Made by a program: the position numbers and the translations under genes
The notes under the pieces: model-generated
What the model was told of the DNA's origin: nothing
Database searches by the model: none
What the model saw: only the letters and a program-made list of their open reading frames with translations
Origin: Nereocystis luetkeana
Taxonomy: Eukaryota > Sar > Phaeophyceae > Laminariales > Laminariaceae
Direction: 5' to 3'
Assembly (NCBI GenBank): GCA_031213475.1
Contig: JARUPZ010000019.1
Location: forward strand, 3,684,770-3,748,769
Length of the DNA stretch: 64,000 nt
Shown: positions 1 to 64,000 of the stretch, piece after piece
Layout: every line of letters starts with the position of its first letter
Numbering within the stretch: the stretch's first letter is position 1

Positions 1-926
1 TTTTTTTTTTCGCTGCTGGAAAAGCTCTGCTGTAGATGTCGCAGCAGTAGTAGTGGTGGCTGCTACGAGAAGCTCTGTGTTGGACAAAACATGTCAGTTG
101 CAGATTTTTCGTCTTCATATTATGCCGAATTTCGAAGTGGGGAACCAGAAAACACACAACAAAACCGACAACGTGTACAGAGGATTCAAGGGTTAGACCG
201 ACAAGCCGAGCGTATAGCGACGCTGACCCTGGCCTCGAGCGTCCTGCTGCTGCTGCTGCTGCTAACGATTTTTTGTTTCTTGAAATAACGAACCCAAACG
301 TCACGGATACATATGACCGCGTACGCAGATGTTCGTTCGTTTGTTGGTTCAGCACAATAATTCGTATTCGCCCAGCATGATGCATCGCAGATATGACTAC
401 TGCAGGTACTGAGGTCGCGCCTCATTACTATTAATACCAATTACCAGCGTATACACACTTTGCAAAGGAGGGTTTGGTAGGGCTCGTACTCTGGGGATAC
501 ACGGGTCCCACCCGAGTATGTCCGAAACACCTTTTCGTACCCGAGTACCCTAGATATCCCCCACTAAACACTGTAACACACCCTGAAACAATTATATATA
601 TGTATGTTGTCGTTCACCCTTGCGGTTACCGCACCGAGAGAGCAACCCACTCCCTCGTTTTCCCCCCTACAAGTGTGCATATTAAGCAGGGAAGCTGTAG
701 AGGTCAATGGATATACTCAGCTGATGTTTTTTTTTAGTTTTTGCATCAATATAAACGTAGATTTTTGTCCCTATTATACGTCGTAGTGCACACTTGACCC
801 TTGATCCCATCCATTCCCACACTGACTGACGCATACCAGGTATGAACTTGATTCCTCCGCTCGCTCTGTTTTTTTTTTTATCGTGCTCTCGCGATTCGTG
901 TATTTTTATTCGTGGTCGACGGATCA
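1..926. other. Upstream region: spacer, promoter and/or 5' exons undetermined
   Basis: No recognisable conserved coding sequence lies between the left edge and the first clear UBR4 exon. It contains a short ORF (91-288), one TACCAGGTA palindrome (834-842) and T-rich stretches (873-882 and around 902-907). The T-rich stretch before 944 followed by TTCCCAG could be an intron 3' end, which would make 944 rather than 927 the start of the first exon seen here and place earlier exons upstream. I could not define a TATA box or transcription start. Confidence 0.4.
91..288 (+). CDS. Candidate 65-aa protein or terminal exon with C-terminal membrane segment
   Basis: The ORF starts at an ATG and ends in TAA. 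Its N-terminal 40 residues are polar and rich in Gln and Arg. The last 20 residues form one hydrophobic helix with a Leu7 run (encoded by a CTG repeat), followed by Cys, Phe, Leu, Lys. That is the layout of a tail-anchored protein, or of the last exon of an upstream gene whose earlier exons are outside the window. I recognise no family. The CTG microsatellite alone could produce the hydrophobic run, so this may be non-coding. Confidence 0.25.
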   Translation: MSVADFSSSYYAEFRSGEPENTQQNRQRVQRIQGLDRQAERIATLTLASSVLLLLLLLTIFCFLK

Positions 927-3596
927 ATGACTGCTGTTCCCAGCGTGCTGGAAGGGGGCATCGCTCTACACCTCTCGCCTGCCGACGTGAATGTGGCGGT
1001 TCGTATCGTGGAAAGGTTGGCACTGCAGGCGCCCTCGAAGTCGCTCGGTTACGGTGGCAGCAGCAGCGGTGGTAGCAGTCGACGCAGCATTAGCGGTGGC
1101 GGCGACAAGCCAGGGCCACCAGCCGCGACGTACTGGCCGTCAATGCCCGTTCCGCATCTCGAAGACGCAGCGTTCGGGTTCGCGGGGGACAGTCTGACGT
1201 CGTTACGCACAGCTACGAGTCAGCTTTTGGCCATTCAAGCAATAGATGCGGCCAGGGCGGCGGCAGCGGCTACGGCTGAGACGGGTGATTCGGCAGGTGA
1301 AGGGGCAAGTAGTGTTGGCCCCGCTGCCGGAGACCATGGGGCACGCTTGGCTTCTTCGCTTGGACGGGAGTCTCTGCAACTGGACGGTGGCCTGCGGTCC
1401 GGGGCGCCGGCAGGGACGGGTGCGGTTGGAACCAAGCCGTCTCTCTGCCTGGTGGCGGGGGATGCGCTAGGCGCGAGACTGCTGGGGTGGTGCACGGTGG
1501 CGTGTCGGTCGCCGCAGTGGCGCGGGTTGTTCTCGGGGCGTGGTCTGGCGTCGCCTGCTTCGCAGGCGGCGGCGGCGGGGGAGGTGGCGGAACCGTCACC
1601 GGTTGGCGGAGGCGGCGCAACCGGGGCTAGCGCGGGCACGAAACGAACCGCGCAAGACATGGATGAGGCTTCTGCGGTAACGATGGCGAAGGGCGAGGAG
1701 CCCGGGCGAAGTGAAGAGCCGTCGGTGCCCGCTGGGGATCCCATGGACCACGACGACGAGACTTGCCGCCCGGATAGCGGCGACGAAGGTCGACGAGGGG
1801 GAATGGAGCCCGAGACGCAGAGCGACGATGGCGGAAAGACGCCGCCGGGCATGACGCAGCTTCTATGCGTTGTCGGCCAGATCGTGCACGCCGTCCAAGA
1901 GCACAGCATAGCCCTCGCGGCGGCGCGGGAGCGTGCGGGCGGGGTCATTTTTTTTCCGGGCCGAGTGGGCGGCGCGCGGGGCTTCGACGTTCGCGCTCGG
2001 GAATCGTCCGGCGCGGTGCAGGCCCTCGTCGGAGCCCTGGCCGACGCGGTGTTGGACGTGTTCTCGGACCATATGGCCGACCCGGCTCTTCACTGTCAGC
2101 TTCGTCGAGATGCTGCCAAAGCCGCGACAACGACGGCAATATCGGGTGCAACGCCGATATCAGACGTGGTTCCGCTTGTGGATGGCGCTTCGCCCGCGGA
2201 GACGGTGGGTCTGAGCGTTGAGCTCGTGGGCGACATGGCGTGGCTATTCTCTTCGCTCGAGCCGGAGGCAGGCGCGGGTAGCGCGGACGGCTCCGGCGGG
2301 GGGGCTGAACGGGGATCTGCCGAGAAGACCGCCCCCTCGGCCCCCCTGCTGTCGTCTGCGCTGTCGTGCTGGGTCGCGGGACGCCTGCTCGCGTGCATGC
2401 CGGGGCGAAGCCAGTTGAACTATGCCTTGGGGCTTGTACCTTCTGCAGTATCGGGCGCGGGTGCTTCCCTTGAGGGCTCCGGCGCGCCTCCTATGCGTCC
2501 CCTTCCTACTAGGCTCGCGTGCTTTGCTGTGAGCACCCTCGTGGAAAATGTGCGCGCTGCGATCGAGAAGAGCTTCGAAGACACCGAGTCTGGTGCGCTG
2601 CTTAAAACGGAGGAGTCAACCGCGGCATTCGCGTGCGCCGGGCGTACGACGCCCTTGTACCGTATCGCTCTCATCACGGAGCAAATGCCGGCGTGGCGCG
2701 ACAGGCGGCGGCAACGGCAGCGTCGGCCGGCGCAACCGCTCGTTGGCCCGGAACCCCGCGCGGAAAGCATAGAGGCCGTAGGCGCGGTAGACGCGGTAGG
2801 CGTCGCAGGCATGGCAGGCACCGCAGGTGCCGCCGTTTACAACGAAGCTGAGGCGACTTCGGCGGCTGGGCTCGCCGCGGCCACTGAGGTGCTTGATGTC
2901 CTCGTCGCACTTCTGTGCAGCGCGGCGGAGCATGACCGCCTTGGCGCGACCCGACGAGGGCACGCCGAAGCCGCGGGCGCTCAACGTAGGCCAACGAGGT
3001 ACACCGTGGGGTCCGTAGGCTCCCTGATCGGACCGGCCCTGCACGCGATGTCCAAGCTTCTTGACCACTCGGGTTCGACTCTGGCCTTCGGCGACGAAGG
3101 GTCAAGCCAGACCAGTTCGTCCTCGGCTCGACCGGCTTTGATGGGCCGGGCGAAAAAGCGCCGCGGGTCGTCGCCCGGCCGCGCTGGCGGTAGCGTACAC
3201 ACGCCGTCTCCCGCTTCCGCAGCCGCTGAAGTGAGATGGGCTGCTCTCGCAGGGCTGCGGTCTCCGTCGTGTTTGGACCGTGTTCACATTGCTGGTATGC
3301 TTCTGGCGTGGGAACCTTGGCACCCGTGGATGGGTAGGGTTTCGGGGGCAGCAGAGGCGTCGGCGGCTGGAAAGGCGTCTTCGCTCTCCGCTAAGCATTC
3401 GCGGAGTTGGCAGACGTTCATGTCTCTAGCGAGTCTGGTTGCGCAGGCATGCATCTCGCCCAGGCCACGACCTCCGCCGGGTATGGGTCTGACGGCGCTC
3501 GTAATGCAAACCGTGGTGTCTTTTAGGGCAGTGGGCGGTAGCCCTGTGGCCCCCGTGCGGTTCTTGGATATGCCCGCGGTCCTGTTTCTCTGCAAG
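927..3596 (+). CDS. UBR4: UBR4 exon 1 (residues 1-890)
   Basis: This encodes the N-terminal alpha-helical region, interrupted by Gly/Ser/Ala and acidic linkers (around 1050-1120 and 1560-1830). LGWCTVACRSPQW resembles the LGAWCLLNS helix of animal UBR4. The donor is CTGCAAG|GTGAGG, phase 0. The ORF runs on to 3716 but that part is intron. The 5' limit is uncertain: ATG 927, or an acceptor TTCCCAG|C at 944 with earlier exons upstream. Confidence 0.75.
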
Positions 3597-6500
3597 GTGA
3601 GGGTTGCACAAGGGACGGCAGGGTGTTGGCGCGTGGTGGATGTATCTTACGATTCGGTGGCGGTGTCAAACGGTCCGCACCTTGTCGCGTTCCGCGATTT
3701 GACTCCGTCGTGAGAGGCACGTTGGAGTGAGACAGTCCACGATATCTACAGCCGGGCAGACTTCAACACGACGTATGGGTCTTTTTGCGTGTGGGCGAGG
3801 CCCTGCTGACCCGGATATATGTCAAACTTCGCTCCTTACCTTTGCCAAGCTCTTTCCTCTATGGGTATTTGGGAATGGCGCTGTACGAATCTCGCCTGGT
3901 CTTTTAGTTGGCAGATCCGGTAAATCCTTGCACGACACTATTGTAGTATCAGTATCGCTGTAGCGTTGATTTGAGCTGTTATGAAGGGCTTTTTGTCTGA
4001 TTCATCGGTTGTGCTGCTCCTGCGCTTCATCCTGTATATTTTGTGTCCCTCATCCTCATATACCCGGTGATGTTCCATTCGAACTTGAGGGTATTGGCGC
4101 ACAACAATTTTTCTGTACTGTAGCTTTTAGTCGGTCGGCCCGCAATTTGTCCCCCATCTATTTATCGTTTTTTTTTTCATATCACGAACCGGAAAACTGT
4201 TGCAATATTGCCCTTCTTGACGAGCGATAGTGCTGGTACCCGGGTTGGGGGATACTGACCTGAGACCGTCTTGCTCGATGTCTCCGCATTGACGCTGTCA
4301 CAGGTCGAGAATTTCCTTTCCGCATCCAAGGCAACAGAGGACAAGGACTCTACCAAGCGCATGTCCCACCTTCTGTGGGAGCGCTTTTTGGCGGTGGGCC
4401 AGTCTCACACTCTCGCGTATGAGTGGGGGACGGCTGGCGGCAGCGGCGGTGGTTCCGCGACCGGACAGGGGGAGCCAGGGGCGCGCGACGGAGCCGCAGC
4501 GGCCGCCCCGCAGAGCAGTTTCCCGCCTCGCAATGCCATCTTCCGCCACCACGCCCAGCTTTTAGCCAATGCTTATTACCAGCAGGACGCGCAGGCCCGA
4601 CGCACCTTGCTCGCGGCGCACTTGGAGCTCATTCGTAAGCTGGGGGCTATCGTGGTTACCGAGGAACCGTCGGCGGAGGAAGGCTCGTCCATCCTGCGGC
4701 GTGTTCCTCCCCCGCATAGCCTCCAGCTTCTCCTCGCTCAGTGCATGGTTCTCGCGGAGTTCATGCTCCGCACCCTCCACGACAGCGATCGGTCCCTGTC
4801 GTTGGCTGGGCGGCTCAGCAGCGACCTGGCGCGCCTGCCGGAGCTTCCTGCTGTTGCAGGTGGCCTAGACGCCAGCGTCGGTGTCACCTCAAGAGCGGCC
4901 GAGCAGCGCTCCCGCTATCTGTCGGTTTTCGAGGCCGACGAGGAGGCCGGTGTGATGGCCTGGCACGAGCGGCCTGGGGCGGCCCGCGCGAGCAGTCGGG
5001 CTCTGTTCTCGGAAATTTCTCCCACAGGGTATGTTGGGTGGCACGAGGCGTGGCTCAGCGTGCTGACGGCGGCGGCGGCGTCGACCTCCGAGGACGCGGA
5101 GTACCTGTTTTTCTGCGCTTGGAGGCTGCTTGGCACGTTACCCCCAGAGCAGCTGTCTCATGGGGGCGAAGTTGAAGGGGAAGGTGGCGATGAACCGCCC
5201 GCAAGGAGCGTAGCCCGCCTGGGGCCTGGCGTGGGGGGTATGGCGCAACTGCGCTCCTGTTTGTTGGGCTTGCAGACGAATGTCGGGGAGTGGGGCCTCC
5301 TATCTCCTTCTTTCTCGGCGGCTCTTTCCACGATGCGCGAGGGGGCGCCGGGATGGTTTCAGGTCGAAGCGCGGGAACTGGCGGAGGCCATGGGCGGCGG
5401 GGCTACTCGGACGACGTCCCAGAGCGATACGCTAGCGCGCCAGCTGCGCGTCCACGGCCTGGTGGAAGCGTTTGCAGTGTACGCTCGTGCTGCCTTAGCA
5501 TCGGCCGCGGAGCAAGGAAGCGGGTTGATAGGTGGCTCCGACAACCTAGATGTCACGGAGGGCCGCGGCTCCTCCTCCTCGGAAGACCGAGGTCATCCCA
5601 CGTCCGAAGGTGGTGGCCGGGCGGGCCGTGGAAGTGATAAGCTTGTAGAGCTGTCGCTTGGGCTTGTTCGGTTGGCGGAAGAGTGCTTCCGCTACTACCA
5701 TCGAACGATCGAGGGCGCTCTGGCCGCACTCCATGTCGTCGGGGAGCGCGAACAGCTCGGCGAGAGCCCCAATCGGGGTGTACGGGGCTCGGTCGATGAG
5801 ACTGACGCTTCTGGTCTGGGCCGCGGCCGTGCAGGAGCTGGCGCCGGTAGCTACCGAGCAGAGGACGGAGACGCCGCGGCTTTGGCGCAGATTCCGGCGG
5901 AGCTTGCGGTGCCAATTGCGCTGCTGGTCCAGTGCCATACGCTGTCTACGTCGTTAAGCCGGCTGACGTGGCTGGGCTGCGACCTCTACCTCGTGGGGGG
6001 GCTCCATTCCGAGCTCAACTACCCCGGCGAGGAGACAATGCTGGAGAAGCTGTCCCCGTGGCACAGAAAGGCGTGCACCCGCTCAACCTCGCGGCGCTCT
6101 CAGTGTGCCAGCAAAGCGTCGGCCCCCTTCGCAGAATCGGACGAGCTCTGGCCGGAGACGGGGGCCAGGAGCAGGGATGCCGGTAGCGGGCCGCGCAGAG
6201 GGAGAGATGCACGCTTGCCGCAGAAGTGGGAGGTCATGATCACCGGCGCAGCGTGGCTCACGATGGCGTCTACGCAAGCACTAGACGTTGCCGCCACCAA
6301 ATTTGCCCGTGGCGCCCAGGCCTCGGTTGTGGCGCGGACAAGTGGCGGTGCCAAGGCGGATAATGAAATTGCGAACGTAAGCGATGGCGACGCGGTTCTT
6401 GCGGCGCAAAACGTAGATGGGGTGGTGGACTGCGCCTCCAGGCTTTCCGTCTCGGCGAGGTCTATGCTCAACGCGGTCTTGCTCAGTCTGTCGGCGCTCA

Positions 6501-9500
6501 CCGACGCCCTGTCATCCGCGGGAACTCCTGTCGCGTCGACGAGGCGGACGAAGGCCCTGCTGGGTGAGAAGTCCGCAGGCAGCGCGGAGAAGGAGGCGGC
6601 CGCTGCCGGCGAAGCCTGGTCAGCGATAGCGTTCCGCGCGGTGGCTCTATGGGGCGAGCTGTCAACAAAGCCGTGGTGCAAATGGTTTGCCCCTCAGTGC
6701 GGCCGAGCCTTCGAGAAGTTGGTTTGGGGGTCCGACCGGAAGTGGGCGACTGGTTCCGGCACCCACGCGGAGCTCAAACGAGAGCTGGCACGAGAATCAT
6801 TGTATCTGTGGAAATCGGTGACGGGTGCGTGGCAGGTGCGGCGGGCGGACACGCTGGTCCGTCTGGCCTTGGACGGAGAGGCGGGTGAGCAGAACGCGAT
6901 GGACGACGGCGCGTTGGTGGAAGAGATGCGTGTCTGCAGCAAGGCTGCCCTGGAGGAGGGTTTGGAGCAACTGCTGGGCTTGCTCGCCATGCCGAACACG
7001 GCCGGTGACGTGGTCAATTTCTACGGTGGCGATCTGGCCGTCGCCGAGGGGTGCGTTTCTTCTGCCGCCGCAAAGGTTGCCCACGCAATCGCGGCGGCCG
7101 CGCCTCGTTACCCGCCTACCACTTCCGCGAGGGTAGCGTCAAGCACGACCGAGGAGTCAGCGCCCATGGAGGTGGAGACTACGACGCCCGCATCTCAAGG
7201 CGATCTCCTCGTAGGCCGTGGTGAAGTGTCCACACTCACGTCGCTCCTTGAGCGCCCGGGGTTCTCGGGTTACCTCCCCAAGGTGCTGCTGGTGCTGCGA
7301 ACGGCCTTGGAGGCCGAAGCAAGCGCGTGCAGTACACCGTCACCGTCCGCAGCGCAAAAGGGACGGCGCCGCCCTCTCGCCGCTGCCGTTGCCGCCGCCC
7401 TCAGCGGCCGGCCGGAGGGGATTCTTGAGGCGCTGGTGACGGGAGCTGTGATGCCGCAGCAGCCGAACGCGGTCGGTGGGCAAGTGCGGGGAACGGAGAA
7501 CGCCATGGTCGTCCTCAGCCTGGTCGTCGGGTACCCTGGAGCCGGCGGAGTCGCCGCTGGAGAGGGACAGGAGGCCTTCGGGCTGGACCAGAACGTTCTG
7601 CGGAAGCGTCTCATGCAAGCGCTTTTGCGTACGGTGGGGTCGTGGGCGGGACAACGGGCCGGGCATGACCCTCGCAGGAGTTCTTCGCCGGGCAAGAGGT
7701 GCGAGCACGACGGGAGGAAGGGAGAAGGGGCTGTGGACCTGGCCAGCCTGTCTCTGTGGCTGGCCTCGAAGGATGGCATGTTTGCGGAGCTCGCGGTGTC
7801 GGTGATGGGCGTAGCGCGTGGGCTCGTGCGCACGCTTGAGGCGCGCGGGAGCGCGACAGATGAGATGGAGACGGACACACTCGCGGCTGAACAGGAAGGA
7901 GAAGAGGAAGAAGCGGCTCGCTCGCTCGCGCGATGCCTAGAGTTGTTGGCAACCGTGCTGAGGCCGCCTGGGGGTTCGTCTGTGGATGAAAGCGATACGG
8001 ACTCGGAGGACGCTGATTCGTTGCCAAGCGTGGGTAATTTTTTCGTCGGACCTGATGACGTGGATAGAGGGATCTCGGTCGCCGGTAGTGCCGAGGGGGC
8101 GTTAGCAGTGGCTGGAGCCGACCCACGGCAGGAACCGCCGTTGGTGTGCACCTTCGTTTCGAACCAAAGACAGTTCGTGAAGCAGCACTGGTACCACTGC
8201 TATACGTGCAACCTGGTGGTCGACAAGGGGTGCTGCCGACTGTGCGTCCGTGTGTGCCACCGCGGCCACGATGTCTGCTATGCCCGCCTCTCCTGCTTCT
8301 TTTGCGACTGCGGAAGCGGCACCGCGGAGAGCGCCGCCGTAGACGGCGACACGCCGCCGCCCTCCCTCGAAAATTCGCCGGCTTCGTCCGCTGGTGTCGA
8401 CGCGCTAACCGGCTCCCCGCCTGCCCCAAGCGGTGGAGGCGCCGCTTGGAGCGGCGCGGGCGGCGCGAGTGGCGCCCAGGAGGGCGGCCGCACCAAGTGC
8501 GATTGCCTCAAGGCGCGCACGAAGCGAGAGCTAGACTCCATCCTCCACCCTTCCCCAGCTGCAACAAAGGCTGTCGCTGGCGATGTGGACTCGGCAGCTG
8601 GCCAAGCGCGAGGGTGGTCACGCAACGGGCGCATGGCCAGCTTCCGAAAGCAGGGGGGTGCTAAAACTAGTGGCCGCGGGCGCCTGAGCCGAGCGACTGT
8701 GTCGCGAACGAAAGCGGCCGCACGGGCCGCCGTAGCGGCAGCCGCGGCAGCGGTTGAGTGGCGGGATTCTCCAGCTCAGGTGGCGTCCATGCGCGCGGCT
8801 CTCTTTGGCGATGGGGGGAGAAGCTCCGTCATCATGGAGGATCTGCATGCTGCGCACTCGGTTCTGCTCGCCAGATTTAATGCCATGCGCGAAACGGTGG
8901 GAGTCTCTGGAAGGGACGTCACAGGCGACGGAGAGGGCCGTGGCCACCATACCTTCGGCAGGAGCAGGAGCGTTGGCGCCGCTGGAGCCGCCGTAGTGCG
9001 CCCGTGGGATGCCCTTTGCGAAGTGCCCGACGCTGGCGGCATCTCTGCGACATTTCCTCCGGCGTTGCAGCCGGCGGCCTTCCTGCGGTGCCGGGCGCTG
9101 CTGGACCCGAACGGCAGAGTACCGGCGTACCCGCTTTTGGCACCGGCGCGCCTCGTTAGGAACGGAAGCTTGGATGTCCGCCTCCCGAGCGAAGGAGCGC
9201 GCGCGAGGCAAGACCGAACCGCCATGGCCCTGCACGGAGTGGTGCGCCGTAATCTGGCGGCAAGCTCCTGCGGAAAGATGGCGGTAGCAGAGGGTCAGAA
9301 GGTGCTCATAGTCGATCCGGTAGGCGTGCTGGCGTTGCGCTACGCGACTGCGGCCGGCGGCGGTGGCAGCGGCGGTGGGGGCGGGGGCGGAGCCGGGGCA
9401 TCTGGGGCTAAAGTATCGACGGCGGCTTCCTCGGCGCCAGGGTCGCGCATGGCGTCCTCCCCTCTGACCAGCCCTGCGGACTCGCCCGTCGACCGCAGTC

Positions 9501-12500
9501 ACCTGTGCGTCGTGTCAACGATGGCGGTGGGTTTCGACGTTACGGGCATGGCGTTCAACCCGGCGAACGAGCGGCACCTTGCGGTCTGGGGTCTGCGTCA
9601 GTGCTGCGTGATTGTACTGAACTCGCGCGGCGTGGCGCTGAGGCGTGTACAGGTGGGAGTCGGGGGTCGCTGTCTGTTGTGTAGGTTATCATCCTTTTTG
9701 TTTATTTTTGTTTTTGTACGGGTCAAAGAGCTGCGTAGTTTTTGGTCCCGTTCTCGTTGGCCGTCTTCGGTCGGTGTGTATGCATCGCTGCAAGCAACAT
9801 GGTTCCTCAGCGCCATCTGTGCAATTGTAGACTGGTTCCTTGCCTCGAAAGGTGCTGCTCCGACCATGAAGTAGCCAGCATTGGAGTAAAGGGAAAGTTT
9901 GTCTCCGGGCTTTTGCGGGCGATGGTGTATTTTTGATAGATTATCGCAGTGGACTACTGCCGTGGATTTTGTTACAGCTTCAAAAACGATCCAATATATT
10001 TTGAGGCAGTTTGTCCTCGAACCTGGGTACTTCTATATGTACATACAGCAGATACAAAGGGGGGGGGGGGGGTCCCCCTATTTTTACAGCTGTGTTTTTT
10101 TGTATGAAACCTACTCTACCTTTGAAGTATTTTGCCCCCAAATCGTGCGTGCATTTCTGAAGGGACAATTAAGCGCCGACGTAGTTGTTTTTTTCGTCCG
10201 TGAGTGAGCCTCTTCTTCTTGCCGCGAGGCAAATGCTGTCGTGCATCAAAACAACCAACTCCTCCTCCCACCATCGTTCCCCTCCGACGGGTATGATGCA
10301 TGATACGCGCGCAGGTTAACCTCTCTTTCGGTGCGTTTGGATCGGCGGGAGGGAGTGGCGAGACTGGCAGAAGCGTCGGAGGCGCTGGTGTCGGCGGAGA
10401 GGATTGCAGCACGTGTGTGCTGAAGGCCATTTGGGTACCACGATCGCAGGTACTGGTATGGAAGGCCAGTTGTTTTGGGGGGAGGGGGCGAGAGGGGGTG
10501 TACTCATGTCATGCATGGCCGTAGTCGGCGGGAGTGGGGGGGAGCTTAGGGTCATTTCGTTCGTGCTTGTGGAACAGCGGTGTGTACCGGCATTGACGTT
10601 CTAGAGAACGTCATGTTTTTTTTCACCCGTGACTCATTGTGGACCCACACACACACCCGAGACCCCGTAGGGGTTATTTGTGTGCCTGGTACCTGCTAGT
10701 CAGCAGCCAGTCGAGTTGTAGGGTTAATGGAACAGATTAAGACAGGATTAAGACAGAAGGAAAATAAGTGAGCCACATACGCTCGTATGGCGATTTGTGG
10801 GCTGGGCAATTCCAAAGCATACCTGCAGCATCGCAGCGAAAAACACGGTACCCACCTTAGAAATGCACCTGCTTTTGGAAGACAAACTTACTTGAAGTTA
10901 TATAGAAGTCGACGCGAGTCGACAAGGGAAGAAAGGGCTCAAGTCTTTTCTCGATAAAAATGCAAGACACGGCTCGTTGTGGGGAGGGCTCAGAAGAGCC
11001 GGCTACGTGAATCCCGGATCTTAGTTACGACTAGGAAGGAGAGAAAAGAAGGACGACGATAAATTGAATGGGAAAAAAAGAGTCCCGAATCGATTTTTGG
11101 AGTAGTACGTACCTGGTGCATGTGTTAGCACTGATTCTTTGCGCACGTGGCCTCGTTGCGGCTTCTACTCGAGATCCTATATATACGCGACTGACTGATT
11201 GTCAACCAGGCAACGAAAAAACATGTTGCTCTCGCTTTTGATTTTTTTGTCAATGTCTTGATCGAAAACGACACCGACGCCAACGCCAACGCGCCGCAGG
11301 TCTTACTAGCGGCGGTCTGCACGCAGTTCATCCGGGTCTACGATCTCTCCACCGACGCCGCGGCTCCGGTTCACACCTTCTACCTGCCGGCGACGGCGGA
11401 GGATGCCTCGGGCGACGGGGTTGGCTCGTGCATACGCGACGTGGAACTGGTCCCCTCCGAGCCGGCTCCGGCTCCGACGGCCTCTTCGTCCACGATGGCT
11501 CTTTCGGGCCAGGCCGCGGTTGAGGGATCTAGGGAAGCGACGGGCACTCTCCTGCCCCCGCTCATGGCGACGGCTATCGTACTCACGGGCGCTGGGCGGC
11601 TGTACAGCAAGGGGCTGCTGGCCCCGAGGAAGTCGGCGGCAGCTGACGGCGGCGACGATGGCTATGCCCACGACGGAGAGATTCGCCACAGGATTGTGAT
11701 CCCGCCAGGGCTGGAGGAGGAAGAAGCAGAACCCGCAGTAAGAGCAGGGGGTGGAGAGGGAGGTGGTGGGGGTGATGGTGGTGGTGGGGGAGACGGAGGC
11801 GCTGGAGGACGGGGAGGTGGAGCCGGCGGTGCAGGCGGCGCGCGCGGTGGCAGGGCGGACGGTAACAACAACAACGAGGGCGGAGGCCGTCGCGGCCGCA
11901 GTGAGAGTGTAGGCGGGGTAAGCGCGGATGCTGGCGGCAGCGGCAGGGAGGATGAGGATGTGGAGTCGCCGGCCTCTGCTCCGGAGTCCCCGAGCTACCT
12001 CTACCTCAACGCGTTTGCCGGCTGCGACTTCGACGACGGAGGCAACGAGTCCCCGGACGAGGGCCATGTGTTCGCGGAGCCAGGTTTGCGGCGCCGTGGT
12101 TGGAACGCGGCGGCGGCATCCGCCGCCGCGGCGTCCTCTTCCGCCGCGGCTGCGGCCTCTGCTGCGGAGGCTGTCCTGGCGATATCCCCCCTCCGCCTGG
12201 CGAGGGCGTCTGCCCAGGCGGCGGAGACTGCCTCCGCTTCCTTCGGCGCGCTCCACTTTTCGGGCCGGATGTGCCTCCTCGTGGTCGCACGCGGAGGGAA
12301 ATCTACCCTCGCGTTGAGACTGGATGGCGCGGGCGCCGAGACGAAGGTGTCGGGGGGGTTTGTTCTTCTCCCGCGCTGCAATGGTGGGGGGGCTGGCGGG
12401 GATACCGGTAGTAGAGGTGGTGGTGGTAGCAGTGCGGACGCCGAGGTAACTCCGACAAGCCAAGGCGCTGCGGCGAGCTCCCCGCGTTCTGAGAGAGCGG

Positions 12501-14142
12501 TGGCCGCGGCGGCGGCGGCGTTAGCCCTGGAGGCTAACTCCTGTCTTCCCCCGTACACGCGCTTTTTGGACTATTGGGATGGGGCGGGCGGCTTAGCCGG
12601 GGACAGCGGAAGTGGAGGTGGAGGCGGTGAAGCCGCGACCGTGGCGGCGTCCCTTGTATGCGTGGCCGCTGGAGGGAGCAGGGTGAAGTCGGATCGGGTG
12701 CTTGCGATGAGAATCAGCGGCGGTAGTGGAGAGAGGAATCCGGTAAGCGAAAAACCCCGTCGGGCTGACAGTCTCTTGTCCAATAATTGGTAGCTCCCAC
12801 CGACTCCCTTTGGAGACACACGGAGGTCATCTTGGTTCAACAAGGAAGTGGGCCGAGTCTGAAAATGTTCCCGGTACATTTTTATGGTCATGTACTGCTA
12901 TGATTTCGCCTTTGCCCATAGAAATCTCAGCTTCATTGTATGTGCGCGAGCCGTTCTGGGCCGCAATCCTTCGGCGTGATTGGTGGATGGTGCTCACGCG
13001 TTTGGACCCTCGCCTTTCCCGAGGCGGTGGGTGAACCAGGTTTGAACCGGGGAGTTTGTCGAATCTACCAGGTATCTATTAATACATGGGCGGACAGCTG
13101 GAGGGTAAGGACTACCCCTCGACTGGTCTTCGCTCGGTCTTGGTATAAAACTGGGATAGTACCTTTTTTAGAACTGCAAGAAACTAATCCCACACTACTT
13201 CCTAGTAGTGTTACCTCGATAATTTGTGTGCAATTCTAAAGGGGTTTCATGTGAACGCGCACCCGTCCTTCCGGGGCTTTCTTTACGTCTCCAAACGCAG
13301 GCGGAGCTCGAGCTTCAGCACCTGAAGTGGCCCCGACGAAGCGTTGCTCAGGTCGGCCCTGCAGCGTTTGCCGCCCTGTCCCGCAGTCTCGTCGCCGGAA
13401 CGGTCCAGGGGATGTGCGTGTGTCCACCCCCGCCTGCGGCGTCAACACAGGATGCGGGTGGGGTTGAGGTCGGGGGCGGGCTGGGACTGAGACCGGGCGC
13501 CGCGACGCGCGGCGGCGGCGAGGAGGTTGGCGTTGGTGGCGGTAGCGGTGGTGGCGGCGGTGGTGGGGGTGGTGGAGGCGTAGGCCAGGTTGGGGACAGC
13601 CCCCTTGGGCTTCAAGCACCGTTTGTCACCCCCGTCCTCATGGTGCTCTTCGATAACGGGAGCGTCCAGTGCTACACCAGCCCAGCTCATGTCTCAGCCG
13701 TCGAGAAGGAGCGGACGCGGGCGATGGAGAAGGCGGCTGCCGCTACTGTCGCGGCGGCGAAGGCGGCGAAGGCGGTGGTGGCCACCGTCACCACCGCCGG
13801 CGTCGCCTCGGAGGGGAAGTCCGCTACACAGGCGCTGGCGTCGCCGTGCTCGCCGCCAGCAAGAGAGCACAGGGAGGCGGAGGACAATGAGGACGAGGAC
13901 GCGGAGACAGAGGCGGACTGGGCGTCCTCCGTGGCAGCGGCGGCCGCCATGTCTATCATGGACAAGGCGGAGAGACTACTTCTACGCAGCAGGACAACCG
14001 CGTCCTCCGAGACTTCAGGCGCGCGCGTCTCGGCGGCAATCGCTGCCGCGCGTGCGCGAGACCAGGCGGAGGCCCGCGCCTCGGCCGCCGCAAGGGGTGC
14101 CGGAGGTGCGTCCGAAGGGTCCTCAAGCCATCGCGCTCCGCC

Positions 14143-14174
<32 letters not shown>

Positions 14175-17100
14175 CTCCGCCGCGACCGAGGCGTTGGCAG
14201 GCGCCCCCGTCGTCCACTTCGTCGCTGAAGACGCTGAAGGAGGGTCTGGCCGCGAGACGCGCGGCGGACCGGGCCCAGCGACTTGCGTGGGCGTCCTTCG
14301 CGGCCGGCGGTGCGAGCGGCGGCGGCGCGGATGGGGACGCGCAAGCGCTGGTACAACAAACGCAAGCGCAAACAGCCAAGTTTAAGTCGCCGCTTCGGCG
14401 GAGTGTGGCAGACAACATGCTGGCAGAACGGGGCGGCGCGCGAGGCGCAGGCGAGGAGACAGGAGGGGGTGCAGGAGGAGGGGGAGGGAGGGGAGGGGGG
14501 TTAAGCTCGAGTGGGCAGGACAGCACAAGCGATGACGATGCGGTTGTTTCGTTCCGGCCTCAGGTGAGGACGCCACGTGGGTCGGCGCAAAGAAAACGGG
14601 CTTCGTTTCACCCGCTTATGTATGTACCACTCTGAACGGAAATATAAGGAAACGTTTATACAATTAATTTGAAAACCCAACGGTCCTTGCTTTCCCACCC
14701 AGAGTGATTTGTATTGCAGTCGTGGTTGGAATGGATCACGGTGAGTATGAACGGTGCCGTGCCCTCCTTTTACCTCTTCACCGCTTCGAAATATTTTCGG
14801 ACTATGGTTCGAAGCAGTGTCCCCGAAATGGGGGTATTGTAGGGGGTTTAGCATGCTACAGAGTTGGACCGTTTTTGCGGTAGTATAAAAAGGGTGGAAA
14901 TAAAGTTTCGTGGAGGTTTTCCGGACTAACGAACAATGCAAGTTGGACCATAGCCGCCGGCGATTGATTTTGGGTTGGATACCATAGGTTCGTTCATCGC
15001 TGCTTGTGATGAGTGGTTCACGCAGTGTGTCAGCAGATCCGTTTTTTTCTCTTCTCGTTCTATCCACGAGAACCTCGGAAATTTCCCACCCGACTACACG
15101 TTTGTTTGTTCTTTTTCATGCGTTGAGGATCACGTGTTGCGCTCTTGCCTCGATTTTTGCGGCTCCTTGCTGCACATTTAACAGCCCTTGCGTTTTGTGT
15201 CCCCATGGCAAATTGTGCCGCCGTTTTTCTCTATTCGGCAGGCAACGCGCGGGGACGGGGCCGGCTCTCGTTCTCCCGCTCCGGCTTCCGAACCAGGCGC
15301 TGAAAGCGCACCGCGATTCCCGACGGAGGTGAGACGTACAAGTAGGGACATCGCGACATGCCTAAACTCTTTACACTACCGAAGAAAGAAAAGTGTCCCT
15401 CACGAATTCCAACTAAGACGCCCCCCCCCCAAAAAAAAAAAAAATGGTGCTTTTGTATCATGTCGGGTGCTTTTGTATCATGTTCATAACCCTTTTAGAA
15501 CTACAGTCCCGATGTGGGGACAAATCACTTAAATTATAAGTAGTTTGCCCCCAAAACGGGACTGCGGTACTATAAGGGTTAAGGGATTAGTCTATAGCAC
15601 TGTTGGATAGTCCATTTCCCTGTTGAGACGTGAGAGGGAAAAGTTGCTGCACAGTCGCATAATCATCGATTCCCGCTTGATGATCTACTGTAGGTCTTTC
15701 AGGCCAGATATATTCCTGATCTGTACAATGTATATGATCTAAAAGATATGTATGATCTGTAGGATCTGAAAGATCTGTATGATCTGAAATATCTGTATGC
15801 TCTGAAATATCTGTATGATCTTAAAGATCTGTATGATCTGTAGGGTTTGAAAGATCTCTATGATCTGTATGATCTAGCTCATGTTTCTGGGTGGCAGTCG
15901 TGTAATCTGCATGACCCACGTACAGTAATATTCGTTTTACTCCGTTCACCACCGTGTTTGCTTATGTATAGGCGTCTGGTCCAGGATGCGGTCGCTTTTC
16001 ATGCGCGCGGTTTTTTTTTTGCCAGAATACAGAACCCGTACAACTCTTTGCCGCTCTCCCCTCCCCTCCCCCCCCGATCCGAGCAGATATTCGAGTCTCT
16101 GGAGAATGTTACCAGCGACCCACGGCTGTCCTACTGCGGCCAAGCGATTGACCCTAGTCACACGGACTCCCAGGTGGGGGCGTGTTACGTGCTGCTGAGG
16201 TAGTCAGTAGCACTCACGAGGTTTTGCTAAAGAGACAAGTACCAGGTGTATATCTACCAGGTATGCAGTAGTTGTTGTTGCACCCCCCCCGCCTCCCCCC
16301 CCCCGAGCCGCGTCTGTTTTCATTTTGCTGCCGAATGCGCAGGGACGCGCAATTGGTTGATGGACCTACACACCCCACGCGCGTAACTCCCCCAATGTTG
16401 CAAGGAGGAAGAGGAGGAATTGCCGGGGCAATGGGGGGAGGGGGGGGGGGGGGATGTACTCGATAGGAGAGAGATGTACTCGATCTCATGCATGGCCGTA
16501 GTCGTATGAGGGGGGGGGGCGGGGGCGCAGCTTAGCGCGAGCGGGGCGACGAGAACCCACTCTCCGGTGGTCTACGAGGTCTGCGGGTAGCTACCAATCG
16601 ACCGGTCCGTTGGACAAAGGGTAAAACCGAGAGCGTGCTTGCACCCTAACCCCACCCAACCATACCCTACCCTACGCCCGGTGCTTGCCTGGCCTCGTGC
16701 TGCGCGAAATCCCGCACTTCGTTTTTTGGGTCGTTTTTTTTCAAACCTAGGTTCGCTCGAAGCTGAGCAGGGACACACAGGGTTACCTGATCACCCCGAG
16801 GGCCGACGGGGGGTCTATTGGGCTGTGGCTGCGCGGATGCTCCGCTTTGAGGATCGCGGCTGTTCGCGTGCAGGTGAGGTCAGCGGTAGGCTAGGCGTTG
16901 CACGGGGCGTTAGGAGAGAATATTTCGTTACGTGCGCAAAGTCATCGTGTCCGAGGCGTCGACAAAGACACCGGTGCGCGGGGGGAGAACGTTTTGTAAC
17001 AGCCAATGCACGGCTTCTGTGAAAACACTGGCGAGATTTTAAGGGTGGCATTGGAGTTGGGTTCTTGGTTCGGCCTGGCAAAGAAGCGGATTTGGACATA

Positions 17101-20100
17101 CGCATGTCCAAGTTATTACGCGTTTTTTTTTGTCTCGCCTCGCGTTTGCGTGGGAGTTGCGGAAGGAAAATCGCGTTGTTTGTGTTTTTTTCTTCGCGGA
17201 TGTTTGTCGTGGGCACGTTTTTTTTCGTTGGGCGATATTTTACCGGGCCGCGCGCTCTGCAGGCGTTTGACGGAGCGGCAGAAAGTGCTCGAGCGCGAGC
17301 GCTTCCGTGACGAGCGTCCCGTGGAGCGTGGGAGCTCTCGCGCTCTGGTGTTGCTGGTGGTGGCGTTGATGATGCTGATGATGCTGCTGATGGTGGTGTA
17401 TGTGGTGTTGTTGGTTGTGTCGGTGTTGGTGCCGATGCTGGTGTTTGTGGTGCTTGCCGTTGGTGGTATAGTTTTGGATATCGTTTTGAAAGTTTCGTTA
17501 TTGTCGATTTATCGAAGGTTCTATATATCTACTATCGGTCCTGTTTTTCCCTCTCATCCCCTTGTGTCCCCGTGTTCTTTATCCAGGTGCTGAAGGAAAC
17601 ATTCGATGTATCAGATATGGAAATCATCTCGATGAGTTTTTTTGTGCATATTTTATTGTTATACCTGGTAGTATGTATTTCGGTTCTCTTTGCGTCGTCC
17701 AACACTAGTTGATGGTGGGGGTCACGGTGCTTGTGTTGGCGCTAGTCTTTTCCCGCCCATGTGGTTGTCGAAAATGGGGCTGTTTTTGCTTTTTCGATGT
17801 TCTCTCGCCAGCTGCCGTGGGAGGTCTTTTCATGATTTCCTTCTCCTTTTACCGTCTCGCGGGCGCTGCACAGCTGGGCCAAGCGTCCGTCGACCACATC
17901 CCGCGGGAATTGCGCATCATGGGGCGCACGATCCTGACTCAAAAAGGGAAGACGAAATGGTACGATCTGCCTCTGACAGAACAGGAGATCGAGCACGGCG
18001 GCACTGTCGGTGAGCCCCCCCGACGAGTTTTGTATTTAGTAGGCGTGTTTTTGTGGGGGGCGGGGAGCGCCCCGGCATGAGGGTTTCGTGTGGTGGCGTT
18101 TTACCGGTGTACAATTTGCTAAAAAAATGGTAAGTATCGGGTATAGCATGTACCAGGTAACATACACCTGGTACCAGGTATCGTACCAAAGAAGATACGT
18201 ATAGCATACTTACAACCCCCCGCAACAATCACATATTCCTGGTACCCTGGTAACATATAATACGGCGCTCGTCCGTACAGGTCCCGTCGTCGTGAGCGTT
18301 TCGTCCTGCCACGACGGAAGCAACCACCCGCTCATCGACGTCCTCGAGGTTTACGCTCGACCGCACCACCCAAAGACGAGTCTGGCGCCGTCAGGGTCGT
18401 CGTCTCACCTCTCCGGCGGTGCGGCCGTGGCGGACACGCCGTCATCGTCGGCTCTCGGAGCGAACACGGTGGAAGCGCTCAGTGCCTGCTCCCGGCTTCT
18501 CAGTCACGCCCTGGGCTTGGCGTCAGCTGCTGCGTCGCCGATCGCGGAGGCTACGGTGGGCAGCGACGGGCCGCGGGAGCCTAGGGCGGCAGTAGTGGGC
18601 GACGGCCTGCTTCGCCAGCTCGGAGACTCGGCGCTCTCGGTCCTTCGCAAGACATGCCTTGCCTCGGACAAGGCGCGGTGGCGCGCCCTCCGCGCGTCGT
18701 CGCGGTCCCTCCTGGCGGCCGCTCAGCCCGACGCTGCGCGCCGCGTCGAGGCAGTTCATAGCGCGTACACGGCGGAGGTGACGCTCGCACTCGTTGGAGG
18801 GGGTGTCGGCGGCGGCACCTCCGGTGACGGTGCGGGCGGTCAAGGCGGCGGCAGGTTCACGGAAGCTCCCGCGTCGCCTGAACTGCTGGCGCGCGTGGCG
18901 CAGCTCTGCGTTCGGGTCTGCATGAGGCGCCCGCAGCTCCTGCGGGAGGGGCTTGCCCTGGCGCTGGCAGATGGTGGCGGCGGCGATGGTGATCAGGGGA
19001 AGCTTTCAAGCCGCTTCGTGTTCCCGACTTTGGTGCGGCGGTTTTGGGAGTCGTGCGTCTGGCGGAGAGACGACCGGAGCTGCACGCAAATGGTGCTTCG
19101 TTGCGTCCTACACCTGGCGGTGCATGAGCTGCGAGCGGCGGGAGCCGCGACCGCGGCGGCGGCGGTGGCGGTGACGGAGGGGCCTGTAGAAACGCAGGCG
19201 GCCAGCCTCAGCGGGGGCCTTCACAGCACGGAAACTGACATTCTCCGTGCAGGACTAGGGGAGCTCATGCCGTTGCTGCGGTCGAACGTGGCGCGCGTCT
19301 CTCAGGCGTCGTCAACTTACCTGACGACCCTGCTTCTCGGAGCGATGCCGGCGACGACTGGTTCGCCGGAGTCGTCCCAAGCTTCGCAGGGCGTCGGGGC
19401 TCATGGAGCCGGGGCCGGCGGCGCTTGCGGAGCAAGCGGCAAGCCCGAGCCCAACGATGGATCGCCTGGGACCGACGCGAACGCGGCGAGTGCCGGAGCA
19501 TCGCAAGGCGGGGCTCCGGGTTCTTACGCCGCGTCTGCTGAGAGCATGTCGGAGGCGGAGGGCAGGATAGAGACGGAGGCAACGTCGGACCCGGGGAGCG
19601 ACTCCGACGGTGACGTTGAAGGAGAAACCAACAGTTGTAAGGACGGCGATGGCGGCAGTGGTGGTGGCGGGCAGGAGGTGGAAAGCTCGGGGCGCAGAGT
19701 CGACCCCGCAACGACGGTGCAGCTGACGCGGGGGGGGCTGAAAAGAGCCGCGCAGCTCAGAAGCTTGCTCGGGGCGGGAGAGCGAGGGGGTGGAGTCAAT
19801 GGAGGGGATGGCGCGGCTGCAGCTGCGCGCGGGGGTAATCCCGCCGCGGCAGAAGAACGGGCGTCTGCGGACAAGAAATCCGACCCGATTGCCGCGCCCA
19901 TTGCCTTCGGCGACCTTCTGTCGAGCTCAAGGAAGAGGGCGAGAATGTCTCCGTCCAGCGACGGAGTATTTGGGCGTGGGTCCGCCCCCAGGGGCGGCGG
20001 CGGCGGTGCCGCTACAGGCGACGAACAAGCCGCTGGCCACGGATCTAGAGCGGACGCAGACGCGGCCGCGAGAGCGGCGGACCAAACGTCGCGCTCGACT

Positions 20101-23100
20101 ACCGCGGAGCCCCCTTCTGCAAGTGGAAGGAGGCTCGAGGCAGCAGAGGTGGTGGCGACGACGGCTGCTGCTGCTCCGGCGGCGGCGGAAGTGGCAGCGC
20201 CCGCTGCACATGCAACGAGCGTCGCTGCTGCTGCTGGTGCGACGGCGGTGGCGGCAAACGATGCGCCTGGTGCGAACGCGACGAATTCGAGCAAGGTGTG
20301 TTACCGCTGTGACGGATGCGACGACTTCCCGCTTCAGCACGTCCGGCACCACTGCCTGGTTTGCGCGGACTTCGATCTGTGCCCGCAGTGCTACGAGGTG
20401 TGCCACGGCCCCAATAGCCAATTTCAGGGCGGAAACGTGATGACGCTGGGCGGGCACAGCACTGCGCATGGGATGGAGACTGTACAGGTGAGGCCGGTTT
20501 AGTGATGGCCGTTTGTGCTGCTGCTGCACGTGAAGCGAAAGACGATATAGATGGTGCTGACACGGAGATGTTACTGGATACCAAAGGTACACTTTTTTTG
20601 TGCCCCGGACGTTATTTCTTATCTTTCGTTTTTTGTGGGACCACCAAAAACCGGTTATTTTCTTTAATAATAGTTTTTTTTCTATATTTTTGTGTTGGGT
20701 GGCATTTTTGGTGAGGCGCTTGGGGGTCACCGTGGGGCGGGCTAGGGGCCCCGATGTCGCCGTTGCTAGCGTGGACTATTTTGTGATAACGCTATATTCC
20801 GTTTGATCCAGCGGTGACAATATGTTTTTTTTCCCCCCGTTTTGAATCCACACATTCCTTTTGAATCGTTTGCGTATTGTCTGTGAATAACGCACACAGT
20901 TTGTATCATGTCGTCTTATGGACGCCGAACAAAACGACGATCTCGATCGCCTCTCCGTCTCACCGCTCAATTTTTCAAGCACCAGGTACATCCATCTTCA
21001 GGTGGTATAATACTTCAGTAGGCACCGTATACGAGGTATGCATGTATATGTATGGTACGGCGTTTACGACTCGTACTACTTTTGTCCATTCTACAACAGG
21101 TTAACGCCGCGCAACCGCCGAGCCAGCCGGGCACATCCCCGGAGCAGGGGGCGCCAACCTCAGCTGGAAACCCCGACCCCACCGGCGCCGTCGGCGCGGG
21201 TGACTCGATATACGTGAGAGCGGCGAAAGGCGGCAGCGAGAAGATCGCCGGCGGAGAGCACGAGGCGACAGACCCTTCAGAGGATCGCGAGGGGAAGGGG
21301 CGCAACGCCGTTAACGAGCTGGGGGAGGAGGATGAGGAAGACGAGGAAGAAGAGGAGGACGAAGAGGAGGAGGAGGAGGAGGAGGAAGAAGAGGAAGAGG
21401 AGGAGGAGGAGGCAGAGGGAGAGGGAGAGGGGGATGAGGAGGAGGAAGAGGAGGAGGAGGACGAAGAGGAGGAAGAGGAAGCAGGAGGAGGAGGAGGGGA
21501 GGAGCAGGCGGGAGAGGGCGCGGAAGCTGACGAGCAGGAGGCCGGGCACGACTTGGTAGTGGTAGACGGAATCGGCGGCCTTGGGCAGGTGGAGACCCGG
21601 CCTCGTTTGGGAGACAAACAGGGAGGAAGGGCGGCGTCGCAGGAGGATGCCGGCTTGACGGCGGGAGGGGAAGACGCTACGGCGGAACGGCAGGACCGCG
21701 AGGACGACGAGGAGGAAGAGGAGGAGGAAGAAGAGGAGGCTGCCGCTGCGGAGTTGACCGAGGCCCAGCGGAGGATGCGCTCCGCCAAAGCCTTGGCCGA
21801 GGCTGTGGCCATGCACGAGCTATCTTCTAAGCTTTTCCCCCTCCTGGTGGAGCGGCTCCCAGAAGTTCTCGGGCGGGATACCACGGGAGATACTTCAGGT
21901 GACATATGTAACAGGCGGTCGACGATTTTTGGTGCCCTCGGGGCGGCAGGGACGGGGGGGGGTGGGCGGGCACGCGTGTGCAAGCGTTCAACTGTTTTTT
22001 GTTTTCGACTGCGCCCACGTTTTGAATTACTAAACCGCTTGAATTCAGAGTTGTTGTTCTATCAGTAGTGTGATGATAAACTGCCAGGTGCATGATTTCG
22101 GAGTTGGATTGCTTTTTGCGACACCTTTACTACTCGGAGCAGTTATCCCAGAGTGTTTTTTTCCCAAGCAAGTGTGTCCCGGACTGTTGTGAAGGGCCTG
22201 AGGGCTTACCCCTTTAGCTCTGCACTCCCGTTGTGGGCACTAAGCTCTTGGAAATACGGTAGACTCAGAGTTAGGTTTCGGTACATTGCACTACTAAAAA
22301 ATTGTTAAGGCGTATTGTGAATACACATTTGTAAAACAAAAGAAACAAAAAACGGCTGTGAGATCGAGGATTTCGTCGAAACCCCATCTTTGCACGCTGT
22401 GTGTGACACTTGGATCGCGCGTACTACGGGTTTTGTATGCCCTCATGCAGGAAATACAGTCCGTATATGAGGAACTCAGAATACGTATACACCAGGTATG
22501 TCGGTGACATTTTTTGGGCCTGTCGAATTACGTTCGTGTGCGCTTCGTGTAGTTTCGCCGCTGCAGGAAGCCTTGCCTTGCTGCCCCCCCCCCCCTCCCC
22601 CCCCCCCCCCCCCCCTCCTTCACTACGCGCTTGGTGCAAGCACTGCCTGCCTGGCCGGTGAAAACCCTTCGTGCCCCGCCCCGGCATTGTGGGGACGCGA
22701 GGGTCTATGGCCGTACGACTACGGCCGCCCATGGTATTGTTACACCCCTCCCCCGCCCCCCGCGCACTCGAGGGATCGATTCAAGGGGTTGACCGTCACC
22801 TTCTCTGCTTCACGTGATGTTCCTCGTGACGTTCTACGTTGCGTTTCACGTGGTCTTCCCTCGAAGCCCACCAACGCGTCCAGTCTGTGCTTTCTCTCCC
22901 TCGGTGACCGATTCCGCCCCTAGCCTCTCTGCCGCAGACCGAACATGGCTTAAATGTTTGGGTTAACGTCCCTGTCGTGCGCTGCCAAATTGTGCAAAAG
23001 ATCGCGACCGCCAGCCCCGCCCCGAGATAAAATGGTTGATGCAGACCTCATCGGTGATGTGTCTGACTCCCACCCCCCCCATTCCTTTCTACGCATGTCC

Positions 23101-26100
23101 GCTCTGTCGCTTGCCTTGTTACCGCACACCACCAGTGTCAGGGAGCGCGGGCAGACCGGGAGTGACAGCAGCAGTGGCCGTGCGAGTTAGCGCCGCCGTC
23201 TCATACCTACGCCTCCTCGCCGCCCTCGTCGTCCGCGCCCCTAACCCGGGCGAGGCCTTCGTTCGGGCGCGCCTCCTCCTCGTAGCCCTTGTCAAGATCG
23301 TGGCGGTCGAGGCATGCGTCATCACGGGCAGTGGCGGGAGACCCGCGGCGTCGACATCGTCGTCATTGTCGCTGAAGTTGACTCTGTCGCCCGACGGTGG
23401 CAGCGTTGACGAGGCAGCAGCAGCAGCAGCGCGCACGGTCGGCGTTGGCGCTGGAGTGGAGGCGCGCTCGGCGGCTTCCGATACGGTTGTCCTCTGCATG
23501 CAGACGCTCAAGTTTATCCTAGACTGGGCGGAGCAGCCGGCGGTCGGCGGTGGCGGCGGCGGCGGGGGGAGCAGTGGAAACGGTGGTAGGGCCGTTCTCC
23601 GCCCGGTGGGGTCAACTCCTACCGCCACCGCAGCGGCTTCCGCTTCGGCCACCGCAGGTGCGCCCGCCGCTGCGAGGGGAGCGGGGGCGGGAGTGGGAAC
23701 GGGGCTGGGGCCGGCAGCAACACGGTCGGCAGGCGGTGCCGCGGGCTGGCCTGAAGCGGGGGGAGAAAGTTGCGGGCAGGCCCCGACGTGTCTCCACGGC
23801 CTTCGGACGCGACCAAGCAACGGGGGCGAGGGCGGGGGCGCGGACGGTGGCTCGGCGGGGCTGCGCTTCGTCTGTCCCCTGGTGGACACGGCGCGGCGCT
23901 GCGAGTTTGTGCAAAATGTGCAGCTGGTAAGACATCGGCCCACGCGAAGATAGAAGAGATGTTTTGTTTCCGACACAGACGCTGTACAGTAATTTTCCGG
24001 CGTGCGCCGCACCGGCTACGTTCGAGGGCCACAGGGCTGGTACAAGGGGGTCGCCACGATTGTGTTGTCGGCTTACTCGCGCTTCGTTCTCGTTTTGTTT
24101 GCTGCAAGGAAAAGGCGTCCGTCGCTTTTTTGCGGACGTATCTCACGGGTCGGCACGCTCACCGCTCGTGGTTTGTGGGAGCATAGGTCTGCCTCGATGA
24201 TAATCTCCAGGCGTTTGATGTCGCACATAGCTGCCTGGCTGCCTGCATGCATGTGCATATGTTTTACCTCACACTCACCCTGTACGTACCCCCCTCTTAC
24301 GCCGGTGCCAATGTCAGGCGGATGCGCCTGGGGCTCAGATGAGCGACGAGCCGCCTTCTGCCGCCGGCGGCTCCGTTGGCGGTTCCGCCGGAAACGGGAG
24401 ACCAGGAAGCTCTTCGCGCTCGAAGCGACCGAGCAGGCAGAGCGCCGCACCGAAAGCTTTCGGCGCCAAGCGAGCGGCCGCGGCCGCCATGCCAGGGGAG
24501 GCCGCCACGCGAAGAGCAATCGGTCGAGCATGCCAGGAGGTGCTGGCGGATGCCTTCTCGTCCGTGTCGCTCTTGGTCTCGAGGAGTGGTGACTCGCCTA
24601 CTTCCCCTCGGACTGCCGTGGGGGCGGGCGCGGGTACCGGAGACACTGAAATCGAAGTCGACGCCATGCATGTCGACGAGGGAGCCCACGGGCGGTCGCT
24701 ATGTGTCGATTCTGCGGCGCAGTTTGGTTCCGACGATTGCCGCAGCGTGCAGGCTGCCCTGTGCAGTCTCCTCCAGGTTGCGCTCGTTGTGGCGGGCTCG
24801 CCGACAGCAGCCGCTGCCGCCTCGGCGGCGGGGAGGGGGGCGTGCGCTGCGGCGGCGGCCGCGGCAGCGGCAGCAGCCGCTTCTGCCGCCGCAACGTCCC
24901 CGAAGCCGACGAAGACGACGGCGTCCTCGGAGTCCGCGCGCGCTAGCGGTGGCAGGGCTTCCGCAGCCGCCCCGACCTCGTCAGCGGCCCCGCCGATGCT
25001 GCTTGTCGCTCGGCAGTGGCGGGTGGAGGACGGGGAAGACCCGGACGAGGAAGAGGTGAGCGTGCCTGGTAGGGGGGCGGCCGCCGCAGAACGGAGCAAC
25101 AGCGGAGACCCGGACTCGGCAGCGGCGGCAGTGATTGCCGCGGCTGCGGGCGTCGGTGGTGCGGCGCCATCGGGGCTTCCTGTGGGCTCGGGTGGGGTCA
25201 CCGTAGCCTCTGGAGTTGGTGCGGCCGCCGCGGCCGCCCCGGCAGACCCGTCGTCTCCCGAATTGCTTGGGGCTATCATGGCGCAGCTCCTGGACGTCCG
25301 CGAGTGTAGGAGGGACAATGGGGGAGCGTCCCGTCCCGTTCCCCCGCGTGGTGCTGCGAAGGAGAAGGACGGAGCAAGAACTTCCGGCGCGCAGGGCAAA
25401 AAGGGTCTGTCGAAGGCGTCGCGAGCCGCGGCCGGCGACGGCGGGGATGGGGGCACCAGAAAGCGGTCTCGCGGTGCCGCCGCTGTCGCTGCCGCCACTG
25501 CCTCCACCTCCTCCGCCGCCTCCACCGCCGCTAACGCTGCCGCTGCCGTGAACGCTTCGGCGGCGATGTCCTCGGGCTCTTCGAAGGCTGCTGGGGAGAC
25601 GATGAAGGCGGTGTTTCGGACCCCGTCGGAGGGGCTGACGAGGCTCAATGTGATTTTGCGGACGCCTGCGCTGGCAGTCCTTGCGTCTGTGCTGCAGCTG
25701 GCGACGGTAAGAGCGTGTGCGCACGCTGGTGTATACGACCATTATTTTCGGTGCAGCGTGTTTTTTTTTCCCCTTCCAGCTCTCGCTTGCAAGAGGCCTG
25801 TGGGGGAAGTGATTCGATATACTTAATCGTACTCGCACTGTAAATAGTTTGCTGACTCCCAAGACAGACGCTCGATACAAGCAAGCGACGCCGTGACTGT
25901 CGATGAAAAATTCAACAGACGCACCGGTTGGCTCAGAGGGTAGGGTTGTCAAGTACTGGTATAGTCGGCCAGGAGGGTAACCTGTTGTATGCTCTGAGAT
26001 ACTTCTGCTTGCCTCTGCCATCGATCCTGGCCTGGATTATTGCCGCCCCTCTTTCCCCCTTGCGTGATCATCAACCCTTATGCACATTCCTCGTGCCTCG

Positions 26101-29100
26101 AACAGGCGCTAGCGAGAATGAACAAGAGGTCTCAGAAGATGGGCGGGGGCGGTGGAGGGGCGCCGAAGGCGCCCGCGGTCGCCGCCGCTGCCCGGCCACA
26201 AGGCGTACAGCAGAAGCAGGAGCAGGAGCGGCAGGAGCAGGAGCGGCAGGAGCAGGAGCGACAGCAAGAGCAGCAGCAGCAGCAAGGGCTGACGGCTTGG
26301 AAGGCGTTGCTGTGTACCCTCATCGCCGACCGAGAGCTGAAGCCTTTGCGGTATGACGCGAAGAGGCTGCTCCGCCGCCTTTGCGTCACCCAGGTGCGTT
26401 TCCCTCAGTGGTGTCGCGCCCTGTTTGGGTTGAGAGAGGGGATGAGGGAGTTAGACGCTCCTTTTGGTTGCGCCTGCCTCTGCTCCTGTGTTGTCGTCGG
26501 CGTTCTTCATATTTTTTGTTCTTGTTTTTTTCTAGTCTCCCAGACGTTTTGCGTGTCGTTGTTTACGTTCTCATGAGGGTGCTGAGACGTTCTCGGTGCC
26601 CGCGAGAAACGTTTCCCGCCGGCATGGCTCGACGCGTGTTTAAAGCTGCTAGGTCGTGGGGGGCCTGGTCAACAAGTAGCACAAAGTAGGAGTCGTCACC
26701 ACGTTTTCGTTTCGTCCTCTCGGCCAGCCCGGCGTTCCGTGTCCCATTTGTCATTATTCCGCGTTAGCGTGGAGGCAGAGAGAGGTAGTTGGAGGCAGAG
26801 AGAGGGGGGGTAAGAGACAGAAGAACGGCGTGGCGTATGCCCTTCCCGCATCACTCGCGTTTTTGCAGCCGGTGGCACCTGACGTCTCCTGTCTGACCCC
26901 TTCCCGCTAGTGTGGGCGCCCCCCTCTCCTCCCCTAGCCAACCGAAGACCCAACGCAACCCGTCCCATCCCAACCCTTTCCATCCCCACCCAACTCAACG
27001 CGACCTTCAACCCGTTACCTCCTTTTATGTTCGAAGGCGGCGTATCACAGCGTACGAGACAGCTATCAGTTCACCGCGGAGTTGCGCAAGGTGCTGTACT
27101 CGTTGCCCCCGCGGGCAGCAGAGTCCGCCTGCGAGGCTCTACGAAACCCACCGGCGTTGTCCGGTGGCTCGTCGACGGGGTTGGCGCGAAGGCCGTGGAG
27201 CGATGCCCCCCCGTGCACCGGGCAGGGTCAGGGTGTTTCTGCTGCTGCGGTGGCTGCTGCGGTCGGGGGAAGGGGGGAGGAAGAAGAGCTTCCGTACACG
27301 ACGCAGGTGGGTCGTTTCACCCTTTTCCAGCTCTCAAAATGCCATTTTAATAGGCGATTATCCTATCCTAGGCTAATGATCCTATCAATAGGCTACTGTC
27401 CTAGGCTATTTTCCTACTGTTGGGCTATTTATCTTATTAATAGGCTATTGTCCTATGAGACTAAGGGCCTAGCTGTATACCTTCCCATTTCACGGAAATG
27501 CAGTGGTATCGTTTAGGACTCTTTTGAGTGCTTTGGCCCGAAACCAAAGTTGTTGAGTTGGCTTCGACCATTTGGGGAGGTTTGGTGAGGGCCTATTGTG
27601 CGGCGCGCTATGTACGAAGCAGCTGAGACACTCGCTGGGACTGTATTTTTCGGCGCTGATTATATTTTGTTGTGATAAACCAGGTGTGTAGTCCTCCGGT
27701 GGGTTTGAATTTGCTGTCAGTTTTCGGCAAGGCGACATGCGCCCAACAGCAAAACGAGTTACTCGGTTTAACCAAACTTCACCCATCATGCCGCCTTCCG
27801 ACCCTGCTGTTCGTTCTAAAGGCAGTGTTCATGTTCGTCAAGAAAAAACGTCGCAAAAGAAGCGCTGGTTTTGTCGCGAAAAAAAAACGAATCTCACTCA
27901 ACTATCATGAGGGCGACCGCTCCAAATTTTGTGGCATACCCAACCCTAACCCTCCCGCTGCCGCAAGAACCGCACGTTGCCCCAGGCGCCATCATCTTCG
28001 TTGTTTTTTTGTTTTGCGTCCATCCCGTTCCTGTACTCGGGGCACTCGGGCGGACGGTAGCCTTTTGTTGTTGTTGCTGTTATTGGTCTTCTTGTTGTTC
28101 TTGTTTCCTAGTCTCTCGTCTTTTTCATAATGTTCTTTCTGCTTTTCCTCGTTTTTTTCTTTTTCCCTGTACTCTCAAACATAACAAACAGGTCGCGCTG
28201 CACCGATCGCTCACCAGTCTCTTGCACGTGGCCGAGGTGCGACCGGTCAACTGGCGCAAGTACTGCGCATCTCCCAGACTGCCTCGACTTGAGGAGGGGG
28301 CCGCAGATTCTCCCGGGTCATCCCCGCCCGCCGCCGCCGGTGGCGCGAACGCTTGTGCCGGCGCAGCCGCGACCCCGGCCGGATCAGCAGCCGGAGCAGG
28401 CACCGGAGAACAAAGTGGTACCGCGCACAGCGCCAAGGACGGTGGTGACGCGGCTGCTGCCGCCGCCAGTGCCGCCGGCGCCGCTGCCGCCGTGGCCCCT
28501 GGAAGTAACGCCCTTCTCGAGCAATGCGGCGCCATGCCCCCGGTGTGCCTCCTGTTCGCGCTGTGCGAGAAGGGGTGCAGGGGGGACGGGCGGTCGGGGA
28601 TCGCGGGGGGCGCGAGCGAGCTCGAGCCGTTGATGTGGCAGCTTCTGGAGCTCACGCTGCGGCAGGATAATTCGGCGGCGGCAGTCCCTCCGCCGCCGCT
28701 CGGGCCACCGCGGGAGCGCGGTCCTGGTGGCAGTGGCAGCGGCGCAAGAACGGGACAGCCCGGCGCAGGCGCCTTCAGCCCTGCCCCCGATGTCGTCGGA
28801 AAGGGACAGGACGCGGCGGTGGGGGGAGGGGCGGGGGCGGTGCCCGCCAGCGGGGAAGAAGGAGGAGAGGATAAGCGCGCGCGGTCCCCTGCGGAGTTGC
28901 TGATCGCGCAGGGTCTGGTCGGCCCCGACGCGCTGGTAAAGATGGCACAGAACTTGCTGTCGCCGGTGGCCGGTGCGAACGCTCTGAAACGCACGGCGCG
29001 TGTTTTGCACCACCTGTGGGCGGCGAGTTCGCCAGGTTCACGGTCAGAGGTGTGTGTGCGTGTGTGTCGGGGGGGGGGGGGGGGGGCGTTTTTGTGTTTA

Positions 29101-32100
29101 TGTGTACTTGTTTGTGTGCGCTTCTGTATATGTGTATATGTGTGGGCGTCAGCAGTGGCTGTGGTTGCATGGATGCAGGAAGGGAAGGGGGGGACATCGT
29201 TCTACCTGCCGTAGCTTTGGGCTTGACATTTTGGGCCCTGGTGGTTGTTGGAAATTTTAGGTTTCGAGTGTGTATGTTGCTGTCTGTTTCGCGTGGAAGG
29301 GGTGTGGTATTGGCGACCAGCAGGTCAACGGTTGCTGGGTGAGACATGTGGTTGCGTACCAGGTACGCTGGTAGTAGTGTACACGTTGGGTGGAGACTGC
29401 CGCGGGAAATACGAGTTTTTAAAGACGCAGTAACCTTGAAGCAACTAATCGGCGGCGAACAAGGGTGCTGTCGTCGTGTACTATCTAAACAGCCGGACTT
29501 GCTTCTGCTGCGAGCCCCCCCTCCTCCCTCCCCTCTCCCACCGTCCACCCTCCACCTTCTCCTGCGACCGCACTCGCCTTGTGTAGGAAGGTTCTAGCAC
29601 CACTCTCCCACAACGCATGCCGCCGCCCACCGGCTGTTGAATGCCACCTCCCCGATACTCCTCTCCTCCTTCGACGAACACTGCCGCCTCGACGCCCTTC
29701 TTTCTTCACCCCCGTGCCCTCTCGCCCTCTTAATTGCCCCACTACTGCTGTGGCCGCCGCCGCCGCCAACACAGGTGGTGGAACGCCTGTCGCCGTACCT
29801 CCCGTTCGCAGCAAGACAGGGTTCGCGCGCGAAATATTGGCTTTCTTTTGTGGCTCTCGCCGTGGCGGACGCGCACCCTCGTGCCCCGCCGGACCTAGAA
29901 AGTCCGGTGGGAGCTACTCCTTCTGTTCTCCATGCACTGGTGCACGCGGCAGCGGCCGCTGTTGGCGAGCAAGCGGGCGCCCTGAGCAACCACCCAAACG
30001 CGGGGCTCTACGCGGCGATCGCCAGGCTGGCGCCCGGCGCCGGGCACTACCTTGAGCTGGAGCCGTGCCTCGTGTGCCACGCCGAGCAAGGGAAGCGGGG
30101 GAGGCAGGAGGCGGAGGCGGGGGTCCCGCTGTTGGACTCTGGGTCCTCTCCGTCGGCGCTCATCTCTGGGGCAATTGCGGCGGCGGGGGGGGCAACAGGC
30201 GTGGGTGGGGCGAGCGTGTCGGCAGGAGGTGTAGGTGGGGGTGGGGGCGGGCTGGTGTTTTTGAACTACCCGCTAGACTCCATCAAGGCTGCTTCGAAAT
30301 CGACGGAAAACGCCATGCTGGTGAGTGTTTTCATGGGGTTGTATATTCACCCATCATCTATGCAGGTAGATACCACGGTTGGAGGATATATGTATATACA
30401 CATACTTAAAGTTACCCTTTTCCTAAAATCACTAGATCATAAGCACCTGCCTCACGCTCAGCGAGTCTCCCACGATTTTTTGTCGCTTCTACGATCCTTG
30501 CTTTCTTCGCGTTCTTTGCTTTCTTTGCGTGCTTGCTTCTCGTGCCACACTTTTTTTCCCGGAACAATAGAAAAAAAATCTCGGAAAAAGAAAAAGTCGA
30601 TTTTGTTTTTCTAGCGGTTTGGGAGGCTCTCTTTCGCTTTTTTTGACAGGCTGGTTGAAATTTCTTTTGCACTTTCAGTTTTTTTTTCCTTTTTTCTTCT
30701 TCCGTTTCGTGTGCGCGTGTGTAGTCGGAGCACTGCGACGCGGGCGAGCCCGGCGCCGTCGCGGGTGTCGGCAGATGCTGGCGGGTAGAGGGTGGGTTGC
30801 AAGGAGTGCGGTCGCGGTTTTCGTGGCTAGGCGTCGTGTGTGCCTCTAGACACAAGGGAAGCATGAATGGGCTCTCTTTTGCCTCCATCTGAAAAATTAG
30901 ACTGAGTATGTACGAGTCCATAAGGGGCGTTCGGGATTGCAAGCTAACATTCAAGGGGTGCTTATTTTTGCGACCATGCTGGACTATAGACAGGGACGAA
31001 CGCCCGTCTGACCATCGACATCGTCGAGCTGGCGAACGAGGGTCACGGTAAGCACCGGGCTTCACGCGGGGCGGGCAACGGGGATCACTGTGACAGAGAG
31101 GGAGGAAAGCTTTACCCGGACCGAATCGGTGGCGAGGTGGTCTAGGGAGGGGCGGGCGGCGTACGAGGCTGAGAGAGAGGCTCTGCTGTTCATTTTTTTT
31201 TGTTCTCTTCTTTGACTGGTGCAAGGTGTTCCAGGGGCAGACAATTATTACATGAGAGGGGACGTTTTTTTTTTCTCTTTTCGAATTTTCCGGTTTCGTT
31301 TTCATGGTTTTTGCGGTGCTGCTACTGTGCCATGCTGTCCATTCTCGCACGTGCGTACATACCAGGTACATATCATACAACATATCGAAAGAAGAAAATC
31401 AGTATCCTACCTGGGGTATGTACGTACGTACGTACGTACGTACGTACGGCATGTGACTCTTGGCATTATCAAGTCGCCAATTTGCAACTACAACAATCAT
31501 GAAAAAATATGTTCAGTCATCGACCTTCTGTCCGCTTCGCGTAATTCGATGCACTTTTTCTTCCAGAGCGAGCGTAGCGGGCGGCGTAGGCCGCCCGCGG
31601 AGCGAAGCGCCATGTACCTGATGTATACTTCTTTTTTGGGTTGTTTTTGTACTCCATGGTTGCTTGTGGTCTGTCTCTTGACCCTGTATCTATCCACGAT
31701 CGCATGGGAAAAATTCTCGGACATGAGTTGGAATGAGGAGTTTGTGTGCGCTGTTGTTTTATTGAAGCTGAGCCAAGTGGTATAGAGTTGTAGGCGGTGT
31801 AGGGGTCGGGAGCTGCTGATGTTGTACTTGTGGAAGCTGTTGTTATCACAGGTATCTGGGATCTGTTGGTTCCTGCGTAGGTTCGTACGAAAGGGCGCTT
31901 TGCTGTACAAACGAAGGGGGACGACGGGGTGTGTGGTCATGTCATGCATGGGCGTAGTCGTATGACCATAGACACAATGCCGGGACGTAGCACATCGGGC
32001 TTTGACCGACCAGGCAGACATTGATTTGCTGGCACCAACCGCGAAGCGCCGTCAGGTTCTGGGGCGGGTCGCATGAAGGGTGAACTGCATCCTATTGTAC

Positions 32101-35100
32101 TAAGAGCCGCTCGCGAGCAGGGATCCCGACACGCCCGCCGTCTGCCCCGAAACGCCTTCCACCACGCCACACGTACCCCCCCCCCCCCCCCCCCCCCCCC
32201 CTCTCTCTCTCCTCCTGCCTGGCAGGTCCAACTTAAGGGCAGGTTCAAGGTGCGGCGACTGTCGGTGCGTATCGCGGATGCACACCGGCGGCTGGTGCGG
32301 ACCATCCGATTGCACTACCACTCCAAGCCGGTAGGCTCACTGACCGACCTGCGCATGCCGGAGAACGCCGCGAAGTGGAGGCTGGCCGCGACCGTGCACG
32401 TGAGTTGTCTGTGTGTGTTTTTGTTCCGAGATCTGTTTCGATGGACGAGGGTGGGTATTTGTTCGTTTTTTTTGTCTTGAGGCCTTTGCAAGAATAGCAC
32501 AGCAATCCATGATTTTGTGTTTTTTTATCCCACTTGCAGTGTCGTTCGGGAAAAGTTGCTTATCCAGAAGAAGGCAATGTACTAGTACGACCTCTCAATT
32601 ACTCTTGTCGCGGCAGTCGCACCTCCACCCTCACGTATATCATAGCGCAGATTTATTTATGCACCCTGGTGCATTTTTTGGAGGGGGGGAGAAGGGAAGG
32701 GAGTTGACCTCAGCTGAGCTTTTTATGTCGGGTTGGGCGAGCTAGACGGCCGGCAAAGTAACTTACGCGATGCCCCCCCCATTGCCCTCGCGCCGTTCCG
32801 GCTGACCCACTCACCCATCCACCCACCAACCCACCCACATGCGCTCCTACCACCCAATCGCCCCTATCTTCTATCGTGCTCCTCAGGTTCCACGCGATAA
32901 GACCTCCGCGCAGATAGACCTGCCCTTACCTCTGACTTGCGCCAACATCATGATAGAGTTCGCCGAATTTCACGCGGACCCTGCGCGGGCGGACGACCCT
33001 GCCACCACGGGCGCTGGAGGCGCGAGCGGAGGTGCCGGAAGGAGGGGCCACAGCGCTGGGGGCGAGCTACACTGCCCGCGGTGCGGCAGGCCCGTGAACG
33101 ACATCCACGGGGTTTGCCGGCAATGCGGAGAGGTGGCGTTCCAGTGCTGCCAGGTGGGTTGGTGGTGGTAGTGGCGGCGGTGGGGGGGTGGGGTAATGGT
33201 GGCGGTGGTGCTGGTGCTGGTAGCGGTGGTATTGGTGGTGTTGGTGGCGGTGGTGTTGATCGGGGGGGGAGAGGCGGTCGGTGTCTATGTCGGTGGTGGT
33301 GGTGGTGGTGGCGGTGGTGAAGATAAAGGTGATGCTGGTGTTGGCGTTGACGGTGTACGGGGGCGGGATTTGTCGCCATGCTGGTACAAGGCACTCCCTG
33401 CCAGAGTTGTTTTTTTTAGGGGCAGAGTATGTAAGCGTTAATTGTATCGGTGTTAGCGTGATTTAGAGATGAGCGAGGTTGAGGAGGCGGCAGTTCAGCA
33501 TTTTCCGTCAATTTTTCGGCATTTCGTGAACGTAACTATTTTAATGTAAATAGCTTTGGTTGCGGACAAACCAGTCGTCACCGGTGCTGACAAGTCGACC
33601 ATTTTGACCCCCCCCCCTCTCTCTATGATCATACGACTAAGGGCATGCATGATAATGCGTGCCCCCCCCCCCCTATTTTTTATAGGTTGGGTTGGTGTCG
33701 ATTGGCAACGACACTGTAAAACATGCCGCTCACTACGTGAGCTACACAACCAGGGTACCGTTTTTTTTTTTGTTTTTTTTTGGCTGTCGCCCACAGCTGG
33801 CTGTCGAGTTAGATCATTTGTGCGAGGTAAAGAACCTTTACTCCGCACAAGGGAATTGATCGTATCACGTAGTGTTCAAGGTAAGGCACCCAAGAGGCAG
33901 TTACATAGTACTCCCATTGCTGTCTCTGGAAATGCCTACAGCGGAAATTAAATCAACTCATCGAAGCTGTCGTCCATATGCAAGTCCGCCTCAAAAGCGG
34001 TTCTTAGTAGAATGCACCCTTCATGCGACTCGCCAGACACTTCACGGCGCTTCGCGCTTGGTGCAAGCAATGTCTGCCTGGTCGGTGAAAACCCGACATG
34101 CTCCGTCCCGGCGTTGTCGGGATGCGAGGGTCTATGGTCATACGACTACGGCCATGCATGAGATCGAGTACATCTCTCCTATCGAGTACCCCCCCCCCCC
34201 CCCCACCTTGCAAAAAGTGTCTGTGTAATATACGGAAACAACGTAATGAGCACCCCACTGTTGGAGGTGTCTCTGTGTGCTCCGTCTCGAAAGTGATGCG
34301 TGGTCAATGATTACGCCCCCCCCCCCCCTCGCATCGGCCTCCGTCTGTGTGCCAAGTGTCGTCACATTAACTACGAGTCTTTGGAGGCGTTTTTGTGCGT
34401 GGAATGCGGATACTGCTCTTACGCCCACTTTGGCTTCCGGCTGACGGCGGCAATGGAGACGGACTTCACGCCGGTATCAAACGAGGTGCGAGGGGTGTTG
34501 TTTTGGTGAAACGGAAAGCCTCGTCGTTTGTGAAGGGAAGATGGTTGCAGGGAGCGCTTGGAGACATAAATGGTTACTACTCGTACGGTACGACGCGGTG
34601 CCACTAGAGGCAGGCATCGCAACACTTTACGGTAGTATGATACGAAGATCCTGGAACTTTTTTTTTTGTCGACATGTTTGCACGGAACGCAAGAAACCCA
34701 CGCAGTCTCGGTCAACCGAGACCCCCAATGGTGGAAAACCATTGACATACCCATTCTGGTAGTGAACCCCGGAATCGCTACCAGTCAATCGCAAACATTT
34801 ATTATAAATATTGTACGGTGTGGCCCACACCATGTATGGCCGTTCCGTTCTATCCACCTTCGAAAGAAGAAAGGAGTGGGTGGGAGGGAAAAACCGCAAC
34901 TTTAGACCTACTGTAGTCTCTGCTTCTCACTCAGCTGCGGGCAGTGCGTGTACCTCTGCTGGGCCTGGCGAAGCTATGTACGTCAAGCTAAGCTGAAGGC
35001 ACTCACGCGTGAGCATCTCTCTCCTATACCCTTGCCTTTGGTCGGATATAAACGACGGTAGAGCCCACGACTATCAAAAGGCGTCAACCCCTCGGCCGTT

Positions 35101-38100
35101 GAAAAACTTGAATTCCATTTTGTCCACGTACGGACTTCGAAATGTTATGCATATCTCGCATCGAAATAAATTGCGTATAATGACACGCCCTGACTCTCGT
35201 GCTTGCAATTTTTCAGGTTTTTGAAACTGAAGAAAGATAGGCTCGACTTTTTACACGATAGCTAACACGACAAAGCACCCCCCCACACACACACACACAC
35301 AAGCGCTCGCCGCCTCGCACACGATTTTTTTTACGAGTAACCTGGAACGAACTATATACAGGAGTGGTCCCCCTATAGTGCCGGCATGTGCCAGCCGAAA
35401 ATAGCGGTACTATTGCGGGAACCGGCACTAGTTACTCCGCGCACTACCACACTGCTGATGAATCCCATCTGTGCCAAGAGATTCCACAGGCACTAAAGCG
35501 GGCGACCGGCAGTACTCAACTGGCACTATAGAGGGTTTTATTTTGCTCGCTCCCGCTGTACGTATTACAGCACACAGTGCGTCACCCCCCGCCCCCCCCC
35601 CCCCCCCTCCCCTCCCCGCTCGCTGTATGATACCTGCCAACCCGTTTTTTTTATGTTTGCCCACCGCGACGCCGCGTGCAGGCCGAGCTCGCTGAGGCTA
35701 ACCGCCTCGCCGACCAGCGGATCCACCAAGCGCGCATGCTGCAGCAGGATCTGGAGAAGCTCCGACCACGCGTGTGCCGGCTCGTAGGCTCCCTCACCGG
35801 CTACGCTACGCCGAGCGTAGATCCGGAGAACGCTGGACTCGTGCTGTCGGGGGGCTGGACGGGCGGTGGCGGCGGCGCTGCCGCCGCCGCTGCTGCTGCG
35901 AGAGGGGGCGGGAGCGAGCGGGAGACTTTTTCTATGACCCTGCGCCGAATGGCCGAGGGGCGCACGAAAGTGCGCCCGACATCGGGCCTGTTAGAAAGGA
36001 GGTTCGGAGGTCCGTCGGCCTCCTTGGCGGCGCGGGCGCGGCAGCAGCACGCTATGCTGGCGCAGGAGCTGGCGGAGGATGCCTTCCTCGGCGCGAGAAG
36101 CACCAGAGTCGGCGGCGGTACCTCTGCCAGCCAGCGGACGAGGGGTAGAGAAGCAGTCGCGGGCGTTGGCGGCGGGGGGGTAGGTGTTTTAGGCCAGGAC
36201 GGGCTACGGGCGTCCCTCGACGAGCTGTGCAATCTTCACGACGAGCTCGGGGCGATGGGGCGGCTTTCGGCCGACCCAGCAGGTGGACCCGATAACGCGA
36301 GACTCATGGCATCCATCCAGATGCGACGGGCGGACGTCGAGGCTCGCCTGGAGCTCGCGATGGCGGACGCCGCGGGCGCGGGGTCGGCGGAGACGCACGC
36401 GGTCTCCGAGCTGGCGATGGACAGGGTGGCGGCGAGGACAATGCGAATGGGGGAGCCGTACGTTCTCAAGGCCCGTCGCGCAGTGTCCGCTCTCTCCTCC
36501 CCGGACGAGGACGGCGGCGAGGGAGAGGATGCGGCCGATTCCGCGCCGCCTGGGGCGGCTGCGGTGGCTGCGGCGGCATCTGCAGCGGCCGCGTCGGCAG
36601 CGGCGGCGGCCGTTGCAGCCGCTCCGCCGACCTCTACCTCGAGAGATACTAGGAATCCTTATGTGCGGGTAGGCGACTATGCCCCGCGGTCCTCTCGGAG
36701 CCAGTCGAGAGATGAGGATGCGGCGCTGGCTGGCGCCAGGGCGGCGGCGGCAGCGGCGGCGGCAGCAGCGGCGGCGGCTCCCGAAGGGGCGGGGCGAGGG
36801 CCGAACGCGAGGTGGGAACGGCAGACCCAGGACTACGTGTCTGCCGCGAAGCGGCGGCAGCGGGCCAACGAGGAGCTGACACGCGGCAAGCACAGCGCGG
36901 GGGCCGCCGCGCCGCTGAGGGCAGCGAGGGACACGATGGCGGCGGCGGCCGCAGCTGTGGCAGCAGCGTCCGCGGCGGCGTCTTCGCCCGCGGTGGACGG
37001 AGCCACCCAGGCTCCGTCGCCGGTGCTGGGCAGCACCCTCTTTTTCCCCCCTTCATCGCACGCTCGCGGCGGGGGCGCGGGTCAGTCGGCGTCGATGCCG
37101 CCGGCTGCGTTCCGCTTCGGCCGCACAGCTCCGTCCGCGTCGCCGCCGCCGCCGTCGCAGGCCGGACTACCCCCGGTCTTCCCCGGCGGTGCGTCGCTTC
37201 CCCCCGGAAGTGGGGGGCGTCGTGGACGACCTTCGAACCGTCGGAGCTCTAGGGTCGAGGAGGCGGAGCGTATCCTGCGAGGCGAGATGGACGAAGAGCC
37301 AGACCCGCTGTTTTCGTCCCTGCCTCAGCTGCCGCCTTTGGCGTCTCCGTACCAGAGCAGGGGTGCTGCTTCGACGGGAGGAGGAGGAGGAGCAGCGGCT
37401 GCAGCAGCAGCAGCAGCAGCAGCATCAGCCGCCGGCACTTCTGCGGCGTTGGCGGCAGCTTCGGCGGCGGCGAAAGCGGTGTCGGGCTCGGCGGCAGACC
37501 CGGACAACGATGCGGCCGGCGGCGGCGGCGGCGGCGGCCAACAGCCTCCTTCCTCTTCTTCCTCCGCCTCGAAGTACCCGGCGGAGCTCGTCGAGCTCGT
37601 GGACCTGTACTGCGGGCGCTGTCAGGAGGCGTCCGCGCGGCTCCGCACCGCAGTCTCGGATAGGGAAGCCCTCTCGGCGTCAATTTCGGCGTATCTTCGA
37701 AGTAGTTGCGGTGGCGGCGGCGGCGATGGTGGTGGTTCGAGTTCAGGCATTGCACGAGGGAGAAGCGCGGCGATGAGCGCTGCCGCCGCCTCCGCTGCTG
37801 CTGCTGCTGCGGCGGCGGCAGCAACGGCAGCGGGGGGACGGGGATCGGGGTGGAAAAATGGCGCAGGTGTGCCCTCCTGGGGCGGAGACGGGGGGCAGGG
37901 GGCAGCGGCGGAGACGTCGAGGCAAGTCTGCTGCGCCAAGTGCACGGAGGAGGTGCGTACACTGCCAACGTAAAAATTGGGGGGGCGGGGGGGTTGAAAG
38001 GAATAACGTCCTCCGGCAGAAGGTATTCAGCAAAGCGAAGGTCCTGAATGCTCCTTTTAGTTATGGCCGGACTGTTGCCAGGGGAGAGCTACTGTAGCTA

Positions 38101-39096
38101 GGTGTCGAGGGACAGGCGTGAGGTTTGCACTCGCGTATGTTGGACGGGGTTCGGGGCCTGTGTCGGTAGGTTTCAACCTGCCATGTCATGCCATGTCACA
38201 TGTCATGCCATGCCATGCCATGCCGTGCTGTGTTTTGATGTGCTATGCACGCGCGCTCGCTCGCTCCGCGAAACAGAATGTCTCGAGCTCCCGTGACCCA
38301 ACGGCACGTTTGCGAGGGGTCTGTGATCCGCGGCCTTATCTGCCTTGCCCGAAAAGGCTCTGTGGTGTAGGTGTAGTGTGGTGATAGTGTAGTCTAGTGT
38401 ATACCTGGTAAGTATTTGAAAGAAAAAAAAGAAAACATGTAGCTGTGAGATTGAAAATTTCCTCGAGACTCCTATTAGCAAGCTGTGTGATACAATTTAT
38501 GTAGCGCCTCGCAATGGCTGTGCCGGACGCCGAAGAAACGGGATCGCTAGACATACCCTCGAGCATGCGCGTAAGGTTCAGCACACGTTGCTGAGGGTGG
38601 TGTCGCCGGTCGGACCCGGTGGCGCTCAGTGCTTGTGCTCCCACGTCGTAGCACCAAAGGCGGGGCGATCCGCTCTCCTGAGTCTGGATCCCATAATTCC
38701 ATCCCCTTGCCTCGTAAAACCAGGACCCTGCGCTGACCCCCCCCCCCCCCCCCCCCTCCTCATTCCCCGCACGTCCCGCCTGGCCTAACCCCGTCCCGCC
38801 TTGTCCCACCACGCTTCGCTCCGCCCCGCTAACGCGTCTCCCGCGCGCCAACGCTTTTCTTGTCTGTGAAGACATTGAGCCTCTTGCTGGAAGTGGTTTC
38901 TTCGACGCATGGCTGGAAGAACTCGGCGCGGGTGCTGCGAGAGGCCGGCTTGCTGGAGCAGTTGTTGCGGGTGCACTCCGGGGGTATAGCGGGGCACGCC
39001 TCGATTTCGACGGCTCGCCGCGTGTTGGTCGAGATGGGGCTGCGCGACGTCGAGTCAGCGAGGAGAATTCGCGACGAAATTCTCGCCAAGGTCAGT

Positions 39097-39139
<43 letters not shown>

Positions 39140-42100
39140 GGGAGTCACCGCTTCCTGCGCGCGGGACCCCCCCCCCCCCCCCCCATCACGCACCCGATTC
39201 TCAACGACGTGGGCAGAGCCATTGTTCACCCTCCTCCCTCCCTATCAACTCCCTTCCCCTCCGTTACCCCACCCCCTACCCCACCCTCCCGTCGCGCGCC
39301 GGTGATTGCCCCGGAAGGTGAACTTCGTTCTCTCCAGACACCAAGGCCTAGACGTGCGCGGCCTGCTGCAGCAAGACCTGGTCCTCCTGCGAGCCCTGTG
39401 CCTTGCGCCCGCCGCTTCGAAGTCCGCCGTGGTGCTCTCCGCGATAAGCGGTGCCGTTGCTTCTACAGTTGAGGGACAGGCCGCCAGCGCCCTCGGCGGC
39501 GACAAGAAGGCGGCGGCGGAGGCGTCGGCGGCCGTGGTGGCGATGGTGGCGGCTACTAGAGGAGGGGTAGCGGGGGAGACGACGGTGACGGAGTGCTGGA
39601 GGGTCCACGTCGGCACCTTGCTTCGGGTCCTTGGGGGCATTCCGGCGGCGGCGGATGAAAGCGTCGCGGTTGTCGAGCACGCCGCTCTACCGTGCTTGGA
39701 GGTGCTCGCTGCGCTCTGCCTTGACGGCGTCTTCTACCCGGACCTGCGGGGAGAGTCGCCCGTGCTCTCGGTGTACGGTGTCGCCACTGCCCCGGCGAGC
39801 GAGGGCGTGCAAGAGCGGGTCGAGATGGGCGGTGGGATGGGCGACGCTCTCCTGAAGGAGGTCTTGCGGGCGTGTGACGAGTCGTGGGACCCGCCGGAAG
39901 CTTCCGCCGCGGCTAGCGCTGCACGCGGAGGCGGTGACCGTGGCGGTGGCGGCGGTGGAGGGGGCGGAGTAGGGTGGACGACACTATCGCAGACTAAGAG
40001 CGCGAACGCGCGAGCGCGGCTAGCTTCCGCCGCACCGGCCGCGGATGCGCTACTTCTTGACACTGGGTCTGCCGTGAACGAGTCGACGGAAGTGGGATTG
40101 GGATCCTCGCCGTCGGCGTTGACGCCGGCGTGGGACGGTGGAGCGGGTGGGGTCGCGGGGCTGTGCGATGGCGGTCGCCCCGCGCGTTTCCCGCAGCACT
40201 GGCTGCTGCGCTTGATTACCTGCCGGCAATCGTTCGTCCTGCGAAGGTTTTCAGGCATGGTTCTGGGCGAGCTAGCGGTGTCAAGAGGACCGGACGGATG
40301 CAAGGAGATGGCGGAGGTCGCGGCGCACCTGTTGGGGTTGGTCGGTGCGGATGGAGAGGAGGCGGCCGCTTTGCAGGTGAGATATTTGGTCAAGTGCGGT
40401 TTGAGACAGGCTTGCAGCACGTCGAAGGGGGGAGGGGGGGGGGGGGGGGGAGGAGGTGTACTCATTATCATGCATGGCCGTAGTCGTAGGACCATAGACC
40501 TTCGCATCCCTACAATGCCGGGACGGAGCACGTCGGGTTTTAACCGACCAGGCGGGCATTGCTTGCGCCACGCGCGAAGCGCCGAGAGGTGTTGGGCGAG
40601 TCGCATGAACGGTGGGCTGCATCCTGTTGCAAACCGCTTTTGAGGCGGATTTTCTTGCTGATGGATATGACAGCGTCAATGAATTGATTTACTTTCTGGT
40701 GTTACCACTTCCAGAGAAAACAAGGGTTCACCATGTAACTGCGTCGTGGGTGCCTTACCATAAACACTACCAGGTACGTGATACGATCATTCCCCTTGTG
40801 CGGAGTGAATATTCTCTCCGCACAAGAATTGTCTCAGTCGACCGCCAGCCGAGACGACTGCCAAAAACAAGAAACAAAAAAACGGTACCCTGGTTGTCTA
40901 GCTCACGCAGTGAGAGGCGTGTTTTACAGCGTCGTTGCCAACCAACGCCAACCCAACGTATTAATATATACATACTATTAATAGGTATACTTTGAAGTAT
41001 AATATAGGGTGGGGGGGAGAGAGGAGAGGAGAAGGGGGCGGAGGGGACCTGCTGTGTATTTTTGTCGCCTGTGGTTTTGTGTTGTGCTTGTAACGCTGCT
41101 GCGTGTTCGGTGGTTTACGCGATGAGGAAATGAAACAGTGGGGGTTGCTTCTGGTGTTCTGTTGTCGAGAGTTATTGGTGATGATGTCTTCGTTAAGGGT
41201 CATCATGTTTTCCCCATCAAGTGATTCTGCATCCGCCCCACCTTTTCAATCGCCGCTTTTGACACCGCTCGCGCATTTTATGCGGATGCCGCGCGTGACC
41301 TGGGTTCTTCCCGTTGTTTTCGCGTCCCTTGCGTGCGGTCGTGTCCGTGGGTGGGCGATGCGCTTGTCGCAGGCGTTGAACCTGCTGGGCCGCCTGTGCT
41401 CGACCCGCAAGGGGGAAGGAACGGAGGGGTACATGGAGGGACGAGGACTTCGCGGGTTCCTCGCCGCGGCCATGCTGCAGGAGGTGCGGTGTACGATTGC
41501 GGCGTGATTTTCGATTTTTCGGCCTCGTCGGCGACAAACAGACGGCGCGAACGAGTGGAATACTTTTTTGCAGTATATATATACTACCGCTGTGGTGCTT
41601 GTAGTATTTAATTTACTTCAAGCCCCCTTCTTCTTGTTCCGCCCACCCCACCCCACCCCACCCCACCGCACCTCACCTCACCCAGGCGCGACGACTGCAG
41701 AGCGAGAGCAACGCGGCGGCGCAGCCCCCACCTCCGTTCTCTTGGAGGCCGTGCTCGCCCCCGGCGGCTCCCCGCAGTGGCGAGCTCTTTTTGCGCCTGG
41801 CGGATGCACTTCAGGGGTTAGACGCCACGCCTTCCTCTTTGCCGAGCAGGCGGGAGGGGGCGGCGGCGGCCGCTCTGTCGGCGCCCGGGTTAGGGTCCCC
41901 CGCCGCCGTGGCGTCGCCGTTTTCGGTAGCTATGACGGCGGCGGCGGCGGCGGCTGAGGCGGAGATCGCGGCAGCGATCGATGTGGACGGTCCGGTCGGC
42001 GAGAATAGCAGCGCGGTGGTTGGTGACGGCGGCGGCCGCGGCGCTGGGGAAGAGGAAGGGCGGCGAGAGGTGGGGGTGGCGCCGATGGAAGACCTGGTGC

Positions 42101-44288
42101 TCGAACCGCCGGCTCTGGCTGCTGCGGGGCGCGCGGAAGAAGCCGCTGCGGCGATGGCGACGATGGCGGCGGGGAAGGGTGCAGGTCGAAAGCGTGGGAC
42201 CGCCGCCGCAGGAGACAGAGAAGAAGGGAAGGGTGCTGTATCGATGGCGGCGGAGGCGGCGGTGGTAGCTGATTCCGCCCGCGCGAGCGAGGAGCAGCAG
42301 CACCTTGATCACGTGCTGGAGGCGCTGGTGCGCGCTAGAGGGATCGTCCTTCCCCGTTCTAGGTGTGTGTATTTTGGGGATGAGGTCTTGTCCGCTTTTT
42401 ATGCATTATCACATTTCTTTTTTTTTCAATACGGAGCGATCGTGCGTTTGTTTTTTGCTGGCGGTGAGTTGTTCGTGTGCTCGGCTTGCGTTTGCGCAGC
42501 ATTGTGTTGCGACGCCGGCTTGTGATCGTGATTGTGTTGGTCAATTATCACAAAAAGAATGGTCAACACCGCCCTCGCTCAACCCCTCGTTCCGCGCCTC
42601 CCTCGCACGCCTCCACCACACTTCTCACCCCGCCCACCCACCCCCCCCACCCACTCACCCCGCCTGCGCAACCCTAAACAGCGCGAAAACGCTTTCGAAA
42701 GCTAGGGACATCCTGCAGCGCTTGGCTGGGATGCCGCCGGTGGTCACCTCCAACGCACAGCAGCAGCAGCAGCGGAGGGGGGTGTCGGGGGCAGCGGCAG
42801 CAGCAGCGGCAGCGGCGGCGGTGGCGGCCGCGGCGGCGGCAGCGTCGGCGCCGTTAGTGGTGGCTCCAGCGGCGGGTTCGGGTTCGGGCGTACCCGCAGG
42901 GACACCGGAGGAGCGCAAGCGCGCGTATTTGCGGGCGGCCGTGCGGGTGCTTCGAGTCAACACTCCTGGGATGTCGTTACCGGTTCAGGGTGGTGTTGGC
43001 GGTTACAGCAGCGGTGGGAGGGAGGAGGTCTGGGTGGTTGCCGCGGGGAGGCGGAATGTTCTTCCCCCGTCCCCGCTCTCCGAGGTGTCCGTGAGGCTGG
43101 TGTTGAAGGAGCTGAATGATATCGTGGACCCCCCGCGCAAGCTGCCGCGATTCAAGCTGCACCTGAGGAGGGCACCGACGCAGGAGGTGCGTCGTGGGGT
43201 CCGTGTGCTGGCCTCGTGCGTGTTTTTTTTCTGTGTGTTTGCGGTGGAATTACCTTCGCTCGGTGCTTGCTTGATTGGTTCGGTTTGCTTCGATTTGCTT
43301 CTTCTTTAGGTGCTAACCCAGTTTTTACATGCTGAACCTTTCGCGCTGCTACTTGGGTACCCCCCCCACCACCACCACCCCGTTGCTGCAGGGGCACGAT
43401 CTTCCCCCTCCCGGCCATGGGAAACCCGGACGGTTCTCTCACACGCCGTAAACACTCGCTTAACTTTTATTGTTATTATTGATCTCCAACGCGATGCTGT
43501 GCAGGAGTTCTTCCGCGGGTCGTTGTCGAAGAACCCGCTGTACTCGACGGACATTGTGCCCCGCGCAGCGGCTGGCGGCGGCAGCAGCGGTGGTGGTGGT
43601 GGTGGTGCGGCGTCGGCGGCTGTCGCCGCCGGTGCGGGGTCCGCGTCTTCGACGATCGGAGGCGCAGCTGAGGCAACGATGCGTGACATGCGCGACAAGA
43701 TTGCCACCGACCTTGATATGACGGAAGCGGTGCGTCTTGTGTTTGTTTGTTCGATCGCCTCGTTGTGTGTCCGCTTGTTTGGTTGGTCGAAGGGTTGGTT
43801 GATTGTTCGTGTGATTTGTGTGTTTGTTTTTTTGTGGGGGGGGGCTGCTTGCATCTCTTGTCACACCATTCTTCTCCGGGTGCTCGTTGCCAGTGTTCAT
43901 GTATTCGTACAAAATGATATGTATGCGCCTGCGTACGTGCGTTCGTGAGCGCGTGCGTATATATGCGCGCCTGCGAATGGATGCCTGCATGTATATGGCT
44001 ATGTATCTAGTCGTGCGTACATTCGTCTGCGCGTGCGTGTGTCTGTGCGTATGTAGGCGCGTACGTATTTCTTAAAGCCGGTATTTGTTATATTACTGTA
44101 GTACTAAACGCTTCGACGGGTCGACTACCGACCTCTTACATGCAATATCGATTTTTTCTTCGGTTGCCCCTATGATGCCAATCGTATCGAATTCGATCCT
44201 CAATGAACGTCCATCGCTACGAGTACCTACGTAAGCAGTACTGACATGTCACCAATTTTTGTCTGTCTGTCTGCCTGCTTGTCTGCCT

Positions 44289-44366
<78 letters not shown>

Positions 44367-47300
44367 GCCTGCCCATCCGTGCTGCCTTCAAATCGGGCAG
44401 GCTGACCTTCTGGAGCTCATCGTCTGCGGGAACATCGTGGGCTTGGACATTCCGGTCAGGGTGGTCCAGCACGAGGTTTGGCGACCCCACATCCTCGAGA
44501 CCACGGCGGACGACTACAGCTCCGACTGCGACGCGGAGGTGTGTGCCCGGTGCCTGGCGTCCCCGGTACCCTTCGCGCCACCCCCCAGCGCTTGACCTGT
44601 CTCGAGAGTACGCAACCAGCACGCCACGCGCGATCGCGCAAACAACAGACCTTTATACATGGCACCATGCCACGCATGATCCGCAAATAACAACAGCAGT
44701 ACGCCACGCGTGATCCGCCAAATGAAAAATGTATTTTCCCAAGCGTTGACCTCGTTTTCGAAGAACGCTTGCACATGTTGGGCAGGTAGATCATCTACAG
44801 CTATATCATCTACAGATAAATCGTCTACAGATATATCTACAGTAGATGCTTAGCTGCCGTTATAAGGTGCTGTGCAGGATCTGTATAGTACAGATCTCCA
44901 ACCCAGGAAATCGTGCTCCTATTAAGAGATCATGCAGGTTATACATAGCTCCCACCCGGCAACGTGAGCTAGATGTTACAAGATAAGGGTCTATCGACCC
45001 CAAGAGCATGTGGATCATGAGCTGGGGATCTGACAAGCGATAAAACCACGTGAGCGCTGCGTTGCGTTGCGCCTGTCCGTTGTTTCGTGCCAGGCGTTGC
45101 CCGCCATGACGGTGACCTACCGCCTTGCCGGAGTCGACGGAGAGGCGACGGAGGAGGTCGTGGACAGCATCGCTGACAGCGGCAGCGCATCCGACCAAGA
45201 CCCGGAGGTCAAGTTCGGCATCGCCAGGGACATCGCTGAGGTCGGTTTTGCTTTTGCGTTTAGTTTCGATTATTTTTCCGTGGCGTGTTGGAAAGCGCAG
45301 GGATTGGGGGTGGGTGGGCAAATGGGGCCATTTCGCCGGGCTCCCGGGACTCTTTTTCATCGGCTGTTGGAGGTGCTGCACAGGGGAGCCATAGGTAGTG
45401 ATGGTGGTGGTGGCGGCGGCGAAAGGAGGGCGGAGGGGAGGGGGGGGGGTGCATTGATTGGAATTGTCGGGACAACTGCTTTTGAAGACCGCCCATCATT
45501 TGGAATTGTCGTGACAGTGATTGCTGATTGTCTCGACGCAAGCAAGGCAAGGAGTTATCGAGTAGCTGTGTCACCCATGTGGGGCTCACCGGTTTCCTTA
45601 TTGGCTTGCGGTTCCACTCACCAAGCTTCCGGCAGGCTACCGGTTGATCGGAAGGGTCCGCTGTGCGCACCGGGGGTTGGAACGAAGGATCGGGCGAGGG
45701 TGAGGACCCTCTGCCCAGCAATGGAGTGTCGGAGTCATCACTTGTCGGCGGATGATCCATACACGGCTTCTCTCTGTTGTCTCCCACCGCCAACTTCTCG
45801 ATAACCCCTTGCCTTGCTCGCGTCGATTCTGTGAGAAACGAGTGTCACGACAATTCCAAACGTATGGACGGTCTCCAAAAGCAGTTGTCCCGACAATTCC
45901 AATTAGTATACATCACTCAGGGGACGGGGCGACGAGTGGAGGGAAGGGAGGAGGGAGGCGGGGGGGGGGGGGGGGGTCGTTTTGTCCCTGCGTTCTGGAC
46001 AGGGTCTCTCCCCAGACGCAAGTTTTTCCCCGGCTTGGTACGACGGCGGTAGGTGGCCTCCCTGCCGGCCAGTCTTGATTGAGCAGAAGTCGTACGGTGG
46101 AGTCCTGAGGTTTTTAGCGTTCATGGCTGTTTTGCTTGCCCTCCCTCTCCCTCTCCCCCCCCCCCCTCCTTTCTTGTCATCTCTTTGTGACTGCCGTATT
46201 TTTTCCATGCTCGCTGTATATGCCTGATCGGTAATGCTATGTTTTGTTTTGCTCACTTGCTTTGGTTCGCTTTTGTTTCCGTGTGTATACAAGGTATGTA
46301 TACATATTTGGTGTATTTGTATTTAGTTTTGCGCTCGTGTTCATTTGCTATTCCTCGCATTTTTTTTTTGTATTATATGCGAATATAAATACGAGTATGT
46401 ATATATTTCGTTTGGCGTTGTCGTGCGATTCTGGTTCTTCGCGTCTTGCGGCTTTTGCAGGAGGGGGGGCTGCCACTACTGCTGTGCCTAGCCCAGCCTC
46501 CTCCGCGAGAAGCCCCTGGAATCCCCGGGGCGGTGGCGGCGGCGGCGGGGGCTGCAGCTGAAGCTGGAACCTCCGGGACGAGCGGAGCGGTCAGCTGGGA
46601 AATATTCGCTTCGGCCGTGAGACTCCTGCGGCGGGCCTGCATGCTCTCGGCAAATCGTTCTGATCTCCTTTCGCTCAAGGTGTGGAGGCGGTTTTTCAGG
46701 GGGGGGGGGGGGGGGGGGGGGGGGGGTTGGGAAGGGCGGGGCGGGCGGGGGGTCCCGCTAAGCTCGAGACTTTGAAGCTTAAGCGCACGTTTTGGTCGTT
46801 TGCGTCGAAATGGTGTCTACAGCAGTAGCTGTGCTTGTTTTTATTTTTTATTTTTTTTGTATACTGCTGATGCTGTGCTCGCAGTACAAGGTAGCGGAAT
46901 GATACAGTGTAATGACGTATCGTACATACAGTGGTTGGGCTATAAGACGAGCTTCGGCGCGTCAGGCCCCCGAATTTTTTTCTCCCCCCCTTGGTTTTGT
47001 ACGCATGCGGTACGGCAGAGCAGTAAAACATATGGTGAGGTCTCGTACGATATGGCATGGCACGGTACTGCCTGTACGGCAGCGACGGTATATGTTTATT
47101 TTGGTTCAGCACCAGTACACGTTCTATGATAGCTTTATACCCTAACGCCGGGAAAACTTGACTTCTGACCCACTTGCGCCCTTTTGTTGCGTGAACTTGC
47201 TGCGTTTCCGCGGGAAACATTTGCATGACCCACAAAAAAAAACGAAAATGGGACCATTGCGCCAGGCCCCCGGGACCCTTCTGCATCGGCTGCTCGAGGT

Positions 47301-50300
47301 GCTGCACAGGGGAGCCGCAAGGGGTGGTGGTGGTGGTGGTGGTGGTGGTGGTGGTGGCGGCGGCGGTGGTGGCGGCGGTGCGATGAGGGTGGCGGCTAGG
47401 GTGGGCGCGGACGAATGCCCTCCAGGTGTTGTGGGAGACCTCCTGGCGATGATGGAGCAGCTCGGACAGGTGCGGCGAGAGCAGTGGCGCCGGTGGCGGT
47501 GGCGGTGGCGGGCCGGTGTTTTGGTTTGTTCTTGTGTTCGTGATATTTGCTGTGGAGTTGTACCCTGGTTTTGGCGTTTTGCTTTTTTTTGCGATGCTTT
47601 TGGCGGCTGTGGTTTTGCTGCAATGCGTGCGTGCGTGGTTGCTTGTTTTATTTTGCTTGCTTCGAGATGTGTCGGTGTACACTGATGCCGACTATTTGGA
47701 GGCGAACGAAATTCGGTCGGTATCTGGTGTAGCAGTCGGATATTGTCGCGGGGGGGGGGCGGGTCGGTTGGCAACAACTCTGTAAAACAGTCCGCTAACT
47801 ACTTGAGCTACAATAGGCAAGCAGGGTATCGTTTCTATTTCTGGCGGTCGGTCACAGCTGGTGATCGAGTTAGATCATCTATTCGTGGTAGAGAAGCTTT
47901 ACTCCGCACAAGGGGAATTATCGTATCACGTACCTGGTGTGTTTATGGTAAGGCACCCACGAGGCAGTTACGTAGTACTCCCTTTGCTCTCCCTGGAAAT
48001 GACCACACCGGAAAATAAATTAATTCGTTGATGCTGTGTCATCCATATGCAAGCCCGCCTCAAAAGCGGTTGTTGGTAGGATGCAGCTCACCCTTCATGC
48101 AACTCGCCCAACACCTCATGGCGCTTCGCGCTTGGTTCAAGCTTTGTCTACCTGGTCGGTGATAACCCGAGGTGCCCCGTCCCGGCAATGTAGGGATGCG
48201 TGGGTCGATGGTCATACGACTACGGCCATATATGATGATGAGTACCCCCCCTCCCCCCACCCCCCCGCTCCTCACTCGCGGTGTAAAAAGGACGTCGCCA
48301 AAACCGCCGAAATGGATGTGGAAACCCACGGCGACGGAACGGGCAGAGGAGAAGCGGACGCTGCCTCGCCTGCCGCGGCGACTGCCCGCCAAACTGAGGG
48401 CGGGTCTGCTATGGACGTGGACGGCGATGCAGTCGGGGGAGCCGGGCGCGAAGAGGGAGGGGTGGAGGTCGAAGGGCGAGAGCAGGAGTCGGACAGCACG
48501 AAGCACGTTTCGTTCTTATTCGAAGCGCTAGAGGTACGAGTACACTTCTCTTTTTTTTTTGTTCTTCATTTTTTTATTGGCGCGAGCTCGCTTTCTCTCC
48601 CCCCCCCCCCCCCCCCTCACCTTCTATATATAGGTTGGGTTGGTGTCGATTGACAACGACACTGTAAAACATGCCGCTCACTACGTGAGCTAGACAACCA
48701 GGGTACCGTTTTTTTTTTGTTTTGTTTTTTGCGGTCGCCCACAGCTGGTTGCCGAGTTATAGATCATTTGTGCGAGGTAAATAACCTTTACTCCGCACAA
48801 GGGAATTGATCGTATCACGTAGTGTTCAAGGTAAGGCACCCTAGAGGCAGTTACATAGTACTCCCATTGCTGTCTCTGGAAATGCCTACACCGGAAATTA
48901 AATCAACTCATTGAAGCTGTCATCCATGGGCAAGTCCGCCTCACAAGCGGTTCTTAGTAGAATGCAGCCCACCCTTCATGCGACTCGCCAGACACCTCAC
49001 GGCGCTCCGCGCTTGGTGCAAACAATGTCTGCCTGGTCGGTGAAGACCCGACATGCTCCGTCCCGACATTGTAGGGATGCGAGGGCCTACGGTCATACGA
49101 CTACGGCCATGCATGACATCGAGTACATCTCTCCTATCGAGTACACCCCCCCCCCCCCCTCCCTTTTTTGTAACCTGGTGGGTGACAGGCCGTCAAACTC
49201 CTTTTGGCACACCGATATTTGCAGTGGAATCGAATCACGCGTTGTTGGGATGGGGTGGTGGTGGGGTCGAGCCTGGTCCCGTCCCGGCAAAATACCTGCC
49301 TCTGCTGCTGCAGCTGCTGCTGGGCTATTGTACGCCGAACGCGGACCGCGGCTCATCCGGACTTGGATGTTTGTTGTTTTGTCCTGACCACGATGATTGC
49401 GAAAGGCGAAGGCTCTTGTACGAGGTACTGGTGCACTCCATCTCGCGCTGATCTGTGGAGGCAATTGCTACTCACCAGTTACCACCCTGACGCCCGAGGT
49501 TATACGCTTCGCTTGATATTGATGTCAGCGTCCAAACGGGGCTATATTACCGGAGAGTGTGGTGTAATATGCTATTAATGGTGGTGCGAGCGCTACTACG
49601 GCAGCGGGGCCGGTAGGCGCGGTATACGGCAAGGATAAAAATATCAATATCTCGTTTTCTTGTTTTTTTCCCACTCCTTTTTCATGTGAAGACGTGCCGT
49701 TCATAAATTTAATCGTGTTGTGGTCTGTGCGTTGCAACGCAGGAGCCGGCCCTGATCGACGTCCTGGGAAGCACGCCGGCGCTGGCTCAAGCGGTGTCGA
49801 GGCTTCTCCCTTTCTTGACGTACGGGAGGAAGGCCGCGGCGGGGCTGCTGGCCGACAAGTTTGTCCAGGTTTGTTTCTGTCCCCCCTTGGCTCGCGTTTT
49901 TGTTGTCGGTGCAGTTGCTTCGGTGGTGATGGTGGTGTCGTCGGTGCTTTGTGTCGGTGCTGTTGTTGGTGTTGGTGTTGTTGTTGTCGGTGGTGTTGTT
50001 GCTGTTGTTGCTGTTGCTGTTGTTGCTGTGTTTTGGTGCTAGCGTTAGCGTTGTTGCTGTGGTTGTTTTTGGGTGTGTTTGCCTCCGGGTTCCGAGTCTC
50101 TCTTTAGAGAGCTACCGCATAGTGCACGACGTTTTTGTTGTTGTCTGTGTAAATACATACCTGGTATGTACATGGTTCCGTTTATTTTTCGAACGTGCAC
50201 ATGTTTGCGCGTAAACCTGCAACAACATGCTATTGCGGGGGACCATAGTAAATAGGGACAAATATTGTTAGGAAAAAGAGGTAATTATATAGGTTTTTGT

Positions 50301-53300
50301 GTGTACCGTAGGTCCTATTAACTATGGTCCCCCGTAATAAATATTTTGCCCGGGTTAGTGTACGACATTAGAGCCGCATTGGAGGAGAGGGTAGGGTTTT
50401 CAGGTCGAGTATGCAGGCCACATTTTCCCTACGACACGACCCGACCCGCGATTCCCCCCCCCCCTTAACATGATACGGTACGATATGGTACGGTACCGCA
50501 GGTGGTGCAGTGGGACGCTGTCGTCGCCGACGCCCTCGAGGAATTAGCCGGAGGCAAGAAGGATGGCCCGCCGACTTCCCCGGCGCAGTTGCGGAGGCGG
50601 TGTTTCATGGCCGCTGCCGAGGGGATGGGACCCGGGCGCTCGGGCAAGGTCATTCGAGAATGCCTCATGGAGAAAGGTGCGCACGCAGTAGGCGGGGGGG
50701 GGGGGGGAGGAGGGGCAGGAGATACGCGAGGCGTTTTTTTTTAGGCGGGGGGGGGGGGGGGGAGAGGGTACAATGTGTTTCCTCGTCCCTGTATATGTGT
50801 TATTTCTTGCTGGTGAACGGTGATGATGGCGGTGTGCATGTAAAAGAGCGTGCGGTGCCGGGGAGTTTTAGTACATGAGGGTGCGTGGCACGTATTTCCC
50901 CCCGCCTACACCGGAAATTAAATCAGCTTATTGAAGCTGTCACCCATATGTAAGTCTGCCTCACGCGCGATTCTTAGCAGGATACAGCTCACCCTTCATG
51001 CGACTCGCCGGACTCGTCACGGCGCTCCGCGCTTGGTGCAAGAAATGTCTGCCTGGTCGGTGAAAACCCGACATGCTCCGTCCCGGCATTGTAGGGATGC
51101 GAGGGTCTATGGTCTTACGACTACGGCCATGCATGAGATCGAGTACACATCTCCTATCGAGTACACCCCCCCCCCCCCCCCCCCCCTCTCCTTCTCCCTT
51201 ATTTTTCCGCCAAATGACTCGGTTTCGTGCAAAAGTGCTGACGTGTTTCGAGGGTAGTCTCGGTGGGAAACATCGCCCGCGATACGCTATGCTCTGATCG
51301 GTCCTCGTGCCCGCACCCGCGAGATTTTCTCCTCCCTTCGTCTCGGAAGGGATGCGTGGTCGATTGTCAACTAAGGCAAGCAATAAATGAGTACCCCCCC
51401 CCCCCCCCCCCCGCCCCGATCCCGCCCCTATACGCCGTCACCCATGTAATGAAAACTCCGCGCACTTTCAGGTTTCCTAGAAGTTGCGGTGGCGTTCGTA
51501 CTCCAGGATGCGCCCTCGGTTGCTCCCCAGATTTCGTCTGCTTCCCCCTCTGCCTCGAGGGGGTCCGCGGGCGGCGGCAGCAGCAGCGGTGTTAGCGGCG
51601 GTGGCGGTGGCGGTGGCGGCGGTGATTGGAAGGCGTACTTCAAGCGTCCCGGATTGCCCGCCGCGCTGAAGATGCTCGCCGGGCTATGCAGGGGGCACGC
51701 CAGCGCCCAGGCGTTGCTGGCAGAGCGGGGTCTGTTGGAGCGGCTGCACTGGATGGAGGGGACCTCGACGTCGGGAGAGGTGAGGAAGGAGCTGCTAGAG
51801 ATTTGTCGCGAGATCGGGCGCGTCTAATATCAGTACCTCCGACCACTTTTGATAACTGATACGCGTAGCCTATTTCCTTTTGACCATGAGCCGTAGCCTG
51901 CTACAATCTACCCCCCCCCCCCGCTAAGAGGTGTTGTGCCGGATGGTGCGTTCAAGTACAAACGGCGGTGAGGGCAGCGGTAACTCGATAGGAGAGATGT
52001 ACTCGATCTCATGCATGGCCCCGGTGGTTCAAGTGGTTAACCTCGAATTCTACTTGTGTTTGAGTCGTGGGTTTGAGCCCCCAGGTGGGTCGGACATTTG
52101 AGTTTATTTGCAAAAATATAAATAAAAAAGGATTCAATTGTTGAGAGCGCCTTGCAGCGTGGGTAGGCACAATTCAATGCGAGTCGACGAGGGAAGAAAA
52201 TGCTGAAATATGCTCGCGATAAAAATGAAGGCACGTACCGTAGCGGGAAGGGGGTAGAAGAGCCTGCTATGTGACCCCGGATCTGAGTTACGAGTTGGAA
52301 GGAGAGAGAGAAGAAGATGTGCGAAGATAATAAATGGGATGAGCAAAAAAAATGGCCGTAGTCGTATGACCGTAGACCCTCGCATGCCTACTATGCCGAG
52401 ACGGAGCATGTCGGGTTTTCACCGACCGGACAGACATTGCTTTCACCAAGCGCAAAGCGCCGTGAGGTGTCCGGCGAGTCGCATGAAGGGTGAGCTGCGT
52501 CCTACTAAGAACCGCTCGTGAGGCGGACTTGCGCATGGATGACAGCTTCACTGAGTTGATTTAATTTCCGGTGTAGGCATTTCCAGAGACAGCAATGGGA
52601 TCACTATGTAACTGCCTCTTGGGTGTTTTACCTTGAACACTACGTGATATGATCAATTCCCTTATGTGCGGAGTAAAGGTTTTTTACCTCACACAAATGA
52701 TCTAACTCGACGACCAGCTGTGGGCGACCGCCAAAAAAACAAACAAAACAAACAAAAAACGGTACCCTGGTTGTCTAGCTCATGTAGCGAGCGGCATGTT
52801 TTACAGTGTCGTTGGGGGGTTCATGTTAAGCATGGCGGTAGTCGTATGACCATAGACCCTCGCATCCCTACAATGCCGGGACGGAGCCCGTCGGATTTTC
52901 ACCGACCATGCAGACATTGCTTGCGCCAAGCGCGGAGCGCCGTGACGTCGAGCGAGTCGCATGAAGGGTGAGCTGCATCCTGACAAAGAACCGCTTTTCA
53001 GGCGGAATTTCTTGCAGTGGATGACAGCGTCGAATCAATTGGCGTGTTTCCTGGTGTCGCCACTTCCAGAGACAGCAATGGGTATACTGGGGGGCTACGG
53101 TTAACCCTGTAAATACTGTACTGCACAGGAACTTGAATATTTAGTCTAATTCCGAGAATGTTGTCCCCAAAACATTTACGGCCGTAGTGGAGGAGCCGTG
53201 GGCGTGCGTTCGTGTGTTTTTTTGTTCGGGGGCCTTGTACGTGTTGCTGCATTTGGGTGCGCTCCCGAAGCACAGAATCCCCCCCCCCCTTCTGTACCGA

Positions 53301-56300
53301 ACCGCTCGTATCCGCTCCGCTTTTCTTCCGTCCGCCCATCCGTCCATCCGTCCGTCCTACTGCTGCAAGGTTGGGCTTCTGGCGGAGACCCTGCTGGAAG
53401 CGGCGACGCAGGATAATGCCTTCACTGGCGGCGAGGTGTCGCGGCTCCGGAGGGAGACCCGCGCCTTCAAGAGCAAGTTGGCGCAGGCGCGGAGGGAGCG
53501 AGCGCTCAAGGCTATGGGCGTCGGGCCGACCAGCGCCTCGTCTCCTTCCGGGGCGGTGACGGCGCTGCCGGTGCTCGGAGCGGGGGCTGGGTCAGAGGTG
53601 TGTGTCTTCGTGTGTGTGTGTGTGTTTTTTTTTCTCTCTTGCGGTCGTATCGGCTTGGTTCTCGCGGGTGTGTGTGTGTTCTTGTCGTGGGGTTATATCG
53701 GCTTGTTTGTCGGCCGGTAGACCGACTTGTTGGGGCGGGAGGTGGGAGGCTCTGCCTTGGTGTAGCTATTCGCGGAATGGTACGTATGGTTAATGGTTTC
53801 GCGCTTGCGGTAGGTGGCATTGGGTGTGTAAAGCGGACACACGGGTAGCTAATCATAGCTGGAGGCTGAAACCCGAAGCCGGAAGCCTCGCCACCTAAGC
53901 GTTTGTTCCGCTTACTATGTCACGATTTGTTGTATTTTTATGGCGTTTTTATTTAGTTCATTTTTTCCCCCCAACATAACGCGATACTACAGTAGTGGTA
54001 CTTGTATACCTGGTATCATGCATATGTACCAGTATTCAATTTTCCAAAAACATTCGCTTTTTTTTTTCGCGCACACAGACGGCCGCGAGCGGCACCTCAA
54101 CCGCCGCCGGATCACCAGCCGCGGGGGGCGCAGTTCCTGAGGCCCCTCTAGTGAGCGGCAACTCGGCGGCCGCACGGGCGAAGGCGATGGCGGCTTCGGC
54201 GGCACGGCCTGCGAGCACTCCGGCGTGGATGTCCGAGATGATGGAACTGGAGGAGGAGACGGGACTGACTTGTATGGTCTGTCACGAAGGGTACAGGTGC
54301 AAGGTACGCGAACAACTCTCGGGGAGTCGTTTTTTTTTCTTCCTGGTGTGACAAAAAGGCGGTTGTTTTTACGCTTTTACTACTACACGTACCGGGCACC
54401 CTCATGCCGTGAAGTACCTTGCATACTATTAATACCTGGTCCAAGTGTATCCTGGTATACTATGCCAGGTATTTACGTAGACGTAGTCTACAGAGTATGC
54501 ATGTGTGTACCTGATGTGTTTTTGGAAACGGTGTCGCGACGTTTGGTTAGGCGCTCCGTACCTTTTTTTCGCGAGGTGCCGGGCCTGAAGCGCGAAGTTA
54601 TGAGCGAACAAGACACGCCACCTCTCGTATCCACGGCCTAGTCGACCGACCCGACGCTCCAAACCCCCGCGATGTTTATCCTCAACTCCCGCGCGCGCGG
54701 GCGCTGCCCTCCTCAACGCTCGTCCGTATCGTGCTTGACCGGCCCTTGACCGAAAGCAAAACGGACAATTTCAGCACATCTTATGCGTGCGCTTTCCCCC
54801 TCAACGCCCGCCGCTATATGCCCTGCTTGTCCTTGCGGTCTTGTACGCGTTGACCTTCGCCTGATGTTAAGGGCCGTTTCGTCTTCCATTTTTTCCCTCC
54901 CTCAACGGCTCTTTACGTTGCCGTTCAGAGTGGTACCCTACAGTAGTAGTACAGGGCAGCAGTAATAGTTGTACAGATTATTTACTTCTACTTTGAAAAC
55001 CAGCACTAAGAAAAGCCAAGGCTGATATTTATTGCAGGAAAAAAAAGCATTTCGGGACACGTGCAGTTGTTAATAGTGTAGAACGCGCCCATTCTTGGTT
55101 CTTTTGAAACTGCAGTCCCGTTTTTGGGGACAAACTACTTGTACTTGGAGTGGTCTGTCCCCAAAACGGGACTGCGGTCCGAAAGGGGCTATGTTTTTCT
55201 TTCTTGACTTGAGATATCTACGTACGTACGTAGCCTGGACCCAGCTACGTACATGTATTCCCTGTTTCTTACTTACCAGGTGCCCTGTGCGGTACCGTAC
55301 CGCGAATGCATTTTGTTGATGTTATTGTTGGTGTTGTTGTTGTTGTTGTCGTCGTTGTTGTGTTGATATTGATGAAGCGTTAGCATCAACTGCCGACTGC
55401 CGACGTGAGCCATAGTCTTGAACGTAACTGAGGGGTTCTTATTTCCAGATCGCCCGCGATAAAAACGGCGTTATTTGTTCTTGTTCTTCGGCAGCCGCAC
55501 TCCGTCCTCGGAGTTTACGTCTACGCAAAGCCCATCTTGGGCAAGGATCTCCCCGAGCAGGAAGGCGATTTCCTTCTCGACCCCGCCGACCTCCCGAACA
55601 GTGGGGGTGCCGAGCCCGGAGGAGAAGGAGGTGGTGGCGGTGGCGGAGAGGGGGGCGGCGGGGAGGTGTTCTATGGGGACGAGTCCGGAGGGTCAGAGGT
55701 GCGTGTGTTAATATCTTAGGGCCGGTGGTCTGCCGTTTCGCAGTGTTTTTTTGCACCGGTGGAACAGTCGAAGGTCTGGGTTCTATCTATATATCTAGCT
55801 ATCTGTCTATCCATCAGATATCTAGCCATTTGCTCACATCATCTATCCCGAAACCCAACCCTGGTAGCTTTGTGTTTACCTACTGCTGTACCTGGTACAG
55901 TTTTGGGTAAAAATTTCTCGAGTAAGTATGCCCCGTCACCCTTCATTCGACTCGCTATTCGCCGAACACCTCACGGCGCTTCTCGCTTGGTGCTTTATAG
56001 CGATGTCTGCCTGGTCGGTGAAAGCCCAGCGTGCTCCGTCCCGGCATTGTAGGAATGCGAAGGTCTATGGTCATACAAGTACGACATGCATTGGAATGAG
56101 CACATCCCCCCCCCCCCCCCCCCCCCCCGCGAATGCCTCGGCTTACTATTGACAACCCCCCCCTCCCAGGATGACGACGGCGAAGGCGACAGCGGCATGG
56201 ACGCCTCGCAGGGCCTTGACCGACTCGTCGGCATCGTCGCATCCCGGGCAATGGCAGCCGGAGGCGATGTCGGCAGCGCCCACGCCCTAGGTAGCCGCGC

Positions 56301-59300
56301 TCGTGCTCATGCGGATGCCGTGGTGGCCCTCGAAAGATGCTGTCGTGGGGAAGGGAGAGGCGGAGGAGGAGGAGGAGGAGGAGGAGGAGGCGGGGGGGGT
56401 GGGGGGGGCGGAGCGTTGGTGTCGACAGTTTCGCCTTTTAACGTAATTCACGTGGCGTGCCACCATGAGGCGGCGCGTGCGGACAGGAGCATGCGCGTGC
56501 CGAAGACGGAGTGGGAGGGGGCCACCCTGAGGAACTCGAGGGTGGCCTGCAATAGCCTGTTGCCGCTGCGGTCGCCGACGACATCGAGTGAGAGGTACCA
56601 GTCGGGGCTGGACCGGCACATGGCGAACCTCGGGGAGGTGAGGAGCGAAGCTTTGGGTTGGTCCCTTGCCGTCATGATTTGAGCCATGATATGAGGAGAT
56701 TTACTGTTGTTGTTGTTGTTGTTGTTGTTGTCGTTGTTGTTGTTTTCGTTTTCGTATGTTGTTGATAGTTTGTTTCTCGTTTTATACACGCAACCCCTGT
56801 CTTGCAACTGAACCCCATATTTTCGGGAACAAACTATCTACTTGGAACGAGAGTTGAGAGCGTTTCGCAATACTAGCGCAAACGTGGTCGATATCCGCCT
56901 TCCCCCAAGCCCCCGTAGACCAGGCAGGTATCGTTTTTTTTTTGTTCCAGCCCTACGTGGTTGGAAGACGGCCTACTAGGAGTATTTAGGCAGCATATTC
57001 GTGCGAGAGTGTTTTGTTGTATTCACGATGATCGTTGTCACAAAGTTTCCGGTATCGATCGACGACCCGCCGTGTGTGCGATGAGGACTGTGCACACCTT
57101 TTCGCCTTGGCCCAGCTTCTGGACGAAACGGTTAGAATAACACTTGACTTTTCAGCTCTTTCAGAACCGCGCTGTACAGGACTTTTTAGCTTATTTAGAA
57201 CCGCACTATTGTACAGAAACCTGAATCTGAGTGATAGTTCCAAGTCTTTTCGTCCCCACAACCGGAGCGCGCCCCTGCACGGGTTAGAAGCCCTGACCCC
57301 GAACACCAAAAAAAGGCCTCCCAATGGAGATGTGTCGGGGGCGTTCTAGTGTGAATCCATTTTGTTTGAAGCTGGGGGACAGGTCGTCGTAAATTATTTC
57401 TACAACTGTTGTAGTAGTAGTGTGCACTATCGTCCATTCTGTCTACGCTCGGACAAAAAAAATGACACAGCTGCCATGATACCGCGTGCGACCGGCGTCC
57501 GTGCCTGCGTGTCTTCTCCCCCCCAGGCGCTGCAAGGGCAAGGCATGGCACCCCGCCTGCCGCTGGTGCTCGAGGATGTGCGGCTTCTCCTGCTGAGGCT
57601 CGCGCACCAGGAGAGCCTTTCCGTCGACTGTGGAGGGGGTGCTTCTCGGAGCAACGTGCAGCTTATTCCGTATCAGATGCAGGTGTGTTACATAATCTAC
57701 TAAAGTGCATGACTGGTGTCGTTTATTTTCATGAACGAAGTCTATCGCCACGCAAAAATCAACTTCCCGGACCGAGCTTCGTGGTGGATTGCTGTATTGC
57801 TATTTGTTCGGTGTCATGTCCTCCGGCGGTAAATCCACGCGTGCGGAGACGAGTTGAAACGCGCCAATAAGTTCGCAAGAGGATTCTTCCGCGCGTCCAA
57901 CTGCTTTTCCATTCCCAAAACTACAGTAATTGGGATTCGAGTGGTATATACCTGGTTCCTGGTGTGTTTTTTGCAGTCGTGTAGCGTTTTTTTTTTCTGA
58001 AGAACGCTTTCTTTTATCACCGGCGCTCTCGTATCCTCCTTTTGCCTTGCTTGCCTTGCTTGCCTTGCTTGCCTTGCTTGCCTTGCTTGCCTTGCTTGCC
58101 TGGCTTGCTCCTGCTTGCGGTTGCCGCACACACGCGTGACAGGTGGCCGCTCACCTCGCGAAACGGGGCGGCTCGGCGTCGAACTCCGGACAGGCGCACC
58201 GGCTACGGACCATCTGCTCCGAGTTCGTCGAAACGTGCCGCTTTGCCGAGGGCTACGTGGAGCACGGTCGCGACGGTGCCGAGCCCGGAGGCGCTGTTGG
58301 GAGTGGGAGTGGTGGTGGTGTGGCCGCGGACGGCGTGCTTGGCCGCCTCCACGAATGCGCCGGTTTCGTCGCCGTCCTGGCGCTCCTGCTGCTGCCGCGG
58401 GACGAGTGGGAGGAATGCAAGCGTTACATTGTGGTGAGCGGCGTCATCCTTTGAGAATAGGTCCGGTTTTGTTTTTAGGAACCAGGGCCAGCGCTAGAGT
58501 CTGTTTTGTTACCACGTTTCTTTTTTGTCGCTGTCGTTGTCTGTTGGTCAGGTCGTTGTCGTCGTCGACGACGGCCGATTATTGTTGTTGTTTTTTTAGA
58601 ACCGAGGCCAGCGATCGATTTTGTTGTTTTGCTGTCTCGCTGTTTTTTTTTCTTTTTTTTGTCGTTTTCGTTGTCGTTGCACAACTTCTCGCTCATCCTT
58701 TTTTGTTCGTGTGTTTCTCTCCTGCTCTCTCTCTCTCTCTCTCTCTCTGTTATCGTGCTCGTTTCTCTCGTGCGTGTGCGTTCGTGTGCGTGCGTGTGCA
58801 GGAACAAATGATCCGTCATGCCGGCTCGCGCAAGGCCCGAGGCGTGGAAGGTTCGGGCGTGGAGGGTCGTGGGGGACGGAGACGCTCTCGCTCCTTCGCG
58901 GGGCCCGGCGGCAGCCCGCGCGTCTCGGCTTCCAGTCCTTCGCAACAAGGCGGTAGCACAGGCGCAGCGAGCGCCGGCAAGCGCAAACGGTCCCCGAGCA
59001 TCGTTGTCTCTTCTGGGACGGGTGTGGGCTCCTCATCCGAAGCGCGCATGGAGAAGGGAGAGAAGGGGGTGGCGGCGGCGGCGGCGGCGGCAGCGGCTGA
59101 GGAACAGGAGGACGAAGAGGCGGCGGCGGAGCGCGAGCGACAGGCAGAAGAGGAGCGCGAGGCCGAGGTTTCGGCCGCTCGCCCGGCACTGGTTTTCTGC
59201 CGCGTTGTGGACGCGATGCAGTCCGCGCTCAAGCCGAGGCAGGATGTCGCCGTGGCCGCCGCCGCCGCCGCGACCGGGGGGCAGGAAGCGACAGTCCTGG

Positions 59301-59602
59301 AAATTTTCTTGTCCGGCGGGGATGATCTCCTCCTGGCGGCAAGCCGTGCGGCGCACGAGGCGTACGAGCGCGCCATCAGGCCGGTGGGTAGTGGCGGGGG
59401 GGTGGTGGAGGTTCTCCGAGCGATGGGGTTGGAGCGAGCGTTCGCCCGGTGGGCGTGGCGGGGCGAGGAGCGGAAGGAGAAGGGGGGGAAGGGGAAGCAG
59501 AGGGGGGAGAAGGAGGTGGCGTCCGCTTGCCGCGAGCGCGTGATGAACCTGCTTTGCGAGGGAGATTTGCTTGCTGTCGCCGGCTATCGCACCTCGGCGT
59601 GA
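927..59602 (+). CDS. UBR4: UBR4/BIG orthologue, giant N-recognin E3 ubiquitin ligase (spliced, 42 exons)
   Basis: The family binds N-degrons through its UBR box and ubiquitinates targets through a C-terminal zinc module; the plant member BIG acts in auxin transport and hormone signalling. Seen here: a UBR box (residues ~2172-2227), a propeller-like segment, a ZZ finger (~4438-4474), an SSIK/NLYY/IEFADF-like beta-sandwich block with CPRC and CRQC zinc pairs, the EFFRGS-KNP and GNIVGLD blocks, a hemi-RING LTCMVCHEGY, the partner FNVIHVACHH, and a helical C-terminus ending in TGA. The conceptual product is about 9,334 residues, nearly twice the usual 5,100-5,200; the excess is Ala/Gly/Ser/Pro-rich insertion between conserved blocks. 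All 41 introns are GT..AG and keep frame. The start ATG 927 has a weak context (T at -3), and an acceptor at 943/944 is an alternative, so the N-terminus is uncertain. Family assignment is very secure; individual boundaries less so. Confidence 0.95.
4304..9652 (+). CDS. UBR4: UBR4 exon 2 (residues 891-2673), carries the UBR box
   Basis: At 5,349 bases this is the longest exon. It begins after GTCACAG and ends GTACAG|GTGGGA, phase 0 at both ends. It encodes helical repeats including YLFFCAWRLLGTLPPEQ, which matches YYFLILWRILGILPPS of animal UBR4, then the UBR box, and a propeller-like segment near the end (HLAVWGLRQCCVIVLNSRG). Ala-rich (8700-8760) and Gly-rich (9355-9400) runs sit between conserved blocks. 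The last 74 codons of the open frame are intronic. Confidence 0.9.
8147..8312 (+). other. UBR4: UBR-box zinc finger (N-degron binding), residues ~2172-2227
   Basis: The spacing of CTF, QHWYHCYTC, CRLCVRVCHRGHDV and FFCDCGSG is the UBR4/BIG type of UBR box, with all Cys and His zinc ligands I can place intact. In plant BIG a CxCLKPR motif follows the box almost at once. Here the equivalent, KCDCLKAR, lies at 8495-8518 after about 60 inserted residues rich in Pro, Ser, Ala and Gly. Confidence 0.93.
10315..10449 (+). CDS. UBR4: UBR4 exon 3 (residues 2674-2718)
   Basis: This 45-codon exon lies between CGCGCAG and GTACTGG, phase 0 at both ends. It ends CVLKAIWVPRSQ, which matches the KAVWLPGSQ strand of the propeller-like region. 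Joining it to exon 4 restores KAIWVPRSQ-VLLAAVCTQFIRVYDL, the equivalent of the animal block ending VKIYDL. Confidence 0.88.
10490..10540 (+). repeat. 520-bp repeat, terminal fragment, intron 3
   Basis: G-rich sequence, GTGTACTCATGTCATGCATG, then GCCGTAGTCG and a G-rich stretch. Confidence 0.65.
10908..11079 (+). mobile_element. tRNA-derived SINE, 5'-truncated copy, intron 3
   Basis: It matches the body of the other two copies from CGCGAGTCGAC to the A-rich tail but lacks the tRNA-like head, with about a quarter of sites changed. 5' truncation is typical of retroposition. Confidence 0.78.
11300..12742 (+). CDS. UBR4: UBR4 exon 4 (residues 2719-3199)
   Basis: It starts VLLAAVCTQFIRVYDLSTDA, the propeller-like block of the family, and continues with repetitive Gly-rich (11745-11860) and Ala-rich (12100-12175) insertions. 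Conserved strands include CIRDVELVPS and CLLVVARGGKSTLAL. The acceptor is GCCGCAG and the donor AATCCG|GTAAGC. Phase 0 at both ends. Confidence 0.87.
13301..14563 (+). CDS. UBR4: UBR4 exon 5 (residues 3200-3620)
   Basis: It opens AELELQHLKWPRRS and contains VTPVLMVLFDNGSVQCY, equivalent to the ILLCEDGSLRIY strand of animal UBR4. A Gly run (13540-13580), an Ala/Glu helix and a polyproline tract (14138-14185) interrupt it. The acceptor is AAACGCAG and the donor CCTCAG|GTGAGG, phase 0. Confidence 0.87.
15242..15328 (+). CDS. UBR4: UBR4 exon 6 (residues 3621-3649)
   Basis: A 29-codon exon between TTCGGCAG and GAG|GTGAGA, phase 0, encoding a Ser/Pro/Ala-rich linker. It is predicted from its strong splice signals and preserved frame rather than from conserved residues, so it is less certain than its neighbours. 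Confidence 0.62.
15487..15583. mobile_element. Short inverted-repeat element (MITE-like), copy A, intron 6
   Basis: Left arm ATAACCCTTTTAGAACTACA then GTCCCGATGTGGGGACAAA; right arm is its imperfect reverse complement ending GGGACTGCGGTACTATAAGG. It folds into a hairpin of about 97 bases. Confidence 0.78.
15711..15875. repeat. Degenerate GATCTGTAT / GATCTGAAA minisatellite, intron 6
   Basis: Units of about 9-20 bases such as GATCTGTATGATCTGAAA repeat imperfectly. Confidence 0.8.
16087..16173 (+). CDS. UBR4: UBR4 exon 7 (residues 3650-3678)
   Basis: A 29-codon exon between GAGCAG and CCCAG|GTGGGG, phase 0. It encodes IFESLENVTSDPRLSYCG, equivalent to the PIDFFE segment that precedes the first beta-sandwich of UBR4. 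Confidence 0.8.
16441..16518 (+). repeat. 520-bp repeat, terminal fragment, intron 7
   Basis: A G-run followed by GTACTCGATAGGAGAGAGAT and CTCATGCATGGCCGTAGTCG, then a second G-run. It is the left end only. Confidence 0.75.
16751..16873 (+). CDS. UBR4: UBR4 exon 8 (residues 3679-3719)
   Basis: A 41-codon exon between CAAACCTAG and GTGCAG|GTGAGG, phase 0. VRSKLSRDTQGYLITPR and LRIAAVRVQ match the IKHRLNSTGMYVANTK and MTGMRIQIG strands of UBR4, which begin the first beta-sandwich-like domain. Confidence 0.9.
17874..18009 (+). CDS. UBR4: UBR4 exon 9 (residues 3720-3764 and a split codon)
   Basis: It encodes LGQASVDHIPRELRIMGRT and KWYDLPLTEQE, matching the IERAPSYIEIFGRT and RWFDFPFTREE blocks. 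The acceptor is GCACAG and the donor GTCG|GTGAGC, phase 1; the split Gly codon is completed by exon 10. Confidence 0.92.
18281..20487 (+). CDS. UBR4: UBR4 exon 10 (residues 3765-4500), carries the ZZ finger
   Basis: It opens with VVVSVSSCHDGSNHPLIDVL, equivalent to the FIGASVDP..MIDAVKIYG block. It then runs through a helical region (LLRQLGDSALSVLRK, LVRRFWESCVWR) and Ser/Gly/Ala linkers to a ZZ zinc finger near its end. The acceptor is CGTACAG and the donor GTACAG|GTGAGG, phase 1 in and phase 0 out. Confidence 0.9.
20299..20409 (+). other. UBR4: ZZ-type zinc finger, residues ~4438-4474
   Basis: The order CYRCDGC, HHCLVC, FDLCPQCY and CHG gives the C-x2-C ... C-x2-C ... C-x2-C ... H pattern of a ZZ domain. 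It sits between the beta-sandwich and the acidic linker, as in plant BIG. From memory, the human protein has no annotated ZZ at this point. Confidence 0.9.
21100..21898 (+). CDS. UBR4: UBR4 exon 11 (residues 4501-4766 and a split codon), acidic
   Basis: Codons at about 21325-21530 encode an almost uninterrupted Glu/Asp run, and 21700-21740 a second one. Animal UBR4 also has an acidic Ser-rich linker near here. The exon ends with the conserved-looking helix ELSSKLFPLLVERLPEVL. The acceptor is CTACAACAG and the donor TTCAG|GTGACA, phase 1. Confidence 0.85.
22583..22748 (-). repeat. 520-bp repeat, partial copy (reverse), intron 11
   Basis: CGCGCTTGGTGCAAGCA, GCCGGTGAAAAC and GTACGACTACGGCC blocks are flanked by poly-C on the left (22583-22615). 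Confidence 0.75.
23142..23926 (+). CDS. UBR4: UBR4 exon 12 (residues 4767-5028)
   Basis: It completes the split Gly codon and encodes helical segments VSAAVSYLRLLAALV and RLLLVALVKIVAVEA, plus DTVVLCMQTLKFILDWAEQ, equivalent to the YCLHVLKSLLEYW helix of UBR4. Gly/Ala linkers follow. The acceptor is CAGTGTCAG and the donor CAGCTG|GTAAGA, phase 0. Confidence 0.85.
24318..25706 (+). CDS. UBR4: UBR4 exon 13 (residues 5029-5491)
   Basis: It is dominated by Ala/Ser/Gly insertions (24800-24900, 25130-25160, 25470-25560). Better-conserved helices are ACQEVLADAFSSVSLLVSR and LNVILRTPALAVLASVLQL. The acceptor is AATGTCAG and the donor GCGACG|GTAAGA, phase 0. Confidence 0.82.
26106..26393 (+). CDS. 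UBR4: UBR4 exon 14 (residues 5492-5587)
   Basis: A Gln/Glu-rich coiled stretch with an imperfect QEQER repeat (26215-26285) precedes the conserved helix pair WKALLCTLIADRELKPLRYD and AKRLLRRLCVTQ. The latter matches the VRKLLLFICGSKEKY region of UBR4. The acceptor is CGAACAG and the donor CACCCAG|GTGCGT, phase 0. Confidence 0.87.
27037..27306 (+). CDS. UBR4: UBR4 exon 15 (residues 5588-5677)
   Basis: It opens AAYHSVRDSYQFTAELRKVL, equivalent to KYRQLRDLHTLDSHVRGIKK in animal UBR4, followed by a Gly/Ala linker. The acceptor is TTCGAAG|GCG and the donor ACGCAG|GTGGGT, phase 0. Confidence 0.87.
27331..27475. repeat. Degenerate CCTATnnTAGGCTA repeat, intron 15
   Basis: Units containing AGGCTA and CCTAT, spaced 15-30 bases, repeat about six times. 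AT-rich and able to form small hairpins. Confidence 0.7.
28192..29049 (+). CDS. UBR4: UBR4 exon 16 (residues 5678-5963)
   Basis: It opens VALHRSLTSLLHVAEVRPVN and WRKYCASP, matching the LMEHLKACAEIAAQRTINWQ and KFC block. Ala- and Gly-rich linkers separate it from PVCLLFALCEKG and ELLIAQGLVGPDALVKM. The donor CAGAG|GTGTGT is weak, so the 3' edge is less certain. Phase 0. Confidence 0.82.
29775..30320 (+). CDS. UBR4: UBR4 exon 17 (residues 5964-6145)
   Basis: It encodes ERLSPYLPFAARQGSRAKYW, ALSNHPNAGLYAAI and YLELEPCLVC, matching the ILTNHPNSNIYNTL and YLESDPCLVC block of UBR4. It ends YPLDSIKAASKSTENAML; joined to exon 18 this restores the SSIK..VVKLIG strand pair of the second beta-sandwich. 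The acceptor is AACACAG and the donor ATGCTG|GTGAGT, phase 0. Confidence 0.92.
31416..31447. repeat. (ACGT)n microsatellite, intron 17
   Basis: A self-complementary GTAC/ACGT tetranucleotide run of about 32 bases. Confidence 0.9.
31938..32120 (+). repeat. 520-bp repeat, partial diverged copy (forward), intron 17
   Basis: GCATGGGCGTAGTCGTATGA, GCCGGGACGTAGCACATCGG and TCGCATGAAGGGTGA blocks are recognisable with small deletions. Confidence 0.8.
32226..32399 (+). CDS. UBR4: UBR4 exon 18 (residues 6146-6203)
   Basis: VQLKGRFKVRRLSVRIAD and VRTIRLHYHSKPVGSLTD match VVKLIGSHTISKVTVKIG and VRTINLYYNNR of animal UBR4. The exon follows a long poly-C/CT tract (32176-32219) that serves as the polypyrimidine tract. 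The donor is GTGCAC|GTGAGT, phase 0. Confidence 0.94.
32887..33153 (+). CDS. UBR4: UBR4 exon 19 (residues 6204-6292), zinc pairs
   Basis: SAQIDLPLPLTCANIMIEFA matches VKIDLPLPIVASNLMIEFA. After a 30-residue Gly/Ala insert come LHCPRCGRPV, VCRQCGEVAFQCC, the zinc-ribbon-like pairs of the family (LQCPRC, VCGNCGENVYQC). The donor is TGCCAG|GTGGGT, phase 0. Confidence 0.95.
33626..33673 (-). repeat. Partial terminal copy of the 520-bp repeat
   Basis: About 35 bases resembling the left end (ATACGACTA.. GCATGCATGA) followed by a C-run, lying head-to-tail against the full copy at 33674. Confidence 0.65.
33674..34204 (-). repeat. 520-bp G/C-flanked repeat, full copy (reverse), intron 19
   Basis: Near-identical over about 515 bases to copies at 48623 and 40456. 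On the plus strand it runs from TATAGGTTGGGTTGGTGTCG to ATCGAGTA and then a C-run. Poly-C lies at both edges, and the C-run at 34188-34204 lies 153 bases before exon 20. I define forward as reading from GTACTCGAT..GCATGGCCGTAG. Confidence 0.9.
34357..34485 (+). CDS. UBR4: UBR4 exon 20 (residues 6293-6335)
   Basis: It continues the zinc block: CRHINYESLEAFLCVECGYC and SYAHFGFRL match [20 protein letters not shown] and KYARFDFML. The acceptor GTGCCAAG|TGT is preceded by a poly-C tract. The donor is AACGAG|GTGCGA, phase 0. Confidence 0.93.
35682..37952 (+). CDS. UBR4: UBR4 exon 21 (residues 6336-7092), poly-Ala expanded
   Basis: It opens with the helix AELAEANRLADQRIHQARML, equivalent to RKKAVSNINTLLDKADRVYH. 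It contains ASKYPAELVELVDLYCGRCQ, equivalent to NRYILQLAQEYCGDC, and ends QVCCAKCTEE, equivalent to TKCYGCASAV. Between these lie several hundred extra residues dominated by Ala, Gly and Ser runs (36560-36640, 36740-36780, 36930-36990, 37390-37490, 37770-37830). Phase 0 at both ends. Confidence 0.92.
38180..38226. repeat. (ATGCC)n short tandem repeat, intron 21
   Basis: Imperfect CATGTCATGCC then repeated CATGC units. Confidence 0.8.
38872..39090 (+). CDS. UBR4: UBR4 exon 22 (residues 7093-7165)
   Basis: TLSLLLEVVSSTHGWKNSAR and VLREAGLLEQLL match the CITLLRALATNPALRHIL and VSQGLIRELF armadillo-like helices. The acceptor is TGTGAAG and the donor GCCAAG|GTCAGT, phase 0. Confidence 0.91.
39094..39136. 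repeat. (GA)n microsatellite, intron 22
   Basis: About 40 bases of GA directly after the exon 22 donor, followed by a C-run (39168-39184) before exon 23. Confidence 0.9.
39318..40376 (+). CDS. UBR4: UBR4 exon 23 (residues 7166-7518)
   Basis: VNFVLSRHQGLDVRGLLQQD followed by LVLLRALCL matches the VSTALKGHWANPDLASSLQY and EMLLLTD region. HWLLRLITCRQSFVLRRFSG and MVLGELA match NNWLRQVLFTPATQAARQAA and CTIVEALA. Ala- and Gly-rich loops are inserted. The acceptor is CCGGAAG|GTG and the donor TTGCAG|GTGAGA, phase 0. Confidence 0.91.
40456..40960 (+). repeat. 520-bp repeat, full copy (forward), intron 23
   Basis: It starts at a G-run, GTGTACTCATTATC then GCATGGCCGTAG, and ends GCCAACCCAACG. It is more diverged than the 33.7 and 48.6 kb copies. 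It carries an internal TACCAGGTA (40768). Confidence 0.88.
41373..41483 (+). CDS. UBR4: UBR4 exon 24 (residues 7519-7555)
   Basis: A 37-codon exon, ALNLLGRLCS then GRGLRGFLAAAMLQE, matching YLALYQKLI and ARGVLPYVGNLITKE. The acceptor is TGTCGCAG and the donor CAGGAG|GTGCGG, phase 0. Confidence 0.88.
41686..42362 (+). CDS. UBR4: UBR4 exon 25 (residues 7556-7780 and a split codon)
   Basis: ARRLQSES continues the IARLLALEE helix. After a Pro-rich and then Ala/Glu-rich insert it ends HLDHVLEALVRARGIVLPRS, equivalent to VGTVLNGYLCLRKLVVQRTK. A CCCCA repeat (41644-41668) precedes the acceptor CACCCAG. The donor is TCTAG|GTGTGT, phase 2, the only phase-2 intron in the gene. Confidence 0.86.
42682..43186 (+). 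CDS. UBR4: UBR4 exon 26 (residues 7781-7949)
   Basis: It completes the split Ser codon, then AKTLSKARDILQRLAGM (family: LIDETQDMLLEMLEDM). An Ala run (42785-42850) and a Gly loop follow. The exon ends FKLHLRRAPTQE, equivalent to FFVTLEKDPQQE. The acceptor is CTAAACAG and the donor CAGGAG|GTGCGT, phase 0. Confidence 0.9.
43505..43729 (+). CDS. UBR4: UBR4 exon 27 (residues 7950-8024)
   Basis: EFFRGSLSKNPLYSTDI matches DFLQGRMPGNPYSSNE and EFIRGSMTKNPYSSAEI. After a Gly/Ala loop, TMRDMRDKIATDLDM matches LMRDIKNKICQDCDL. This is one of the clearest family signatures. The acceptor is TGTGCAG and the donor GAAGCG|GTGCGT, phase 0. Confidence 0.95.
44287..44364. repeat. (CTGC)n microsatellite before exon 28
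   Basis: About 18 tandem CTGC units end 36 bases upstream of the exon 28 acceptor. Confidence 0.92.
44401..44538 (+). CDS. UBR4: UBR4 exon 28 (residues 8025-8070)
   Basis: LLELIVCGNIVGLDIPVRVV and QHEVWR match MELLVNNKIISLDLPVAEVY and KKVW. A (CTGC)n tract ends 36 bases before the acceptor and provides the pyrimidine tract. The donor is GCGGAG|GTGTGT, phase 0. Confidence 0.94.
45094..45240 (+). CDS. UBR4: UBR4 exon 29 (residues 8071-8119)
   Basis: MTVTYRLAGVDGEATEEVVD matches [20 protein letters not shown], followed by an Asp/Glu-rich turn and FGIARDIAE, equivalent to YKMAGVMAQ. The acceptor is GTGCCAG. The donor GCTGAG|GTCGGT is weak but required for frame, phase 0. Confidence 0.92.
45317..45400 (+). 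pseudogene. Decayed partial copy of UBR4 exon 31 in intron 29
   Basis: About 85 bases match the end of intron 30 and the start of exon 31 (47243-47320), including CGGCTG.T.GAGGTGCTGCA and CAGGGGAGCC, and the frame would read GTLFHRLLEVLHRGA. The acceptor CGCCAG|G of the real exon is CGCCGGG here, so it cannot be spliced in the same way. The copy then passes into a GGT/GGC tract and ends beside the 447-bp MITE. Confidence 0.85.
45457..45903. mobile_element. 447-bp foldback/MITE-like element, intron 29
   Basis: It is bounded by ATTGGAATTGTCGGGACAAC and its reverse complement GTTGTCCCGACAATTCCAAT. The inverted similarity continues inward for roughly 100 bases (GACCGCCCAT / ATGGACGGTC; AAGCAAGGCAAGGAGTTATC / GATAACCCCTTGCCTTGCT). 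No transposase is present, so it is non-autonomous. I could not identify a clear target-site duplication. Confidence 0.82.
46461..46679 (+). CDS. UBR4: UBR4 exon 30 (residues 8120-8192)
   Basis: EGGLPLLLCLAQ matches CGGLECMLNRLAG. After an Ala/Gly loop, FASAVRLLRRACMLSANRSD and LLSLK match LLTVLLKLFSYCVKVKVNRQ and QLVKLE. The acceptor is CTTTTGCAG and the donor CTCAAG|GTGTGG, phase 0. Confidence 0.92.
47266..47469 (+). CDS. UBR4: UBR4 exon 31 (residues 8193-8260)
   Basis: GTLLHRLLEVLHRGA matches NTLNVMLGTLNLAL and GVVGDLLAMMEQLGQ matches VAEQVLSIMEIILDE. A (GGT)n tract (47319-47380) encodes about 19 Gly residues between them. A decayed copy of the 5' part lies in intron 29. The acceptor is TGCGCCAG and the donor GGACAG|GTGCGG, phase 0. 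Confidence 0.92.
47763..48246 (-). repeat. 520-bp repeat, near-full copy (reverse), intron 31
   Basis: It lacks the outermost bases at one end. Its C-rich terminus ends about 44 bases before exon 32 and probably supplies its pyrimidine tract. Confidence 0.88.
48291..48533 (+). CDS. UBR4: UBR4 exon 32 (residues 8261-8341)
   Basis: An acidic, Gly-rich linker with two MDV motifs ends HVSFLFEALE, equivalent to QLVMLLDQI. The acceptor GTAAAAAG|GAC has a poor immediate pyrimidine tract; the C-rich end of an inverted repeat copy (to 48246) and the bases after it lie just upstream and may substitute. The donor is CTAGAG|GTACGA, phase 0. Confidence 0.8.
48623..49159 (-). repeat. 520-bp repeat, full copy (reverse), intron 32
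   Basis: Very similar to the 33.7 kb copy, with poly-C at both edges, which suggests a recent shared origin. Confidence 0.9.
49743..49868 (+). CDS. UBR4: UBR4 exon 33 (residues 8342-8383)
   Basis: ALIDVLGSTPALAQAVSRLL then PFLTYGRKAAAGLLADKF matches SNPSVLQGLLRIIPYL and SFGEVEKMQILVERFKPY. The acceptor is GCAACGCAG and the donor GTCCAG|GTTTGT, phase 0. Confidence 0.92.
50230..50347. mobile_element. Second short inverted-repeat element, intron 33
   Basis: TTGCGGGGGACCATAGTAAA is the near-perfect reverse complement of the right arm ending ACTATGGTCCCCCGTAA, with an AT-rich loop of about 55 bases. Likely a different MITE family from the 15.5/55.1 kb pair. Confidence 0.7.
50502..50676 (+). CDS. 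UBR4: UBR4 exon 34 (residues 8384-8441 and a split codon)
   Basis: VVQWDAVVADALEELAGGKK and RSGKVIRECLMEKG, equivalent to FLDCFCKIAAGIKNN and QLKDLILQKG. The acceptor is TACCGCAG and the donor GAAAG|GTGCGC, phase 1. Confidence 0.91.
50906..51186 (-). repeat. 520-bp repeat, partial copy (reverse), intron 34
   Basis: It contains only the half from CTACACCGGAAATTAAATCA to the poly-C terminus. Confidence 0.87.
51472..51779 (+). CDS. UBR4: UBR4 exon 35 (residues 8442-8544)
   Basis: It completes the split Gly codon with FLEVAVAFVLQ (family: ITQNALDYMKKH). After a Gly/Ser loop, WKAYFKRPGLPAALKMLAGL matches WKKFLSRPALPFILRLLRGL, and QALLAERGLLERLHWME matches QVLIGTDSIPNLHKLEQ. The acceptor is ACTTTCAG and the donor GGAGAG|GTGAGG, phase 0. 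The frame stays open 15 codons past the donor, then TAA. Confidence 0.92.
51981..52815 (+). repeat. 520-bp repeat (forward) interrupted by a SINE, intron 35
   Basis: The left end (51981-52020, ..GCATGGCC) and the rest (52352-52815, ATGGCCGTAG..) are separated by a SINE. ATGGCC is present on both sides as a target-site duplication. Confidence 0.9.
52021..52351 (+). mobile_element. tRNA-derived SINE, full copy, intron 35
   Basis: The head has pol III box A-like TGGTTCAAGTGG and box B-like GGGTTTGAGCCC, then a unique body (ATTCAATGCGAGTCGACGAG ... AGAAGATG) and a short A-tail. It is flanked by ATGGCC on both sides. No coding capacity. It inserted into an older copy of the 520-bp repeat. Confidence 0.88.
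52820..53080 (+). repeat. 520-bp repeat, partial copy (forward), intron 35
   Basis: It begins immediately after the truncated end of the previous copy, so the two form a head-to-tail pair. It ends near AGACAGCAATGGG. Confidence 0.85.
53370..53597 (+). CDS. UBR4: UBR4 exon 36 (residues 8545-8620)
   Basis: VGLLAETLLEAATQD then VSRLRRETRAFKSKLAQARR and ALKAMGV matches GTLAENLLEALREH, IDAARRETRAEKKRMAMAMR and ALGTLGM, the basic helix before the catalytic module. The acceptor is TGCTGCAAG and the donor TCAGAG|GTGTGT, phase 0. Confidence 0.93.
54079..54303 (+). CDS. UBR4: UBR4 exon 37 (residues 8621-8695), start of hemi-RING
   Basis: After an Ala/Ser/Gly linker, MSEMMELEEETGLTCMVCHE and GYRCK match the LLKQMEELIEEPGLTCCICR and EGYKFQ start of the UBR4 hemi-RING. 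C8685 and C8688 form the visible Cys-x2-Cys pair. The acceptor is CACACAG and the donor TGCAAG|GTACGC, phase 0, so an intron splits the zinc module. Confidence 0.95.
55098..55188. mobile_element. Short inverted-repeat element (MITE-like), copy B, intron 37
   Basis: Same core as the 15.5 kb copy: GCAGTCCCGTTTTTGGGGAC paired with GTCCCCAAAACGGGACTGC across a 25-base loop. The outer ends have diverged. Confidence 0.78.
55495..55698 (+). CDS. UBR4: UBR4 exon 38 (residues 8696-8763)
   Basis: PHSVLGVYVYAKPILGKD matches PTKVLGIYTFTKRVALEE directly after the hemi-RING Cys pair. The rest is acidic and Gly-rich. The acceptor is TTCGGCAG and the donor TCAGAG|GTGCGT, phase 0. Confidence 0.93.
55935..56128 (-). 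repeat. 520-bp repeat, partial copy (reverse), intron 38
   Basis: It retains the last 170 bases and the C-run, which ends about 40 bases before exon 39. Confidence 0.82.
56170..56637 (+). CDS. UBR4: UBR4 exon 39 (residues 8764-8919)
   Basis: An acidic start and a long Gly run (56355-56410) precede VSTVSPFNVIHVACHHEAAR, equivalent to YSTVSHFNIVHYDCHLAAVR, then WEGATLRNSRVACNSLLPL, equivalent to WESAALQNANTKCNGLLPV. The acceptor is CTCCCAG and the donor GGGGAG|GTGAGG, phase 0. Confidence 0.94.
56702..56755. repeat. (GTT)n microsatellite, intron 39
   Basis: An imperfect GTT run of about 54 bases, 65 bases past the exon 39 donor. Confidence 0.88.
57527..57682 (+). CDS. UBR4: UBR4 exon 40 (residues 8920-8971)
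   Basis: LVLEDVRLLLLRLAHQESLS and SRSNVQLIPYQMQ match LNIHDIKLLFLRFAMEQSFS and RESNIHLIPYIIH. The acceptor is CCCCCAG and the donor ATGCAG|GTGTGT, phase 0. Confidence 0.95.
58043..58105. repeat. 9-bp TTGCCTTGC tandem repeat before exon 41
   Basis: Seven near-perfect 9-base units end about 38 bases before the exon 41 acceptor. They are pyrimidine-rich on the plus strand. Confidence 0.88.
58143..58433 (+). CDS. UBR4: UBR4 exon 41 (residues 8972-9068)
   Basis: FVAVLALLLLPRDEWEECKR matches YFTVLALHILPPEQWRATRV. A Gly-rich loop is inserted before it. A 9-bp repeat (58043-58105) lies shortly upstream of the acceptor GTGACAG. The donor is ATTGTG|GTGAGC, phase 0. Confidence 0.94.
58720..58747. repeat. 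(CT)n microsatellite before exon 42
   Basis: A CT run of about 28 bases within the pyrimidine-rich 3' half of intron 41. Confidence 0.88.
58802..59602 (+). CDS. UBR4: UBR4 exon 42, last coding exon (residues 9069-9334)
   Basis: After a basic Ser/Arg/Gly stretch and an Ala/Glu helix it encodes RPALVFCRVVDAMQSALKP, equivalent to SSLLFWALVDLIYNMFKKV. The helical C-terminus SRAAHEAYERAIRPVGS (family: YEAADKALKTFQEEFMPV) follows, and the exon ends LAVAGYRTSA then TGA. A CT microsatellite (58720-58747) lies upstream of the acceptor TGTGCAG. Confidence 0.93.
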   Translation, partial: EQMIRHAGSRKARGVEGSGVEGRGGRRRSRSFAGPGGSPRVSASSPSQQGGSTGAASAGKRKRSPSIVVSSGTGVGSSSEARMEKGEKGVAAAAAAAAAEEQEDEEAAAERERQAEEEREAEVSAARPALVFCRVVDAMQSALKPRQDVAVAAAAAATGGQEATVLEIFLSGGDDLLLAASRAAHEAYERAIRPVGSGGGVVEVLRAMGLERAFARWAWRGEERKEKGGKGKQRGEKEVASACRERVMNLLCEGDLLAVAGYRTSA

Positions 59603-60320
59603 CCCGTCGACGGACGGCTGCGGCAGGCACTGAGGGCGGAAGTGTTTGAGTAGATTTTTGCGGAGAAGAATTTTTACAGAAGGTGGCGGATTGCAGATTT
59701 TTTATGATGCGGGAGGGAGGTGGAGGGTGATTTTGTGATATGATTGTATTGTGTATTTTAGTAGTCATTTTGTTGAGTGGAAATGTTCTGGGTGGGGAGG
59801 GGGGGGGGTGATGCTTTTTTTCAGGCCGTCGGGCATGATCTTGTTGTGCTGTTGGCTGCTCGTTGTTCGGCTCGCACCGGGTATGTTTGTTCGCGTAGTA
59901 GCTTCACGCAGGGGCGGGCTCGCTGCGCCTTTGGGGGTGCTCCATATCATGGGTCCCGTTTTTCATATCTAGCGGAATACGCGGGAGAAATACAGTACAG
60001 GATTAAGTGTGTGCTGGATTTTGGTTGAAGGGAAAGTGTGTGTGTTGAAGGGTAAGGGTAGCCGTGTTGTGATTTTGTGATATATTTTCATATGTTCTTA
60101 GTGCTCGTCGTGGGGAAACCAATTGTTACAACAGGCATGCAACCTGCGCGAGACAAGCAAAGGCCCAAAGTAAAAGTCAGTGCGCAAGCAAGAAGCAAGC
60201 GAGCAGGCAAACGAACGAACTTTTGTCAACTACGTGCATGCATGCATCATGCGTGCGTTTGTGTTTGGCGCGAGCCGTCTTGTTCTTCCGCCGTTTGTGA
60301 CGAGAAACGGTGGTGGTGAT
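59603..60320 (+). other. Probable UBR4 3' untranslated region
   Basis: No conserved coding sequence follows the TGA. The stretch is T/G-rich and typical of a long 3'UTR. I cannot place the polyadenylation site from sequence alone. Confidence 0.4.
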
Positions 60321-63005
60321 TATCAGAGTGAAAGACAGAGATTTCTAGCATGAAGAAGAAGAGCGGGGACGAAGCGAAAGCACCGGTGATTACAGTGGCA
60401 GAGCAGCAGCAGCAGTACGATACAAGAGGTTGTGTGAGTACGAAAATGAGTGCTTACATTCCTATAGCCGTTTGTTTTGTTTTCACACTAGAACGAGCAG
60501 TAGCCCCGCGTCGCGCACCCTAACGGCAGTACAAACCTTCAAGCTGCGCAGTTCGTACCAGTACTATTTTTTTAGAGGTTGAAACTCACGATTGATTTGT
60601 TGAAACTCACGATTGATTTGTTTATTCTTTTTTTTTTCTCAGCAAAAAGCACCGTGAGTGGCTTGGGAGGTTCTGCTAACACGGCCACCATCGCTAGGCG
60701 AAGGCTCCCAAAGTCGCATCCGCGTGTGGTGCGCAGGATGGGGCGGAGTTTTCGTCGCCAACTCGATCGAGAAAAGCGGTGAATTTCAAATGTTCAATAC
60801 CAGGTACCAGTATACAACCAGCAACAATCAATCAACATTCAGCAATAATAGCTATTAACAACGCGATCGCCTGAAAACCTTTCTTTGAGTTAGTTGGTTG
60901 ACTTGACGTCTCGGCGGCAGTCACGGCTGATATGTACGCAGCCTTCATGATGAATACCAGTTACCAGGTACCTGGTACCCTGGTATTGTTTTTGCGTCGT
61001 TCGCGCACGACCACGATTTATTTCGGTTCATGAAATAGAGTTGCCCCGCATCTTTGGCAATCCCAACAGAGTCTGCGAGGGCTTCACGCTTCGTACTGTA
61101 GGAGCAACCATGGATTAGCTGTCGTTTGGCAACATGATGACATGACACATGATAATAAGCACAGGCGAGAGAGAACGTTTTTTTTCGCCGTCGTACTCGA
61201 TCTACGCACACACCCAACCAATCCTTCAGTCAAGAAGGAAGTAGGTGAGGTCAGCCACAAAATATTTATGCATAATGAAATACATGTTGGTTTCCATGAA
61301 ACATGATACCAGTATATACTAGTGACATCCGTATGTATACCTACACGATCGTCCCCTAGGTGAAAAAAATTGAAGCGGTGCACACGGGGGAACAGCATGA
61401 TGACGCGAATCGTTGGCGCTGCATTTGGCGTGTGGGTTCCGTTTTACAACAAGCACCAATCTACTCTGTGATGATCACAACAACATGATGAGCAAAGCGA
61501 ATTGCTAGTTTTACACGGCTGCGATACATAAAGAAGTAGAAACAGCTGACGTGCTGTTAGTTTTTTATTAAATATCCACCACCGCGAGTTCCTAGCGAGA
61601 GCTCGTCTACTCGTATGCCCTATTCATACTTTCGGTATGCTGCACTGCTTCTTGCTTCTATCGATAAGGCCTGCCGGAGAAAACGCTGAGTACTGAGTAC
61701 ACCGACCGTCTGTCTTTCTGTTCTGTCTCAGAGAACGAAAGACCTTTCAACTTTCAAACCAAGTTCAAGCTGCAAAAACATTTTTTCCACCGACGAAATG
61801 GTGATTGCAGCAAGGTCGCAGCATGAATGCATGTGTGCGTTTGCGGCGATACCGGCATTGCTGTACACACATGCATCTATGGGTCTCATCGATGGACGCG
61901 CTCGCTGCTTGACGCGCCACGTGCCACACGACACACGACTGTACCGTCGGGCCACGCGACTAGCCGCACTAAAAACAGAACGTATTTTCGGCCGTTTCGA
62001 AGGGTCTCATGGAAGAGCTGATTGGTCAATTCAAAATATGTTGTATTTGCACCGAATGCCCGTGCCTGCCTCGTGCCCAGATGGTTCGCATTCTGCAATT
62101 CACATGTCGCGCTACATTCTGCTGCCAGTAGCCTCGATCGACCCCAAGTCGCCCAGTCTCCAGCACGCGAGCTGCAAGGCCGGCAAAAGAAGCAGTGCGC
62201 GCACGGTCGACACAGTAGCCCCAGCCTCCCCCGGGTCGCGCTCTTTTTGTTGTACCATGGGTTGGGCGCATCGAATCCTCGTCATCTCACAGCTGGCTCT
62301 CACGCCCAAAGGTAAGAATGTAGGATAGATACCTCAAGCGTGCGTTGTTGAGTCCGCCCCAATTGCCCCCACGAACATGGCGCCCACGAAGACGTCGGAG
62401 AGCCTCGAGCTCACGCGCAGCTTCCAACGTCTTCTGTGTTGTTGTTTCTTGGGAGAGGAGGGGGGGGGGGCAGCGACTCCGCCGATCGTATCGCGCACCG
62501 TGGCGGTACAGGTTGTTTGTCGGTTTCGAAAATGTAATGTTGAAGATGCCGCGGGCCTGAGTGCTATTAATACTTGGCACAGAGACGAGTCCACCGCTCC
62601 AACCCACTGCCAGCATCGTGCATGCGATCTATTCATCTTGCGGACAGCCGAGGGTTAACGGTATACATGAGTTTGCCGATCCCGGTGTGGTTGTTGATGC
62701 ACTGGTAGACTGACACATACCTGTGGTAAATAGGTATTTGTGCTGCTGTTCGTATTTTTAGTACCCACAACTTTTTCTCCTCCGTCGGAGTTTCTTGTTC
62801 GTTGCCGACGCAGGAAATGAAACATGAAACATGAAACATGAAACCCCCACCTTCTTCTTGTGTGAAAAGCGGAACGAACCAATGGGAATGTTTACTCCTG
62901 CTGCGGTTAGACCGGTGTTGGTACGGGTTGTACCAGGGACCACAAAGGCGAACCAGGAACACCGCACTACACTGTTGCGATGGAATCATGTGTCTTCCTC
63001 CTCTA
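60321..63005. other. Intergenic spacer, no recognised gene
   Basis: It is AT-richer and carries three TACCWGGTA palindromes (60798, 60962, 60969). An open frame at 61798-62328 resembles no family I know. A GC-richer island at about 62340-62480 has a minus-strand frame with an acceptor-like site that could be an exon of a reverse gene, but support is weak. Confidence 0.4.
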
Positions 63006-63357
63006 TTTTTTTTTTTTTTTTTTTTTGCTCATCCCATTTATTATCTTCGCACACATCTTCTCCCTCTCTCTCCTTCCCACTCGTAACTCAGATCCGGGGT
63101 CACATATTAATAGCAGGCTCTTCTCCCCCCTTCCCGCTACGGTACGTGCCTTCATTTTTATCGCGAGAAGATTTCAGCCTTTTCTTCCCTCGTCGACTCG
63201 CATCGAATTGTGCCTACCCACGCTGTAAGGCGCTCTCAACAATTGAATCCTTTTTTATTTTGGCATATAAAGTCAAAGTCCGACCCACCTGGGGCTCGAA
63301 CCCAGGACTCAAACAAGTAGAATTCGAGGTTAACCACTTGAACCACCGGGGCGACCG
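63006..63357 (-). mobile_element. tRNA-derived SINE, full copy (reverse), downstream spacer
   Basis: The reverse complement matches the 52.0 kb copy throughout. On its own strand it reads tRNA-like head with an exact box B GGTTCGAGCCC, body, and an A-tail (the T-run at 63006-63026). It interrupts the spacer after UBR4. Confidence 0.88.
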
Positions 63358-63943
63358 GGTATGAGGCACCATGGCAGCACGCCCTGGTTTCTGTGGTACC
63401 AGGTACATCCGAATTATAGGCAGGCATATACCGGTACGTACGACAAATATATGACACGGAAATACACAGCAGTATAATATACCCGTACGAGTAACCAAGT
63501 ACGTGGTGTTTTTGAATTCCCGGTACCGGTACCTGGTATAATGACGTAGAATACGCGTACGAGTAACACCATGTCATTTCAAAGTAATGATGTCGCGTAC
63601 CAGGTACCATTATGATTCATGACGTAGACATGCGTTACTCTTCGCTAGCAGGGTATATAGGGGGAGGTTTCTCTATCCATTTACAGTACGTACGTAAAGC
63701 AGTAGTTGCTCGCTCGGACAAGTACCCAACAAGCAGTTACTTCGCTTTACGTAGTGTGTACCTGAACATGAGTACACCCCCCCCCCCCCCTCCCCGTTCG
63801 CGATACGCTCCGACCTGGGGGGCTCGCCGCGTCCCTTCGCAGCTTTAGTCGTACAACCGATCCTGCGATGGGCTGGCCTTCCCGCAGCATGGTCCGTCCG
63901 CTGCGTCGCTGAGGCGGTGCCCCCCCGGCGGCGACGAGCCACA

Positions 63944-64000
63944 ATGGATACACAGCTCCCATCAGGTGAGCCCCCGGAAACCATCGTGTCTGTACCACCC
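63944..64000 (+). CDS. Possible first exon of the next gene, cut by the window edge
   Basis: An ATG in good context (ACAATGG) opens a frame that runs MDTQLPSGEPPETIVSVPP to the right edge. CATCAG|GTGAGC at 63965/63966 is also a good donor, giving a 22-base first exon. GC content rises here. Too little is visible to identify a product. Confidence 0.25.
   Translation, partial: MDTQLPSGEPPETIVSVPP

Follow-up and report, generated by a model that had tools for sequence, protein, structure and literature searches.

By its sequence, the gene at positions 927 to 59602 of the Nereocystis luetkeana window (the whole stretch of 64,000 nucleotides analysed here) is an orthologue of UBR4/BIG. Our core model has 41 exons on the + strand and predicts a product of 9,290 residues and ~935 kDa. 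We consider it probable that the window holds one intact-looking UBR4/BIG gene with a product of ~9,300 residues, in which the family landmarks stand in order and the excess length is translated filler. The product would then be an ordinary, apparently functional UBR4/BIG ligase and an extreme variant in size. The strongest new points are a predicted internal ZZ domain in another UBR4 and a putative catalytic zinc finger that is interrupted by a lengthy insert.

Six stretches of the predicted protein match solved UBR4/BIG structures in the family order. Arabidopsis BIG (AtUBR4; PDB 9qt9 chain A) is the top match for five of these: the UBR box with the start of the propeller (5e-29), the propeller (8.1e-12), beta-sandwich 1 with the ZZ (1.7e-14), a stretch in exons 21-29 (5.9e-23, for a query from which some low-complexity stretches were removed) and the C-terminal part with the hemiRING (3.7e-54). 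For the sixth, beta-sandwich 2 with the zinc fingers, a human UBR4 fragment scores marginally better (4.5e-40) than BIG (1.2e-39), which leads among the full-length chains. Because all six match BIG, in order, at 8.1e-12 or better, a chance likeness of the predicted protein to BIG is excluded. The landmarks run UBR box, propeller, beta-sandwich 1, internal ZZ, beta-sandwich 2 with zinc fingers, C-terminal scaffold, PF13764 region, hemiRING and UZI, as in BIG, and the beta-propeller, the two beta-sandwiches and the paired zinc fingers were all found in family order by comparison with solved structures. That comparison covered exons 1-4, 6-9, 13-29 and 32-41. Six of the 17 blocks that could be aligned with BIG, one propeller part and five scaffold parts, align weakly alone (-0.8 to 12.9 bits) and were kept because they fall in order.

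Pfam was run on ten large exons and three joined pieces, and only ZZ and E3_UbLigase_R4 (PF13764) exceeded their cut-offs, the latter with 4.2e-94 and 3.8e-24 (316.7 and 85.3 bits, cut-off 23). On the UBR box, Pfam zf-UBR stays below its cut-off (1.5e-4; 22.2 bits against 25.2), and the best domain match to BIG there is 1.7e-22, with 3.1e-18 and 3.7e-18 for human UBR4 UBR-box chains. The piece with beta-sandwich 2 and the zinc fingers gave no Pfam family over cut-off. Weak matches, such as those to PRIMA1, CENP-B_dimeris and zinc ribbons, were rejected, all lying under their own cut-offs. Against the PDB, exon 1 (890 residues) had no match at E up to 1, and exon 41 had no UBR4 match, its best being unrelated (0.0064).

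The gene was rebuilt independently of the exon list in the preliminary description. A splice-aware dynamic-programming parser, with start 927, stop 59602 and GT-AG introns, scored a frame-specific order-3 coding model against non-coding sequence and re-estimated its splice weights. Seeded with seven long open frames and free of homology, this self-trained parse gave 9,972 codons in 91 exons, 9,439 in 55, 9,282 in 44 and 9,127 in 40 (codons including the stop) at intron penalties of -6, -9, -12 and -15; a nearly unpenalised parse with 283 exons was discarded as overfitted. Reading the gaps in three frames revealed conserved peptides overlooked by the parser, and pinning 15 of them gave 45 exons and 9,427 residues, the same at all three penalties tried. 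Three small exons (17276-17395, 30731-30791 and 30994-31136) were rejected because BIG aligns gap-free across the direct junctions. The exon at 15242-15328 (29 residues) is without homology support and was left out of the core model; with it there are 42 exons and 9,319 residues. The 40 introns of the core model have a median of 666.5 bp and a range of 202-1,905 bp. Start 927 and stop 59602 are plausible because coding-like segments are absent beyond both ends: none reaches a score of 18 within 9 kb ahead of the start, and none reaches 15 from 59603 to 64000. Rfam (at gathering scores) and ARAGORN found nothing within the window.

The features are as follows. All core exons come from the pinned parse, "structures" marks agreement in the solved-structure comparison, and the four block-trained parses are described further below.

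927..3596, + strand: exon 1, residues 1-890, N-terminal region; also self-trained parse
3231-3596, + strand: piece of exon 1 removed by two of four block-trained parses
4331..9652, + strand: exon 2, residues 891-2664, N-terminal scaffold, UBR box and start of beta-propeller, 1,774 stop-free codons; BIG match
8144..8314, + strand: UBR box, from residue 2162; matches to BIG and human UBR4 chains
10315..10449, + strand: exon 3, beta-propeller; structures
11300..12742, + strand: exon 4, beta-propeller and Ala/Gly-rich insert; structures
12347-12493, + strand: piece of exon 4 removed by all four block-trained parses
13301..14563, + strand: exon 5, insert with Pro15 run
14106-14200 and 14310-14563, + strand: pieces of exon 5 removed by all four block-trained parses
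15242..15328, + strand: doubtful extra exon outside the core model; parses only
16084..16173, + strand: exon 6; removed by one of four block-trained parses
16751..16885, + strand: exon 7, beta-sandwich 1 / DOC-like; structures
17874..18009, + strand: exon 8, beta-sandwich 1 / DOC-like; structures
18281..20487, + strand: exon 9, end of beta-sandwich 1, scaffold, insert, internal ZZ domain; Pfam, BIG match
20296..20424, + strand: internal ZZ zinc finger of plant-BIG type, from residue 4404; Pfam ZZ, BIG ZZ chains
21100..21898, + strand: exon 10, Glu-rich insert
23142..23926, + strand: exon 11
24318..25706, + strand: exon 12, Ala/Gly-rich insert
26106..26393, + strand: exon 13; structures
27037..27306, + strand: exon 14; structures
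28192..29049, + strand: exon 15; structures
29775..30320, + strand: exon 16, start of beta-sandwich 2; structures
32226..32399, + strand: exon 17, beta-sandwich 2; structures
32887..33153, + strand: exon 18, beta-sandwich 2 and first zinc finger; structures
34357..34485, + strand: exon 19, second zinc finger (Cys-rich domain); structures
35682..37952, + strand: exon 20; structures
35796-37952, + strand: piece of exon 20 outside the aligned blocks, 719 codons; frame statistics
38872..39090, + strand: exon 21; weak alignment, 4.8 bits
39318..40376, + strand: exon 22; structures
41373..41483, + strand: exon 23
41686..42362, + strand: exon 24, insert; structures
42682..43186, + strand: exon 25; structures
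43505..43729, + strand: exon 26; structures
44401..44538, + strand: exon 27, which with exon 28 we take to be the ubiquitin-like domain region; structures, Pfam
45094..45240, + strand: exon 28, presumably the same region; structures, Pfam
46461..46679, + strand: exon 29; structures
47299..47469, + strand: exon 30, poly-Gly; acceptor uncertain, 5' end within a duplicated piece
48291..48533, + strand: exon 31
49743..49868, + strand: exon 32; structures
50502..50676, + strand: exon 33; structures
51472..51779, + strand: exon 34; structures
53370..53597, + strand: exon 35, region ahead of hemiRING; structures
54079..54303, + strand: exon 36, with the Cys-x2-Cys half of the hemiRING at its end; structures
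55495..55698, + strand: exon 37, hemiRING strand, then insert; structures, splice-pair ranking
56170..56637, + strand: exon 38, insert with Gly18, then His-x2-Cys half of the hemiRING (56422-56568); evidence as for exon 37
57527..57682, + strand: exon 39, UZI; structures
58143..58433, + strand: exon 40, UZI; structures
58802..59602, + strand: exon 41, C-terminus and stop

The preliminary description had proposed a UBR4/BIG orthologue in a single gene of 42 exons and about 9,334 codons, with all landmarks in order. The orthology is borne out by PF13764 and the six ordered stretches, the order agrees with BIG, and the independent rebuild comes close, at 41-42 exons and 9,290-9,319 residues. That this is one gene and not several is backed by the exon junctions, 21 of 40 lying inside stretches aligned to BIG (16 outside the weakly scoring blocks and 5 within them).

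Where does the extra length sit? Arabidopsis BIG, with a native length of 5,098 residues, served as the size reference through the 17 aligned blocks. Counted per block, a check that had been suggested with the first description, the blocks hold 1,619 residues here against 1,479 in BIG, and the rest holds 7,671 against 3,619. Each of the 18 intervals that separate or flank the blocks exceeds its counterpart in BIG, together by 4,052 residues, in keeping with the earlier claim that the excess sits mainly in linkers. The four largest gains are after the ZZ (+728), ahead of beta-sandwich 1 (+652), after the zinc fingers (+623) and ahead of the UBR box (+598). The companion claim, that conserved parts keep their usual size, holds for 15 of the 17 blocks (-6 to +2) and fails for two (+22 and +121), as it does for the hemiRING. 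"Nearly twice" the family size is better put as ~1.8-fold; the solved UBR4 chains compared, full-length or nearly so, have 3,861 to 5,205 residues. Low-complexity residues outside the blocks number 3,646, and the remaining 5,644 are near the family size. In the low-complexity inserts F, W, Y, I and M make up 3.1% of residues against 9.4% in the blocks, and the inserts are more disorder-like than the blocks on a disorder scale. It appears that Ala/Gly-rich filler has grown between the conserved parts and, in one place, inside one of them.

By sequence statistics, the inserts look coding. The 27 inter-block segments (7,428 codons) contain no in-frame stop against 144 and 149 in the other sense frames, a freedom that is partly by construction of the parser. 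Under a codon model trained on the blocks, the coding frame is the best of the three sense frames in 24 of the 27 segments and the best of all six in 23, and when 40-codon windows are scored, 120 out of 173 prefer it, where chance is one third. The sense-frame exceptions are exon 30 and, in exons 37 and 38, the two poly-Gly segments that form the hemiRING insert. A synonymous codon score gave 0.086 bits per codon for the low-complexity inserts, 0.24-0.27 for the blocks and -0.37 for introns; this statistic separates inserts from introns and not coding from other frames, so it was rejected as frame evidence and used solely as a contrast with introns.

The predicted hemiRING has its full set of ligands, a C2HC arrangement of Cys-x2-Cys and His-x2-Cys, together with the E2-contacting Glu. 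In human UBR4 the zinc ligands are Cys4838, Cys4841, His4887 and Cys4890, and Glu4843 contacts the E2, according to PMC10873205. With human numbers assigned by counting on the structure-chain alignments, identical residues occur here at the equivalents of these five and of Tyr4856, Asn4884 and Asn4911. Arg stands in place of both Gln4910, a substitution shared with Arabidopsis, and Asn4913; mutating the latter position in human UBR4 was without effect, as PMC10873205 reports. Here 172 residues separate the two ligand pairs, 123 more than the 49 in human UBR4; the difference comes from an acidic, Gly-rich stretch, including a run of 18 Gly, encoded by exons 37 and 38. Among 125 frame-compatible, stop-free pairs, the splice pair flanking this insert scores highest (14.9, with the runner-up at 12.8). 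The insert itself prefers a non-coding frame in the codon test.

The internal ZZ is of the plant type, matching Pfam ZZ at 2.9e-6 (27.4 bits, above the cut-off of 21.4) and the BIG ZZ chains at 1.2e-7 and 1.8e-7. After CDGC the window has Asp where BIG has Ser. In the BIG ZZ a Ser touches the N-terminal Arg, and KCMF1 has Leu there, as described in PMC7618180. The contacting Ser would be, we infer, the one following CDGC, and the ZZ of the window could still read type-1 N-degrons. A six-frame, intron-blind search of the 465-Mb assembly for the 54-position zf-Di19 domain (PF05605), the family that marks KCMF1/DI19, scored 13 candidates, none of which matched at E <= 0.001.

In the species' own assembly (465,085,209 bases, 1,987 contigs) all five PF13764 matches lie inside this gene, which is therefore the only copy detected. 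A repeat 20-mer had no match in viral or GTDB contigs, and for a C-terminal piece of the protein the viral contigs contained no relative. Over 218 kb of flanking sequence we found 18 coding-like segments with low-complexity shares from 0.03 to 1.00 and a length-weighted share of ~0.33, against 0.47 in the UBR4/BIG gene; the coding model behind the scan had been trained on that gene and so tends to pick up Ala/Gly-rich segments, and not all of the 18 need be genes. In this one neighbourhood, low-complexity coding sequence is probably not special to UBR4, and since neighbouring coding-like segments also carry low-complexity stretches, the growth may reflect a genome-wide, mostly neutral tendency. 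TOR was taken as a size control. The start of its FRB was found (3.2e-9), followed by an Ala/Gly-rich coding-like segment that ends in what we take to be the FRB end, and Pfam gave no match on that segment. The TOR control is thus only suggestive.

Could part of the excess be intronic? On this account GC-rich introns go unrecognised within the large exons, and their removal would bring the product well below 9,000 residues. It was addressed with a block-trained parse, in which the coding model came from the blocks alone and introns of at least 60 bp were permitted; this parse is partly dependent on the core model, which supplied the intron model and splice weights, and it carried a block bonus. 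At penalties of -8, -10, -12 and -14 it kept 8,762, 8,981, 8,968 and 9,025 residues, so that 375-660 codons (1,125-1,980 bases) of the core model were removed, with 4950-5027, 12347-12493, 14106-14200 and 14310-14563 lost in all four runs. At -10, nine of the ten removed pieces of at least 60 bases lie in candidate introns of 61-147 bp, all below the shortest accepted intron (202 bp), and in six of these nine a splice score falls short of the accepted minimum. For the remaining three (1297-1413, 4950-5027 and 14106-14200) both scores lie in the accepted range, and a candidate of 932 bp at the end of exon 5 (14310-15241) also scores acceptably. The weaker synonymous bias of the inserts would fit an intronic share. 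Even the harshest parse, however, retains 8,762 residues, the coding frame is preferred in 24 of the 27 segments, and accepted introns have 52% GC against ~68% in the CDS, and we judge such introns unlikely.

Translated inserts might instead be functional, the Ala/Gly-rich loops giving the ring a surface for regulation or substrate binding and the hemiRING loop tuning E2 engagement, an account that agrees with neutral filler on everything except neutrality. The top-ranked splice pair at the hemiRING insert and the favoured frame of most inter-block segments suit it, but other coding-like segments nearby are also low-complexity and the hemiRING insert favours another frame, and we find it distinctly improbable. 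A reading in which a UBR4 of nearly twice the usual size has a hemiRING split by 123 translated residues yet working, and linkers that make a disordered layer within or about the ring that alters substrate access, is improbable. Two or more separate genes might be suspected from the part ahead of the UBR box, which matches solved structures poorly. The UBR box, however, shares the unbroken exon 2 with 1,269 preceding codons, and the BIG alignment stays gap-free where the two largest introns (30321-32225 and 51780-53369; 1,905 and 1,590 bp) are spliced out, making a division of the locus very unlikely. That the locus is a decaying or misassembled copy would be still more surprising: interspersed repeats are numerous in its introns, but the model has no internal stop (partly by construction), catalytic residues are retained, the gene is the sole copy detected and the contig spans 10.8 Mb.

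Under the preferred reading of a single gene with translated filler, homology suggests that the product would work like plant and animal UBR4. It would form a dimer in the shape of a ring, with N-degrons read by the UBR box and the internal ZZ, and its hemiRING would act together with an E2 of UBE2A/UBC2 type to extend K48 ubiquitin chains. The excess would be filler rich in Ala, Gly and Ser, forming disordered linkers that loop out of the scaffold, with one of them inside the hemiRING. The filler likely grew by expansion of GC-rich codon repeats and would have been tolerated neutrally.

Arabidopsis BIG is alike in domain order, internal ZZ, hemiRING and UZI. It differs in its size (~5,100 residues against ~9,290), in the short loop between the hemiRING halves, which is long here, and in the Ser after CDGC in place of Asp. 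Human UBR4 (SIFI; PDB 9nwd, 5,183 residues) shares the UBR box, propeller, beta-sandwich 2 with zinc fingers, hemiRING and UZI, and has shorter linkers and the closer hemiRING ligands. In the human complex the ZZ is on KCMF1 and not internal to UBR4 as it is here, going by PMC7618180. The UBR box and C-terminal blocks of C. elegans UBR4 (PDB 9qx1, 4,284 residues) match those of the window protein, and the worm protein is less than half its size. The worm complex lacks calmodulin, as PMC7618180 reports. The region of the calmodulin-binding helix and the KCMF1 pin site falls within an expanded interval of the window protein. In the literature on algal or giant BIG, as far as the sources were available, a red-alga paper made a passing mention, and no algal UBR4 was among the matches listed.

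A ZZ inside another UBR4, in addition to the Arabidopsis one described in PMC7618180, bears on whether the ZZ belongs to UBR4 or to a cofactor. If the inserts are translated, the gene would show how much filler a ubiquitin-ligase ring of ~1 MDa tolerates while its conserved blocks are kept, and would be a natural experiment on which UBR4 loops can grow freely.

In the core model of the UBR4/BIG gene (927-59602, forward strand), 36 of the 40 introns are in phase 0, a strong phase bias within this one gene. The exon sequence directly before the intron is CAG, GAG or AAG in 30 of the 40 cases. The position of one exon end is less secure. Two copies of a duplicated piece, at 45320-45413 and 47246-47339, are 84% identical, and exon 30 begins at 47299, within the second of them. 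Part of exon 30 may therefore be repeat-derived, or its acceptor may be wrong.

The introns of the gene also hold many copies of one interspersed repeat family, up to ~550 bp in length, which are 78-95% identical to one another among the best 45 of 59 matches. A 20-mer common to the copies had no matches in viral or GTDB contigs.

Copies of the intron repeat
33662-34204, copy
40425-40968, copy
47763-48268, copy
48605-49163, copy
50904-51187, copy
52352-52814, copy
52823-53083, copy
55959-56128, copy
near 16433, 22623 and 31974, shorter copies

Two loci elsewhere bear on TOR, which served as a size control. An FRB fragment with an internal stop (L029, G000:C11:12256773-12256844) is perhaps a pseudogene piece of TOR. 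At the other locus, L031, a TOR-like FRB domain start is followed by an Ala/Gly-rich stretch in a later coding-like segment (L031:8831-8926 and L031:9644-9943). The two segments possibly mark another conserved protein that carries an Ala/Gly-rich insert.
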